From: Erodium maritimum
Lineage: Eukaryota > Streptophyta > Magnoliopsida > Geraniales > Geraniaceae
Length of the DNA stretch: 64,000 nucleotides
Direction: 5' to 3'
Assembly (NCBI GenBank): GCA_963921825.1
Contig: OY997596.1
Coordinates: forward strand, 36,819,932-36,883,931
Shown: positions 1-64,000 of the stretch, piece by piece
Numbering within the stretch: position 1 is the first letter of the stretch
How the letters are laid out: every line of letters starts with the position of its first letter
Notes under the pieces: generated by a model
Seen by the model: the letters and a program-made list of their open reading frames with translations, nothing else
Databases searched by the model: none
Told to the model about the DNA's origin: nothing
Translations under genes and position numbers: made by a program

Positions 1-664
1 GGTGAAGGGTCAGGGCTGCTCGATAAGACGAAGAAGGAACTGAGGGTTCAAACCCTAAAGTGGGGTATAAATAACCCGGGCCGGAATGAAAACGGGCCTC
101 GTGGGCTTTGGCTCTCACGGCCCAAAACGAAAGGAGACCGGGGCGGGCCTGGCTCGGGCCGAATCCGCTGGTCGGGTCGGGGCCACCCGGTTCAGCCCTT
201 TTTTTTTCCTTTTCCCTTTTTTTGCAAAAGCTACCACTCTCTGATCCGTTTTTTTAAACCTCGACGTTCCAGTCGAACAACTTTAAAACTTAACCCTTTT
301 TAACCGGAGCGGTCTTTACACTGTTCAACAAGAATTAGGGTGAGAGAATCCTCCAGAAATGGTGGACGAGAAAACGTGCATAGTTAGCTGTTTTTCATAA
401 TTATCCCTTTATTTTTATTTCAGGAGTCATCCATTTTTTGTATCCGGCGTTAATATTCTCGCCATATGCAAAAACACCAACTATTTTAGCCAAAGAAAAC
501 ACGGTGGACGCGGCGTTTTGAAAACGCCAACACGAAAACACTACTGGCTGGTCTTTCTCTTAGGTTTGAAATTGACAAAGAGCTCTATTAACGAACTCTA
601 ACTGTATACTTATCGCATCGGATTTGAACTGCTTTAAAAGGCTTAACTTCTTTACAAACCTGGT
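1..664. other. Left flank without recognised gene
   Basis: No convincing coding region is visible. The first 200 bases are GC-rich and hold a TATA-like stretch (GGTATAAATAAC near 64-75) that could belong to a promoter lying mostly outside the window. The rest is AT-rich unique-looking sequence up to the target duplication of the outer MITE at 665. Confidence 0.5.
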
Positions 665-997
665 TAAGTTATAGGGTAAACTACAAATGCATATCCTGAA
701 GTTGGTACGTTTAACCGATGATTACCCTGAAGTTCAAAAATTATTGATGCATACCCTGAAGTTACAACTCGTAACTAGAAACCCCTTGTGTCAGCTAAAA
801 TGATGAAAATACCCTCAACTACACTTCAATAATTATTTAAAAAAACTATTGATGCATACCCTGAAGTTACAACTCGTAACTGGAAACCCCTTCTGTCAGC
901 TAAAATGATGAAAATACCCTTAGTGATTTTTTTAAAAATAAAACTGAAGTGATTTTTTTAAATAAAAATGAAGTCATTCAATAAGTATATATATATA

Positions 998-1061
998 GGA
1001 GAGCAATCAGGTGCGAACCACCTGATTTGGTGCGAACCTGCGCACTGCGTGATGACCGTCC
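998..1061 (+). repeat. Left terminal inverted repeat of the giant MULE
   Basis: The repeat starts GGAGAGCAATCAGG and contains the 17-bp dyad CAGGTGCGAACCACCTG (1008-1024), whose arms CAGGTG/CACCTG can pair. GTGCGAACC occurs twice (from 1011 and 1030). MULE transposases bind inside the terminal repeats, so these repeated units are candidate binding sites (inference). Confidence 0.85.
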
Positions 1062-1450
1062 GATGTGAATTTCGCGATGGCGCTGATTTGAACGCGTCAT
1101 CAGTGGCACGCGTCGTAAATAAGTCGCGCGTGGGATTCATTTTAACTGATTTGCTATGGTTCGGGGGTATAAACGTAATTTTATCTACCCGTTCGCGCCG
1201 AAACGTTTCGTGCTCACCAAAACACTTGCAGAATCGAGTTTTTAGCGAAACGAACATTTCGGAATCTGATCTTTGAGCTTCCATTGCCTTGATTTTCGTC
1301 TCCTGTGTGATTTCGAAGTGAATTTCATTTGTTCATTGTTGAACTCTGGGTTTAATCGGTGAGTTATAATCTTTTGGTGTTTAGGGTTTTGATTCAATCT
1401 TTTTCATTTGTTTATTTAGCTTTTTGATTATGGTAATCCGTCTGTAGAGA
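1062..1450. promoter_or_regulatory. Left subterminal region, probable promoter and leader of the Ulp1-like gene
   Basis: The stretch is moderately GC-rich with several CGCG runs, then becomes AT-rich towards 1450. Overlapping reading frames on both strands here are about 100 codons long and look accidental. It lies between the terminal repeat and the first possible exon of the protease gene, the usual promoter position in MULEs. Confidence 0.4.
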
Positions 1451-1506
1451 ATGAAGAAGAAGGTTGCTAAATCTACAACATTATGCAACAGGGACACCGA
1501 ATCAGG

Positions 1507-2063
1507 TAATTTGAGAATATAGTGTTTGTAGTTTGCGGATTTACAGTTGCTATGTTTTCAGAGTGTTTGTGTTTCGCTTTTAGAGTACAACATTTCAATT
1601 CATATATGAAATTATTCAACTATGAGATGTTTTTGCTCTACTTTTGAGGAAAACCAAGTTGTTGGTTGAGGTTTTGGGTTTTCTATTTTGCGAATATATA
1701 GTATCTTGTTTGCGGGCACTGTTTTTCTGTTTTGCGAATAGTCAATTCTTGGTTTGAGAAACTGGTTTTTTGTTGTTTTATAATATGCGATATGTTGGTT
1801 GAGGTTAAGGATTATATGTTTTGCGGATATACGTACCCAGGTTTGAGAAATAACCTTTTCTTGGTTGAGATATGCAATATCTGGGTGTGAGGTTATTTAT
1901 TCACTGTTTTCGAATATGATGTATGTAGTTTGCGGGTATTGAATATCTGTTTTGCGTATAAACATACCCTAGTTTGAGGAACAGTTTTCCCTGTCTGAGA
2001 ATATGATGATTTTGTATATTGTCTGTTTTGCTGATATGCAAACCCTTGTTTGCGAATTGTAGA
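1507..2063 (+). other. Presumed first intron of the Ulp1-like gene, rich in TTTGCG motifs
   Basis: Possible donor AG|GTAATT at 1507 and acceptor TTGTAG near 2063. The interval holds numerous variants of TTTGCGGATA (TTTGCGAATA, TTTGCGGGTA, TTTGAGAAA) and one unit of the 117-bp repeat that recurs three times at 7165-7512. Splicing here does not give a clean reading frame, so the assignment is tentative. Confidence 0.4.
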
Positions 2064-3369
2064 TAAAACTCCGGATACAGTGCCTCCTCTTCTTTTAATG
2101 GAGAGGCTGATGTTGACGAAGGAAATGCGACTCTTTCTAATATGTTGAAGAAGCAGAAGTGTATTATGAATAAAGGTAAAAGAAGAGTTTCAAATAAAAA
2201 GAAGAAGGTAGCTGAGGTTCGTGAATCTCTTGATGGAGGAAGTTCTGTTGTAGTTGTCCCACCTGCTAAAGTCGGAAAGAAGAGAGGTGGAGAATTAGTT
2301 GTTGAGAAGAAGAACGTTAAGCGCACCAAGGGTTGTGAGTCCGATAGAGTTGTTCCGTTATCTGATGAGGTTGGCGTGGATGATGTTTTGAAGACCAGGT
2401 CATCTCCAAAGGGATTGGTTGAGTTGGTGGAGAGTTTGAATAAACACCAACAAGAAGCAGTGCGGGAAATTGGGTTTGGGCACATTCTTCATTTGGCTGT
2501 GAAGATCATTCCAAGCAAGATTGGATACTACCTGGTGTCTAAGTATAACCACCTTAGCTCATCATTGGGTTTGCCAGATGCGAAATTACGTATCACAGAG
2601 AAGGAAGTGCATGAAACTTTGGGCATTCAGAATGGTGTGCGCGACGTCATAGTCGATAAGTGGTCCACCCTGTGCACTGATGAACTTAAATTATGGCAGC
2701 GGCAGTTCAATACAAAAGACAAAGGCGAGATCAAGCGTCTTATAAGCAGTTGGTTGATCAGATGAAGACGCAAATTGAAGGGGGAGATGATTTCAAAAGA
2801 AACTTCATGATGTTGTTTGTGACTTGCATGATCGATTCGGGGAATGAGGGTTATGTGAATCAATCATGCTTCCGTTCTATTGTTGATGTATCTCACATAC
2901 AAGATTTTAATTGGTGCAAGTTTTTAGTCAAGAAACTTGTGGATACAAAACAAACCTGGTTAAAACAACCCGAAGGTTCAAAGAATTTTTCTGGATCAAT
3001 AATTTTCTTGTTGGTAAGTTTATTTTTCATTTTAACGTGTTGTATTTTATGTTTAATAAACCGTTATGTTATAGTCATGTGATATGTGTTTTTCTTTGAA
3101 TGATGCAGTTGTTTTATCTTGATCGTGTTGAAGTCAGCACGTGTGAGGTTCCTAGGGCGTGGCCCTCTTTGATTGGATGGAATACTGCATTGGTGAATAG
3201 AAGAGTCGGCGATGAAATATGTGTGATGCATTTGGAATGGGTCACATACGGATGGAGGGTCCTGCACGGGTTATGGTGGAAGAGAATGTTGCTCAGCATC
3301 CACCCCCTAACGTAAATAGAGATAATGAAAGGGGGGATAGAAATTGAGGAGATCCACCGGCCCCGAATA

Positions 3370-3389
3370 CCCCCCCCCCCCCCCCCCCC
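3370..3389 (+). repeat. Homopolymer run of 20 C
   Basis: Twenty consecutive C residues lie inside an exon of the Ulp1-like gene, in a proline-rich linker. Runs of this length are prone to slippage and to sequencing error, so the local frame should not be trusted. Confidence 0.9.
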
Positions 3390-3417
3390 GTTTCATAGCG
3401 AAAGGGGTTCTGCAGAG

Positions 3418-4092
3418 GTATTCTATTATTTAATTCATTTTTTTGGGGGGAATTATGTTTTTCAATTATATAGTGAGGTTATTGATTGACTTGTTTGCTA
3501 ATATGCTTTACCTAGTTTGCGGATAATGAATGTATGTTTTGCGAGTATGTTTTATCTAGTTTGCGGATAGTTAATTTATGTTTTGTGAGTATGCTTTACC
3601 TAGTTTGCGGATAGTGATTATATACTTTGCTAGTATGCGAACTCTGGTTTGAGAAACAGTTTTGAGTATATTCTGCATGTGATATGTGCGTAGGTTTATT
3701 GTATGAAAATATGCATATTTTGGTTTGCAGATGTGTTTTTTAGTTGATGCATACCCTGTTATTGATTGACTTGTTTGCTAATATGCTTTACCTAGTTTGC
3801 GGATAGTGAATATATGTTTTGCGAGTATGCTTTACATAGTTTGCGGATAGTGAATTTATGTTTTGCGAGTATGCTTTACCTAGTTTGCGGATAGTGATTC
3901 TATGTTTTGCGAGTATGCGCACTCTGGTTTGCGAATCAGTTTTGAGTATTTGCTGCATGTGATATGTGCATAGGTTTATTGTATGCAAATATGCACATTT
4001 TGGGTTGTAGATGTGTTTTGTAGTTGATGCATACTATGTGTTTTATTTGTTTGCATTTAATCTCATTAAATGTTTCTTTTTATTGTATTTAG
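3418..4092 (+). repeat. Ulp1 intron with a 280-bp tandem duplication of motif clusters
   Basis: A GT-AG intron (donor GAG|GTATTC, acceptor TTTAG|AGG) consists largely of two copies of a 280-bp unit starting at 3479 and 3759. Each unit has three TTTGCGGATA motifs spaced about 45 bp, followed by a TTTGAGAAA or TTTGCGAAT variant. This is the densest exact motif cluster in the element. Confidence 0.8.
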
Positions 4093-5950
4093 AGGATTGC
4101 AGAAAGGTTTTGATTAGCGGGGAATAAGTTTGCAGAAGGTTTTTTGGAATGACATCAGTTGTTGGTTGAAGGGCATATCGCCGATCCTAATACCGAGTGT
4201 TTCAAGGCAATGTCAACCCTGTTTTATGGTTTGACTGGGAATAAAAATCCCGAAGATGCCATGCCTGACACAAAAAGTGTGTTTCTGTCACAAGACTCAT
4301 GGTTTAATCTACCCGGGGTTATTGAGACCATTGAGAAATTGATTGAAGCAGCAACACGCGTTGGAGAAGGGTACAAAGGAGCAGAGAAGCCACCTGCTCG
4401 TGCCGTTACTCCACCAACATTCAGACTTCTTTCACCATCCCAAAAATCGTCTGCCAATGTTCTTTCACCACGCCTGCTGGATCCACTACATTGTCAAGCC
4501 CTGAATGCGATAATGTGGTTCAGAAATTGTTCGCAAGTAATGATGCAGCCCCTGTGGATAATATTGTTGCAGAAAAAACTGAGCCAGAAAAGAATAACTG
4601 CGTTGGTGATGAGTTTGACGCTATTTCTGTTGTTTCTGGTATTGGGAAGGAAGCTTGTGAGATGGTTGTTGATCATACAATCGGGAAACTTGAAGCTTCT
4701 GATGTTATTAAGAAATATGATTGTTGGGCTGTTGCAGTGCAATCAGACCCACTTACTATAGAAGGCAGTCAAGGAAATGTTAACGGGTCTGCGTCTGTCA
4801 ATGACTTTTGTCAAACACTTCAAGAGCAACCCGAGCCACTCAATATAATTGTTGTCGAACAAAATGTCAACAATGAACCACCTGTTAATCAAGCTTGCAA
4901 GACTCAACCCCCGCCACTTGTTACTGGACGGGTTGACCAAAATATCAATCGCTCTATTGGTGGGAAAGAGGTCCCTGAGGCAGTTGACGAGCATCCTGAA
5001 CTTGCAAAGGCAAGATTTCGTGAATCCATAGTCCAACGCCCTGGTGTCATACCTCTTCCTGCTAAAAAAGGCCCCGTGCATCCTCCTAAGAAGTCGACTG
5101 ATGGTGTTGGTCATGTGGAGTCTGGCTCAGTTATTAATCCACCGAAGAAGAGAGGTCCCGCTCGTGCACCCGGTAAGAAAGGCCCCGCTGCTGTCCCCGA
5201 GAAAAAATTACCCCGTACTGTTGCTGCAAAAAAAGATTAATGTGCTGTTAAGAAAAATCCCGTTGTTGTTAAGAAACGTGCTGCAAGTAGCAATAGTTTT
5301 ACGTCAATTGGGTGTAGCAAGGCATCTTTATTGAGGGAAACCTCAGTCAAACAACCTTTACCTCGTTTGATTGCACCGTCTAAATTTCTGTGTTCTCCGT
5401 ATGTTGATCGTCAAACAGATTATTGGTCCGATCTTTTGGAGGTTGAGGATTGTGTTGCTGATTGGGTGCTGAATATAAGCAAAAAGGAGGATTGGTAAGT
5501 AAAATATGTTTTTCCCCTTATTTTGTTTTTATATTTTATTTTTGCAAATACAGTGAATAGGCTTTTCTCTCTGTGAATGCAGGGATTTTATGTTTGAGTG
5601 CTCTGATAATTGTATTACCAAGGGGGGCTTTAATTCTTTCAAAAATGATGCATGGATTGAAGTGGAAACCATTAATGGGTGGTGTCAATATCTGACTCAT
5701 CTGGAAACTATCAAGAGTGATTCATCACCTAACCAGTTCTTCTTTTCAGCTTCTTTTAGTGTAAGCATAGTTTGCGCATTTTTTTGGTTGATTACGTTTA
5801 TAGTTTGAATTATTTTAATATGTTTTTGTTATTTATATGTTTATTTTGTAGGCTACGCTTTCGGAACATAAAAAAGATGTAGATTTTGACGATGTTTTCA
5901 AGATTGAAACTAAGGAGTTCCCTTCTTTTTCATGGAAGAAGTTGGACTTG

Positions 5951-6323
5951 GTAAGTACAATACATGGTTGGTTTTAGAATATGCAATATGTTGGTTGCGG
6001 TTAAGGTTTGTATGTTTTGCGGCTATACGCCCCCTTGTTTGAGAAATAACGTTTACCTGTTTGGGAATATGCAATATCTGGGTTGAGGTTATGGATTGTC
6101 TTGTTTGCGAATATGCTCTATCAAGTTTGCGGATAATGAATACATGTTTTGCGGATATGCGCACCCTGGTTTGAGAAACAGTTTCCATGGGTTGCTGATA
6201 ATGAATATCTAGTTTGCGGATAATGAATATCTGTTTTGCTGATATTGTAGTGAATGCTTGTATTATATAAAGCAATTTATACATTATATTAATATGATGA
6301 TGTATTTTATATATTTTTTACAG
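5951..6323 (+). repeat. Ulp1 intron with TTTGCGGATA cluster
   Basis: GT-AG intron (donor TTG|GTAAGT, acceptor TTACAG) inside the catalytic part of the gene. It contains three exact TTTGCGGATA copies between about 6120 and 6230 plus variants. The neighbouring introns (5495-5582, 5761-5851, 6462-6556, 6752-6830) are short and motif-free. Confidence 0.75.
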
Positions 6324-7010
6324 GTTTTCATGGTTGTTTTTAAGAGCAATCACTACACACTTTTATGCATCGACATGAAGAAGGGAAATTCAGAAATTAT
6401 TGACAATGTCAAAGGAACGGTTGATGACGATATTCGTTATGAAAAAATACACTATACATTGGTACGTATTCTTCTCTCATTGACTGTGTTTGATTACTGT
6501 CTATCTATTAATTTCTTTTTTTATTTATTTTTCTTTGGTGTTTTTGTGTTGCGTAGAGGTCTAAAATTCTCAAGGTCATAACAAAAACTGATAAAGCTCT
6601 AGCTCAGAAAATTTTCAAAGGTAAGATTGAACGGTTCCATGTACCATGGGAATCTAACGATAATCATATGGATTGTGGGGTGTATGCTATGTGGCACATG
6701 GAATCGTATCTTGGCAATGGGAATTGGGCAGGAGAATTGGCCGTTAATGATGTAAGTTAAACCAACAATTATTTCTTTGTCAGTATATAACAATGAGTAT
6801 AGATTTGATCTTTAAATTTTGATTTTGTAGGCTGCACAAATTGAATTATTGAGGAAAAGATTCCTCCTTAAGTTGGTCACATTTGAGAAGAACAACCTGT
6901 GGCTAGAAATTGAGGAGAATATCAAAGATTATTTCAAAAAGAAGAAGACCACATTCAAATTTAGTGTCAAGTATAAAGCCTTATTACCATGCGAACGCCA
7001 TAAAGCTTAG

Positions 7011-7951
7011 TGAATTACTCTTTTTGATTACTGGTGTTTGTTTTCAGAAACGACAATTTTGTTTGTTTGAGAATTTATGATATATTGTTTGAGAATAATC
7101 TGTGTACTGTTTTGAGAATTTATAAGATCTTTTGTTTGTGAATATGCTGTATTTTAGGATAAACAAGTTGTTGGTTGAGGTTATGTGTTTTCTGTTTTGC
7201 GAATGTATAGTGTCTAGTTTGCGGGTACTATTTTTCTGTTTTGCGAAGAGGAAATCCTTGGTTTGCGAAACTGGGGTTCCTTTGTTGGTTGAGGTTATGT
7301 GTTTTCTGTGTTGCGAATATATAGTGTCTAGTTTGCGTGTACTATTTTTCTGTTTTGCTAATAGTCAATCCTTGGTTTGAGAAACTGGGTTTGCTTTGTT
7401 GGTTGAGGTTATGTGTTTACTCTTTTGCGAATATATAGTGTCTAGTTTGCGGTACTATTTTTCTGTTTTGCGAATAGTCAATCCTTGGTTTGAGAAACTG
7501 GGTTTCCTTGTTTCAGAGTATGCAATATGTTGGTTGAGTTTCAGTATTGTATGTTCTGCGGATATACGTAACGTGGTTTGCGGAATAACGTTTACCTATT
7601 TGAGATATGCAATATTTGGGGTTGAGGTTTTGGATTGTCTTGTACGAAGAATACACTGTAGTTCTGTTTGATTTTACCAATGATAAGATATGCCTTAATA
7701 TGTTAGTAACTTCAGTAATTTTTGTTTTGAGAATAATCATATCTTGGTTAACGAATATAACCATACGCGTTTGAGAATACAGAACATGTCGTTTGCGAAT
7801 TAAATATATGTGACTTTCACAGTGACAAGCAGATACTAGTCATCCATTCACTGAGAAACCAAGTTTTCAAAAGACAAAACAAAAACATCAAAAGACGATT
7901 GACATGATAATAGGGAAAATATAACTACATCCTTCATGGGTCGGATGTGCC
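7011..7951 (+). repeat. Intergenic motif array with 117-bp tandem repeat (three units)
   Basis: Between the Ulp1-like gene and helical gene A1 lie three tandem units of about 117 bp (about 7165-7512). Each runs from TTGTTGGTTGAGG through two TTTGCG variants to TTTGAGAAACTGGG. Further variants continue to about 7790. From about 7790 the sequence matches 20600-20765, marking the left edge of the duplicated gene block. Confidence 0.75.
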
Positions 7952-8207
7952 CTAGTCCACTTCTACCTCAATGGTTTTGAAGAAGTCCTGAATCTTTTCC
8001 AGTGTCGCCATCATCTTGTCCCTATCTTCCTTGTGCTTTTCAGTCGAGTTGCTCATGTCAAGCACTTGCAGTTCATTGGCAAGGCTTACCACCTTCTCCT
8101 GCATCAACAAAAAATGGATCTGGATTAGTGCCAACCTTATTTTACGATACTGCATTACCGACTCCATAGCGGCTTCCTCCATCTGTAGCACCCTGTTGCA
8201 ACGTTCC
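7952..8207 (-). pseudogene. Helical gene A1, 3' piece (split by the gypsy element)
   Basis: Minus-strand piece encoding the C-terminal part of a small helical protein closely similar to A2 (20749-21096). Shared segments include LALIQ, EKVV(N/S)L, VLDMSN and KEDRDKMM/NEDRDKMM, then a (Q)(N/D)FFK end. It stops at 7952. The upstream part lies 11.5 kb away at 19689-19767, on the far side of the gypsy element, and the 5-bp duplication GTTCC marks the break. Before insertion the gene would have been about 115 codons, like A2. The predicted structure is two amphipathic helices, possibly a coiled coil. Function unknown. Confidence 0.8.
8203..8207 (+). repeat. Target-site duplication, left copy (GTTCC)
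   Basis: GTTCC directly precedes the TGTCACGCCCC end of the gypsy element and is repeated at 19689-19693 just after its other end. A 5-bp duplication is the expected size for Ty3/gypsy integrases. Confidence 0.9.
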
Positions 8208-11192
8208 TGTCACGCCCCAATTTCAGCGAACCGAACTAGGGACGTGAACGTTTAAAAAGTTACAATACTTGAAGCCTGTTTTCATTAAATCACTTTAAAA
8301 GCCAGTTTAGTTCCACAAAATAATAATAATATTTACATCTCAAAAAATAATAGTCCCAACACTTGGACAAAAGACGAGGTACACGTCACTAGACTCAAAC
8401 ACCCAGAAACCCGCTTCAAGCTCTTCAAGCTTCAGAAGCTCACCTAGTCCAGACTGCGAACGGTACCTGTAGGAAAAGCAGCTAGGGGTGAGCGTTCGCT
8501 CACCACCACAGATAACAGAATGACTACGGCATACTTAGCAGACAAAGCCGGTGACACCAACAACGACTCAAAAGACACACACACGACCAATACTTTCCTC
8601 AACTGACTCAACATTCGGACACGTGATGTAGACCCCACATAACGATTGACGACCTCCTCCAAAGACACGACTGACAACCACACAATACCAAACAAGATCA
8701 CAAAGGATCGCGAACCAGCTGCTCAGTAACCAATCTCTGTATCTCGCCCTTTCCGATCCCAGTCAGGCCAGGCGGTCGACCTGTCGCGCAACTTCTCCCG
8801 ATCCCAGTCGGGAGGCTAACCCACAACCTCTCCGCTTCACCCGATCCCAATCGGGTGGTTAGCCACACCCGCGCGTCCTTCCCCCGATCCCAGTCGGGGA
8901 GCTAGCCCACAACCTCTCCGCTTCTCCCGATCCCAGTCGGGAGGCTAGCTACACCACACAACCTCCACCAGTATCCAGTAACCAAACACAATCACAAACA
9001 AGGTTCAACAGACAGTAACGACACCAGTCCCAAACTCCACAGGCACTCAAGGCCAACAAGACACCAATAACCAAACACGGGTTCAACAACCCTACGGGCC
9101 CTCATGGCCACCCAAGACACCAACGGTAAAGTACGGGTTCACAACCCCACGGGCACTCACGGCCACCCAAAACACCAAAACGACAACACGGGCTCACATG
9201 ACCACCCAAGACTCAGCAATAAATAACACGGGCTCTCAAGGCCACCCAAACTCGACAATAAAAAACACGGGCTCTCAAGGCCACCCAAACTCGACAATAA
9301 ATAACACGGGCTCTCAAGGCCACCCAAACTCAACAATAAAACAACGCACAACAACCTCCGGCATAATCGATGCCTCCAACAGTCCTAAGATCACTAGTTT
9401 CACAAACAACCTCCGGGCATGGTCATATGCCTCCAGTAATTCAATTATCGTTAAGTTCTCTGCTCCTACGACACTACTAAGTGTCACATACGTTCCCAAT
9501 AATTTCCAAGTTCCCGTAACATGCTTTTCTAACATTCGATAACCTAAATAACCCACGACACCCCGGTGTCACATGCAATTCTACAGTTAACTTTCTCTAG
9601 TCAGGGCCGAGATCCGGCTACTTTTCCCTACCTCGTATATAACTCCAAAACTGCTCCACTAAACCTCGACGTGAACCCAGTCACAAGCCGAGCCTCCCTT
9701 TGCCTCGGTCCGCAGCACGATCTAAAAGAACACAAATTCCAAAGCACTTTTAACTAGTAGGAATAAACCGGAAATTAATAAACTTAACGCCCAAACGTAA
9801 CCCCGAAAATGTCGATCACTCCCAAACTTCCTAATTACTCGACATTGTCGATAAAGGACCCGTAAAGGCCCGATTCGCCCGACATGGCGAATCTGCCCTG
9901 GTTTTGTAAATTGCCTTCCGGGGCTCCAAAAGCCCCTGTTTTCGTTTCTACGGTCTTAGAATAGTTCAAGGAACCCAATGCACTTGACAGAATCGAATTC
10001 CGACTTCCGAGTCAATTAATTAACGTTTAAAGTTTCTCAAACCCGTTAATTACAACTTTTCCAAATTAATTTCGATTTTCGATTCGGTTAAGGATAAATG
10101 GTCCGGGGAACGTTTTAAACCACCCGAACGTTGAAACACGAGCACCCGAGCACGTGGGCCCCACCCGACCCACTTGGCCGTGGGCCCTAGGGTCTTTTAG
10201 GGATCGGCCCACCTTGGTGGTGGCTAGCCCTAGCTCCGGCCAGCCACCCCGAGGTCTGGCCAGCCCTGGCCAACTCCGGCCAGCACCGGCCAGGTCCGGC
10301 CAGCCTCCAAAAGGCACGGCCAGCCACCTCACACGGCCGGCCGGCCACCCCACACGGTGGCCGGAGCTCCCCGAGCTCCCGGTCACCGGAAAAAGTTCCA
10401 AAACCGCTCAAAAACGTCTCCAACGAACCCCCAACCTCACTACAACCCTAACTCATAGTTTACCCAAACCCTAGCTTTCAAGAAATTAACCAAAATGACG
10501 ATCGGTTTAGTGCTTACTCGAGAGGAAGACGAGGGGAACGATGTTGCTCCTTGTCTTGAGACGATCCAAGGGTTGGATATCAAACCCTAGCCCAACTTCT
10601 TCTCTTTTCTCTCTTCTTCTTCTTCTCCAAACTCTCTCTTCTTTTCTATTTCTATTTCTCTTTTTTTTTTCTTTTTGGTTAGTGATGGCCGAACCCCCCT
10701 ATAACCCCTCACCACTCATTTTCCCCCCAAAACCCAACACCACCACTTGGTTGACAAGTGGCAAGGTGGGTCCCCAACCCTCTTGGTAAAATATCTACTA
10801 GATATTTTCCAATAATCAGATTCGCGAAAATCGGACGTTTCGGGCCCCGAACGGGCACTTTTCCCAAGAAATTACGAAACTTGGCGGGCTACAAGGAAAC
10901 GGCTCAAATAAGACCGCTGCGACGACGGCTAAGCTTTTTGGATCCAAAACGGTCCTCGAATGGACCAAAACGTCGCTCGGTTGACTTTTCCAGTGAAAAG
11001 TCAATATTTCCCAAATTGATCAGAAAGTTGCCATGAGTCCCCTAGAATTCATTTTTGTCGATAACGGGGTCAACTTAAGTCCGGTATGACTATCGGGGTC
11101 AATTTAGGTTAAGTTAAGTGTATGTCTTAAATTTTTTAAATTTTCCTGTTTTTCGCAGGTTTGACTGGCGTTGACCGGAAGTGGTTATTACA
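8208..11192 (-). repeat. Long terminal repeat of the gypsy element (downstream LTR in element orientation)
   Basis: About 2.98 kb, bounded by TG...CA in element orientation. It contains four or five tandem hairpin units built on CCCGATCCCAGTCGGG (about 8740-8955) and three or four short tandem units of an ACACGGGCTCTCAAGGCC type (about 9190-9345). A GGCCAG/GGCCGG-rich stretch lies at about 10200-10390. Confidence 0.93.
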
Positions 11193-11199
11193 GTCTACC

Positions 11200-14100
11200 C
11201 CCCTTAAAGGAATTTCGTCCACGAAATTTAAAACAGACTCACCTCGGGAATCGAACAGGCTGGGATACTTCGCGCGAACCTCGTCCTCGCGTTCCCACGT
11301 CGACTCAGCCCCGTGATGTTTCCACTGCACTCGGACCAAGCGGATAATCTTGCCTCCCCGTAGGACCTGCTCCCGTGTGTCCATGATCCGGACCGGCTGC
11401 TCCTCATAGGAGACATCGTCAGGCACCTCGATATCAGTCCACTCAATGACGTGGGAGGTGTCTGCGTTGTACTGTCGCAACTGGGACACGTGGAAGACAT
11501 TATGGACTCTCCCAAGCTGCGGTGGCAACGCTAGACGATAAGCCACTGCTCCCACTCTGCCCAAGATCTCGAACGGGCCTATGTACCTCGGGGCCAACTT
11601 GCCCCCGCTGCGCCTGAACCGCACCAGCCCTTTCCTCGGGCTCACCTTCAGGAACACGTGATCCCCGACTGCGAACTCAAGAGGTCGACGTCGCCTGTCG
11701 GCATAACTCTTCTGCCGGCTCTGCGCGGTCCTCAACCGATCGCGTATCAGTGCGACCTTCTCTGTTGTCTCTCTGACAAGATCTGGGCCCAGCAGGCTCT
11801 TGTTCCCCACCTCTGCCCAACACACTGGCGATCGACACGGCCTCCCATACAACGCTTCGAACGGTGCCATCCCGATACTGGCCTGGAAGCTGTTGTTGTA
11901 GGCGAACTCGGCCAATGGCAGGTGGGTCTCCCAAGATCCCCTGAAATCCAGCACACATGCTCGTAGCATGTCCTCCAAGATCTGGATAGTGCGCTCAGAC
12001 TGACCGTCTGTCTGGGGATGATGTGCTGTGCTGAGTAGAACCTCGGTCCCCAATGCCTTCTGCAGACTCGGCCAAAACCTGGACGTGAAGCGGGGATCCC
12101 TGTCAGACACTATCGACACCGGAACCCCATGGAGTCGCACTACCTCCTGAATATACAAGCCGCTCAACTTGTCGACCGGGTCAGTCATCCTCATAGCCAG
12201 GAAATGGGCCGACTTGGTCAACCGGTCGACTACCACCCACACGGCGTCGTTCCCCTTCGGTGATCTCGGCAGTCCACACACAAAATCCATGGTAATATGC
12301 TCCCACTTCCACTGAGCAATCGGGAGTGGCTGTAACAATCCTGCGGGACGCTGATGCTCGGCCTTCACCTGCTGACAGACGAGACATCTCGATACAAACT
12401 CTGCGACTGCCCTCCGCATCCCGCGCCACCAGTAGTGCCGTCTGAGGTCACGGTACATCTTAGTGCCCCCCGGGTGCACTGTAAGACGTGAATGATGTGC
12501 CTCTCGCAACACGTCGTCTCTACAGTTAACCGGTACGAACAGGCCCCCAAGGTACCGTAACCCCCAGTCGGTACTATTCTCCCAGCCCACTACCTCGTCA
12601 CCCCTGACGACTCTCTCGCAGATCTTTGACGCTTCGACGTCCTCCGTCTGCGCCTCCAACACCCGGGCGAGTAGTGAGGGCTGAGCCACCAATGAGCACA
12701 CGGCCACGCCGCCAGTAATCTCCTCCAGCTCAAGCCCGAACGTGCTCAGCTCCCCCATCATGTCCCACTCTCGGACTGATATACTGGCGAGGCTCGGAGC
12801 CGACTTCCTACTCAAGGTGTCGGCGACCACGTTCGCCTTGCCCGGATGGTAGTGTAGCTCGAAGTCGTACTCCTCGAGTAGCTCCATCCACCGTCGCTGA
12901 CGCATGTTCAGGTCTCGCTGGGAAAATATGTACTTGAGGCTCTTGTGATCCGAGAACACCTGAAACCCCTCGCCATATAGATAGTATCGCCAGCTCTTTA
13001 GCGCAAACACGACTACTGCTAGCTCCAAGTCGTGGGTAGGGTAGTTGCGCTCGTGCGTCTTCAACTGCCTGGAGCCATAAGCCACAACTCTGCCCAACTG
13101 CATCAGTACGCAGCCCAGTCCCTCTCCGGACGCATCACAGTAGACATCATAACCGATACCTCGCTCGGGCACCACTAACACTGGAGCTGTAGTCAGTCGA
13201 GTCTTCAACTCCGCGAATGCACGCTCACAGTCCTCGGTCCACGCAAACCCGACTCCCTTGCGCGTCAACAGAGTCATCGGTGTGGCTAGTCGTGCAAAGT
13301 CCTGGACGAATCGGCAATAGTAGCCTGCCAACCCTAGAAAGCTGCGGATCTCGAAGACACTCGTGGGCCGTGCTCACTTCGAGACTGCGTCGATCTTCGA
13401 ACGGATCGACCAGGATACCGTCACGGGACACGATGTGGCCGAGGAATCTCACCTCAGAGAGCCAGAACTCGCACTTCTCCCGGTTGGCATACAGCTGATG
13501 CTCGCGCAGTAGTGTCAGAACAGCCCTCAGATGTGACTGATGCGCCGCCTCATTCTGCGAATAGATTAGGATGTCGTCCATGAACACCACCACAAACTGA
13601 TCTAAGTACGGCCGGAAGATGTTGTTCATCAGGTCCATGAACGCTGCAGGTGCGTTCGTCAGTCCGAATGGCATCACCAGGAACTCGTAGTGCCCATAGC
13701 GTGTCCGGAATGCAGTCTTTGCAACGTCCCCCTCACGGACTCGCAACTGATAATAACCGGACCGCAGATCGATCTTTGAGAAGTAGGTCGCCCCCCTCAA
13801 CTGGTCGAACAGATCATCGATCCTCGGCATTGGGTATCGGTTCTTCACCGTAACCCGGTTCAGCTTCCGGTAATCTATACACATCCGTAGCTCTCCACTC
13901 TTCTTCTTCACGAAGAGTGCTGGTGCTCCCCACGGCGATGCACTCGGACGGATAAACCCCTTCTGCTGAAGCTCCTCTAGCTGACGCTTCAGCTCAGTCA
14001 ACTCTACCGGCGCAAACATGTAAGGCGCCATCGATATCGCAGCCGTTCCCGGCACCAGGTCAATCCCGAACTCCACCTCACGAACCGGTGGCAACCCGCT

Positions 14101-14700
14101 CAACTCCTCAGGAAAGACGTCGGGGAACTCGCATACCACTCGCGGTAACTCTCGGCTTTGCACAGCCGATACTTCCTCCTCTGCGGGCAACGCCGACAGG
14201 AGGACCCCGCTCTTACTACCCAGAACACATGTCACCTTCGTACCTCCCACTGACACTGTCACTCGTCATCTGTAGCAATCGATATTGGCTCGGTACCTCG
14301 ACAGCCAATCGATACCCAAGATCACATCAAAGGTCGTCATTCCCAGCACGAGAAGATCACCAGGGCAGAGACAATCTGCGAATCTAATCTCGCAGGCACG
14401 ACATACTCTAGTCAACGATGCACCACCCCCAACTGGGGTGTCCAGGCATAGGGGTGGACTCAACGGCTTTAAGCTCAACCCCAACCTCTCGGCACAACCC
14501 GACGAAATAAAAGAGTGCGACGCCCCGGTATCAAACAAGAATAAATCCCATAAATGATACAATAAACACGTACCCTGGATGGTCTCGCGGTACGTGCTAG
14601 GTCCTGGGGCTCTGGAGTCGGTGACTGCATACACTCTCCCCTGCGAGGCCTGCTGCCTCTAACCCGGCGCACTGGCCGCTGAATACCCGTGACTTTGCTG
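11200..14700 (-). pseudogene. pol region of the gypsy element (fossil)
   Basis: Domains in element order are an aspartic protease (LFDTGASHSFIS), reverse transcriptase ([13 protein letters not shown] and [11 protein letters not shown]), RNase H (VYCDASGEGLGCVL), integrase with the His/Cys knuckle and an acidic core (ITMDFVCGLPRS), and a chromodomain-like tail (VRVQWKHHGAESTWERED). Boundaries are rounded. Broken as a whole. Confidence 0.88.
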
Positions 14701-14799
14701 CTGTCTTGCAATCGGTGCGCTCGTAGAAGGCTGTGACGGTCTGGACTGCTGACCCTGACGAGGACGACCCCTGGGCGACTGTACTGTCTGCGACTACTG

Positions 14800-16080
14800 C
14801 GGTCGCTGCGCTGACGTTGCCCTCGACGACTCACGGCACCATGCAATGGTGTGCCTAACCCGGCCGCATCGAAAACAGCCGTTCTCGTCGGCTCTCGACT
14901 CCGTGCCCTGGCTGGTCCGGCTGGTCGCTGGCAGCGCCGTAGACCATCCTTTTATCGGGCACTCGCGACGGAAGTGGCCTCGTTGCCCGCAGGTAAAGCA
15001 CGTCGGCGCCCTCTCTGACGCGACTGGCCCAACTGCTGCCACTGACCCGCGCTGTCTCGCTCCACCCTGATGAGTCGGTGGTTGGAAGAACCCCGTGGTC
15101 CTCTGTCTCCGCGAGTCTCGTGAGTCGGGCGGCCCTGCAAAGCTGATCGGCCGCTGTCGGACCTCACGGGTCCTGGCTGCATCCCGGACGCCCTGCTCCA
15201 CTATAGCCGCGGTGTCCACGAGATCGGTATACTTCTGCAGCCTCAAAGAGAGAACCTGGTTCCGAATCCCCAGCCTCAGTCCTCCCTGGAACCGCAGGCA
15301 ACAGTTCGTCTCGGTCATCACCATCTCCAGCGCGAATCTGGCCAAGGTTGTGAACATGACCTCGTACTCTACTACCGTCATCCCTTCCTGCTCCAGGTCT
15401 AGGAACTGCCAATGTCGCTCCAACCGAGCCGACTCGGGGAAGTACTTTTCCAGAAAGACTGTCTGGAAGATGCTGTAGTCATAACCGACCATGTCCTTCA
15501 CACGCCCCCACCAGTGGTAGGCGCTGTCTCTCAGCTGATGGGCCGCGAAGGACACTCTGCGACGGCCGTCCTCGACACCCGATGTATCCAGGTCTCGCGT
15601 GACCTGCTCTAGCCACCTCTCGGCTAGGTCGGGGTTCGGCTCCACGACAAAAGTAGGTATCCCGAGCTTCAAGAAGTCTAGTAGTGCTCGGGATGTATGA
15701 TCCTCTGTCTGACCGGGTCTCACTGGGACCGCGGCTGCCTCAGGTGCTGGTGAAGCCGACTCTCGGTTGGCGATGACCGCCACCAAACTCTGGACTGTCC
15801 TGGTCAGCTCATCCAGGGCAGTCATGACGGGAGGGTCTGCGACGGGCGGAACACCGGGTGTGCCTGCAGACGGCCCTGCGTCGCTTCTCCTGTCTTCTCC
15901 GACAGGAGTGCCCTGCGCTTCCGCGTACTCGGCGGGCTCAACGGTTGGCACCCTTCCCGGTGTCCGCGCTGACCGTCCCCGCCGGCCCCGCGTGGGCGCC
16001 TGACCCCGTGCTCCCATTGCTCGTCCGCGTCTACCGCGAGCCATAGTCAGTATCCTCTGCACGGATACACGCAAACGTTC
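14800..16080 (-). pseudogene. gag region of the gypsy element (fossil)
   Basis: The capsid-like part of a Ty3/gypsy gag is followed by a CCHC zinc knuckle (CFTCGQRGHFRRECP) and a second knuckle-like motif (CFRCGRVRHTIAWC). The N-terminal stretch is rich in Arg and Gly. Boundaries are rounded. Treated as part of the broken element. Confidence 0.85.
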
Positions 16081-16809
16081 AGTTTGCGAACTCAGATAAA
16101 CACAACAAGTTCAAATACGCTAACGTTCGCACGGTTTAAGTTTACTCTAGCGTGTATATCACTAATACGTCACGTCGCTCACGCTATTAATACTTTAAAT
16201 ATTAGTATTAGTAAAAGAAACCTCAAAGAGACCGCACTAACGTGCACCAAAACACGCAGCGACAACCCCGCCACACGGCGAAACAACAACAACAACCAAA
16301 TCGACAACTCAAGACCGACCTCAAACACAAGCCAACACGGCCGAGTAACAACAATACACGCCCACTGGGTCAACCAAAGTCACACACGCCCACCGGGCCA
16401 AACAAAGTCACACACGCCCACCGGGCCAACCAAACCCAAAACACGCCCACAAGGCCAACCAATTTTAAAACTTTTTCCACTCCATTAAAAATCTCATTTC
16501 TTGACATCAGGTAGTTACAACCCCGTCCAGGCGTCCCCGAACTACGTTGTAGCCACTTGATACCAACACCGTCACGCTCGACCACAGGAGCGCTCCTGAG
16601 TCGAGTCGCAACAGTTTAAAAACGTTTCACGCAGCAACACACAAACACAGTGCCAGTAACCCCGTACTGCACAAGCACAAAACAAAACAGGACTCAAATC
16701 CTAACGGGTCTACACACGAGTTCCGACTTGCGTACCCAACACACGACGTGACTTTACTGACTCGACTCTCCCACCTAATTGACGTGCAGTCCGAGGTGTG
16801 AAACCTCGA

Positions 16810-16821
16810 GCTCTGATACCA
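16810..16821 (-). other. Primer-binding site of the gypsy element
   Basis: On the minus strand this reads TGGTATCAGAGC, the classical plant site complementary to the 3' end of initiator methionine tRNA. It sits three bases from the LTR edge at 16825. Confidence 0.9.
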
Positions 16822-16824
16822 AGC

Positions 16825-19688
16825 TGTCACGCCCCAATTTCAGCGAACCGAACTAGGGACGCGAACGTTTAAAAAGTTACAATACTTGAAGCCTGTTTTC
16901 ATTTAATCACTTTAAAAGCCAGTTTAGTTCCACAAAATAATAATAATATTTACATCTCAAAAAATAATAGTCCCAACACTTGGACAAAAGACGAGGTACA
17001 CGTCACTAGACTCAAACACCCAGAAACCCGCTTCAAGATCTTCAAACTTCAGAAGCTCACCTAGTCCAGACTGCGAACAGTACCTGTAGGAAAAGCAGCT
17101 AGGGGTGAGCGTTCGCTCACCACCACAGATAACAGAATGACTACGGCATACTTAGCAGACAAAGCCGGTGACACCAACAACGACTCAAAAGACACACACA
17201 CGACCAATACTTTCCTCAACTGACTCAACATTCGGACACGTGATGTAGACCCCACATAACGATTGACGACCTCCTCCAAAGACACGACTGACAACCACAC
17301 AATACCAAACAAGATCACAAAGGATCGCGAACCAGCTGCTCAGTAACCAATCTCTGTATCTCGCCCTTTCCGATCCCAGTCAGGCCAGGCGGTCGACCTG
17401 TCGCGCAACTTCTCCCGATCCCAGTCGGGAGGCTAACCCACAACCTCTCCGCTTCACCCGATCCCAATCGGGTGGTTAGCCACACCCGCGCGTCCTTCCC
17501 CCGATCCCAGTCGGGGAGCTAGCCCACAACCTCTCCGCTTCTCCCGATCCCAGTCGGGAGGCTAGCTACACCACACAACCTCCACCAGTATCCAGTAACC
17601 AAACACAATCACAAACAAGGTTCAACAGACAGTAACGACACCAGTCCCAAACTCCACAGGCACTCAAGGCCAACAAGACACCAACAACCAAACACGGGTT
17701 CAACAACCCTACGGGCCCTCATGGCCACCCAAGACACCAATGGTAAAGTACGGGTTCACAACCCCACGGGCACTCACGGCCACCCAAAACACCAAAACGA
17801 CAACACGGGCTCACATGGCCACCCAAGACTCAGCAATAAATAACACGGGCTCTCAAGGCCACCCAAACTCGACAATAAAAAACACGGGCTCTCAAGGCCA
17901 CCCAAACTCGACAATAAATAACACGGGCTCTCAAGGCCACCCAAACTCAACAATAAAACAACGCACAACAACCTCCGGCATAATCGATGCCTCCAACAGT
18001 CCTAAGATCACTAGTTTCACAAACAACCTCCGGGCATGGTCATATGCCTCCAGTAATTCAATTATCGTTAAGTTCTCTGCTCCTACGACACTACTAAGTG
18101 TCACATGCGTTCCCAATAATTTCCAAGTTCCCGTAACATGCTTTTCTAACATTCAATAACCTAAATAACCCACGACACCCCGGTGTCACATGCAATTCTA
18201 CAGTTAACTTTCCCTAGTCAGGGCCGAGATCCGGCTACTTTTCCCTACCTCGTATATAACTCCAAAACTGCTCCACTAAACCTCGACGTGAACCCAGTCA
18301 CAAGCCGAGCCTCCCTTTGCCTCGGTCCGCAGCACGATCTAAAAGAACACAAATTCCAAAGCACTTTTAACTAGTAGGAATAAACCGGAAATTAATAAAC
18401 TTAACGCCCAAACGTAACCCCGAAAATGTCGATCACTCCCAAACTTCCTAATTACTCTACATTGTCGATAAAGGACCCGTAAAGGCCCGATTCGCCCGAC
18501 ATGGCGAATCTGCCCTGGTTTTGTAAATTGCCTTCCGGGGCTCCAAAAGCCCCTGTTTTCGTTTCTACGGTCTTAGAATAGTTCAAGGAACCCAATGCAC
18601 TTGACAGAATCGAATTCCGACTTCCGAGTCAATTAATTAACGTTTAAAGTTTCTCAAACCCGTTAATTACAACTTTTCCAAATTAATTTCGATTTTCGGT
18701 TCGGTTAAGGATAAATGGTCCGGGGAACGTTTTAAACCACCCGAACGTTGAAACACGAGCACCCGAGCACGTGGGCCCCACCCGACCCACTTGGTCGTGG
18801 GCCCTAGGGTCTTTTAGGGATCGGCCCACCTTGGTGGTGGCTAGCCCTAGCTCCGGCCAGCCACCCCGAGGTCTGGCCAGCCCCGGCCAACTCCGGCCAG
18901 CACCGGCCCGGTCCGGCCAGCACCGGCCAGGTCCGGCCAGCCTCCAAAAGGCACGGCCAGCCACCTCACACGGCCGGCCGGCCACCCCACACGGTGGCCG
19001 GAGCTCCCCGAGCTCCCGGTCACCGGAAAAAGTTCCAAAACCGCTCAAAAACGTCTCCAACGAACCCCCAACCTCACTACAACCCTAACTCATAGTTTAC
19101 CCAAACCCTAGCTTTCAAGAAATTAACCAAAATGACGATTGGTTTAGTGCTTACTCGAGAGGAAGACGAGGGGAACGATGTTGCTCCTTGTCTTGAGACG
19201 ATCCAAGGGTTGGATATCAAACCCTAGCCCAACTTCTTCTCTTTTCTCTCTTCTTCTTCTTCTCCAAACTCTCTCTTCTTTTCTATTTCTATTTCTCTTT
19301 TTATTTCTTTTTGGTTAGTGATGGCCGAACCCCCCTATAACCCCTCACCACTCATTTTCCCCCCAAAACCCAACACCACCACTTGGTTGACAAGTGGCAA
19401 GGTGGGTCCCCACCTTTTTTGGGAAAATATCTACTAGATATTTTCCAATCAGATTCGCGAAAATCGGACGTTTCGGGCCCCGAACGGGCACTTTTCCCAA
19501 GAAATTACAAATTGATCAGAAAGTTGCCCTGAGTCCCCTGGAACTCATTTTGGTCGATAACGGGGTCAACTTAAGTCCGATATGACTCTCGAGGTCAATT
19601 TAGGTTAAGTTAAGTGTCTGTCTTAAAAATTTTAAATTTTCCTGTTTTTCGCAGGTTTGACTGGCGTTGACCGGAAGTGGTTATTACA
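16825..19688 (-). repeat. Long terminal repeat of the gypsy element (upstream LTR in element orientation)
   Basis: About 2.86 kb and nearly identical to 8208-11192, with the same hairpin and short tandem units. As the upstream LTR in element orientation it would hold the promoter. Small length differences from its partner lie mainly in repeat-rich stretches. Confidence 0.93.
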
Positions 19689-19767
19689 GTTCCTCTCTGG
19701 TACGTTCCATAGCTTCTGCGGTGCAAACGTTTCCTTTCCCTCTGGTGCGTTTCCTGTTTGGGGCCAT
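19689..19767 (-). pseudogene. Helical gene A1, 5' piece
   Basis: The ATG is at 19765-19767. The first codons (MAPNRKRTR) match those of A2 (MAPNRKRTK), and the piece ends at the GTTCC duplication at the gypsy boundary. Together with 7952-8207 it was one open gene before the insertion. The duplication accounts exactly for the junction. A TATA-like box lies about 90 bp upstream. Confidence 0.85.
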
Positions 19768-19857
19768 CGCTTTTGCAGACTGGTGGTTTGAAGTTATTTG
19801 AGAAGAGAATTTGAAATTGAAAGAGAGTTGTAGGGTTCAGTGGTATAGGGGTGGGGG

Positions 19858-19865
19858 TATTTATA
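19858..19865 (-). promoter_or_regulatory. TATA-like box of helical gene A1
   Basis: TATAAATA on the minus strand, about 90 bp upstream of the A1 ATG. The surrounding CTATAAATACCCCC is repeated before A2. Confidence 0.65.
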
Positions 19866-20226
19866 GTTGAATTCTTGCGGTGGAATTATCGTTATTATGT
19901 TTAACTAATAATAATTCCGCAAAACATATACCTTATTTTCGCAATCCGTAACTCATAATTCTCAAACTAAATGTTGTTTTACGTGTATCGGTATGTGATA
20001 CTATAAGATATTGTAGAGGAAACGTGTCAATCGTTACGAAAATCAGACGTATCATGTAATCGATATGATTTCAAAATCTGACGGTTAAGTTTTCACGGTT
20101 ATATTTCATCATTACTAAAATCCCCCTCGAATGCACGAAGATCTTATCGCATTTAATGCGTTGGTAAGTCTTTTCACCGCCATTTGGTTTAGTTTAAATT
20201 AATATAGAGCTTTTTTCAATTAAGTC

Positions 20227-20520
20227 ATGTCACCATATAGAAAGAACTGTAGTAGCGGTGAGGAAGAGGTAACTTCAAAGAGAAGAAGGCTGATTTCGCA
20301 TGGTGATGAAGAGGATTGCCCTAATATTGTTAATTTATTTCTCTTTACTTGGTGTTTGCGGATACGGACTTGTAGTTTACTGATACAGAGATCCTGGTTT
20401 GATAATATTGTTAATTTATTCCTCTGTACTTGTTGTTTGCAGATACTGTTATTATGTTTCGCGAATTTAATTATGGACTGTAGTTTGCGGATATGCCCTA
20501 GTTGTGTGCAAACATGTTAG
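20227..20520 (+). pseudogene. Truncated acidic gene, first copy
   Basis: The first 32 codons (MSPYRKNCSSGEEEVTSKRR...) match the intact acidic gene at 21601, including the basic KRRRL patch. The acidic domain is then missing: after the GATTGCCCT shared with copy 2, the sequence jumps to noncoding DNA matching the region downstream of copy 2 (about 22037). An internal deletion of about 340 bp best explains this. The reading frame runs on through motif repeats to 20520 but that part is not gene-like. Confidence 0.75.
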
Positions 20521-20600
20521 CATTTCAGTAATTTTTGTTTTGCGAACAATCATGTTCTCTTTTACGAAATTAACAATACGTCTTCGAGAATACAATACTT
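20330..20600 (+). repeat. TTTGCGGATA motif cluster between duplicated gene blocks
   Basis: Two exact motif copies (near 20355 and 20485) and several variants. The arrangement matches the cluster at 21990-22210 and belongs to the same duplicated block. Confidence 0.7.
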
Positions 20601-20748
20601 GTCTTTTGCGAATTTAATATATATTACTTTAACAGTAGAATAGGTAGATACTAATCATCCATTCATTGAGAAAACAAGTGTTCAAAAGACAAAACAAAAA
20701 CATCAAAAGACGATTGACATGATAATAGTGAAAATATAACTACACCCT

Positions 20749-21096
20749 TCATGGGTCGGATGTGCCTTCGCCCTCTGCTATCGATATGCTTTTGAAGAAG
20801 TTCTGAATCTCTTTCAGTGTAGTCATCATCTTGTCTCTATCTTCGTTAAGCTTTGTAGTCCCGTTGCTCATGTCAAGCACTTCCAGTTCATGGATAAGGT
20901 TTACCACCTTCTCCTCCATCAGAAAAAAGTGGCATTGGATTAGTGCCAACTTTACTTTGCGAATCTCCATTGCCATTTCCATAGCGGCTTGCTCCATCTC
21001 ACGCATCTTCTTACAATGTTCCTCTATGGTATGTTCCATAGCTTCTTCGGTGCAAACGTTACCTTCAACTTTGGTGCGTTTCCTATTGGGGGCCAT
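20749..21096 (-). CDS. Small helical protein A2 (115 aa), intact
   Basis: Unrecognised family. The ORF has 115 codons and starts MAPNRKRTK, a basic N-terminus that could be a nuclear signal. Residues about 25-105 look like two long amphipathic helices with Met/Leu/Glu-rich heptads, the first containing KLALIQCHFFLMEEKVVNL, followed by VLDMSNGT and KMMTTLKEIQNFFKSI. The VV(N/K)L and D(M/I)S(N/T) motifs recur in the other small minus-strand genes of the MULE. A TATAAATA box lies about 95 bp upstream. It is divergent from the acidic gene at 21601 across about 500 bp. It may form coiled-coil dimers or bind a partner (inference). Confidence 0.75.
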   Translation of the reverse strand: MAPNRKRTKVEGNVCTEEAMEHTIEEHCKKMREMEQAAMEMAMEIRKVKLALIQCHFFLMEEKVVNLIHELEVLDMSNGTTKLNEDRDKMMTTLKEIQNFFKSISIAEGEGTSDP

Positions 21097-21600
21097 CTCT
21101 TTTGCAGATCTGGTGGTTTGAAGTTATTGGAGAAGAGGTTTTGAAATTGAAGGAGAGTTCTAGGGTTAAGTAGTATAGGGGTGGGGGTATTTATAGTTGA
21201 AATCTTGCGGTGGCATTATCGTTATTTTGTTAAAGTAGTGTTCTAATTATATATAGATTAGTTAACTAATAAGGATTCCGCAAAACATATATCTTATTTT
21301 CGCAATCCATAACTCATAATTCTCAAATTAAATGCTGATTTACATGTATCGACATGTGATACGATAAGATCTTGTAGAGGACACGTGTCAATCGTTACCC
21401 AAAATCAGGCGGTATGATTTCAAAATCTGACGGTTAAGTTTTCGCGGTTATATTTCATCATTACTAAAAACCCCCTCGAATACACGAAGATCTTATCGCA
21501 TTTAATGCGTTGGTGAGTCTTTTCACCGTCGTTTGGTTTATTTTAAATTAATATTTACCCCTACAAATCATGTTAGCATAGAGCTTTTTTCAATTAAGTC
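21097..21600. promoter_or_regulatory. Shared divergent promoter region (A2 / acidic gene)
   Basis: About 500 bp between two divergent start codons. It contains the A2 TATA box, a CACGTG G-box (21382-21387) and a conserved block around TTATATTTCATCATTACTAAAA (about 21449-21471). Most of the region is duplicated at 19768-20226, and shorter similarities (CACGTGTCAA, a TCATCATTAC-type block) occur between 28451 and 29037. Co-regulation of the pair is inference. Confidence 0.55.
21188..21195 (-). promoter_or_regulatory. TATA-like box of helical gene A2
   Basis: TATAAATA on the minus strand, about 92 bp upstream of the A2 ATG, in a context shared with A1. Confidence 0.65.
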
Positions 21601-21912
21601 ATGTCACCATATAGAAAGCACTGTAGTAGCGGTGAGGAAGAGGTAACTTCAAAAAGACGAAGGCTGATTTCACATGGTGATGAAGAGGATTGCCCTATTA
21701 TCATCAGTGATGATGCCGATGATGATAAAGAGGAGGAGATAGAAAATGGGGAGGAAGACGATGATGGGTATAATGGTGATGTGGAAGAGGATGATGATGA
21801 GGAAGATGAAGAAGAAGATTATGGTTATAATGGTGATGTTGAAGAGGATGAAGAAGAAGAAGAAGAAGATGATGATGACGAAGAAGAAGACTGGGAGAGT
21901 GAAGATTGGTGA
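21601..21912 (+). CDS. Acidic protein with basic N-terminal patch (103 aa)
   Basis: The ORF has 103 codons. Residues 1-30 include SSGEEEVTSKRRRL, a possible nuclear signal. Residues about 38-103 are almost entirely Asp/Glu with two GYNGDVEED repeats and end in WESEDW. It could resemble acidic chaperone or activation-domain proteins, but simple composition makes homology unsafe. A truncated copy lies at 20227 and a longer relative at 29037. Acidic nuclear proteins can bind histones or basic partners; here this is only a suggestion, prompted by the basic N-termini of the helical proteins. Confidence 0.65.
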   Translation: MSPYRKHCSSGEEEVTSKRRRLISHGDEEDCPIIISDDADDDKEEEIENGEEDDDGYNGDVEEDDDEEDEEEDYGYNGDVEEDEEEEEEDDDDEEEDWESEDW

Positions 21913-21984
21913 ATGTAACTTTTGCCACAAGTTATTTCATTTTTAGGATATAGGGCTCTCTCTTTGTGACTATAGAACTTCTTT

Positions 21985-22215
21985 TTTTAGGGGATTCAAA
22001 TATGGACTTCTAGTTTGCGGATACATAGATCCTGATTTGCTTATAATGTTAATTTATTTCTCTTTACTTGATGTTTGCGGATACGGACTTGTAGTTTGCG
22101 GATACTGTTATTATGTTTCACGAATATAATTATAAACTGTAGTTTACAAACACAGAGATCCTAGTTTGCGGATACAGAGATCATGGTTTGCTGATAATAA
22201 TATTCTGTTTCGCGT
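21985..22215 (+). repeat. TTTGCGGATA motif cluster downstream of the acidic gene
   Basis: Four exact copies (near 22015, 22076, 22097, 22163) with spacing of 20-65 bp, plus variants such as TTTGCTGATA and TTTCGCG. It matches the cluster at 20330-20600. Confidence 0.75.
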
Positions 22216-22348
22216 GTAACACAAATCATGGAATTATATATAACTTGAAAGTGAAATATAAACGATTGTAAGGAAAAAGATTTTTTTAATTACTTTAAAC
22301 TGGTTAAGAACAGACAAAAGGAATCGAAGAGAATAGAGTTTGCTACCC

Positions 22349-22666
22349 CTATACCACCAGTTTCATAGCCTTGTTCACCGCTAAGATCACTTCGGTTATC
22401 TTCCTGGTGAGGGCTGTGTTTGCAAGCACCTCTTCGGTGCTCATGTCAGTGCACAGCTCGTCGCCAACATCCATGGCCAAAATTTCAAGCTCAAGCTCGA
22501 TCTCAGAAAGCTTACGCTTGATTGCATTGAAGCTCATCACAAACTTCTCGTGTTTGATGGGACGCTTTTGTTTTCTGTCCTTCTTGTTCTTCTCCTTCAG
22601 CTTCCTTTTGCGTTCGTCGAGTTCATCTTCATAGCTTTTACGCTTCCTGCTGCTTGATGACGCCAT
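22349..22666 (-). CDS. Small helical protein B (105 aa)
   Basis: The start at 22666 (MASSSSRKRKSYED) is preferred to an in-frame ATG at 22807 because a TATATATA box (22733-22740) lies between them. Residues 7-38 are strongly basic (RKRK, DERKRKLKEKNKKDRKQKRP), a likely nuclear signal. Residues 40-105 form a helical region with LSEIELELEILAMDVGDEL, TDMSTEEV and TEVILAVNKAM. The C-terminal half resembles protein E (30038-30352). The DMS motif links it to A1, A2 and D. Function unknown. Confidence 0.7.
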   Translation of the reverse strand: MASSSSRKRKSYEDELDERKRKLKEKNKKDRKQKRPIKHEKFVMSFNAIKRKLSEIELELEILAMDVGDELCTDMSTEEVLANTALTRKITEVILAVNKAMKLVV

Positions 22667-22732
22667 TTTTTCATAGTAAAATTGGGTATTCGAAGAGTTG
22701 AGGGATGAGTATAGAAGGATACAGTATTTGGG

Positions 22733-22740
22733 TATATATA
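22733..22740 (-). promoter_or_regulatory. TATA box of helical gene B
   Basis: TATATATA about 68 bp upstream of the preferred ATG at 22666. Confidence 0.65.
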
Positions 22741-22859
22741 GGGGAACATGTAGGGCATCGTGGGTTAGTGGAGCAATTAATTCTCCCCCACGTTTCCATG
22801 CTTTCAATATTTGATTGGTCTACCACAAACCGTTTCACTTCCCTTTTGTACGCAAAACG

Positions 22860-23260
22860 AAAGTAGTAAATTCTCAAATCCTTATATATTTTTTAGTAAA
22901 CAAAATTTGAAATATTCGCAAACAATTTGTTATATTAAATTCGTATAAATGAAACAGTCTATATTAAATCCGCAAGACCAATTGTCTATATCCGCAAACA
23001 GAAAAAACCAAATCCGCAATCGATAATCTTCAGCAGTCTACTTCTTCTTCTTCCTATTCTTACTCAGTGGGGCAGGTATTTGTATCATGGTCTTGCATTG
23101 TGTGTGAACAATATATTATATTAAATTTCATATAAATAAAAACATGTCCAGAAATGAAATTTATTAATTCGGAAAACTCAAACATCTGTATCCTCAAACA
23201 GTCTGTATTTATTCGCAAAACTTATTGTCTATATTCACAAACAGAAACATTGAAATCCAC
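22860..23260 (-). repeat. Minus-orientation motif cluster and old duplicate of the transposase 3' end
   Basis: The motif here appears mainly as its complement (TCCGCAAAC, TTCGCAAA). The stretch 23035-23110 (a short CTTCTT run followed by GGTCTTGCATTGTGTG) is a diverged duplicate of 23270-23497, the transposase 3' end, so a tandem duplication of about 240 bp has occurred. Confidence 0.65.
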
Positions 23261-23280
23261 AGTTGAAAATATACATCATT

Positions 23281-23281
23281 C

Positions 23282-23313
<32 letters not shown>

Positions 23314-26300
23314 CTTCTTCTTCTTCTTCTTCTTCTTCTTCTTCTTCTTCTTCTTCTTCTTCTTCTTCTTCTTCTTCTTCTTCTTCTTCTTCTTCTTCTT
23401 CTTCTTCTTCTTCTTCTTCTTCTTCTTCTTCTTCTTCTTCTTCTTCATATTTAGAGGGCAGGTCCTTGTGTCATGGTCTTGCATTGTGTGGCATGTAGCG
23501 CATAGCCGTTTTCGCTTGTTACTAGCATTGATTGCCTTTTCTTTATTACTGATCATTCTACTCCCAGATCGCAAGCGAGAGCCCTTGGTGTTTGTGATAT
23601 TTGGTGGCTGGACAGTGACTATTTCTGGTAATTTGATCCCTGTCACCGATGCTATGAAACTTGTTCTATTGTGTCTATTCTCATTCACTATGTCATCCAC
23701 CGTTTTCACTCTGTATCGATTTAGAGTGTCCAACAATCCTCGAATACTTGAAATTGCTGCATCTTCTGTCCCAATCATTTCAGTAAACCTGGTTTTCACT
23801 GCATCCATAACTTCATCGTCCTTCAGACTAGGACCTTCAGGTGCAACACCATTAGAAGACAATGTAGCTGTCAAGTTTGTGTCTTTACACCATCTCGGGT
23901 TTACCAGCGTCCTAGGAATCTTCTTTAACGTTGTGTTTTGCAGCGCAAAGAATATGTGAGAACATATATAGCCCGTTGTTAGAAGCTTGTTGCAATTGCA
24001 CTCAAAGTTGTTTGTACTCATCGTCCAAGTCACCCTGAATTCCTTATCATCTTTAATAATCGACGAATCCCTGACTTTATAGACAATTGTGGCATCTACG
24101 GTGTCATCCATGCCTGGCAAGCTACAGCGGTTGAGAGCGTAAACTATATGCTTTTGTATGTCAGCAAACACAGTATGTGTGTATACAGTCCAAGCATCTG
24201 CTTCAAACCACGTGTTTGTCTTCAGCACTGGATATGAATTGTAGCTGTGCATCATAAGACTGAAATGCTCATTCTTTGGTTCTCTATCACCACTCCACAC
24301 CGCCAGATCAAGTGAACAAGGTTTAGGTACTGATCTGTGAGTTGTTGATAGGCCCGGTTGGCTGATTCAGAGCTTGATGTTGTTCTCATAAACAACCCCA
24401 TCGGGAAATCCCTATGGTATGCTGGGATCCAATTGTGTCGCAGATCGAATATGCCATTGAGCCAAGTGTTGTCCTGCAAATTGAAGTCTTCAATGATGCT
24501 AGCCCACTCTTCATCAAACTCATCAGGGCCTATAAGGTTGTTGTTACTATGGAATCCAATCTTTTCTCAAAGTCTGTATCATTTGTTATACTTCCAGGCA
24601 CCTGTAACATTTTTCGTAAGATTTGTAAACTCGAACAAATAAATAATAGTAATTGACAATACTGTGGCATATGGATATTTTGTTTTCATAGATTGAGAAA
24701 ACAGACATAACAGTTTGAGAATAGATATAAACTCATCGCATAGTAGTTAACTATGAGAACCATATTAAGAATAAAACGTTTTGAGTAAACAAGCATTACA
24801 AGATGTGGATACAGAGTATATGATTTTCTTATAGAGACTGGCCTTAAGACGAATCTTTCATAATGTGCCACATGCAGAGTTTGTGCTTAGTGTCTGTCAT
24901 GACTTTAGGTATTGCAACTTTCATTGCTGGGTCTTGATCTGTCACCAGATACATTGGTTGCTTCCCATTCATCTCTTTCAGAAAAGCGTTAAACATCCAA
25001 GTGAAAGACTCGATATCCCCATGTGTTACCAGTCCCAGCCCAAAAGTCACAGATTTGTCATAGTTGTCTACTCCTGTAAACGGACAAAATGGCATCGAGT
25101 ACCTACAAAACATCAATCGTTAATAAAGAATAATGTTTAAAATTTCTTTTTCAATGAATTAGCGAATACGAGTAATACTTACTGGTTAGTCCTGTAAGTT
25201 GTGTCAAAGGAAACATTATCCCCGTAAAGATCGTAATTCTTGATAGCTATTTCATCACACCAGAATAGCTTAGTGAGGCTTCCGCTTGTGACAACATCGT
25301 ACTCATAGTAGAACTTGTTGTTGGCTACCTTCTTGTCACGGAACTGGTCAAGGATTATCTGAACATCACTTCCTCCAGTATAGGCTTTCAAGTCCCTGTG
25401 GTAGTTGAAGAAATCTTGCTTCAAAGCTCCAACATGGTTGGGGCCTCCGCGTATTTCACTGATTAGTCTGTGTGCCTTTGAGGGGCCTATTCCTAATCTC
25501 TCGCAAAAGTTCATATACTCAACATGGTTGCCTTCCATGTGTCGGTTACCTCGCATCTCATGTCTGTGCTCCGCTCCAACCATAGGGTGGTTATGACCTC
25601 CAACAAATTTTGATACTTTGTATCCTAATTCCTCCGAAACAAATGTGAACCTTATCATTGCTTCACAATTAATTCTTTGAAAGTTGCGGACTGTTTTGTT
25701 CGGGGATCTCACCCTGTTTGGAGCATACCATGTACTTTAGCTTTATGTTGTTTGTTTTATCCTTCTTCTCCGTAGACCTTCTTGTAGTGAATCCAGACAG
25801 TCTAGCGTAATTTTGGTAGAAATCTATCGCCTTATTCAGTGTCTTGAATTCCTTTCCTACAAACGGCGTTCGTTCAGGCTGGCAGGATGGCAAGTATATC
25901 CTGGTTCCTCCAGCAGAAAACAGAACAGTGTTTTGGAGATCTGATTCTGCAGTACAATCACTGTCTGTGCCTGCAGCTGATATTCATCGAAATAAGGATC
26001 AGTTTGAGGATGTAATAATTTCGGATTGCATATACAGCACACATAGAATCAGATAGTTATAATATACTCAAATTGATACAAAGGCAGTAGTATATAGTAA
26101 CAGGCAAAGTAGATTATTTATCCTTTGCGGAAATAAGCAAGTTAGTTTGCGGATACTGCACATCTAGTTTGAGAGTTTGTCATGGAGGAGATTTTATATA
26201 TTGTTTGAGAAGAAACAAATATTTTATGTCGCTAAATATCGTACAACACAAACTACTGTTTTGAGTATTTAGGCATTCTAGTTTACGGATAAAAAAACCA

Positions 26301-26406
26301 CCATGATCATGACGTTTTGGTCAACTAGAAAAACAGAATTTGCAGCGATTCTAGAAGAAAATCAATTTTGTTGAATAGATCTATACTTACATATTGTAGA
26401 TGACAT
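23281..26406 (-). pseudogene. FAR1/MULE-type transposase gene, frame-damaged
   Basis: Exon 1 is 26391-26406 (MSSTI) and intron 1 is 25977-26390 (donor T|GTAAGT, acceptor CAG|CTGCAG). Next comes a FAR1-type zinc-finger DNA-binding domain (TPFVGKEFKTLNKAIDFYQ, VGGHNHPM). A second intron is 25103-25182, and a third probably ends at 24602. The core has the MULE DDE residues: Asp in SFDTTYRTN (25203-25205), Asp in VTDQDPAM (24937-24939) and Glu in SSSESANRA (24366-24368). A SWIM zinc finger (CNCNKLLTTGYICSH, about 24000) and a zinc knuckle (CATCHTMQDHDTRTC) follow. The last 55 or so codons are lysine, from a (CTT)n run. Frame changes near 25715, 24535 and 24300 are not explained by splicing, so this copy is probably inactive. 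It likely mobilised the element. Confidence 0.85.
23284..23446 (+). repeat. (CTT)n microsatellite, about 54 units
   Basis: An uninterrupted CTT/AAG run at the 3' end of the transposase gene. On the minus strand it encodes a lysine tail of about 54 residues before the stop. Long pure runs mutate quickly, so the length is probably variable between individuals. Confidence 0.95.
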
Positions 26407-27149
26407 CTCGATTTGTGTATTGGTTGATGTGATAAAATCCGACGATATCAATCAATATCTCAGGCGATCTCTGTTGCGATTTCCGACGATCTCACGGTGC
26501 GATCTGTCGGTGCGATCTCAGGTGCGATCTGAGTTTTTTTTTTGGAATCAAGTTTCGAAGAATCATAGTTTTTTTAACCTAGTCCGTGATTTGGATTTCT
26601 TCGAGAAAACTCCGATCTAGGGTTGATACTTGGAAAAATCGTAGAGATTTTTTCGAGAGACTTTCTAACTCGGTGTTTGATTCGATTTTTGATTTGTTGT
26701 TTAGGAACTTTCCGTTTTTGAATTTCGAGGTTTTATAGAGGAAGTTGGGGTAAATTCGCACGCTAATCTAGGACCGTCGATATATTATTCGCAATGGACG
26801 AACCCGATTCAGTTTTGAAAGTTCAATCGAAACATTTTATTTTATTAGCGAATAGATTCTTTGCGTATATTTCATATTTAGTTTGCGGATTTTTAATGTC
26901 AAGTTTGCGGATATTTCAGAACTAGTTTGCGGATATTTCATATCTAGTTTGCGGATTGTTTATTTACAGTTTACGGATACTGTCAGTCATGTTGAGAATA
27001 CAGAAAGCATGGTTTGAGAAAATACAACATCTAGTTTGATAATATTCATAGATTCATTAGGAAAAGATGGTGTGTGAAACACCAAACAAAAACATAAAAG
27101 ACGACATGCATGAAAAACTAGATACCACCAATCTTCGTCTAGATGTGGC
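26407..27149. other. Transposase 5' region and motif cluster
   Basis: The first 350 bases upstream of the transposase exon contain GCGATCT-type repeats (about 26468-26530), likely leader or promoter. From about 26850 to 27030 follow two exact TTTGCGGATA copies (near 26907 and 26930), two TTTGCGGATT and further TTTGAGAA variants. No gene is seen. Confidence 0.55.
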
Positions 27150-27419
27150 TTAGGAATCTACAGTTATTTTTCCGAGGAATTCTTGATACTCCCTCATTTT
27201 CTCAAGCATGCGTTCTTTCGAAGCTCTTTCTTCTGTGTTCCAGGTAAGGTTTTCGTCCGTTTCGATTTCAGCCAGGAGCTTGACCACCTGCGCATCCATC
27301 ATCAGCATATTGTATTGGATTTTTGTGAACTTGAGCTTCCATAAATGGTGGATGGAAGCCAAACGCCTGTCTTCATCCTCTGCATTCATGCGAGCCCATT
27401 CAGCATTCATAGAGGCCAT
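27150..27419 (-). CDS. Small helical protein C (89 aa)
   Basis: The ORF has 89 codons and starts MASMNAEWARMNAEDEDRR. It is predicted largely helical. The segment KFTKIQYNMLMMDAQVVKL aligns with KLALIQCHFFLMEEKVVNL of A2, followed by a Glu-rich second helix (EERASKERMLEKMREYQEFL) like the A2 tail. The DMS motif is not conserved here. A TATAAATA box lies about 65 bp upstream (27481-27488). Function unknown. There is no adjacent acidic partner. Confidence 0.65.
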   Translation of the reverse strand: MASMNAEWARMNAEDEDRRLASIHHLWKLKFTKIQYNMLMMDAQVVKLLAEIETDENLTWNTEERASKERMLEKMREYQEFLGKITVDS

Positions 27420-27480
27420 TTTTGTTGCTTTTTTTGAGTTGAAGAGTGAAAGATGTGTGAAAGTAGTTACTCAGTAGTGG

Positions 27481-27488
27481 TATTTATA
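27481..27488 (-). promoter_or_regulatory. TATA-like box of helical gene C
   Basis: TATAAATA on the minus strand, about 62 bp upstream of the ATG at 27419, in the same TATAAATACC context as A1 and A2. Confidence 0.6.
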
Positions 27489-27736
27489 GCAATGGTCCTA
27501 GGAGGTATTATTGTAATCTTGGACAAAGTAATGGAGTTAGTGGGTAGTAACTTTTCAAGGTCAGAATATCAAGTGTTTTATCCAAGACTGACGATTTGTA
27601 TTTCTTATGTATTAAATTTTCAAACAATTATAAAATTATCCTCAAAACAAAAATCATTGGCTCTTTCTAGTATACAGTCGTGTCTTGACACGCGTCACTT
27701 CCAAACCTCACTAGTGTCTAATCAGTATCTTTGGTA

Positions 27737-28015
27737 AATCTCTCTCAAGCCACACGAAATATTTTCTCAAATATTAAACAAGAACTAATTATGATGTTTG
27801 CTTTTGTGACTTTACGAGTTTGAGAATACAAGGTATCTTGTTTGCGGAACCATTGTGTACATTTTGCAAACTAGGAATCTCTCTCGAGCCACACGAAATA
27901 TTTTCTCAAATATTAAAGAAGAACGAAATATGATGTTTGCGTTAGTGGCTTTACGAGTTTGAGAAAACAAGGTATCTTGTTTGCGGGACGATTGTATACA
28001 TTTTGCAAACTAGGT
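27737..28015 (+). repeat. Tandem duplication of about 137 bp with motif variants
   Basis: Two tandem units begin at AATCTCTCTC(A/G)AGCCACACG (about 27737 and 27871). Each contains TTTGAGAA and TTTGCGG variants and ends TTTTGCAAACTAGG. No gene is present between helical genes C and D. Confidence 0.75.
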
Positions 28016-28184
28016 AGTATAGTGTAATATATTGTGCAAATTTTTGTGCATATTTACTTAAACAAAAAGCTTTTTATTGATTCATCTGTAGTCAGGAAGA
28101 ATAACAAAAATAACGACTTCAAATAGAAGAACCAAAAGCCAACACAAAAGACATCAAAACAGAAGGGAAAGTTCATGCAATCCC

Positions 28185-28451
28185 TTAGATGCCCTCTTGT
28201 ACAACGCTTCCAATTATAGTCTTATACAACACGAGTGTCTTCCTCGTGCTCTTCACGCACTCCTTGTGTTCTTCATCCGCGTTGGATATGTCTTCTTCAT
28301 ACAATTCAACCATCAGATTGACCACCCTGTCATGTGCTATCATCAAATGGGACTTGATGATAGACATCTTCAGATGTCGAAGCTCACGCATGGACCCATG
28401 ATGTTCTTTGTCTAGAACTTCCATTTTGAGTTTTTTTGATGATGATTCCAT
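28185..28451 (-). CDS. Small helical protein D (88 aa)
   Basis: The ORF has 88 codons and starts MESSSKKLKMEVLDKEHHG. The segment KMSIIKSHLMIAHDRVVNL matches the A2 helix, and EEDISNADEEHKE matches VLDMSN followed by a charged stretch. It is divergent from the acidic gene at 29037 across 585 bp, the same layout as A2 with its acidic partner. A TATA-like TAAATATA lies about 72 bp upstream (28523-28530). Function unknown. Confidence 0.7.
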   Translation of the reverse strand: MESSSKKLKMEVLDKEHHGSMRELRHLKMSIIKSHLMIAHDRVVNLMVELYEEDISNADEEHKECVKSTRKTLVLYKTIIGSVVQEGI

Positions 28452-28522
28452 TTTCGTATGTATGATCTAATAATTCAGAAGAGATGTGAGTGTGAATAAT
28501 TTTTTATCGGTGATAGAGGGGG

Positions 28523-28530
28523 TATATTTA
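28523..28530 (-). promoter_or_regulatory. TATA-like box of helical gene D
   Basis: TAAATATA on the minus strand, about 72 bp upstream of the ATG at 28451. Confidence 0.55.
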
Positions 28531-29036
28531 TAGGGGTATTGATTTAGAGTATTTGGTGGGACACGTGCCAAGCACGCACATAATGTGATGAAAGCACATT
28601 TTTGCAAATAGAATGTCCATTATTCGCAAAACATCATTCTCATTTCCGCAAACTGGTAAACCATTTTACGTAAAACAAAATGATTATTTCCCCAAACTAG
28701 AATTTTGTATTTTCAGAATATTAATTTCCGAAATTCAACAGGTTAGAACACGTGTCAAGCATGCAGTAAAAAGTAAGGTAATCATGATTTTAATTTTTAA
28801 TCTGAATACACGCAACCGTCGTTTCATTTTTGATCTGACTACAACCGCCTTTTCATTTCGCCTTTTCATTTCAATATCTTATGTCATCATTACAAAAATC
28901 TCTTCGCGCCAAACGAAAAGCTTCCCAAATTAATGGCGTCGTTCCATTTCCCCAAATTTTTTGATACCCTTTTGATATCTTTATATTTAAACACAAATCA
29001 ACTATTTTCTCATCATCCCTATCGTAGTAGGTACTC
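28531..29036. promoter_or_regulatory. Divergent region between helical gene D and long acidic gene
   Basis: Contains motif variants as complements (TTCGCAAAA, TCCGCAAAC near 28620-28650), a CACGTG G-box at 28749-28754 and a TATATTTAA box near 28981 for the plus-strand gene. Short blocks are shared with the A2/acidic intergenic region. Confidence 0.5.
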
Positions 29037-29669
29037 ATGTCATCATCTCCCAAGTCTCCATCTATTCTGTATTTTAACAGTGATGGAGACAAATGGCAAT
29101 CTTTCGAATGCAAGTCTCCACCATCACAAATCTTCAGTAGTGATGATGACGACGACGACGTCTGTTCAAAGAGGCGCAGGCTGAATCCTTCCTCCTCCTC
29201 CTCCTCCTCCTCTGATGATGATGACCCTCTCATCAATGAGTACGACATTCCTCAACCGAGGGATCCTGATTATGAATCACCGCCGGATGAAGATGAAGAT
29301 GAAGAGGACAATGAGGAAGAAGATGAAGAATAAGAGGAGAATGAGGAAGAAGATGAAGAGGATGAAGAGGAGAATGAGGAGGAAGGAGATGCAGAGTTTG
29401 AACCAGAAAAAGAAGAACCTCCAACCACACCTGCTCCCGCACCGGTTGCCGCACCTGCTCCCGCAGAGGATGATGAAGAAGACAGTTGTTATGTTGATGA
29501 AGATTGGCTGGATGATGATGAAGAAGATGTCCATGCAGAGGATGATGAAGAAGGGCAAGAGGGAGAAGAGGAAGAAGAAGACAACATAGACCCATATGGG
29601 GAGGATCCTGAGGAAGGAGTTGTTGAAGATGAAGAAGATTTCTGGGATGATGATGATGATGATGCTTAA
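29037..29669 (+). pseudogene. Long acidic protein gene with one internal stop
   Basis: It opens MSSSPKSPSILYFNSDG and carries a DDDDDD-x-CSKRRRL patch like the 103-aa protein, a serine run, then an Asp/Glu-rich region. TAA occurs at 29331-29333, but the same frame continues to TAA 29667-29669 with matching acidic composition (PAPAPVAAPAPAEDDEEDS, then a final run of Asp). So the gene was about 210 codons and has one nonsense change, or ends early at 98 aa. Both versions keep the basic patch. It pairs divergently with helical gene D. Confidence 0.65.
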
Positions 29670-29739
29670 TTACTGTAGTTTTTTAATTTTCTTTTTTGTG
29701 GAAAGTAAATATTTCAACATATGAAATCAATCATGTTTA

Positions 29740-29900
29740 AGCTTATTTTTGGTTTGTGGATACAGTTGTTTTCGTTTGCAAATACAAGAACCCCAGTTTG
29801 CGTATATAATCATTCCAGTTTGCAAAAAAGTAAACCAAAATGAAAGCCTTTTGCGGATATCGACATAATAGTTTGCGGATGAAGAATAAATCGTTTGCAG
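29740..29900 (+). repeat. TTTGCGGATA motif cluster
   Basis: One exact copy (near 29850) plus TTTGCGGATG, TTTGCGTATA and TTTGCAAATA variants between the long acidic gene and helical gene E. Confidence 0.65.
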
Positions 29901-30037
29901 AAAAGCTAAATAGAGCAAATGACATTTATCGGAAATCTTTTCATTCATAACACATGTGGAACAAAAGAGCACCATACAAAAAAAAGTAGAAGAAAGCCAT
30001 CTTCTTCTAGGTCGTTCATTGACGCTTTGGTACCCAA

Positions 30038-30352
30038 CTATAACATACCTATAGCACGATCCAGTGCCCTGTTAACTTCTGTCACTCTGGACAAGAGGTC
30101 TTTGGGTATAGTTATGTAGTCACATGACATGTCGTTATCGGCGATTTTGGCGGTCTCAACCACAAGAAGATGGATATCAAGTTTTGCCTCCAGCATCATC
30201 ACCTTTAAGTTCTTGTGCTTCATTGTGACCTTCTCAACATTGAGAAGAATGTTGTATTTTGCGAATATGACATCTCCCCTCTTCAGCAGCTCTTCCTTTG
30301 TTAGAAGATCGATGTTCGTGCTCTTACCCTTCTCGGTGTTGCAAGCATCCAT
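30038..30352 (-). CDS. Small helical protein E (104 aa)
   Basis: The ORF has 104 codons and starts MDACNTEKGKSTNIDLLTK. A helical body (VEKVTMKHKNLKVMMLEAKL) is followed by DNDMSCDYITI and LLSRVTEVNRALDRAIGML. The last 40 residues resemble protein B (TRKITEVILAVNKAMKLVV), so B and E form a subgroup. The DMS motif links them to A1, A2 and D. A TATATATA box lies about 80 bp upstream (30429-30436). Function unknown. Confidence 0.7.
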   Translation of the reverse strand: MDACNTEKGKSTNIDLLTKEELLKRGDVIFAKYNILLNVEKVTMKHKNLKVMMLEAKLDIHLLVVETAKIADNDMSCDYITIPKDLLSRVTEVNRALDRAIGML

Positions 30353-30428
30353 GGTTTAAAATTGGGAGAGATGTGAGGTTTGCTAAGAGTTGATGTTGAG
30401 TTTATGTTTTGTTTGCACAGTTTTTCTG

Positions 30429-30436
30429 TATATATA
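30429..30436 (-). promoter_or_regulatory. TATA box of helical gene E
   Basis: TATATATA on the minus strand, 77-84 bp upstream of the ATG at 30352, in a TATATATAGGC context as for gene B. Confidence 0.6.
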
Positions 30437-30499
30437 GGCAAAATGTAGGGTTTAGTTGGATTGGTGGGTCACTAAACATGTTTAATCTTTAATTGTTTC

Positions 30500-31135
30500 A
30501 TCTGTATCTCATATGAGGATATAGTTTTTTCCGTTTGCGGATAACGATATAATCTTCTGCGGGTGACTAACAAATCGTTTGTGGATAAGCTAAAGAGGAC
30601 AAATCCGTTTTTTATATTTAGTTTGCAGAATTGTTTTATGAGGATACAGTTAATGTCGTTTGCGAATAGAGGAATCCCAGTTTGCGAAAGTTGACAGAAT
30701 ACCAAGAAAAACATTTTCCTTTGTAACATAGGTTGAACAAAAGAGGAGCGTACATAGGGTGTTTTTTGAGGTTTTATTTTTTATTGTTTGAGAATATAAT
30801 GGAATCTAGACCAACTAAACCAAAATGAAATCTGTTTGCTGATATTGATATATCCGTTTGCGGATAAAGAACAAATTGTTTACAGTTACACTAAAGAGGT
30901 CAAATGATAGGCAAGGAAAGCAGACATAATTTTTTTTTTTATTATACTGCTATTATTTTTTGCATATATAGAAGAATTTGTTTGAGGATCAAAATTTTCT
31001 AATTTTTTTTCAGTTTAAAACGACAAGCATTGTGTTTATCAGTTTTTATTTACGACAATTTGGTCTAAATTAAAATCTCAGAAGAACAGGCTTAGATTGC
31101 GGATATAATTATTCTGTTTTGCGAGAGAATCTGGG
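30500..31135 (+). repeat. Right-end motif clusters of the giant MULE
   Basis: Exact TTTGCGGATA near 30534 and 30855, with variants (TTTGCGAATA, TTTGCAGAA, TTTGAGAATA, ATTGCGGATA) scattered from 30535 to 31110. No gene is seen. The region leads into the right terminal repeat. Confidence 0.65.
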
Positions 31136-31244
31136 CCGCGCGCGTAATTAAAAATGGTAAATTCCATTTTTGCCCCTGAGAAGAGGCGTGTGGCCCAGAA
31201 TTGGTTTAGCTCTGAGCCGTAGATCGCGCGCGCTGCTGATAGAT

Positions 31245-31307
31245 AGACGGTCCTGATGCAGTTCGCAGGTTCGCATATTACAGGTGGTTCGCACCTGATA
31301 ACGTCCC
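31245..31307 (-). repeat. Right terminal inverted repeat of the giant MULE
   Basis: Read on the minus strand it begins GGGACGTTATCAGG and carries the same dyad CAGGTGCGAACCACCTG (31281-31297), then TGCGAACCTGCGAACTGC and GGACCGTC, matching the left end. Just inside lies a GC-rich stretch with several CGCG runs (31134-31235), as is common in subterminal MULE regions. Confidence 0.85.
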
Positions 31308-31530
31308 TATATATATATATATATATATATAAAGTGATTTTTAAATAATTTTTTTAAAAATAATTATTGAAGTGTAGTTGAGGGAACTTTCGTCATTTTA
31401 GCTGACGGAGGGGTTTCTAGTTACAAGTTGTAACTTCATGGTATGCATCGGTAGTTTTTGAACTTTAGGGTAAGCATCGGTTAAACCTGCCAACTTAAGG
31501 GTATGCATTTGTAGTTCAGCCTAAATTATA

Positions 31531-31814
31531 TTGGATCTGGGAGCAGTATCAAAGTATCGTTTTGCGTATTCTCATGCTGACACATTCTTCATCGCAGTTT
31601 ATATGCGAGATCCAAACGACGGGGCTAGCCTTCACCAAAGACAGTTTCATCCTTCAATGATAAATAAGCAAATTTTATATATTTTTCAGAACAAATAATG
31701 TAATTTCGTATTATCTTTCGCAATCATATAATTCTATGACAGCCAATGAACAATTCGTACCCAAAATGGAGACAAAAGCTAATAGCTTACAAAGAATACA
31801 AGAATAGTAGTAAA
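31531..31814. other. Interval between mobile nest and GT47 gene
   Basis: AT-rich sequence, probably the 3' untranslated and downstream region of the minus-strand GT47 gene. Possible AATAAA-type signals on the minus strand are not distinctive. Confidence 0.4.
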
Positions 31815-34749
31815 TCAGGTACAGTGGCACCGGAGAGGAACCGACACACCTGGTGGTTTTCTCCTTTCTGTTGCAATGGCTTCATTGATCAGGGGCACTT
31901 TCTGGTGAACTTTTCTCCAAATATGATTCACTGCACCATCCAGAGGGATTGGCCCAATACCACCTGCATGCCCATTATCGTATACAAAAATGGGCTGAAC
32001 CCGAGCCATATTCTGACGGAACTTGTCCTTCTGCTTTCTGGAATAGCTTCTGAGATGACTGGTGAGCCAGTTGGGTCTCAAAGCATGGCTTACTGCAACA
32101 AAAACTGAAAATTCTGAATAATCAATCATCCCTTCAAATGGGAGCACAATATCATCGCTGACAATAACGGGTATGCATAGACTTTGGATTGCATCAAAAA
32201 GTCTGCATGAAGTAGGGGTGTCTCCAGCCGGGTGGAGGCAGAACTCTGATGTTCTCATTCCTCTTATCGACTGCTCTCTCCCTGTAGCATTGGGAAACCC
32301 TTCTTCCATAATAACCCCTGATTCGTTCACCAACAAGTCCCACAATTTTTCTCGAACAAGGCCTCCCTGTACACGGAATATTTATGATGCTTGTCAAGAA
32401 AAATAAGAGGGCATTCAAATATTAGCATAAAAAGTAAGCTTATAGTGAAGATTTATAACAAGTTCGACTGTAAACAGAGAATTATTGGTGAGCTTTGAAA
32501 AGTGAAAACCGACCCGGTGCCTATGTTTGGCTCCTTTGAAATAAAGAAGAAGTGGACGATCCTGGTTTTCTGTCAACTGCAATCTGGGGAGTAGATGGGT
32601 GTATGGTACAATAATATCTTTTAGCAGTGAAACTTGGGTGTGTTGTATCATCTCTGAATCTGATGAGCTTCCATTGGAAGGTTTCGAGTCAAGCTTGTAC
32701 CACCCGCCAAAATCCACCACTAGGAGAATAGAAGGGGCTATCTCAGCTTTGACATGCCACATTGCAACAGGGTCTGCCAAAGAATGCTTCAAGGTTTAAC
32801 ATAACCTGGAGATCCAGAGACTAAATTTAATTTACTATGGCAGACAATATGAATATCTATAGGTTTATTTTTGCTTTGAGTTAACCAAATGTGGATATTT
32901 TCATCGTTCCTTCAAAAAAACTAAGACATTATCATTGTACGAAATTTAAATGTAAAATCTGATGTATATATTGTTGTTACTACATAATACATGTTTATAC
33001 AAAGTTCAAAAACACAAGAATTGAGATAAGCACAACACATCCAATATAGTTGGCAATTACAGTCATCGTTATATGATATTGAAATTTCAGACTTCTTTCT
33101 AGATGGATGGGATAATTTTTTTTTAAATTTTGCACAAAGTTTGCACTTTGAATCATTTAAAACGCATATTGGAATCATCATGAAGACGTCTTTCCAAGAC
33201 CATTGTAGCATCTGGAGAGTTTCAAAAAGAATGAGCTACTGAAGAACATAAAATAGGGAAACACTATGACACCTACTAAATGGCTACCGACTGTTAACTA
33301 AATGGCTCCAAGGGCCTCAGAAACAAAGGACCATCCTCCTCTAAAAGAAGCAAGAAACAGATGAAGATTGAATAATAGAATAAACCCAAATCCAAACCCT
33401 CACTCCTAGGGGGTATCCAAGACGTTGATTACCAGACCCTCAAGAGTTGCTCTGAACTTAAGGTAGGAAACTACGAATTCGTGTCACCTATTGAAGTATA
33501 TCCAAAACCTCTAAGATCTATATAAACCTTCCATTCACAATCTCAATGGATCCATCTTCATTGACATTTTTAATCTACAATTCCTTACCTAACCCCTCCC
33601 ATCACATCTATTCCCAAGCAACTGACCCACTAGATTTCGAACACTAGACCTCATAAGAGAAAGCGTGTGTCTCGACCAACCAGGCCAGCCTTAGTGGGCC
33701 AGCTCCATTGACGTGTATGCAACTTAAAACTGTTTATAAGTTCAAGCATCTATAGCAGCATTCATCAGAGCTAACTTACTGATAATTTAAATTAGAAGTT
33801 CATATGGTATTCATAATGATACATGTAAGTGTGCAAGTGCAGCCCAAATGCATCAGGTACATGTTCAGGATTTGCTATGACAACCATGAAGGTATATGTT
33901 GAGTTTCCAATTCGAGAGAGTAAGCTTTCAGGTGAAACCAGTTCTGATATCATTTTAAATTTCCAACCCCAAACCCATATGAAACTAGAAGTAACATTTG
34001 ACATTCTAAACCTCTACTCCCTCTGTAGAAAACAACATAGGAAAACTAAAATTGATGAACTGAACACATTGAGAAAAGCAAGAACAATTAGAATTTGCGA
34101 AAACGGGTCAAACCATACCAGTGAGAACAAACACATGGTCTCGTCCGCCGGACCTCTTCCAAGCCTCCGTGTTCGTGACAAGATCCATCACTTGTCTCTG
34201 CCTATCATAGTCCTCGTTCCCAACCTTCTTCCTGAAAGCACCTTTGTTAGTCCCCAGCTGCATCTCCGCGCTCATCGTCGCGAAAAACGGCACGAAGACC
34301 ACATCCGCTTCGCGGGGGTCAAAAACGCGTTTTGCGAGCGACCCAGATCGCAAATCCTCGGGGGTCATGAGATCTCCCAAGACCCAATACTCGGCGCTGT
34401 ACTGCTTGATGAGCGGGTTCTCCGGATAGGGAGGGAAATCGAGGTGGTTGGGCTTGTGGGTAGCGCGAATCAGGTTGTCGGCGTCGCTGCCGAGCCTGGA
34501 ATCAGCATCGAGGGACCAGTATCGGTCGAGGAGGCCATAGTTGAGAGATCTGGGGAGGTCGGCGACGAAGACATTGAGGCGAGGGGTGGAAGAGAGAATA
34601 GAGGGATTGGGGTCGCGGGTAATGGCGGAGTTGGAGAAGAGGAAGAGGATGAGAGAGAGGGTTGTGAGGATGGAGAAGGAGAGGAAGATAGCAGAGACAG
34701 AGCAGGAAGAAGAAGAAGAAGAAGAAATGGTGCTCTTCAGAAGAGGCAT
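31815..34749 (-). CDS. Exostosin-like glycosyltransferase (GT47 family), three exons
   Basis: Exons 34119-34749, 32514-32773 and 31815-32366 join in phase with GT-AG borders into 480 codons, a usual length for plant GT47 proteins. The start at 34749 is followed by a Ser-rich stretch and one hydrophobic segment (about residues 18-41, VSAIFLSFSILTTLSLILFL), fitting a type II Golgi membrane protein. Exostosin-domain hallmarks are NVFVADLPRSLNYGLLDRYW near the start, DPREADVVFVPFFA, HVFVLTDPVAMWHV across the first junction, and EFCLHPAGDTPTSCRLFDAI plus CIPVIVSDDIVLPF in exon 3. GT47 members make cell-wall polysaccharides such as arabinan or xyloglucan side chains; the substrate cannot be told here. 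It looks intact. The mobile nest begins about 290 bp beyond its stop. Confidence 0.92.
32774..34118 (-). other. Large first intron of the GT47 gene
   Basis: About 1.35 kb between donor G|GTATGG and acceptor GGCAG|ACC. AT-rich, no recognisable element or nested gene. Short reading frames inside look accidental. Confidence 0.7.
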
Positions 34750-34973
34750 TTGTGGAGCTCAGCTCGCTGATCGCCGCGGTCGGTGTTTCTTCTTCTCTCG
34801 AGAGGATCTGAACTCTAGTACTTCCGAGTATTACCTTTTTCTTCTCGAAATTCTGGTTTCTCAGTCAAATCTAAGTCATCTATTTTAATGGATGGATGAG
34901 ATGTAATTGAGTAGTTGATTTGTTGACTGCAAAAAAAACAGCACTTTTTAATTATTGGTAAGAGTTTTTTAGT
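34750..34973 (-). promoter_or_regulatory. GT47 upstream region
   Basis: About 220 bp between the GT47 start codon and the LINE target duplication. A distinct TATA box is not evident. The LINE and the two TIR elements have accumulated immediately upstream and may bound the promoter. Confidence 0.4.
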
Positions 34974-35974
34974 AAAACTATCATATTACATTTTGGGTTA
35001 AATATCGAAACTTACTCTTAAGTATTGGTCACGAACACTACACTACCCACGTTTTCAAAATGAACACTACACTACCCTTAAGTATTGGTCACGCGATTTT
35101 GTTAGTAAAAATAGACGGAATTTTCCATTCCGTTAGTCATATGACCTCAAGTGTCATATAATGGATGATAAAATGACGTTTTTTTGCCCTTAAGTATTTG
35201 ACCTCTATACATTTTATAAGGAACAATAACGAGGGTACAATGGTAATGTTCCTTATAAAATGTGTAGAGGTCATATAATTAAGGGGAAACATCATTTTAC
35301 CATCCATTATATGACACTTGAGGTCATATGACTAACGGAATGAAAAATTCCGTCCATTTTTACTAACAAAATCGCGTGACCAATACTTAAGGGTAGTGTA
35401 GTGTTCATTTTGAAAACGTAGGTAGTGTAGTGTTCGGGACCAATACTTAAGAGTAAGTTTCGATATTTAACCCTTACTTTTTTTATATATAAATAATGAT
35501 TTATTGATAAACTTTGGAATAAGAGAAAATTACAAAGCGAGGGGTAAAACCCAATAACCTCCAAAAGACAAAAATGCAGCATGAAACTTAATTCCTGCAA
35601 GAAGAAGAAATAAATAAGAACGGAGAAATCAACCAAGAGGAAAAAGAGACGTCCTCCTGAAGATCTTCTGCCATCCTGCAAACACTGAAAGAATGAAGCT
35701 GCAACTTGGAGTATACAGACTCCAAACTAACCTCTGAAGCCTGAAAAACCATAGCATTTCTGTGAATCCATAAATGCCAGAAATATAGATAGCGAACTTT
35801 CACCCAAACAGATCGGAGAGGCTTTCGAAGACCTCGCCAAGCATAAAGCATAGAAAGACAATCGCCAAGAATCACCCAAGGCAAGGACCACCAATGGAAG
35901 ACACTCGCCCATAACGACCAAGCAAATTTGCAGTGCAGGAACAAATGATTTGAGTCCTCAAAACTATCATATTA
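34974..35974 (-). mobile_element. 5'-truncated LINE (L1-type), interrupted by a MITE
   Basis: A 15-bp duplication AAAACTATCATATTA (34974-34988 and 35960-35974) flanks the insertion. The body 35483-35959 reads on the minus strand as the C-terminal zinc-binding part of a plant LINE reverse transcriptase (HCKFAWSLWASVFHWW, FWHLWIHRNAMVF), then a short 3' end and an A-rich tail next to the left duplication. Only about 0.5 kb survives, as expected for 5' truncation. The palindromic MITE 34995-35473 later inserted into the tail. Confidence 0.8.
34995..35473. mobile_element. Palindromic Mutator-type MITE, copy 1 (479 bp)
   Basis: Almost the whole element is one inverted repeat (GGGTTAAATATCGAAAC...GATATTTAACCC), with a short unpaired centre around ATAACGAGGGTACAATGG. 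It is flanked by TTACATTTT (34986-34994) and TTACTTTTT (35474-35482), a 9-bp duplication with one mismatch. No coding capacity. A second copy lies at 60427-60904 in opposite orientation. Confidence 0.92.
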
Positions 35975-36930
35975 TTTTTTTAATCAATTCACTAATTTAA
36001 TTTTTCCCGCTTCGTTTGAACTCCGATTGGCTTCAAACTTGCGCCATTAGTTTTGTTTTTTTAAGGGCTTTAAATCAAGATCAGTCATGAATATATTTTG
36101 AAGCACGAAAAAAAAATTATTTCGGTGTTGATTTAATAAAAAATCTAGGTAATTTTTATCAACACTTTGCTCTGGATTTATCAACACTTTTACACTGGTT
36201 TTATCAACATTTTACACTGATTTTATCACCTCATTTTCCAAAACTGATCATGATTTTGTCACCTCATCGCGTGCTTTTAATGAACACTAGTTTTATCAAC
36301 ACTAAACACTAGGTTTATCATTCAATTACAAATGTTTTATCATCCCCATCACATGGTTTTTTTGAAGCACAATTTTTTTATTATTTCGGGGCTGGTTTTT
36401 AAAGAAATTATATCTGGCTAATTTTTATCAACACTTTGCTATGGTTTTATCAACACTTTACACTGGTTTTATTACCCCATTCTCCAAAACTGATCATGAT
36501 TTTTATCATCTCATCACGTGTTTTTTATGAACACCAGTTTTATCAACATTAAACACTATGTTATCATTAAATTAAATGTGTTTTTATCACTCATCACATG
36601 TTTTTTTATCAACGCTAAACTCTAGTTTATCACACTTATTATCAAAATTGAACATGGTTTTTTGTCATCTCGGTACATGTTTTTATCAACATTTAGCACT
36701 AGTTTGATACCTCCGATATAAAACATTTATTAGTGAAGATTTATCAACACTCAACATTTTTTTATGACTCCGGTATACCTTTTTATTTTCGTGCTTCAAA
36801 ATATATTCATGATTGATCTTGATTTAAAGCCCTTGAAAAAATAAAAATATTGGCGCAAGTTTGAAGCTAATCGAAGTTCAAACGAATCGGGAAATATTAA
36901 ATTAGTGAATTGGTGAAAAAATAAATGGAC
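35975..36930. mobile_element. TIR element with TTTATCAACAC-rich interior
   Basis: Left sequence from CAATTCACTAATTTAA (35985) to TTTTGAAGCACG (about 36109) is repeated in inverted form at about 36788-36912, roughly 125-140 bp with about 85-90 % agreement by eye. The interior consists of many degenerate TTTATCAACAC / GTTTTATCA units. No transposase, and the exact ends and target duplication are not resolved because the LINE landed at the left end. Probably a non-autonomous DNA element. Confidence 0.7.
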
Positions 36931-39217
36931 ACTTGTCCACATGAACCCATTCTTTTACAATTATGTCCTTGCTTGTGTGAAAAAGGATGAAAGTGGCGTG
37001 AGTTTGGGTGAAATTGGGGTGATGATGTGGCATCATGGGGAATGTTGGATGTTAGGTGTGTGTGGCTAGGATTGGTTCTCTAGTTTTTAGGTTAAGAGTG
37101 GTTTGTAGCCGATTTCACCTCTAGGAAAACATATCTTTCGTTACAAGGACATGTACCATTACCTATATTAATCCATGCATGTTTTTCTAAAATCCTAATG
37201 GAAGCTTTAGTCGGTCTTAGTGTACCAACGGTTGTACCGTAAATCTGTCCCGTCGTCGTTTCCGTATAATCTATCATCGAGTGTGTCCGATCTCGTCGGC
37301 ACTGGTGTCGTCTCTTTCGAGCATCGTCTCGTCTTTCCGTCTATGCGGATCTCTACCATGTATGTGTGTCTCCTCCCCGGTGTCATCTCCAAAGCCGCCG
37401 CCCCCAACATTGTCGTCCCCAAAGACGGTGCTACCAACATCACCGCCTCTGCTATATACGATGTCGTCACTGCCTCCTCCATCAGATCGGAGTCAATGAG
37501 ATTGGAATCAACAACTCATCATGTCTGTAACAACGGGTGAAAACTTGGCGCCCTTACCCTATCCGCTGGATCGGGACCCCAGACACCCCCACTTAAATTC
37601 AGTATTATTGGAATCAACAACTGTTGAGAATGTAAGGGCATCACGGGGTGTCCTCGAGGAGCCACACTCTACCCCCTCGAAGTTGGACTCTATTTGACCC
37701 CAACCTCCCCCTTTTCTTGGTATTCTCTTTGGATGCTCGGTGTTCTCTCAACTATCCCGAGACGGTCTCCGCCGAGAGATCAATGTGTTTGTTAGACACC
37801 ACATGCATTTTCAGGTTGACTTAGGAAAAAACAAACAAACGTGAGCTACGACCAAGCACCACCGTCAAAGGAATCTACCCCCTCCGCTTGCACATGGATT
37901 AGCCAGATATTTTAATCATAGGGTTCGTGTCACGAACGTGTCCTTAAGGATTATGTCTCGCCCTTTTCATTCTTATCAACTCTGGTTCTTTGTTGATCGC
38001 TACTATAGTTAATATAATTCCACTTATATGCCTAAAAAATTGATAGATGTTTCTCTTTCCTATAAATTTCTCTCTCCTCTTCTCTATAGAACCGCCACAT
38101 TAACTACTTCCCATCCACCACCATTATTCACGCCCCAAGTGTCCAACCCTCATCTTCCATCGGCTCACGAGCATGTTCTACCACTCGTTGGCCTGTCGGG
38201 CCTCGTCATCCCTCAGGAAATGCCTCCGAAGCCATCCTCAACCGTTTTAAAAAGCCAACCAGATCTCGGAAAGCCTTCAATCGACATTTTCTGATCCATT
38301 GCCTACCATTACCTCGATGTTCCTCTTAGCGAATCCTTCTAGCCCAGCCCCATTGATCTCTTCGCTGCATCTTTCTACCATAATGACACATCTCCCTACA
38401 ACCTTACTACCAATAGAGAACCTCCAGGCATTACAAGAAGGCATCGACGCCCTATTCATAGAGGCGGAGGAGGACCGTATCGTTGATTCTTTTATCAAGT
38501 TATTTGAAGAAAAAAAACAATGTAGAATATTATGTTAAAAATAAATATTATATAGAGTATTATATTAAAATTTTATCCAAAGTTAAAATAGTTTAAAGTC
38601 AATATTTTAAAGAATAATTAGTTGAAAAATGTAAGATTATAAGAATGTCTAAAAGCATTGTATAGTGTTCAGGTTCATATGAAGGAGTCCAGATTCACTA
38701 GAAACCCTTCCACAGTGTGAGGCTCACAGTAGAGGTTTATTAGCGATTCTTGTTTGCGGATTGTATCATTAATATTGTTTTGTTGAATTGGGTTTTTGTT
38801 CGTTTTCTCGATTCGAAGTGTAAATTAATGTTTTATTTGTGATCAATCACATTAAATAAATGTCTTAGAACAATATCAACCTAATAACTATAAATTTATA
38901 AATTATGGACATCGTTTACACAAATTCGTGTTTAGATTCATTAGCAACTGAATTAAAATTTAGTCTTTGTTGAATATTTTGAAATCAGTTGTTGTTTAAG
39001 TCGAGGTTGAAACCGAGTTTTCCACGCTTGTGCCACGTGGCGTCTTCTGATTGGTCACCAGCGACTCGTGATTTACGATTCGCAGTTCACGTTTGAGAGT
39101 TGTGCGTCGCGGTTCACAACTCTGATTCACTATTTAGTAAATCGGAACCGAATCACACGTTATAGCGTGTGACTCGTAGTTTGCGATTTACTAATGAACT
39201 GTGAACGTAGTGGATGT
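36931..39217. other. Unassigned region with AT-rich and low-complexity stretches
   Basis: Short reading frames on both strands (for example 38028-38294 plus, 37207-37482 minus) show no recognised domain or matching splice signals. The tract 38980-39220 has repeated GTGACTCG/GATTCGC/TTCAC units and may be part of an old MITE. I see nothing I can name. Confidence 0.4.
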
Positions 39218-39225
39218 TCTAAGTA

Positions 39226-40199
39226 GGGCTAATTGTTCAAAACTTTACTAAAGTTTTGTCCATGAATAAATGCATGCACAAAGTTTTGTCCACGTTGTAG
39301 GACTACTATAAAATTTTGCCCACCAAAATCTGTTAGAAAAATGGATGGAATATACCGTTTCTGTTATGCATGTGACCTCATGTGCTAGTTAAGGGTGAAG
39401 TGAAATTATAATTTTACCCTTAACATTTAAACCCTTTGACTTTTGTAAGGGAAAATACCATTTTACCCTTTTCAATAATAAATAAAATCAAAGAAATAAA
39501 TAAACAAATAAAATAAAAGAATTATTTTTTATAATAAAAAAATATAAATTATTTTTATTAATGAAAAATAAAGAAGATTTAAATAAAATTTAAATTAATA
39601 ATAATAAAATTTAAAATTAATGTTAATTAGACATCAGTTTATTTTTCAACATTCAATTTTTATTTAAAAATTTATTTTTTAATTAAAAATCAGTTTATAT
39701 TTTTATTAAAATTTTTTTTTTAAAAAATTATAGAGTAAATAATAATAAAAAATAAAACTGATTTTTAATTAAACATTTATTTTTGAAAAAAAATATATTT
39801 TTAAACTAAAACTGAATTTATAGAAAACCGAATTTTAGTTAAAAATATTTTGTTTTATAAAAAAATGAATTTTAATTAAAAATGATTTGTTTTAAAAATA
39901 AAAAAATAATTTTTAAATAAAAACTGAATATATTGGTTTTTTTTTTAAAAAAATAAACTGATTTAAGTTTAAAATTTATTAAGGATTTAATGAAGTAAAG
40001 GTATATTCGTCTTTTAATTTTATCGGTTTAAATTTGAATTGAAACACATATGGGTAAATTGATCATTTCAGTTTCTCCAGTTACATTTTTCTGACAAAAG
40101 TCGGTGGACGAAATTTTAATGTAACCGCACAGCGTAGACAAAACTTTATACATGTATTCTTTTGTAGACAAAACTAATATAGTTTTGAACAATTAACCC
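39226..40199. mobile_element. AT-rich TIR element with 8-bp target duplication
   Basis: The ends GGGCTAATTGTTCAAAACT and (complemented) GGGTTAATTGTTCAAAACT form terminal inverted repeats, and related sequence extends inward (AAAGTTTTGTC). TCTAAGTA occurs at 39218-39225 and again at 40200-40207. Interior about 85 % AT without genes. An 8-bp duplication fits hAT, and 8-9 bp fits Mutator; a run of G/C at the tips resembles the other MULE-MITEs here. Confidence 0.8.
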
Positions 40200-40207
40200 T
40201 CTAAGTA

Positions 40208-41054
40208 ATTTTAATTCCTTGAAAACTTATAGCTCGTGGTTGCGTTTGTTTGGACCCAAGGAGAGGTTTTCAGATTTCAAGCAGGGATAATGAATCAGAT
40301 TAGACTTGTGTGGAGTGATTGTGTTTTGTGCCCATTTGCAGATCAAATACAACAAAGGTTACCTCACCATTCAACCGTCAACATAACAATATAAATATAT
40401 AATATAAACCATGAAAGACCAACACAAGATAGATCTTTGAACTAACACGTTCAGAAAATGATTTAACAAAATAAACTCATGTTATTCAAAATACTCACAA
40501 CTCAATAATGAGCTCTCTATTGTGACGTATTATAATTATATGCATTGGTTTTGTACATAGTTCTTATATAATACAAAACAACATCTAAACTTGTGTAATC
40601 TGACAGAGCCAAACCAAAGGTTTGAAATGAAGGCTGATACAGAACTTAAGGGGCAGTCCTACCAACTGAGAAACATCACATAAGGTATTAGTTTAGTAAA
40701 ATCAGTACTAGAGTTGAGAGCAATACTACCAATTTCAGATCACTCAACTTAATCGAATTATGCAGTCACAACTGTCCTACAAACATGGCCTGATCAGAGG
40801 TATAAAGAGAGGAAGGATACAAGAGTCTGGAAATTAATATACCAACTCTTGTCTAAATGCAACAAAGATGAAAAAGAAGAGGATATATAATGCTTCCCAA
40901 CTCTCTTTACAGTATAATATGCTTGCTTGAGAATCAAGCATCCATATACAGCTCAAGTTTTCTAGCCCACAACAAACAAACAATTGTTAGAGATTCACAA
41001 TTGAACTTAAAGAAGAAACAGAGATCCACAATCAGTAGAACAATACGATAATAC
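40208..41054. other. Downstream region of the receptor kinase
   Basis: AT-rich, no gene. Probably includes the 3' untranslated region of the minus-strand kinase gene next to 41054. Confidence 0.45.
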
Positions 41055-43109
41055 TCAACCAAAATGGCTCCTCGGGGTCATCCACTGTGAATCTTCCAAA
41101 CCGGGACTGTGGCTTCCTCTCATTTCACTCGAATCATGTGGTAAAACAGAGTGAATTATCACTCTTGGCTTCTTAGCCGGCAGAAGAGGACATGGAGCTT
41201 CACCTCTAAGAACCCTTGCAGCCTCCTGCACCGTTGGCCTCTCATCATGGTTTGGATGTGCACAACAAAGTCCAACCACCAGCATCCTCTCTACTTCCCT
41301 GCTGCTAAACATTCTCCCCAACCTGCTATCAACGGCCTCCATCAATCTCCCCATTTCCCACAGTTCCCACACCCAATCAACCACTGTTTTCCCATCATCG
41401 TCAACAGGCTTCCTCCCCGTTGCTACCTCCAGCATTACCACCCCAAAGCTGTACACATCAGTCTTAGTTGTCGGGACTCCCGAATACACATACTCAGGCG
41501 CTAGATAGCCCATTGTTCCTGCCGGTATAGTAGCTACTCTCGTCACACAACTATGCTCATACACTTCAGCCAGTCCAAAATCCCCAAGCTTGGCATTGAA
41601 GTCCGCATCAAGCATTATATTGCAAGTCTTCACATCTCTGTGAATGATTTGCATCTCACATTCTTCGTGTAAGTAGGTGAGGGCGGAGGCAACCCCGAGA
41701 ACTATGTTCAGCCTATGCTTCCATGTGAGCAAGGTAGCAGAATCCGAGTTCTTATGCAACATTTTCTCAAGGCTTCCATTGGGCAGATACTCGTAAACCA
41801 GGATCATCTCGTTTCCTTCGGAGCACCATCCTTGAAGCTGAACCAGATTCTTGTGCTGCAAGCAACCGATCATCGTTGCAAACTCGGTGGTAAAAGGGTT
41901 ATGCACAGACCCTACCCGGTCTATCGGGTTGAACCTCTTAACTGCGACGGGTTTGCCAGAGGGAAGATATCCTTTGTAAACCCTGGCTGAAGCACCTTCT
42001 CCAATAACCCTATTTCTGTGGAAGCCAATTGTAGCTGATCTTAAATCAGAAAGTGACAACCTAGTAGGTCCTCTTCTATCCCATTCATGCACCTCCTCTG
42101 GTGTCCCTACCTGAACTTTCCTTCTTATCAGGAAGAAGACGACCACAGCTAGAACACCAAAAATGGAAAGGAGAAATGCAGCTAATCCTCCCAAACCCAG
42201 AGTCAAGCTTTTCCTTTTCTTATCTGGGTTGACATGAACGCTCGAATTCTCCAAAGAGCACATGAAACAATCACCTTCCTCAGCTGGGTCAGCAGGAATC
42301 ACAGAAGGGGCAAACTGAAAAGTCCTGAAGCGCCAATGCTCGACAGTGTAAACAGCCGAGCCCTTGCCATTCGAAGCAGAGAAGCCAACATGCATGAACT
42401 CTTTGAATTGCTGGGAAAGATCGATCTGGGCAGAAAGAAGAGGGCTCGGAGGCCTGATGGGAGAGTTCCCAACCCAAACCCTAATCAATTTCACGGCGTC
42501 CCTGTACTCAATCCAAGCCGTAATCGGCCTCCCACTGGAGAGAACAATCCCTCTGGACAAAGCATCGGCGGAAGCAGAAGAAACGACCGTGCTCAGGTCC
42601 ACACCGACGTGGTTGCCATTGATGTCGCCCAGCGAAGGATCGTAGTTGGTATCGAACTCCACGGCCACGAACGAATCTTGCGGGGCCGACCCGACCGGAT
42701 CGGGAAGACCCATGAACCCACTCAAAAGGCTGAAAGAATTGGGGTTGGAGGTGATGAGAAACGCGAAGCCCTCGCCGGCGGGACAGTACGGGGAGGGAGC
42801 GACGGAGAAGGAGAAGCGGGAGGAGAAAGAGGCGGTGGCTTTGGTGGTGGGGTCGCGGAATCGAATTGGGTAGACGTAGAAAGCTCTGCCGGCGCCGGAG
42901 GAGGAAGGGGGAGGAGGAGGAGATGGTAGAGGAAGAGGAGGAGAAGGAGATGGGCATTTCAGTTCTTGGGTGAGACTAATGGCGTTGCTGTCGGTAAAGT
43001 GAGCCTCGCCGTAGAGAGTGAGGTTGGTTCTCGCCGGATCGGACGAAGAAAGGGAAGGGACGATCAAGGCGGGGAAGATGATAAACAGGAGAGCCCACCA
43101 AGAATGCAT
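41055..43109 (-). CDS. LECRKS6: L-type lectin receptor-like kinase, LecRK-S.6-like
   Basis: Single-exon gene of 684 codons, the usual length for the family. The start at 43109 (MHSWWALLFIIFPALIV) gives a clean signal peptide; an in-frame ATG at 43253 would add 48 residues with no reason. An extracellular legume-lectin domain (about residues 25-270, GEGFAFLITSNPNSF, FVAVEFDTNYD, HVGFSASNG) precedes a transmembrane helix (LGGLAAFLLSIFGVLAVVVFFL) and a cytoplasmic kinase domain. That domain has a Gly loop IGEGASARVYKG, Lys in VAVKRF, catalytic HRDVKTCN, DFGL and APEYVYSGVPTTKTDVYSFG. It is thus an RD-type, apparently active Ser/Thr kinase. YGEAHFTDSNAISLTQEL and the C-terminal QWMTPRSHFG match Arabidopsis LecRK-S.6 from memory. 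The family acts at the plasma membrane in sensing. No frame damage seen. Confidence 0.94.
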   Translation of the reverse strand: MHSWWALLFIIFPALIVPSLSSSDPARTNLTLYGEAHFTDSNAISLTQELKCPSPSPPLPLPSPPPPPSSSGAGRAFYVYPIRFRDPTTKATASFSSRFSFSVAPSPYCPAGEGFAFLITSNPNSFSLLSGFMGLPDPVGSAPQDSFVAVEFDTNYDPSLGDINGNHVGVDLSTVVSSASADALSRGIVLSSGRPITAWIEYRDAVKLIRVWVGNSPIRPPSPLLSAQIDLSQQFKEFMHVGFSASNGKGSAVYTVEHWRFRTFQFAPSVIPADPAEEGDCFMCSLENSSVHVNPDKKRKSLTLGLGGLAAFLLSIFGVLAVVVFFLIRRKVQVGTPEEVHEWDRRGPTRLSLSDLRSATIGFHRNRVIGEGASARVYKGYLPSGKPVAVKRFNPIDRVGSVHNPFTTEFATMIGCLQHKNLVQLQGWCSEGNEMILVYEYLPNGSLEKMLHKNSDSATLLTWKHRLNIVLGVASALTYLHEECEMQIIHRDVKTCNIMLDADFNAKLGDFGLAEVYEHSCVTRVATIPAGTMGYLAPEYVYSGVPTTKTDVYSFGVVMLEVATGRKPVDDDGKTVVDWVWELWEMGRLMEAVDSRLGRMFSSREVERMLVVGLCCAHPNHDERPTVQEAARVLRGEAPCPLLPAKKPRVIIHSVLPHDSSEMRGSHSPGLEDSQWMTPRSHFG

Positions 43110-43321
43110 GGAAGCTGTTCGATGAAATGTAATCCAACAAGCATGGAGACGGACACATGGAAGAAGAAGAAGAAGAGGAATCGAGAAGCCAAGAGGAGTA
43201 AAAGAGAAACGACCCGCCCTAAACCAACATTTTAAAACCATCCCTTTATTCAAAGATAACTATAGTTTATAATAATTACAGGGTTGTACACCTTTTTTTT
43301 AATAGAAATAAAGGTATATTA

Positions 43322-43691
43322 GAGCATGTACAACGGACAGACCTTGAGACTCGGCACGTGTTTTTACGGGCCGCGGGACGCGGGCCGTCCCGTTGTGGGA
43401 CGGCTTTTACGCGTCCGTAAAAACGCGGGCCGGGCCGAGGCCCGCGTCCCGTGTCCGGCTGCTAGCCACTCCCGTGCTGCCACGCGTCCTATTTTTTTTT
43501 AAATACGAAAAATCAGATTTAACTAAATATGATTGGTCCACTCACAATACAAGTCTCACATCTAAGCCTCACACCCAAGCCCCATTGTAAAACACCCACT
43601 ATTTTGAGTCTCGAGTCTCACTATTTTGTCCAGTCAGCATGTGAGCCTTACATACGATTCTCACATACGAGCCTTTCCATTGTACATGCTC
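43322..43691. mobile_element. Harbinger/Tourist-type MITE (370 bp)
   Basis: Terminal inverted repeats GAGCATGTACAACGG and CCATTGTACATGCTC, flanked by TTA on both sides (43319-43321 and 43692-43694), the PIF/Harbinger target. The interior holds GGGCCGCGGGACGCGGGCC-type GC repeats and TCTCACA repeats. No coding capacity. The same terminus occurs at 48371. Confidence 0.88.
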
Positions 43692-43703
43692 TTAAGTCAG
43701 GTT

Positions 43704-44560
43704 AAGGATAATATTTATTTCTCTGACTCTGCTATAACTTACACCCCACCAAATTTTAGTTTCCATCGGTGGCCTTTATGGTTTTGGCCATAGAGGTTGC
43801 GGGTGAAGCTCTCTCTCCCTTTTTTTCGTCATTTCGAGCCTCTCTTCAAGTAGTTGTCTTCACCTGCATAGCAACTGCAGCCTTCCTTCACTCGAGCACA
43901 GCCGTCGCCGCCTTTGTCGTGTCACTCCACTGTTGTCGGATCTACGATTCAATCATGCGAGCCGCGGATGGATACTTACCTCTTCGTCGTCGATTGGGGT
44001 AATATCGAGTCTAAGAGACTATCATATGTGGCTAGGAGACTATAATGAGCCTCAGAAGCTATTCCAAAATTGATCCTCCCAATTTATGGTTTCGTTTCGT
44101 TTTGTCGAGATTTGGTTTTGGTATAATTTTACCAACCGAACATCCGCACGAGTCGCTTGGAGAAGGCCTTGGAGCGATATAGTTAGTGGATTTGGGATCC
44201 GGGGCCTATCCATCAAGACCTGGGACTGACGTTGATTGGCCGTCCCGGGAGGAGCAAGGAAGCTATTCGTTTTTCCTGTCTCGGTTTGGTACATTTTGAT
44301 TCAATTTTAGTTTCAGGCTTAATTTGTTGTTTTGCTAGTTTGAGTTCTAGTATTGTTCTTAGGTTGAATATTTTTGAAAATGTGGTAAGAGGTCGTCCTC
44401 AGTTTGTAGCTACGATGAAAAGTAGCGTTTTTTTTACGGGTCCATGAGAGCCGGTTTGCCTACGGGAGGCTCGGACAATATTCTGGAGCCCGTGGCTTTA
44501 GCCCTACTCTGTAACCCTTGATTTGCAGTAATGCCCTCTATTTACCGTTTCAAGAAAAAA
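43704..44560 (+). mobile_element. Poly(A) retroposon, first of a tandem pair
   Basis: Ends in an A-run before AAGTCAGGTT (44561-44570); the same 10-mer precedes it (43694-43703). The 3' part (TCCTCAGTTTGTAGCTACGA, ACGGGTCCATGAGAG, TTAGCCCTACTCTGTAACC) is shared with the next element. There is no long reading frame. Probably a SINE or a non-autonomous LINE derivative. Confidence 0.65.
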
Positions 44561-44570
44561 AAGTCAGGTT

Positions 44571-45351
44571 TTAAAAAATTAAAATTCTTATCATAATAAA
44601 CCCATGTCATGTAATTGAGTCAAAGAGATTGTAATCTCTGTCGCCGCTTTTTTTTGTTGCCGTTGTTATGGCCAAGACGACCACCAACGACCCCTCGCAT
44701 GTTTCTCCTCCAGCCGATGTTACAACACCATCCCTGCTCACCACAACTCCACCCGCCCTCGGCTCCTCGAACGTCCACGGATCAACGAGCGTTTACAGCG
44801 GTACATGGAAGGTACGAGCACTATACTTCCCGTTCGTCGTAGTCTTCTACGCGGCAGTTACCAGATAGCTAAGGTGGGTTTGGGATCCGGGATGTGGGAT
44901 GGTAAGATTGGGTACCGATCTACGACACCCCTTGTCGGGTTATCCCGACGTTTCAAGACGACATGTCTATCGCGTCTTTCTGTGCGAAACATCCCAAGCT
45001 GATCCTGGAAAATAAGATCTATCATGAGGCGTTATTCTACTGTTTATTTCTTTCTAGTTTTTCAATTGTTAGTTCCTTTATTTCCAGTACTTTGTTGTAT
45101 GTCTATTTTGCTTTTAATTTGAACTACATGTTTTGGATTTTTAGTTGGATTCCTAGTATTGAGTTTTATTTAGTTGAAAGTGTGGTAAGAGAAGATCCTC
45201 AGTTTGTGTCTACGATAAAAAGTAGACAAGTTCTACGGGTCCATGAGAGCTGGGTAACTCACAAGGGACTCGAACACTATTATGGAGCCTAGGGCCTTTG
45301 GCCCTACTATGTAACCTTTGATTGGTAGTGATGCACTATTATTTAGTTAAA
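44571..45351 (+). mobile_element. Poly(A) retroposon, second of a tandem pair
   Basis: Same family as 43704-44560 but diverged. The 3' parts align well and the 5' parts only weakly. It lies between AAGTCAGGTT at 44561-44570 and again at 45352-45361. Two insertions at one site, or a tandem transposition, would explain three copies of the target sequence. Confidence 0.6.
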
Positions 45352-45361
45352 AAGTCAGGTT

Positions 45362-47214
45362 TGGAAATACTGCTTTAATGCCAAAACTTTATATCGAGGC
45401 TCTACATAAAAGTTCTCCTAAAAGAAAATACAAGAAACTACTAGAAGACTCTTTTAGGCTGTCGTGCTCTATCTTGTAAAACATTCGGGTCCGAATGCAA
45501 GGAAACTGTTAGTGTCCCGACATCGTATGTGTTAATGGACGAGCAAAATCAAGCCAAAAAAGGATAAAGTTAGATACTAGATTCTTCAAGTAGACGGATC
45601 TTCCCGTACATCATCTATTTAAGTTTGAGGTTCTCAATTGGCCCCCATGAGGGTGTTGCGCAAACCTTGTGCGAGTATTGGTCAAAGCTCATATAATGTT
45701 GAATGTGAGGATTCATTGTAGAACCTACAGTCCTAAGTATCGTTGTTGTAATCTTATCCACCACATCCCCATAAATACAACCCCTAGCACAAACAACCCT
45801 TACCGTTGTGCACCTAGAGAAATCTTGTAGGACGATCGCCAAGTCTAGAGGATAGCCTTCCTCTTTTCCTCTACGCCGCGTAGTAATTGTCGATGTCCTA
45901 TCGACCCACGCCCAAACCTATGTGTCATTGCTCCTACATCAAAGATGTTTTATCATCGTCACTCCATCTATGAATATGTGCCAAGGAGTACAAGACCTGT
46001 GGGAGATTGCTGCACCTTTAGTCCCCAACCGCCCTCGATCCAGATCTCCTGGTTGCATCCTTTACCATAACCACCATAATCCCAAGTGCCAACCATCCAT
46101 GTAAGACCCATAACTTCTGTTCATTACTATTTCGTAGCTATCATATGCTCTAAAACAAGTCACGTTTGTTAGTTATATGCCATAGGTCAATCTCTGTTAT
46201 GTTTGACATCATCATTTATTCATATTTTGTTAAATAGTAATTATGTGAATAAATAACTCTTGCTAAGATCATCAAGTATGTGACTTGATAGTAAAACTCT
46301 TAGATGTATAAAAAGTATTATTCATTGATCCATAGTCTTAATGATATATTAAGACTGATATGATGTTGACTGATAATCACGTTTTGTTGATCATGCATAT
46401 GAGATATGAAATCAAATCATAGATTTCCTTTGTCAAATTAGTATTGGATGACACATTGTGAGAATACGACATAGGAATTATCATGAGTATTGCTCAGTAC
46501 CACAATATAGCTGAAGTCCTTAGACCTTGTAGTCATCATGGATTTCTATATACATGTGTTTGCATCTTGACACAATTCAACATTGTCTTTAACCGAAAAA
46601 AAAGATTGATGTTGGGTGCAAAATCATCTATATGAGCAATGTGAGTGATTAATCAGAGTATTTTTCCTCATATAAATATGAGATGGATGTCGTTGGGCCC
46701 CATGATAAGTGAGATTATCGAAATGCACGGTCATGTGAATCGATAATGCGTTATCACTCACAATCCACTTGGGATCAAGAAACTCACGATCAAATATAAT
46801 AAAGATGATGTTCTTATGTCTTATATTCAAGTGCGATATTAGAGACAAAGGGATTAAGATATTCGATCGCGGTTTGAGGTTGAATCAAATTATCGATCTT
46901 CATATAACTTTGGATAGTCATAATATTTTGTTGGAGACCAACTATTAAATGTGGACGAGTTAAGGATTTTGGGCCCACTACCAACGTTGTATGAGCCTAT
47001 AGGGTCACAGAACAAGCCCAAAACCAAATGGACTTTAGAAGATCAATTAAATGAATATAATTAATTCATTACTCGTTTTTATTTTCTAATATAATTAAAA
47101 TATATTATCTGATTATCTTAAGAAGATAAAATAAATAAATATATTTTTATATTTATTTTTCAGATTTGAATTCGCTTAAAAAGTTTTTTTTTTGGATTAG
47201 CTCAGAAATTTATT
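45362..47214. other. Unassigned region, possible old LTR-type sequence
   Basis: AT-rich with no coding signal. The part from about 46100 to 47060 (many ATCATGTG/GATCAT stretches, then GGGCCCACTACC and CAGAACAAGCCC) has the look of a plant LTR, but I find neither clear TG...CA ends nor a target duplication, so I do not call an element. Confidence 0.35.
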
Positions 47215-47880
47215 AAAGGGTTAATTTATTAAAGAGGTTATTAAAGGGTTATTAAATAAAGATACTTTTCAATCAAGAAAACATCAAAAGGTCGAAAGAC
47301 CCAAAACATGATTACACAGGAGCTCCCAACAATGGAGCTTTAAAGGCAAAGCCCTTAAAACCAAGGAAGAGTAATCCCCCAAAAACAAAAACAAAAATGA
47401 AACAAAAATCGGGCCAAAGAAAACACTCATTGCTAGTCTCCTTGACTCCCGAGAGGCTCCTTTAGGGTACTTAAGAGCCGTCTGATTCCACATATCCAAA
47501 GTTGTAGGGGCGGCTTGAATAACCCTTTTTCCGACTCATGGAACACGTTCTAGGCTTAGTATAGGTCTTGATACCCAGAGAGGTATGCTTCATAATGACC
47601 TGACCCCTAGATATCGAGGGTTTAGATAAGGCATATTTTTAAGGATTTCCATGATGCTCAACAACCGAGATCGAGTCCGAAAATACCGGCCCAGCAGCTT
47701 GGTGATCACCAAGCCCAATATTTGTGCCCAAAAGAAGAGGGCCAGGAACCTGGGCCACCGAATCAGCTGAAACAACCCCAACATGGGCTTCCTTCTCGTA
47801 GGATTCACTACAACCTGAACCCAATAACCCCCTAAGGCTTCGGTCTCACGTGAGCCCACCTTGACGTCAACTGATACTAT
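47215..47880 (-). mobile_element. Possible LINE fragment
   Basis: On the minus strand a short Gly/Trp-containing stretch (GYWVQVVVNPTRRKP) resembles the end of plant LINE ORF1 (a guess from composition). It is followed by a 3'-like end running through CTTGATTGAAAAGTATCTTTATTTAATAA to a poly(A)-like low end near 47190. No target duplication was identified. Confidence 0.35.
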
Positions 47881-47884
47881 AGAG

Positions 47885-48110
47885 CATAGTTGTAAAAGAC
47901 GGGCCTAGTCGACGCCTAGTCGGAAAAATCTCTCCCACCGCCATGATTTGGATGGGTCGGGCGGGCAGAGGCGGCCGACCGATTTTTGGTCGTTTGGGCG
48001 GCGGCGAGGCGGGTAATCCGGCGGCGAGTCGGGCTAATCGGCGACGAGGCGGCGGCGGTTTCAACAAAAAACGCTGAGTCTTCAGCAACTTGGCTTCACT
48101 CTTATCACTG
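47885..48110. repeat. GC-rich GGCGGCGAG/TCGGG repeat tract
   Basis: Short degenerate repeats of CGGCGA(G/C)(G/T)CGGG type in an otherwise AT-rich neighbourhood, with CCTAGTCGACGCCTAGTCGG at the left. Possibly a GC-rich retroposon fragment. Not further assignable. Confidence 0.4.
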
Positions 48111-48220
48111 GCATAGAAAAAAATTCACAAGATCACCTCACCACTGTCGCGAGACGTCAATATGAGACGAAAGAGATCTGATCATGGTGTGGGATGAGAG
48201 AGATCACTGCGTGAAAAGGG

Positions 48221-48323
48221 GAAGAAGAAGAAGAAGAAGAAGAAGAAGAAGAAGAAGAAGAAGAAGAAGAAGAAGAAGAAGAAGAAGAAGAAGAAGAAGA
48301 AGAAGAAGAAGAAGAAGAAGAAG
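48221..48323 (+). repeat. (GAA)n microsatellite, about 34 units
   Basis: Uninterrupted GAA/TTC run with no associated gene. Long reading frames of poly-Arg or poly-Leu across it are artefacts of the repeat. Confidence 0.95.
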
Positions 48324-48370
48324 GGAGAGAGTGGCGTGGCTGCTGCGGCTGTGTGTTGTTAGGGACTTAG

Positions 48371-49850
48371 AGCATGTACAACGGGTAGGCTTGTATCTGA
48401 GGCTAGGGTCCTGGGTCCTATATGCTGACTGTACAAAATAGGGGGACTCGGGACTCAAAATAGACTATGTTTAACTATGGTGAGTTCTGGATGTGAGTCT
48501 TGAGTCTTGGATGTGAGTCATGGATTATGACTGGATGCTGACTGGATGTTAATTAATTGATATTTTGCTGTTTTATTTAATTCTTTATTGAAACAATTAA
48601 TATTATATAAAATTGAAATAAATCTGAAAAATAATAATTCATGGTAATATAAAATAAAGATCGATAAATTTAACACAATTAAAAATGAACTTGAACTTTT
48701 ATTCATCCCCTTTTAATACAACCCGCAAAAAATACAAGTTCAAGAATACAATTAAACATACATATCATTGTGGTGGTGGTGGTGGTGGTTGTTTACGAAG
48801 ATCTTTCATTTCAGCATCAATCCCTTCCATAATGTCCCACACTCGAGACTTGAGAAAACCGTGTTGCGAAAACTGGTCATCGTTGTAGTTGGAGATATCC
48901 TTTGCCTCCAACTCATTGTATTTGTCATAGTATTGTTGCCACCGGTCGGCTACGTCCTGATATAGGCGGGTCCTTTGTAGGTTGCTTTGTTTTGTCTCGA
49001 CCCTTTATTTTTCCAGCATCGCCATTACTTGTATTTGCTCCGTGAGGTTGTTCCCTTTCCTCTTCGAAGACTTTTTTCCCAACGACCGCGTTTGGCGAGA
49101 TCTTTGAGACGGACCTACTTCGAACGTGGTGGGGGGAGGGGGGATGATTCTTGATGACCTCCCTCGCTTGGATCGCAAGATGCCCATTCTGGTGCTTCAA
49201 ACTCGCCACCAACAGGTGTGTGATCTTCACATGTACTTGTGGGTGGGGTTGAGCTATAATTCCCTCCCTCATCCAACCGTTGTCTTTATTGGCGTTGTTG
49301 TCGACCTCGATGTACATTCGCCTTCGTGCCTTCCTCGGTAGTGAACTTGTCCTCATTCTCAAGCAGCTCGACCCAATGATCGAGGTCGAATTTGAGTGGG
49401 TGATCCCTCGGTCTTTCTTTTTCAGGGGTCTTTCCCACATCTCCTTTGCCACCCTTATGTGGTCATCATGGTTCCATCCGCTATGGTACTCGGACTTCGA
49501 AATCTTCAGATAACCGAGAAACCTCTTGGTTCGTGACTGACCAGCGACCCAATGTTTCTTGATCACATTCCACTCGAATCAGGGATAAATCCTGGGCGCG
49601 TTGTACTTACGCGCAACATTGCACCAGAATGTGCCTCCCTGCTGGGAAGTTCCCTTAATTGGGTCTTTTGATGTCGAGAGCCACACACTAATGAGGTGCT
49701 TATCCGCCTCGATGGTCCATTTCCTCCGTGCTCCTCCATCCGGTGTTGCTCGTCGTTGGGAAGGTCCGATAGAGGATGACTGTGACGATATACGGGTGCT
49801 TGTGCCGGTTGGGAGTGGAAAATCGGGGTAGTTGTAATATTGTGGTGGTC
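48371..49850 (-). mobile_element. Harbinger-type element with decayed Myb-like ORF (right end not found)
   Basis: Begins GAGCATGTACAACGG after TTA (48368-48370), the same terminus as the MITE at 43322. About 48770-49850 on the minus strand encodes a protein of the plant PIF/Harbinger ORF1 (Myb/SANT-like) type: RKWTIEADKHLISVWL, GGTFWCNVARKYN, IKKHWVAGQSRTKRFLGYLK, GWNHDDHIRVAKEMW and a C-terminal YNDDQFSQHGFLKSRVWDIM. The frame changes several times, so it is a pseudogene. The DDE transposase gene is not seen. The matching right terminus is not visible; the element may be truncated near the LTR at 50205. Confidence 0.65.
48770..49850 (-). pseudogene. Myb/SANT-like PIF/Harbinger ORF1 remnant
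   Basis: An N-terminal trihelix/SANT-like segment with tryptophans (RKWTIEADKHLISVWL) is followed by FWCNVARKYN and KKHWVAGQSRTKRF, then a middle with repeated KDRG, and a tail rich in proline (a GGT run on the plus strand at 48773-48788). Such proteins cooperate with the DDE transposase and bind subterminal DNA. At least three frame or stop changes are visible, so no product is expected. Confidence 0.65.
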
Positions 49851-50204
49851 CACCGAAGGGAAGCTATTCAAATTTAATATGAGAATGCTCTTTGCGCACA
49901 TGGAACTTTCTGGTGCCAGCACGCAAAACAACACTGGCATGCTAAGGTGGACAAAAACTCGAAGTTCTTCCAAGCTTCATCGACGTACATGTGCAGGATT
50001 AATGCAGTTGTGGCTTTCAAAAATACGATGGGTCATCTGGTCACCTAGGAATAAGGTATGAAGGAGCTTATCACTTATTACTTCGACCAACTGTTTACTA
50101 CTAGTCAGTCGGACCTTGCGGAGTTCCCTCTCACGCTACCTGCTCGGATCGAACCTGAACATAACCTCTCCCTCCTCTTTCATGGACTGATCAATAGATG
50201 AATC
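49851..50204. other. Unassigned segment
   Basis: May be the continuation of the Harbinger element. No reading frame or terminal repeat is recognised. Confidence 0.35.
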
Positions 50205-51514
50205 TGTTGGGTCTCGAGGTAAGGTTGCAGATGAACCTACTCGCAGTGGAAAATCAATGAAAACCAAGAGACGATTAAAACCAAGAAACAACAAACAAAG
50301 AATGGATTCACAAGAGAAAAATTCAGCACTATTTCTTACCAAAACAAGAACACCGGATAATGAATGATTGGCTTGATCCTCCAAGACGCCTACGTAATAA
50401 CATGGGAATCAAAGCCACATAGTTGTTCTCTTTGAGGACTCAAGAACACAAAAATGGAGGTGGGAGCTTGCCTTGGCCGAAATTGAAAGGGAGAGGAGGG
50501 AGAAATTATTTTTCCTATTCTTGTCTTGTGCTTGTTATGTTGAAAAAAGATGACTCAAACATAACAAACTCCATCAACTTGTCAAGCTAGAAGCATGGGA
50601 CACGTATGGTGACAAGTAAGGTGTAAATATGACAAAGTATGGCTAGACAAGATGAGGTTAGGTGGTGAATCACCAACACCTTAATCCTTGTCTTGCTTAC
50701 TTAGTACTAATTAATCAAGACTTGATTAATTAGTTCCATAGGCCTTGGTTGCATGGGCCTCTCATGGGCCTCCTGGAACATGGCCCATGGCCATTCCCAA
50801 CGAGGTCGTGTGACGCGCTCATCGCCACCAAGCCTTCCATACTGGAAATGTCCAACATTATCCGACGCGATCAATCCCAAGACTCCAAGCCTTGTCTTGA
50901 TCCGTAAAGTCCTATTCACTTACAGACACATGACCCAAAATCTACTTTTGGTCATGTCCCGAGACAACTCCCTTTTGGCCATTCTTCATAAATGTGTCAA
51001 TGAGTTCCAACATTATTCTCAATCACTGTTCCTTGATATGTGAGATGGCCGAATATATGATACCCAGTATCATGTGCATGGCCATGCTATTCTTTCAGTT
51101 ACTCTCGATCAAGCGACTGAGAACCGATATCTTTCCCATACCGTAGTATGAGGGATAAATCCCTTAGCTGTCTTTCGTGTCACTCATGCAGTCCATCCCC
51201 AAGTCAATCCTGTCCGTTATGGAAGCCCTGTTATGGACAACGTTAGGCTCAGGTCAAACTCAGTTGTTTACTGCATAGCGATCACAAAGACTCCTTGGTC
51301 TAAGGATACATGACAAGCTACGACAATGAATATGTTCATGACTTGATCTATGGAACATATTCATGTCCAGTCGTCCAATATCATGTCCCACATGATATCT
51401 ATGATCAGACTCCGGATTCCCATTCCAATGACTAACAGAACGTAAGCCATAAAGAGCCATTATTCATACTAGTCGCTTCTAGTGAAACTTTGTTGACTAG
51501 GATTCACTCCAACA
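50205..51514 (-). mobile_element. Probable solo LTR, Ty1/copia-like (fossil)
   Basis: About 1.3 kb bounded by TGTTGG and CCAACA. On the minus strand it begins TGTTGGAGTGAATCCTAG, a start I associate with plant Ty1/copia LTRs. No internal coding region or second LTR is present. The five bases on either side (GAATC and CATAA) do not match, so the target duplication is lost or the ends are not exact. Confidence 0.5.
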
Positions 51515-52228
51515 CATAAGTAATATAAAGCCACTTTAATTTTATTGCTAACGATGATATATACATTTGGACATTTAGGATTGAACTACGGGCACTAAGA
51601 CTAACATAATCAACATCTTGCTACAATACAAAACACTATGAAAGCTCTAGTGGATCAAAACTAAAAGAAAAGAAATAAGCTAAGTATGCTTTTCTAAGAC
51701 TAAATCATGTATAAATAGCAAGCGTAGGCGTAAAATTACACCTACGAGACTTGTCTCATGAAGAGTCCAAACAACTTCTCTGTATCATAGGTAGATTAGA
51801 ATTTGTTTATTCTGAATGTAATTCCATATTTTGTGAATACACTATTGTTTTGAAATCAATACAATTTTTATTTATGTGTTGTGAATCTGGGATATGCTAC
51901 TACTCTCTATGGATGTGTTTTTCGAAATTTTGATGTAATCTGAAAATTATAATTTCAACGAAGAATTAGCGAAAAGTAAAACAAACAACATTAGTGAATT
52001 TTTTTTAAAATGATTAAATAAAAATTAATTATGTTAATAAATTTAATTAATAAGAAGTGAAATTAAATAAAAATATTCTTAAGAGAAATAATGAAACAAA
52101 TTGTAAGATGAATTTAAAAAACTGAAAAAATAATTATCCAAATTTTAGAAAAATTAAAACAATTTTTTATGAAAAATAAAAGTTATAGTTTTAAAAAATA
52201 ATGACTTTAATGACAAATATGAAAATTA
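51515..52228. other. Unassigned AT-rich segment
   Basis: Nothing beyond AT-rich sequence is recognised. Short reading frames look accidental. Confidence 0.4.
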
Positions 52229-52244
52229 GAAGGTTAATGAAGAG

Positions 52245-53097
52245 GTCATTCCTAACCTTTCTTTTCTCTCTACAGACGCTACCCACGCTCCTCTCTCTTT
52301 GTCCTGAACTTCTTGTCGGCGACTTTCCTTCTTCTATGGGGGTCGTTGGCCCTCTTTCTTTTGCTTTCCCTATGGCCGTCGACCCCATCTCTCACACCCT
52401 GCACCGTCGTCGTTCTGCACCGCTTGTCGCCCATCTCCGTTTGTTGCTGTTCATCGCTCGCTCTCATGCTCTACATGCCGCCACTGCTTGTCGTTTTGTA
52501 TTGTCCATCGCCCCGCACATGCACAAGCCGAGTCGCACCGTCCATCAAAGGCCCGAGCCCGCCTCCATGCAACGTTTGAGTCCGAGCTCCACCCTCACTA
52601 GACCGAGTCCCACCCACCTTCTCTAAACGAGCCTCCCGCTTCAGTTTCATTGATTATTGTCGTAACTGTTGGGGCAACGCCTCACAGCCGCCGTCATACC
52701 ATCTAAGTTTTGTCTGTGGCCCCTGTCTTCTGTGCCACTATACCGCCACTGATCATCTGGGACTCCCTGATGTTGTGCATCCCTACACAACTCTCCCTGG
52801 TTCTCGCCCCCAACAACCAGGCTTCTCGCTCTCAGACTAATTGGTTTCCACCGTAACAGATGAAGGGAACCCCCTGAAAGGGTTTCTAGCTTCTTGCCCT
52901 TGCTTAATTGTGTTGATCTACTTTGTTCTTGTTATTGTTGTCCTAGTTTCCTATAGGAATGTGTTGTTTAGCCTAAAGCGTTGGGACACCTATCATTGAT
53001 GGGTGCCAGATTATATTCTCGATTGGGTGCGTCTATTCCCGACTTGTTGTATGTTTGGCATTATTAATGAAGCTGGTATAATACCCTTTCAAAAAAT
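52245..53097 (+). mobile_element. Poly(A) retroposon with 16-bp target duplication
   Basis: GAAGGTTAATGAAGAG (52229-52244) and GAAGGTTAAAGAAGAG (53098-53113) flank 853 bp ending in a short A-run. The 5' half is pyrimidine- and GC-rich with many GTCG/CCGCC stretches and resembles a LINE 5' region. The 3' half (TTGTTATTGTTGTCCTAG, TATTAATGAAGCTGG) resembles LINE 3' ends. No intact gene. Non-autonomous retroposon. Confidence 0.75.
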
Positions 53098-53113
53098 GAA
53101 GGTTAAAGAAGAG

Positions 53114-56100
53114 TATTTTGATATTTTACAAATCTCAATTTTTGTGAGAACTAGATACATGAATTTGAAATTTGATTGCTAATGATGGATTTTTTTATTA
53201 GAAATTTAAAGAAAATAGAAAAAGTGAAAACCTTAAAATGTTTTTTTTTTACTAAAAGGTGCAAATTTTATTGATATTAGATCAGAACAGAGATGTGCGC
53301 CAGGGAACAGGCTCCCTGGCCAGTAGAAAAGAACATACATCGAACATAAAGTTCATCTTTCTTTTCCCATACAACCGTCACTGACGTTTTTGAAATCCGA
53401 TGGCGGGATGCCCCGACGGCCACCTTAAAGGCATGAAAGAGGGTGGGGGGGAGGGGGCGGTGAGAAGATGGTACTGGAAGTCCCATCCCAATCCATAGGC
53501 CAGGACTGCATCTGTAAAGCGTAAATTAAAAAGTACTGATCCGTACTGCTCAAGGTAGGGCCTGCATACCGTAGGGTCACCCAAGAGTTACACTTTTCTT
53601 TTTCTATAAAACTGAACTTGTGGACATCAATACTGAAGGAAGGACTGGCTTGACTCAGGGATCCCTTCCAGCAATCGTCCCCGAGTCTTGTGGGTAGTGG
53701 GTGCGGTGGTGGATGCCATGGATCCCTTCCAGCAATCAAATAAAATTAGTAACGTACTTTGGTTTCCCTTAACTAAGCAATCGCGCTTGCCACAATTTGA
53801 ATTTTTTGCTATGTTTTGTTAGAGGTTTTAAAGTTTACTATTTATCCAACGTTTCGTAATGACCTACGCTTCATTCAATGTTAACCTAATGCATTACGAC
53901 AACACCACGCATCACGCGGTGCTTTCACCTAGTTTATGATTAAAAGTAAACTAATCTCTTACATTTTACCTCTGTTACACTGTTAATCTAATACTAGTGT
54001 CAACATTTAATTTAAACCTCTTTATAACCATCAAATTAGTAAAACAAAATATAAACATTTTTATATACACACCTAAAGCCGGCCGGTCGGTTTTTTACTG
54101 GTCTGGAAGATAAAAAACCGTACCCACCCAAAATGCTACCGGGTTGGTATTTTTTTAACGGTGACTGTCGCCAATGACACTGGTACGAATGATTCCAATG
54201 ATGGGGACGGTCGGTGACTGTCGGTTTTTGGTGACAACCGGATATTTGCCCAGCCCTTACGAGACATGTATATATTAACCACCGGTGCTGCAATGTCTGA
54301 TTTTTGTACGAATATGTTTAGTAAAAAAAGATCATTCATCGAAAAATAATTCATTGAGTTCATGGACTAAAATCATGAGTCTCACTGTGTTTGACAAAAT
54401 TGAAAATCAGGGTTACTAATATACACTATAAATTTTCTAGAAAAGATTTTAGAAAATTTCTAGAAGTTGATGATAATAGCTAGTCATACATGACGTCACA
54501 TATAAGCTAGCATATTTTGGTGTAATTGTCTAGAATTATCTTGAACCTATCATATTTTAACTTGACATGAATGTATCGTGTTTATAGATAAATGTGAATC
54601 CTTAAACTTTTAGATTTTTGTATACAATTTTAGACGATACATCTCATCCATGGAGGCTGTCTTGTTACAAATTAATCTTCATCATTCATTTTAGATTTTG
54701 AGTGTTATAAGTAGATGTTCAAACCCATTCGTTCAATATCATCTAGTATAATCTTTCTATACGGGCATGTTTAATTATTTGTTTATTATATTCTTTCATA
54801 AAAAAAAGACAACGATCAATTCTCGCTTTAGGCCCCAATAATCATTGGGCCGACCTTGAGGTCGACAAAGAGGAGGGAATGGCCATGGAGGCCAAAGAGG
54901 AAGAGGGAATGGCCAGAGAGGTTGGAGAGGACGAACAAGTTTTGGAGTAGATAGATCATTGGTTCATGAAGTAGAGCATGACAGAGGGTATTTAGTCACT
55001 CACATGGAGTTATCTCTATTTTACATAGAACTCGATGAAGACAGACGAAACTTCAAGGTTCATGGGGGTTGGGCTTCCTGGCTGATGACATATGGCTCTT
55101 ATAAATATTTGGATCCAATCGAGATGAGTAAGGTGGTCATTCAAGGAGTGTTTGAACGAGGGGAGTGTGGAATTTATCCGTCAGACTCACAATTTTCCCT
55201 TTTCGACGAATTCTGGACTCCTCCTGGACCTCCTCTGCCCCTTTGGAGAAAAAATAGCTTTATGGAAATATGAATTTAGGAGGCACTGAGTGTTTTTCCA
55301 TTGGAGTTGTTGGGATTATTTCTAAAATTACATCTGTATATGAGGTCAGGTTTGCATATGAACTTGATGCAGATGGTGAGATGACTATGACAAACAATGC
55401 CACTACGGAATGGTTAGTTTTTGAGGATTGGTAGACTTTCTGAGTATAATCATACTGGTTGCTAGGCCTGATTAGCCATTTAATTCACTTTCCTTTTGAG
55501 AAATACTGTTTGTTAGCCAAAAAGCAACACAATTTTACTACAATGAAGGGACAAAGGTGCATGGATCAAGTGTATAAAGCTCAAAGCATTGCTGAAGGGA
55601 ACATACATATAACTGATAAAACTTTCATGTTTCTATACTTGTGTGACATGTCATTTCGTCGGTGAAATACACACTTGGGCGACAAAATTAAACCGTCCCA
55701 AGGGCATACTTACCAGACGTAATGTTCCTTCACTCAAGTATTTACTTGGCCGCATATATTTGCTCTCTTTGACTTATTCTTTCTATATGTCTATAAAAGG
55801 TTAATAAGCCAATTAACTGTCGCAACTTCAAGGGAAAGGTTAGGTTCATTTTAAGACAATAATCAAGCCCTAGGGACAAATTGGCATTTAGAAGTTGAAT
55901 TGCCTATATATCCAAATATATATGTGGTTTGTGATTATTTTTTTCAAGAAAAATAAGTAATTATTCTGAGAAATTTATAACTTGATCACGATTTATACAA
56001 TGTACAATTTAAACTAGTTGTAAAAAACCTTATTCAAGTTTCTAATTCTAAACTAATTTTCATCATGATCTCCACCTTATTTAAGCTTGTTTCTAATTCT

Positions 56101-56209
56101 AAACTAATTTCATCACCTTATTTAAGTTTTTAAATTTCATCTCCAACTCAATGCTTAAAACTAATAATCACATATGTCAAATTTATATCATACTCAACTT
56201 ATTACAATT
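53114..56209. other. Unassigned region with retroposon debris
   Basis: From about 53240 to 53740 a minus-oriented poly(A) retroposon is likely: it starts with a T-run, and CTGCTCAAGGT(A/G)GGG plus GGGTCACCCA recur in the element at 58183. GATCCCTTCCAGCAATC is repeated at 53660 and 53721. About 54060-54260 holds CCGG-rich repeats with GGCTGGGCAAATATCCGG on the minus strand, resembling a TIR tip without a visible partner. A 104-codon frame at 54959-55273 (plus) has no recognised domain. Confidence 0.4.
54959..55273 (+). CDS. Unrecognised 104-codon reading frame
   Basis: Starts MVHEVEHDRGYLVTHMEL and contains GGWASWLMTYGSYKYLDPIE and FSLFDEFWTPPGPP. The composition is protein-like (balanced, few rare residues) but I recognise no domain. 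It is preceded by a purine-rich GAGGGAATGGCC repeat (54870-54920). It could be a captured gene fragment or chance. No intron signals or promoter stand out. Confidence 0.25.
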   Translation: MVHEVEHDRGYLVTHMELSLFYIELDEDRRNFKVHGGWASWLMTYGSYKYLDPIEMSKVVIQGVFERGECGIYPSDSQFSLFDEFWTPPGPPLPLWRKNSFMEI

Positions 56210-56224
56210 TTATATCACCTTGTT

Positions 56225-57661
56225 TTTTTTTTATCAACAGTTTTTTTATAGACCAAGTCTTTGTGAAAAAAGACAAGGCCAAGGGTAGTCCCTCAACAGT
56301 GGTAACTTACATAACAAAGGCAACCTCACTAAGGTCCCTAGTGCACGAATGCGTAGTAAAAACCAAAACCATAAACATAACAAGTGTCTAACAAACCTAT
56401 ACCCTGATATATCTACCATTAAGCACAACCAGAGAAAATAGGAGTTGCCAACAAGGGCAACTAAACCAGAAAACACATTACAAACAGACCCGAATGACAG
56501 ACAGGGCCAACAAGGGCAAAACTAACTTAAAAAACAACAAGGCCTGAAAATGCCCAAATTTAACCACCATGAAGACCGAAGCAGCAAAGACAGCTAAGTA
56601 AACCCAGTCAGCCAGTCCCCAAAATCCGACCATAGAAACAGATGCTCCAACACACTCCATTAATCCTACCAAAACCCGCTACTTCCCAGTTGTTGTCTCC
56701 ACCAAAAGGAAAGACAACCTGTTGTTGGCCAACAACAGTAAATAACCATACTCCGACGAAGGATAAACCACCATCGGAGTAAGCCAGTCCCCAGAATCAA
56801 TGCCTATGCTTTCACCGAAGATCTAAAGATCACCCGTCACCGCATGCCAACACCTTAAGACGATGAAGTCCTAAACTCTAAATGAATCTAGGACAGTGAA
56901 AAGCAGGCAAAAGAGACTAAGGAAAAAGGGTAAAAAGGGGAATCGGAAGTGAAGGGGGGATACTTACCCAAAATCAAAGCCGGACTCTCGAGGTAGCTAC
57001 TCCAAACCAAGTAACCAACAATCCTTCTGGACTACGCCAACAATGGAGGGAGCAAACGATCCACGAGGCCGGAGTTCCGGTAGAGCGCGACTGCAAAACT
57101 TGAGACGGAGTACACCGGAGACGAAGCACCAGATCTGAGACAAGGGTGATTTGTACGCGCCGTCGACTGGAGCCCAACCCACGACCCGAGCTGATCTGCG
57201 GCCATCAACGACGTTGAACAGCGTCCCACACCAGATCTGTTCGAGTCGGTTTCGAACCAGAGAAAACCACGCGCCCGGCCAAAAAGGGAAAAAAAGTCAC
57301 CGACGACCAAAGAAGTGGTAGATCTGAAGTCAACCACTCTAAAGAAGAAGTGGAAAACTTCCCACTTACATATCTACCAACAAGAATGGTCGGAGACGCG
57401 GAGGAGAAGCAGAGAAACGGTGAGGGACGAGAAGGAGGAAAAAGAGGTGAGGGAAGGACGAAAAAGCACATAAGAGGAGAAGATCAAGGGAGGGGAACGA
57501 GAGGTAACGAAGGAGGAGACCGCCGACGTCGTCTCTGGCCCCGAAGGAGGCCAGATTGACGCCGGCGGCGAGCGCGAGCTCAAGTTAGGGTTGGTAAAGT
57601 AGGAGAGAGGTGAGAGCAAATAAACTAGAGAGAGAAGTAAGATTCACTAAACTGTCAACGG
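56225..57661 (-). mobile_element. Poly(A) retroposon with 15-bp target duplication
   Basis: TTATATCACCTTGTT occurs at 56210-56224 and 57662-57676, flanking 1437 bp. On the minus strand it runs from a GC-rich 5' part (CTCGCCGCCGGCG, GGTTGGGCTCCAG) to an A-rich 3' tail next to the low-coordinate duplication. No long credible gene is seen. The flavour is the same as 52245-53097. Perfect duplication indicates a fairly recent insertion. Confidence 0.8.
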
Positions 57662-57676
57662 TTATATCACCTTGTT

Positions 57677-58147
57677 AAACTAGCGAGACATGACTATGTC
57701 ACTCAGATGCAACATGTACACATTATGCACCCTTCAAGGATTGTATCAATGTTCATCAGTGCTCGTAACAATTTATTTTCAACAAAAAGATCAATTTCGA
57801 TCAATTTATCCAGATGGGAAAATACACAGAAGAGGAGCTTCGAATGTACCATATTCATTAATCAGAAGAAGGATTGGTCGCTACTATAATCAATCAGAGA
57901 GCAACACTTAAAACCACATGTGCATAATACAAGAGGAAAGGAAGGACATTTTAGGGCGTTAATGTAGAGGATGTGCTGAGAGAAGTAACAACAGAGGGTG
58001 TTTGCGATATTGATCTGGTTTCTTTGGGTGGCATTACTGACTTGCCAAGATCAAGATTTTAAGGAACAACTACTACATGTATTGAAGGTAATCAAATCAA
58101 ACAAATAAATATAATTGATTTGTTCTGATTTGATTTAATATGATTAC
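57677..58147. other. Unassigned segment
   Basis: Short reading frames at 57690-57911 overlap in two frames and have no recognised domain. Nothing else is seen. Confidence 0.4.
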
Positions 58148-58182
58148 GATATTTAATTAAAATATTATGTAATATTAGTCTC

Positions 58183-58731
58183 TTTTTTGAGTAAAAACTA
58201 CTATTCCATATCATTAAAAGAGTCAGTACATGTTTAGAACCCCAGCTGTGGTAAACATAGAAATTCTGTAACTACTATCACGTCAGAGACGTGGTGCTGC
58301 TGTGCCTTAGTGGCGACTAGAGTTGACAACCAGACATAAATAGCTAGAGTAAAAGAGAAGCAGACAACCAAACCTAATAAGGATAAATTAAAAACAATGG
58401 TAAATAAAATCCCTCGACGAACACTGCTCAAGGTGGGGTCTGGACACCTCTGGGTCACCCAGGGTGACTCTCTGCCTCATTGATGCAACCGAACATGTGA
58501 TCATCAGTGGGGGGGAGGTTGATGGGCCACCCCTAGAGACTCCTTCCTGCCTCCGGGGCCGGCCAGGGAGCTCATGTGGATCGGCGGGGTTGGTACCCAG
58601 CCCTCGCATGCCCTAATATTTGCTGACCCCCCAATCCTCCACATCCTGCTGATGAAGATATTATATCCCATTAGGGGGCCTGGGAGCTGCAGCAAGTTGT
58701 GCCCGACCTTTACCCCCGAACCCTTCCCGGG
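58183..58731 (-). mobile_element. Poly(A) retroposon flanked by a 35-bp duplication
   Basis: A 35-bp sequence is perfectly repeated at 58148-58182 and 58732-58766. Between them, on the minus strand, a GC-rich segment leads to an A-run at the low end (a T-run at 58182-58189 on plus). CTGCTCAAGGTGGGG and GGGTCACCCA are shared with about 53555-53585. 35 bp is longer than usual for a LINE/SINE target duplication. Confidence 0.6.
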
Positions 58732-58766
58732 GATATTTAATTAAAATATTATGTAATATTAGTCTC

Positions 58767-60417
58767 GTTATAGTGGTCATGTAATCCCTTATAAATAGGA
58801 GTACCGATTCTTCAATAAAAATATCCAACACATTTCAATTTAAAAATAATAAAATAAAATGGGACTTGACAATTATGATTTTTTTGCGTATGCACATTGG
58901 TCTGATCAAAATTTACAATTACATGGCATCAGACTCTGTAATCGTGTTCACGTGTCACCTACAACATCCCCAAGCAATAAGGTTCCAAGTGAAACCAATC
59001 ACTTGTCTCCACAAGAGAGATAGACAATCAATAGACGTTCAAGATGTAACTGAGCTATGATGTTCAACTCTTGTTTTGTTGTTTTTGCATTTCTTTCTTA
59101 ACTTGGTATTACCAAGAAATTGTTACAATAGGTGATTGCAAATATGCTATCCACTCACTGATAAAAGCACAAGGCACAAAATTGTTTATAACCAAAAAGA
59201 ACCAAATAATGTGAGCGTGATTGCCTTTGAAAGGAAAGGAAAAGAAACTCCCCATTATTATGGGTTGACAATACCTTTGAGTGAAACCTCCCTTTCCTAA
59301 CCCTCTTCAACACATTTCTTCTATAAAACTCTCTTGCGTTCGCGTGCTGTCTCAATGAAGCCCTAAACGTGTCTTCTTCTAGCCCCATGTCGACATCGGC
59401 TACGGACACGACAACTGTCGGTGATTGCCTCTCCTTCCCTTCTCTCTCCGCCACCCTCACTAGTCGGAGTTCGTTTTGTAGTAGCAGCGTCGGTGTGCAC
59501 CTCCAACAGTCCTCCCCCAGCCTCGCCAGTTGGCCGTAGCCATCCTTCTGGCGCCGTCCGCATGCCTTCTGGCGCCGTTCGCATGCCTTCCGTCACCAAG
59601 TCGGCCAAAAAACCCGAGAATGCACCAGTGTCCAAATTTGACAGAGCCTTAGCATTTTTCGGGTTGAAACGGGCTCCCGAGAAAAACGCATCGCTTCGCC
59701 ATGACGTACGATGTTTTTTCGGCCATCCAAGGTCGTCTAGAGGGCTAAAATTGTACTTTTCGAAGTCCGCTTAGTTATTTCTTGTTTTTTTGTAGGATTT
59801 GAGGTTTCCTTTATTCGAATTAGGGATTTGGGGTTTAGTTTCCTTATTGTATTAGGCTTTTGGGATTCTAGTTTTCTATTTTAGCACTTGAGAGCTTTTA
59901 TTGTAATGCAGATTTTGATTAATAAACACCAAAAACGAGTTTCAACTCAACCTATCTCTTTCGGTATTCTTTTGAATCAACGAATTTGATAATTATCCTC
60001 TCAATATTCTTCGTGAATCAACGAGTTCGATAAAGAACTCTTCTTTCCGCTACGCACTCTTCGTCACATAATTAATTAGTTATGATATTGTAATCATAAT
60101 ATCATTCCACTTAAGGAAGAAAACTGCTCAACAATAATGGTTGGATGCTTTTTTTTCTCACAAACGTATAAAGTAAGAATACGTGTTTTAAGCCGATGTT
60201 CATCAATCCTCCCTTTAAATGTAAGCCAGGTCCTTTTTTACTTGGTCTTGTTGATAACGAAATTTAGAACCTGGGCAAGACTTATTCTTCTTTTCATTTA
60301 TTTGTTTGAGGGTGAGGTGCCCGATTAGGATTACCATTATTTTTAGTCTTATCTCTTCTTTCATCGAGTATTAAGATTTAAGGAAAATTTTAATATAATA
60401 CCCTGTCAAATATTACA
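58767..60417. other. Unassigned region
   Basis: The stretch 59330-59960 has a GC-rich part with two tandem CATGCCTTCTGGCGCCGT-type units (59560-59590) and ends in TTGATTAATAAACACC, suggesting a retroposed transcript or LINE remnant. No target duplication was found. The frame 59421-59774 has no recognised domain. Confidence 0.35.
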
Positions 60418-60426
60418 AAAAATTTA

Positions 60427-60904
60427 GGGTTAAATATCGAAACTTACTCTTAAGTATTGGTCACGAACACTACACTACCTACGTTTTCAAAATGAACACT
60501 ACACTACCCTTAAGTATTGGTCACGCGATTTTGTTAGTAAAAATGGACGGAATTTTCCATTCCGTTAGTCATATGACCTCAAGTGTCATATAATGGATGG
60601 TAAAATGATGTTTCCCCTTAATTATATGACCTCTACACATTTTATAAGGAACATTACCATTGTACCCTCGTTATTGTTCCTTATAAAATGTATAGAGGTC
60701 AAATACTTAAGGGCAAAAAACGTCATTTTATCATCCATTATATGACACTTGAGGTCATATGACTAACGGAATGGAAAATTCCGTCTATTTTTACTAACAA
60801 AATCGCGTGACCAATACTTAAGGGTAGTGTAGTGTTCATTTTGAAAACGTGGGTAGTGTAGTGTTCGTGACCAATACTTAAGAGTAAGTTTCGATATTTA
60901 ACCC
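60427..60904. mobile_element. Palindromic Mutator-type MITE, copy 2 (478 bp)
   Basis: Near-identical to 34995-35473 but in opposite orientation. The long inverted repeat begins GGGTTAAATATCGAAAC and ends GATATTTAACCC. It is flanked by a perfect 9-bp duplication AAAAATTTA (60418-60426 and 60905-60913), confirming Mutator-type mobility. Confidence 0.95.
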
Positions 60905-61489
60905 AAAAATTTATGCAGTTTCATACCTAAACCAAACATTTACCAACACTTTCATACCAAACCGTTAACTTACTGTTAGTTTTGGATGAAAATAAGTAAA
61001 ATGTCCGTAATACTCCTAAGGGAAAATTTCATTTTACCATCCTGGCAAACATTTAATTTCAGTTTGATACCCTGACATAAATTTTTATCAGTTTCATACC
61101 CTAACCAAACTTTTAATTTCACTTTCATACCCAGCCGGGTAAAAAGACCATAATACCCCTAACTATAACCCAAATTTTCAAACTCATGCCATTGGTTCAG
61201 AACTTGAAAATAAGTGAAATGACAATAATACCCTTCATTGTTAGGGTGTTAAAATGAAAATTTCCTTTAGAATTTTTAAATTTTACAAAATCACTTTTTA
61301 TTTTTATTAATTCAATTTTTGTTTTTAAAAATTCAGTTTGTATTTAAAAATTATATTAAAAATAAAAAAATAAAAATGAATAAATAAGATTTCAAAAAAT
61401 GATTTTTTTTATTTTAATTATAAAATAAATAAATAAATAAATAAGATTTCAAAAAATTAAAAATCAAAACATAACTCTCTTTAACTCTT

Positions 61490-61620
61490 TCATTAAATCA
61501 AATCAAATCAAATCTCTCATTAACTCTCATTAATTATCATTAACTCTTTCATTAAATCAAATCAAATCTCTTCTTCTCAAATCAAATCTCTACACAGCAA
61601 ATCTCTCTCTCTCTCTTTTC
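61490..61620 (+). repeat. CATTAAATCAAATC minisatellite
   Basis: Degenerate repeats of (TCTTT)CATTAAATCAAATCAAATC and TCATTAACTC lead into the gene-like block of the Pack-MULE-like element. Confidence 0.7.
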
Positions 61621-61632
61621 AACACAACCTCC

Positions 61633-61944
61633 ATGACAACATATTCTCTCAAACCAAATCTCTCTCTCTTCTCATCACAACTTCTTCATGTTCCTCCTCC
61701 AAGAAAACTCTGCCTCCGTGCTCTTCCTCCGGCGAGCCACCTCCTCTGTGCTCTTCCTCCGGCGAGCCACCTCTCTCGCCGAGCTCCGACCACCTCCCCC
61801 GCCGAGCTCCGACCACCTCCCCCGCCGAGCTCCGACCACCTCCCCCGCCGAGCTCCGACCACCTCCTCCGGCGAGCTCCGACCATCTCCTTCACTCATCT
61901 TCTTTTGTTTCAAATCTGGTTCAGATTCCATATATAAGATTTGA
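61633..61944 (+). pseudogene. Proline/serine-rich repeat frame inside the Pack-MULE-like element
   Basis: A 103-codon frame. The first 30 codons are ordinary (MTTYSLKPNLSLFSSQ), then a duplicated LRALPPASHL unit and about five 24-bp GAGCTCCGACCACCTCC(C/T) units give RRAPTTSPAELRPPPPP-like repeats. No domain is recognised. It could be a captured fragment of a cell-wall-type or 5' untranslated sequence, or a minisatellite that happens to be open. Protein status is doubtful. Confidence 0.3.
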
Positions 61945-62877
61945 TTTCAAGTTTTGATTTCAGAACAACCATAGATCTGGTATGAAATTTGGGGTTTAGG
62001 TCTGAGAAATTTGGGGGTGTGAAGGTTATGGTGAAGGTTAAACTTTCATCCTCATTAATTTGTTGATTCAAGGTCTGGGATTAAAAATGGAGGAGAGAGA
62101 AAGAAAGATGAGGAGAGAAAGGGGGAAGATTGGGTACAGAAATGAAAAAAAAAACACAGATATAATAAAAATTTAATTAAATAAAAAAAACTGATTTTTC
62201 TGTATTTTTAAAAATAAAATCTGATTTTTATTTTTTTGTATTAAAATTTGAATTTTTGATATATAAAACTGTTTTTAATAAAAAAATTATTTTTTGAAAT
62301 AAAAATTGATTTTATAAAAAAACTGATTTTTATGTATTTTTAAAACAAAAATCTGAATTTTTGAAAATAAAAATTGAATTTATAAAAAAACTGGTTTTAT
62401 TTTAAAAATAGTGAAATTTTCAGTTTAACACCCTAACAATGAAGGGTATTATTGTCATTTCACTTATTTTCAAATTCTGAACCAATGGCATGAGTTTGAA
62501 AATTTGAGTAATAGTTAGGAGTATTATGGACATTTTACCCGGTTGGGTATGAAAGTGAAATTAAAAGTTTGGTTAGGGTATGAAAGTGATTAAAATTTAT
62601 GTCAGGGTATCAAAGTGAAATTAAATGTTTGGCAGGGTGTTAAAATGAAATTTTCCCTACTCCTAACTATCACTCAAATTTTCAAAATCATGTCATTTGA
62701 TTTTCATAATTTAAAAATAGATAAAAAGTCCAAAAATACCCCTTGAGACCAATCAAATTTTCAAAACATAACACAAAAAATCAGATTTTTTATATATATA
62801 AAAAATGTTTTATTTCAACAAATATTTTAAAAATTCAGTTTTTATATATTACAAAAAACAGATTTTTATATATTTTA

Positions 62878-63260
62878 GGGAAAATTTCATTTTACCACCC
62901 TGTCAAACATTTAACTTCAGTTTGATACCCTAGCATAAATTTTTATCAGTTTCATACCCAAACCAAACATTTAATTTCACTTTCATACCCAACCGGGTAA
63001 AATGTCTAAAATACCCCTAACTATTACTCAAATTTTCATCTCATGCCATTGGCTCAGAATTTGAAAGTAAGTGAAATGACAATAATACCCTTCATTGTTT
63101 AGGGTGTTAAACTGAAAATTTCAATAATTTTCAGTTTAACATCCTAAACAATGAAGGGTATTATTGTCATTTCACTTACTTTCAAATTCTGATAAAAATT
63201 TATGCCAGGGTATCAAACTGAAGTTAAATGTTTGACAAGGTGATAAAATGAAATTTTCCC
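62878..63260. mobile_element. Fold-back MITE of the same MULE family (383 bp)
   Basis: The termini and units are the same as 61020-62657 (GGGAAAATTTCATTTTACCA, TTTGATACCCT, ACCGGGTAAAATGTC). The two arms meet with almost no spacer (around 63118-63130). Flanks are TATATTTTA (62869-62877) and TATACGTTA (63261-63269), seven of nine matching. No coding sequence. Confidence 0.8.
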
Positions 63261-64000
63261 TATACGTTAAAAAATTAGATTTGATTTCAAGAAATTAGTT
63301 TTAATTTGACTATTTTCCATCCAAAAAAATCATATTTTTACTTCTGAAAATCATTGAAAATAAGTTTAATTTTTTTAAAAAAAATCAGATTTTCATCTCA
63401 TTTTCATCACTAGTTTTCATTTTACTACCGTTTTTGTTCTAAGGCAAAATCAAACCCAGAGACGCGTACTTTTTTTAATCCAAGCAACCAAAACCATGTT
63501 TTTAACTCCAATTCATGGTTGAAAATTAAAATTCAATCTAGAACATATGAATTACTGAGCCTTTTTCTCTCTAGAAAACTCTCGCACCTCTCCTCCAAAC
63601 CCTAGCCACCTACTCTTGTTCCCCTTTCTCCACCGGCGACTCCATAGTCTTCGATCATGGATGTCGTCGGTGGTGAGCTGTCCTTCTTCCTCTAGTTTCG
63701 CTTTGGCCAGTTGTGGTCCTTTTCGACTTCGTCTTCAGTCACTTCTGCTTCATTCTCCGGTGCTACTCTTCCTCGGCTTCGGGTTTTTTGTCTGGATCTA
63801 CAGTGGGAGCTGCTTCTCGAACCCTTGGGTCGTTGATCGGCGTAGATCTAGAAGATTGGCCTGGTCGTTGGGTGTTCACGTTCGCACAACACTAGCGTTC
63901 GTCTCCGACAGCCTCTTGGTCCCGATGGTCTGGTGTCTAACCAAAGGTACTCCCCTTCTTCTTCTGTTCGCTCCTTATTTTGGAGTCTGTTCCGGTCTTG
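63261..64000. other. Right edge, possible start of another retroposon or gene
   Basis: AT-rich to about 63540, then CTCTCTAG...CCTCCAAACCCTAGCC and a GC-rich stretch similar in style to the 5' part of the retroposon at 56225-57661. It runs off the window, so it cannot be classified. It could equally be the leader of a host gene. Confidence 0.3.

Follow-up and report, generated by a model that had tools for sequence, protein, structure and literature searches.

VANDAL transposases are of the VANA type and lack a FAR1 domain, the terminal inverted repeats (TIRs) of these elements are generally absent or degenerate, and the gene set of VANDAL21 consists of VANA, VANB and VANC. Self-targeted anti-silencing by transposons has been experimentally shown for the Arabidopsis VANDALs and, in the available part of that study, DUF1985 is described in VANC proteins and the VANC21 sites as short motifs arranged in tandem and in the same orientation within introns and non-coding DNA (PMC5735166). 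The KIU genes combine VANC with an Ulp1 domain and have the same mode of action according to the accessible section of a review (PMC13317346). Ulp1 domains are also reported in MULEs of melon, rice and grapevine, with TIR-bearing ones among those of melon (PMC2528002, in part). In the available portion of PMC6446971, FAR1 does not appear in the VANDAL row of the table and TIRs are present in some VANDAL-group elements.

A MULE located in a window of 64,000 nucleotides of the Erodium maritimum genome, the whole stretch of DNA that was analysed, is compared here with these systems. It resembles VANDAL/Hiun elements with VANC and KIU, as far as the sources above describe them, in its putative DUF1985-like protein, which carries Ulp1 as in KIU, and in its short-motif tandem arrays of uniform orientation in introns and other non-coding DNA; the core of the element is therefore a variant of something known. 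Unlike the VANDALs, however, the Erodium element has a FAR1 transposase, clear TIRs and a (TA)n target, its arrays have a 22-bp period and a different motif, and it includes additional genes coding for small helical (S) and acidic (A) proteins. The melon, rice and grapevine MULEs have the Ulp1 domain in common with it, and no S/A set or motif arrays are mentioned in the available part of PMC2528002. No such gene set was found described in the literature searches carried out, and the work of Sasaki et al. 2022 on eudicots could reduce its novelty. The original prediction, which knew of no description of the accessory set, overlooked the resemblance of a DUF1985-like Ulp1 protein with motif arrays to the published VANC/KIU systems.

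The span 998-31307 corresponds to a whole element, including a nested insertion, that is real and present in multiple copies in the genome. Local alignment of the ends has confirmed the clear TIRs predicted originally, GGAGAGCAATCAGGTGCGAACC at 998 (998-1025, plus strand) and GGGACGTTATCAGGTGCGAACC at 31307 (31280-31307, minus strand), with a (TA)n tract before the left repeat and another beyond the right one. A TATATA tract precedes the left end in 8 of 8 copies (L001-L008). Because the ends sit within (TA)n tracts, the MULE target duplication (8-11 bp) is not delimitable. An LTR retroelement foreign to the transposon, recognized by its repeats and sequence, occupies 8208-19688 on the minus strand, with LTRs of about 2.9 kb each (about 8208-11192 and 16825-19688) and a 5-bp flanking duplication, GTTCC, at 8203-8207 and 19689-19693; by our inspection of its open reading frames (ORFs) it probably belongs to the Ty3/gypsy type. 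Since this retroelement is nested inside, the transposon proper measures about 18.8 kb, which rules out the giant transposon of about 30 kb initially proposed.

The protease gene U (1451-7010, plus strand) was predicted from ORFs and GT-AG borders to contain about nine exons, and these borders were also seen in the copy C2c. The joined exon translation ends in a C48 catalytic domain (PF02902, E 7.8e-6), in agreement with the Ulp1-type protease anticipated. Its N-terminal region appears to be DUF1985-like, being distantly related to a DUF1985-named protein. Three relatives of U were found, two in Saponaria and one in Heracleum; UniRef names one of them (P0001) DUF1985 and one Ulp-like. Matches to PF09331 (DUF1985) were below the cut-off in P0003 (E 0.0043) and P0002 (E 0.18), and Pfam gave no DUF1985 match in P0001 or in U itself. 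AlphaFold yielded no usable model of the U N-terminal region (pLDDT only 37).

The FAR1/MULE transposase gene, also expected from the original prediction and divided into exons (23281-25985, minus strand), was verified by its MULE domain (PF10551, E 9.7e-21) and by a FAR1 domain (PF03101) matched in two pieces, one above the cut-off (E 1.5e-6) and one below it (E 3.7e-5). The FAR1 domain lies at the N terminus, ahead of the MULE domain, as in the FAR1/Jittery-type MULEs, and a CxC...CxH stretch that we read as SWIM-like, with no SWIM match in Pfam, is a further likeness to this type. The plant sub-group of Jittery has one ORF in the table of PMC6446971 (available portion), versus about ten in the Erodium element. 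The definition of Pack-MULEs (captured host fragments, no transposase) does not apply to this element, which has its own transposase gene. In the window, both the U and the transposase genes are frame-shifted relative to other copies.

Six small helical-protein genes, one of them split, are present on the minus strand as predicted, and they encode proteins of about 88-115 amino acids. S2 (20749-21096), S3 (22349-22666; basic, pI 9.5), S4 (27150-27419), S5 (28185-28451) and S6 (30038-30352) are open, and S1, a paralogue of S2, is split into a 3' part (7952-8207) and a 5' part (19689-19767) because the retroelement was inserted there. BLAST linked S2 with S4 and S5 (group I) and S3 with S6 (group II). 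Homology between both groups was not supported by profile comparison (probability 0.3%), and a search of a collection of 5.8 billion proteins revealed no homologue of either group. S5 is predicted to fold as a two-helix hairpin (mean pLDDT 88), with no structural match at E <= 0.001. Against five more distant copies, S4 showed pN/pS values of 0.30-0.45 at pS of 0.27-0.34; S6 gave dN/dS values of 0.77-1.08 against the window copy, and pN/pS was 0.91 for S5 and 0.79 for S1/S2. Within the subfamily, pN/pS values, which rest on few changes, varied widely between 0.27 and 2.38.

The three acidic genes, on the plus strand, have fared unequally. A2 (21601-21912) is open and encodes 103 amino acids, 53% of them D or E, with an NLS-like KRRRL sequence. 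A1 (20227-20325) is a remnant whose match to A2 is limited to its first 33 codons or so, both in the window copy and in the copy P1, and A3 (29037-29669, about 210 amino acids) has an in-frame stop near 29331 in the window copy. With S1 split as well, the nine genes proposed are not all intact.

The recurrence of the set has been analysed in the genome with 150 scored matches of S4 (out of 671 candidates) and 150 of S6 (out of 506 candidates). S6 was correctly placed within 40 kb of S4 at 110 of the 150 scored S4 matches, and the matched frames were stop-free in 118/150 cases for S4 and in 138/150 for S6, the remaining 32 and 12 containing stops. Recurrence and open frames rule out that the small genes are chance ORFs. 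When the terminal repeats were searched, S6 was found within 3 kb of 32 of 40 right ends, and 27 of 40 left ends had S4 or S6 inside, in the expected orientation and within 60 kb; no wrongly oriented S4 was found there. This co-occurrence of S4/S6 with both ends excludes that the two ends belong to different elements. The copy P1 contains the whole set in the same order, with several genes broken, and C2c likewise has the set in order, apart from the part matching 23.1-25.1 kb of the window (most of the transposase). The expected constancy of gene content is thus partial: the set is not whole in every copy, because C5a lacks S3 and C2b has apparently one S-A unit instead of two, and the interior is missing in C3a, C7a and C5b. 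The description of the set as self-contained found no support, and any function of it is one that we infer.

Arrays of the motif GTTTGCGGATA with a 22-bp period, overlooked in the original prediction, are distributed in introns and intergenic DNA. On the plus strand, the motif scan located them in U introns 1 (1505-2053), 3 (3331-4092) and 6 (5950-6324), and between U and S1 (7011-7951), A1 and S2 (20326-20748), A2 and S3 (21913-22348), the transposase gene and S4 (25986-27149), A3 and S6 (29670-30037), and S6 and the right end (30353-31307). In reverse orientation, an array lies between S3 and the transposase gene (22667-23280) and three sites between S5 and A3 (28452-29036). With up to 2 mismatches, 86 sites were found in 10,155 bp of non-coding DNA versus 2 in 8,671 bp of coding DNA (Fisher p 9e-21, for sites that are not independent), and 2 in 32 kb of flank. 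Twelve blocks, 11 of them with a single orientation, gather 83 sites, versus a mean of 2.45 and a maximum of 6 in 100 shuffles. Among same-strand neighbours, 30 pairs are exactly 22 bp apart and 9 are at 44 bp. The period is equivalent to about two helical turns. With up to 1 mismatch, the window copy has 43 sites, P1 45 and the fetched part of C2c 40.

We consider, with a probability of about 0.5, that the element is a self-targeted anti-silencing MULE of the VANC/KIU type with new accessory proteins. The FAR1/MULE transposase would cut and paste the element into (TA)n tracts, and U would work like the VANC/KIU proteins of the Arabidopsis VANDALs; an element-encoded protein, either U or an S protein, would bind the arrays and thereby remove silencing from the element's own copies only. 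The S proteins may act as accessory partners, as helical-hairpin oligomerisation or adaptor subunits, and the A proteins as acidic NLS-bearing effectors in activation or histone binding. In favour of anti-silencing we have counted the recurrent set and order, the motif enrichment, the VANC21/KIU parallels and the names of the U relatives, and against it the lack of a Pfam DUF1985 match in U, the FAR1 domain and clear TIRs unlike those of VANDALs, the similar coding and non-coding divergence, the S6, S5 and S1/S2 ratios and the incomplete sets of C5a and C2b. It is conceivable, albeit unlikely, that a further self-recognition system, modular in design, has arisen within the MULE in the form of the S/A set, in which six paralogous hairpin proteins would combine on the 22-bp arrays, recruit acidic effectors and keep open only copies of their own family; S6, S5 and S1/S2 would then diversify fast, their frames mostly open, because they set or read family identity.

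The arrays could also be transposase-binding sites, with FAR1/MULE proteins coating the element and joining its distant ends while U, S and A aid transposition, which we regard as possible but doubtful. The FAR1 DNA-binding domain of the transposase is consistent with this proposal, as are the internally deleted copies that retain motif sites with up to 1 mismatch (12 in C3a, 10 in C7a and 19 in C5b) and two motif-like sequences on the reverse strand of the right terminal region, GTTCGCAGGTT and GTTCGCATATT, each at 4 mismatches from the core, an uncontrolled distance. However, the arrays extend beyond subterminal positions throughout introns and internal intergenic DNA, and the left 450 bp contains zero sites. 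That the arrays are ordinary, functionless products of tandem-repeat decay is quite unlikely. Tandem repeats expand readily in the introns of transposable elements, and the motif is barely more conserved than its surroundings: close copies diverge by 1.93% in coding and 2.00% in other non-coding DNA, a neutral-looking pattern, and by 1.36% at non-CpG motif columns, a value lowered partly by site selection, with no reduction at CpG columns (4.2% versus 3.3-4.9%). Against decay, the 12 blocks lie apart from one another and yet share one core, which occurs in either orientation along the element and is nearly absent from coding DNA, the retroelement and the flank.

It is quite unlikely that the S and A genes are captured pieces of host genes or passive cargo, Pack-MULE-like and devoid of a role. 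Capture of host genes is frequent in MULEs according to the available parts of PMC6446971 and PMC13317346, and the stops in some S4 and S6 matches, the S6, S5 and S1/S2 ratios near 0.8-1 and the loss of S3 in C5a would fit such an origin. Nevertheless, the conserved S4-S6 order at most scored S4 loci, the mostly open frames, the low S4 ratios, the existence of two internal paralogue groups and the S proteins without outside homologue in the protein collection argue against it.

The element is an example of a DNA transposon that has spread with a set of about ten genes still assembled (for S4, 671 candidates and at least 150 scored matches). If the anti-silencing reading is true, this strategy would also exist outside Arabidopsis, in a FAR1-type MULE with TIRs, and two orphan protein groups, present at more than 100 loci, could reveal what VANC-type proteins need for the removal of methylation. 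Binding and methylation tests should be easy because of the small size of the S, A2 and A3 proteins. The element may represent a richer version of a known transposon trick for escaping plant silencing.

Alignment of the ends has placed the termini of the FAR1/MULE transposon at 998 and 31307, as an imperfect inverted repeat with both ends set in (TA)n, and a TATATA tract precedes the left end in all eight loci L001-L008. The genes inside are ordered as U (Ulp1 protease), S1/A1, S2/A2, S3, transposase, S4, S5, A3 and S6, S genes encoding small helical proteins and A genes acidic proteins. A nested LTR retroelement (8208-19688, duplication GTTCC), putatively Ty3/gypsy from the reading of its ORFs, splits S1. 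The giant MULE of the original prediction holds in corrected form, its size being about 18.8 kb without the retroelement. S1/A1 and S2/A2 are arranged in tandem, matching at 86% across 300 bases, and S1 of another copy, C5a, compared with S2 of the window gave pS 0.195 and pN 0.154. Retroelement-related DNA was also found in copies C2a, C2b, C2c, C5a and P1 and in locus L053, interrupting S4 in L053 and S1 in the window, and insertion into MULE copies is possibly frequent.

Another inverted repeat pair (672-786 and 31409-31523, 89%) lies on either side of the MULE, which may thus sit within or between other repeats. Other terminal-repeat families of the same genome start with ATCAGGTACAAAC, mostly at (TA)n tracts, and were seen in C5b near 8460 and 12212, in the P1 flanks and in L002 and L007; TAGTTTGC occurs near the end of one of them. 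The window also contains two copies of a short fold-back repeat (34976-35490 and 60408-60915, 95-100% over the reported pieces) and ORFs at 31815-34758 and 41055-43259 that read as a putative exostosin-type glycosyltransferase and a putative lectin receptor kinase.

When the genome (763 Mb, 40 contigs), a plant genome judging from its genes and transposons, was searched with the left 603 bp, the 40 matches scored among 334 candidates were 91-100% identical. A search with the right 608 bp, in which 40 of 391 candidates were scored, yielded 65 matching pieces, 40 of them being the main right-end matches. Apart from the window, eight copies were examined in full or in part. The whole gene set recurs in order in P1, with several genes broken, and C2c, covered to just past S6, has U, S1, S2, A2, S3, S4, S5, A3 and S6 in order, its alignment lacking most of the transposase (window 23.1-25.1 kb, the MULE and SWIM-like part). 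The claimed private set is less constant elsewhere: in partial sequences, C5a is without S3 and C2b has apparently a single S-A unit. Internal deletions have left C5b, C3a and C7a at about 6.8, 4.6 and 3.5 kb, respectively, and the part of C2a that was covered showed the left end and DNA resembling the retroelement, but no other part of the MULE.

Genome-wide, the scored ends were associated with the small genes S4 and S6. S6 lies within 3 kb of 32 of the 40 right ends and S4 within 20 kb of 28, and at 27 of the 40 left ends a correctly oriented S4 or S6 is located no more than 60 kb away (21 S4, 16 S6), with wrong-orientation S4 at none over that distance; some misses are expected because the S4 and S6 matches are the best 150 of 671 and of 506 candidates, and other ends lack these genes because they are deletion derivatives. 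Among the same 150 S4 matches, 110 have their nearest same-strand S6 on the correct side at no more than 40 kb and 87 at no more than 6 kb, with distances peaking around 2.9 and 3.95 kb; none has it on the wrong side over the 40-kb range. In-frame stops were found in 32 of the 150 S4 and 12 of the 150 S6 matches, figures that overestimate intactness since they come from the best-scoring matches and miss any frameshift beyond the matched part.

Pfam identified Ulp1 C48 in U (7.8e-6) and the MULE (9.7e-21) and FAR1 (1.5e-6, and 3.7e-5 for a second piece below cut-off) domains in the transposase, and nothing above cut-off in the five small proteins submitted. In a protein collection that includes plant proteins, no homologue at E <= 0.01 was found for group I (alignment labelled A3: S1, S2, S4, S5) among 479 candidates or for group II (alignment A5: S3, S6) among 3246. 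The predicted S5 structure is a two-helix hairpin, with no match at E <= 0.001 in a PDB fold search. Acidic proteins A2 and A3 contain 53% and 46% D+E, respectively, and share SKRRRL.

The window S4 showed pN/pS of 0.30-0.45 (pS 0.27-0.34) against five more distant copies, which lack its first codons and a start codon there and may start elsewhere, and 0.53-1.51 against four nearer copies, with few changes and a stop in one. Ten S6 copies, 62-70% identical, align to the window gene gaplessly over the full length; a stop interrupts two of them, the ATG is missing from a third, and one pair is almost identical. Comparison with the window gene gave dN/dS of 0.77-1.08 for these copies, and pN/pS among them was 0.26-1.74. 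Close copies show near-neutral drift, and clear constraint was seen in S4 only. In L053 (G000:C1:124285600-124293599), which may be a mosaic copy, DNA identity is 90% across the S4-S6 stretch and amino-acid identity 78% for S5 and only 62% for S6, so that either S6 evolves fast or subfamilies have exchanged it.

De novo counts revealed 17 copies of TAGTTTGCGGAT in 18.8 kb versus about 0.003 expected, and none in 32 kb of flank. When as many as two mismatches are allowed, 86 sites of GTTTGCGGATA fall in non-coding DNA (8.5 per kb) and 2 in coding DNA, a split based on modelled exon borders; the retroelement has 1 site and the flank 2. Neighbouring same-strand pairs are spaced by 22 bp in 30 cases and by 44 bp in 9, and 12 blocks contain 83 sites, compared with a mean of 2.45 and a maximum of 6 in 100 shuffles. 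No sites were found in the S1-A1 and S2-A2 gaps, both divergent, or in the left 450 bp. A single array orientation was observed in 11 of 12 blocks, and a reversed one in two, 22667-23280 (upstream of S3) and 28452-29036 (upstream of S5). Arrays are also present in P1 and C2c. Divergence between copies was 1.36% in non-CpG motif columns (surroundings 1.9-2.2%) and 4.2% in CpG columns (surroundings 3.3-4.9%), values that do not demonstrate recent constraint on the motif.

In Arabidopsis, the motif bound by VANC21 is YAGTATTAY, arranged in same-orientation arrays in non-coding DNA; AGTTGTCC/AGTTGTAC occurs in the targets of VANC6, and DUF1985 is present in VANC proteins (PMC5735166). A 2026 review describes KIU as Ulp1-bearing VANC genes with the same mode of action, and the domain as conserved in eudicots (PMC13317346). 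As far as these sources describe them, VANC/KIU VANDALs have the same layout as this element, the motif being longer here. The FAR1 transposase, clear TIRs, different target and S/A genes distinguish it from VANDALs, from which it is excluded by transposase type and, with reservation, by termini; given the shared layout, the element may nevertheless work like a KIU-type VANDAL. Architecture and literature together suggest that self-targeted anti-silencing, which the element's motif arrays would mediate and in which the S and A proteins would act as partners, is the most likely mechanism.
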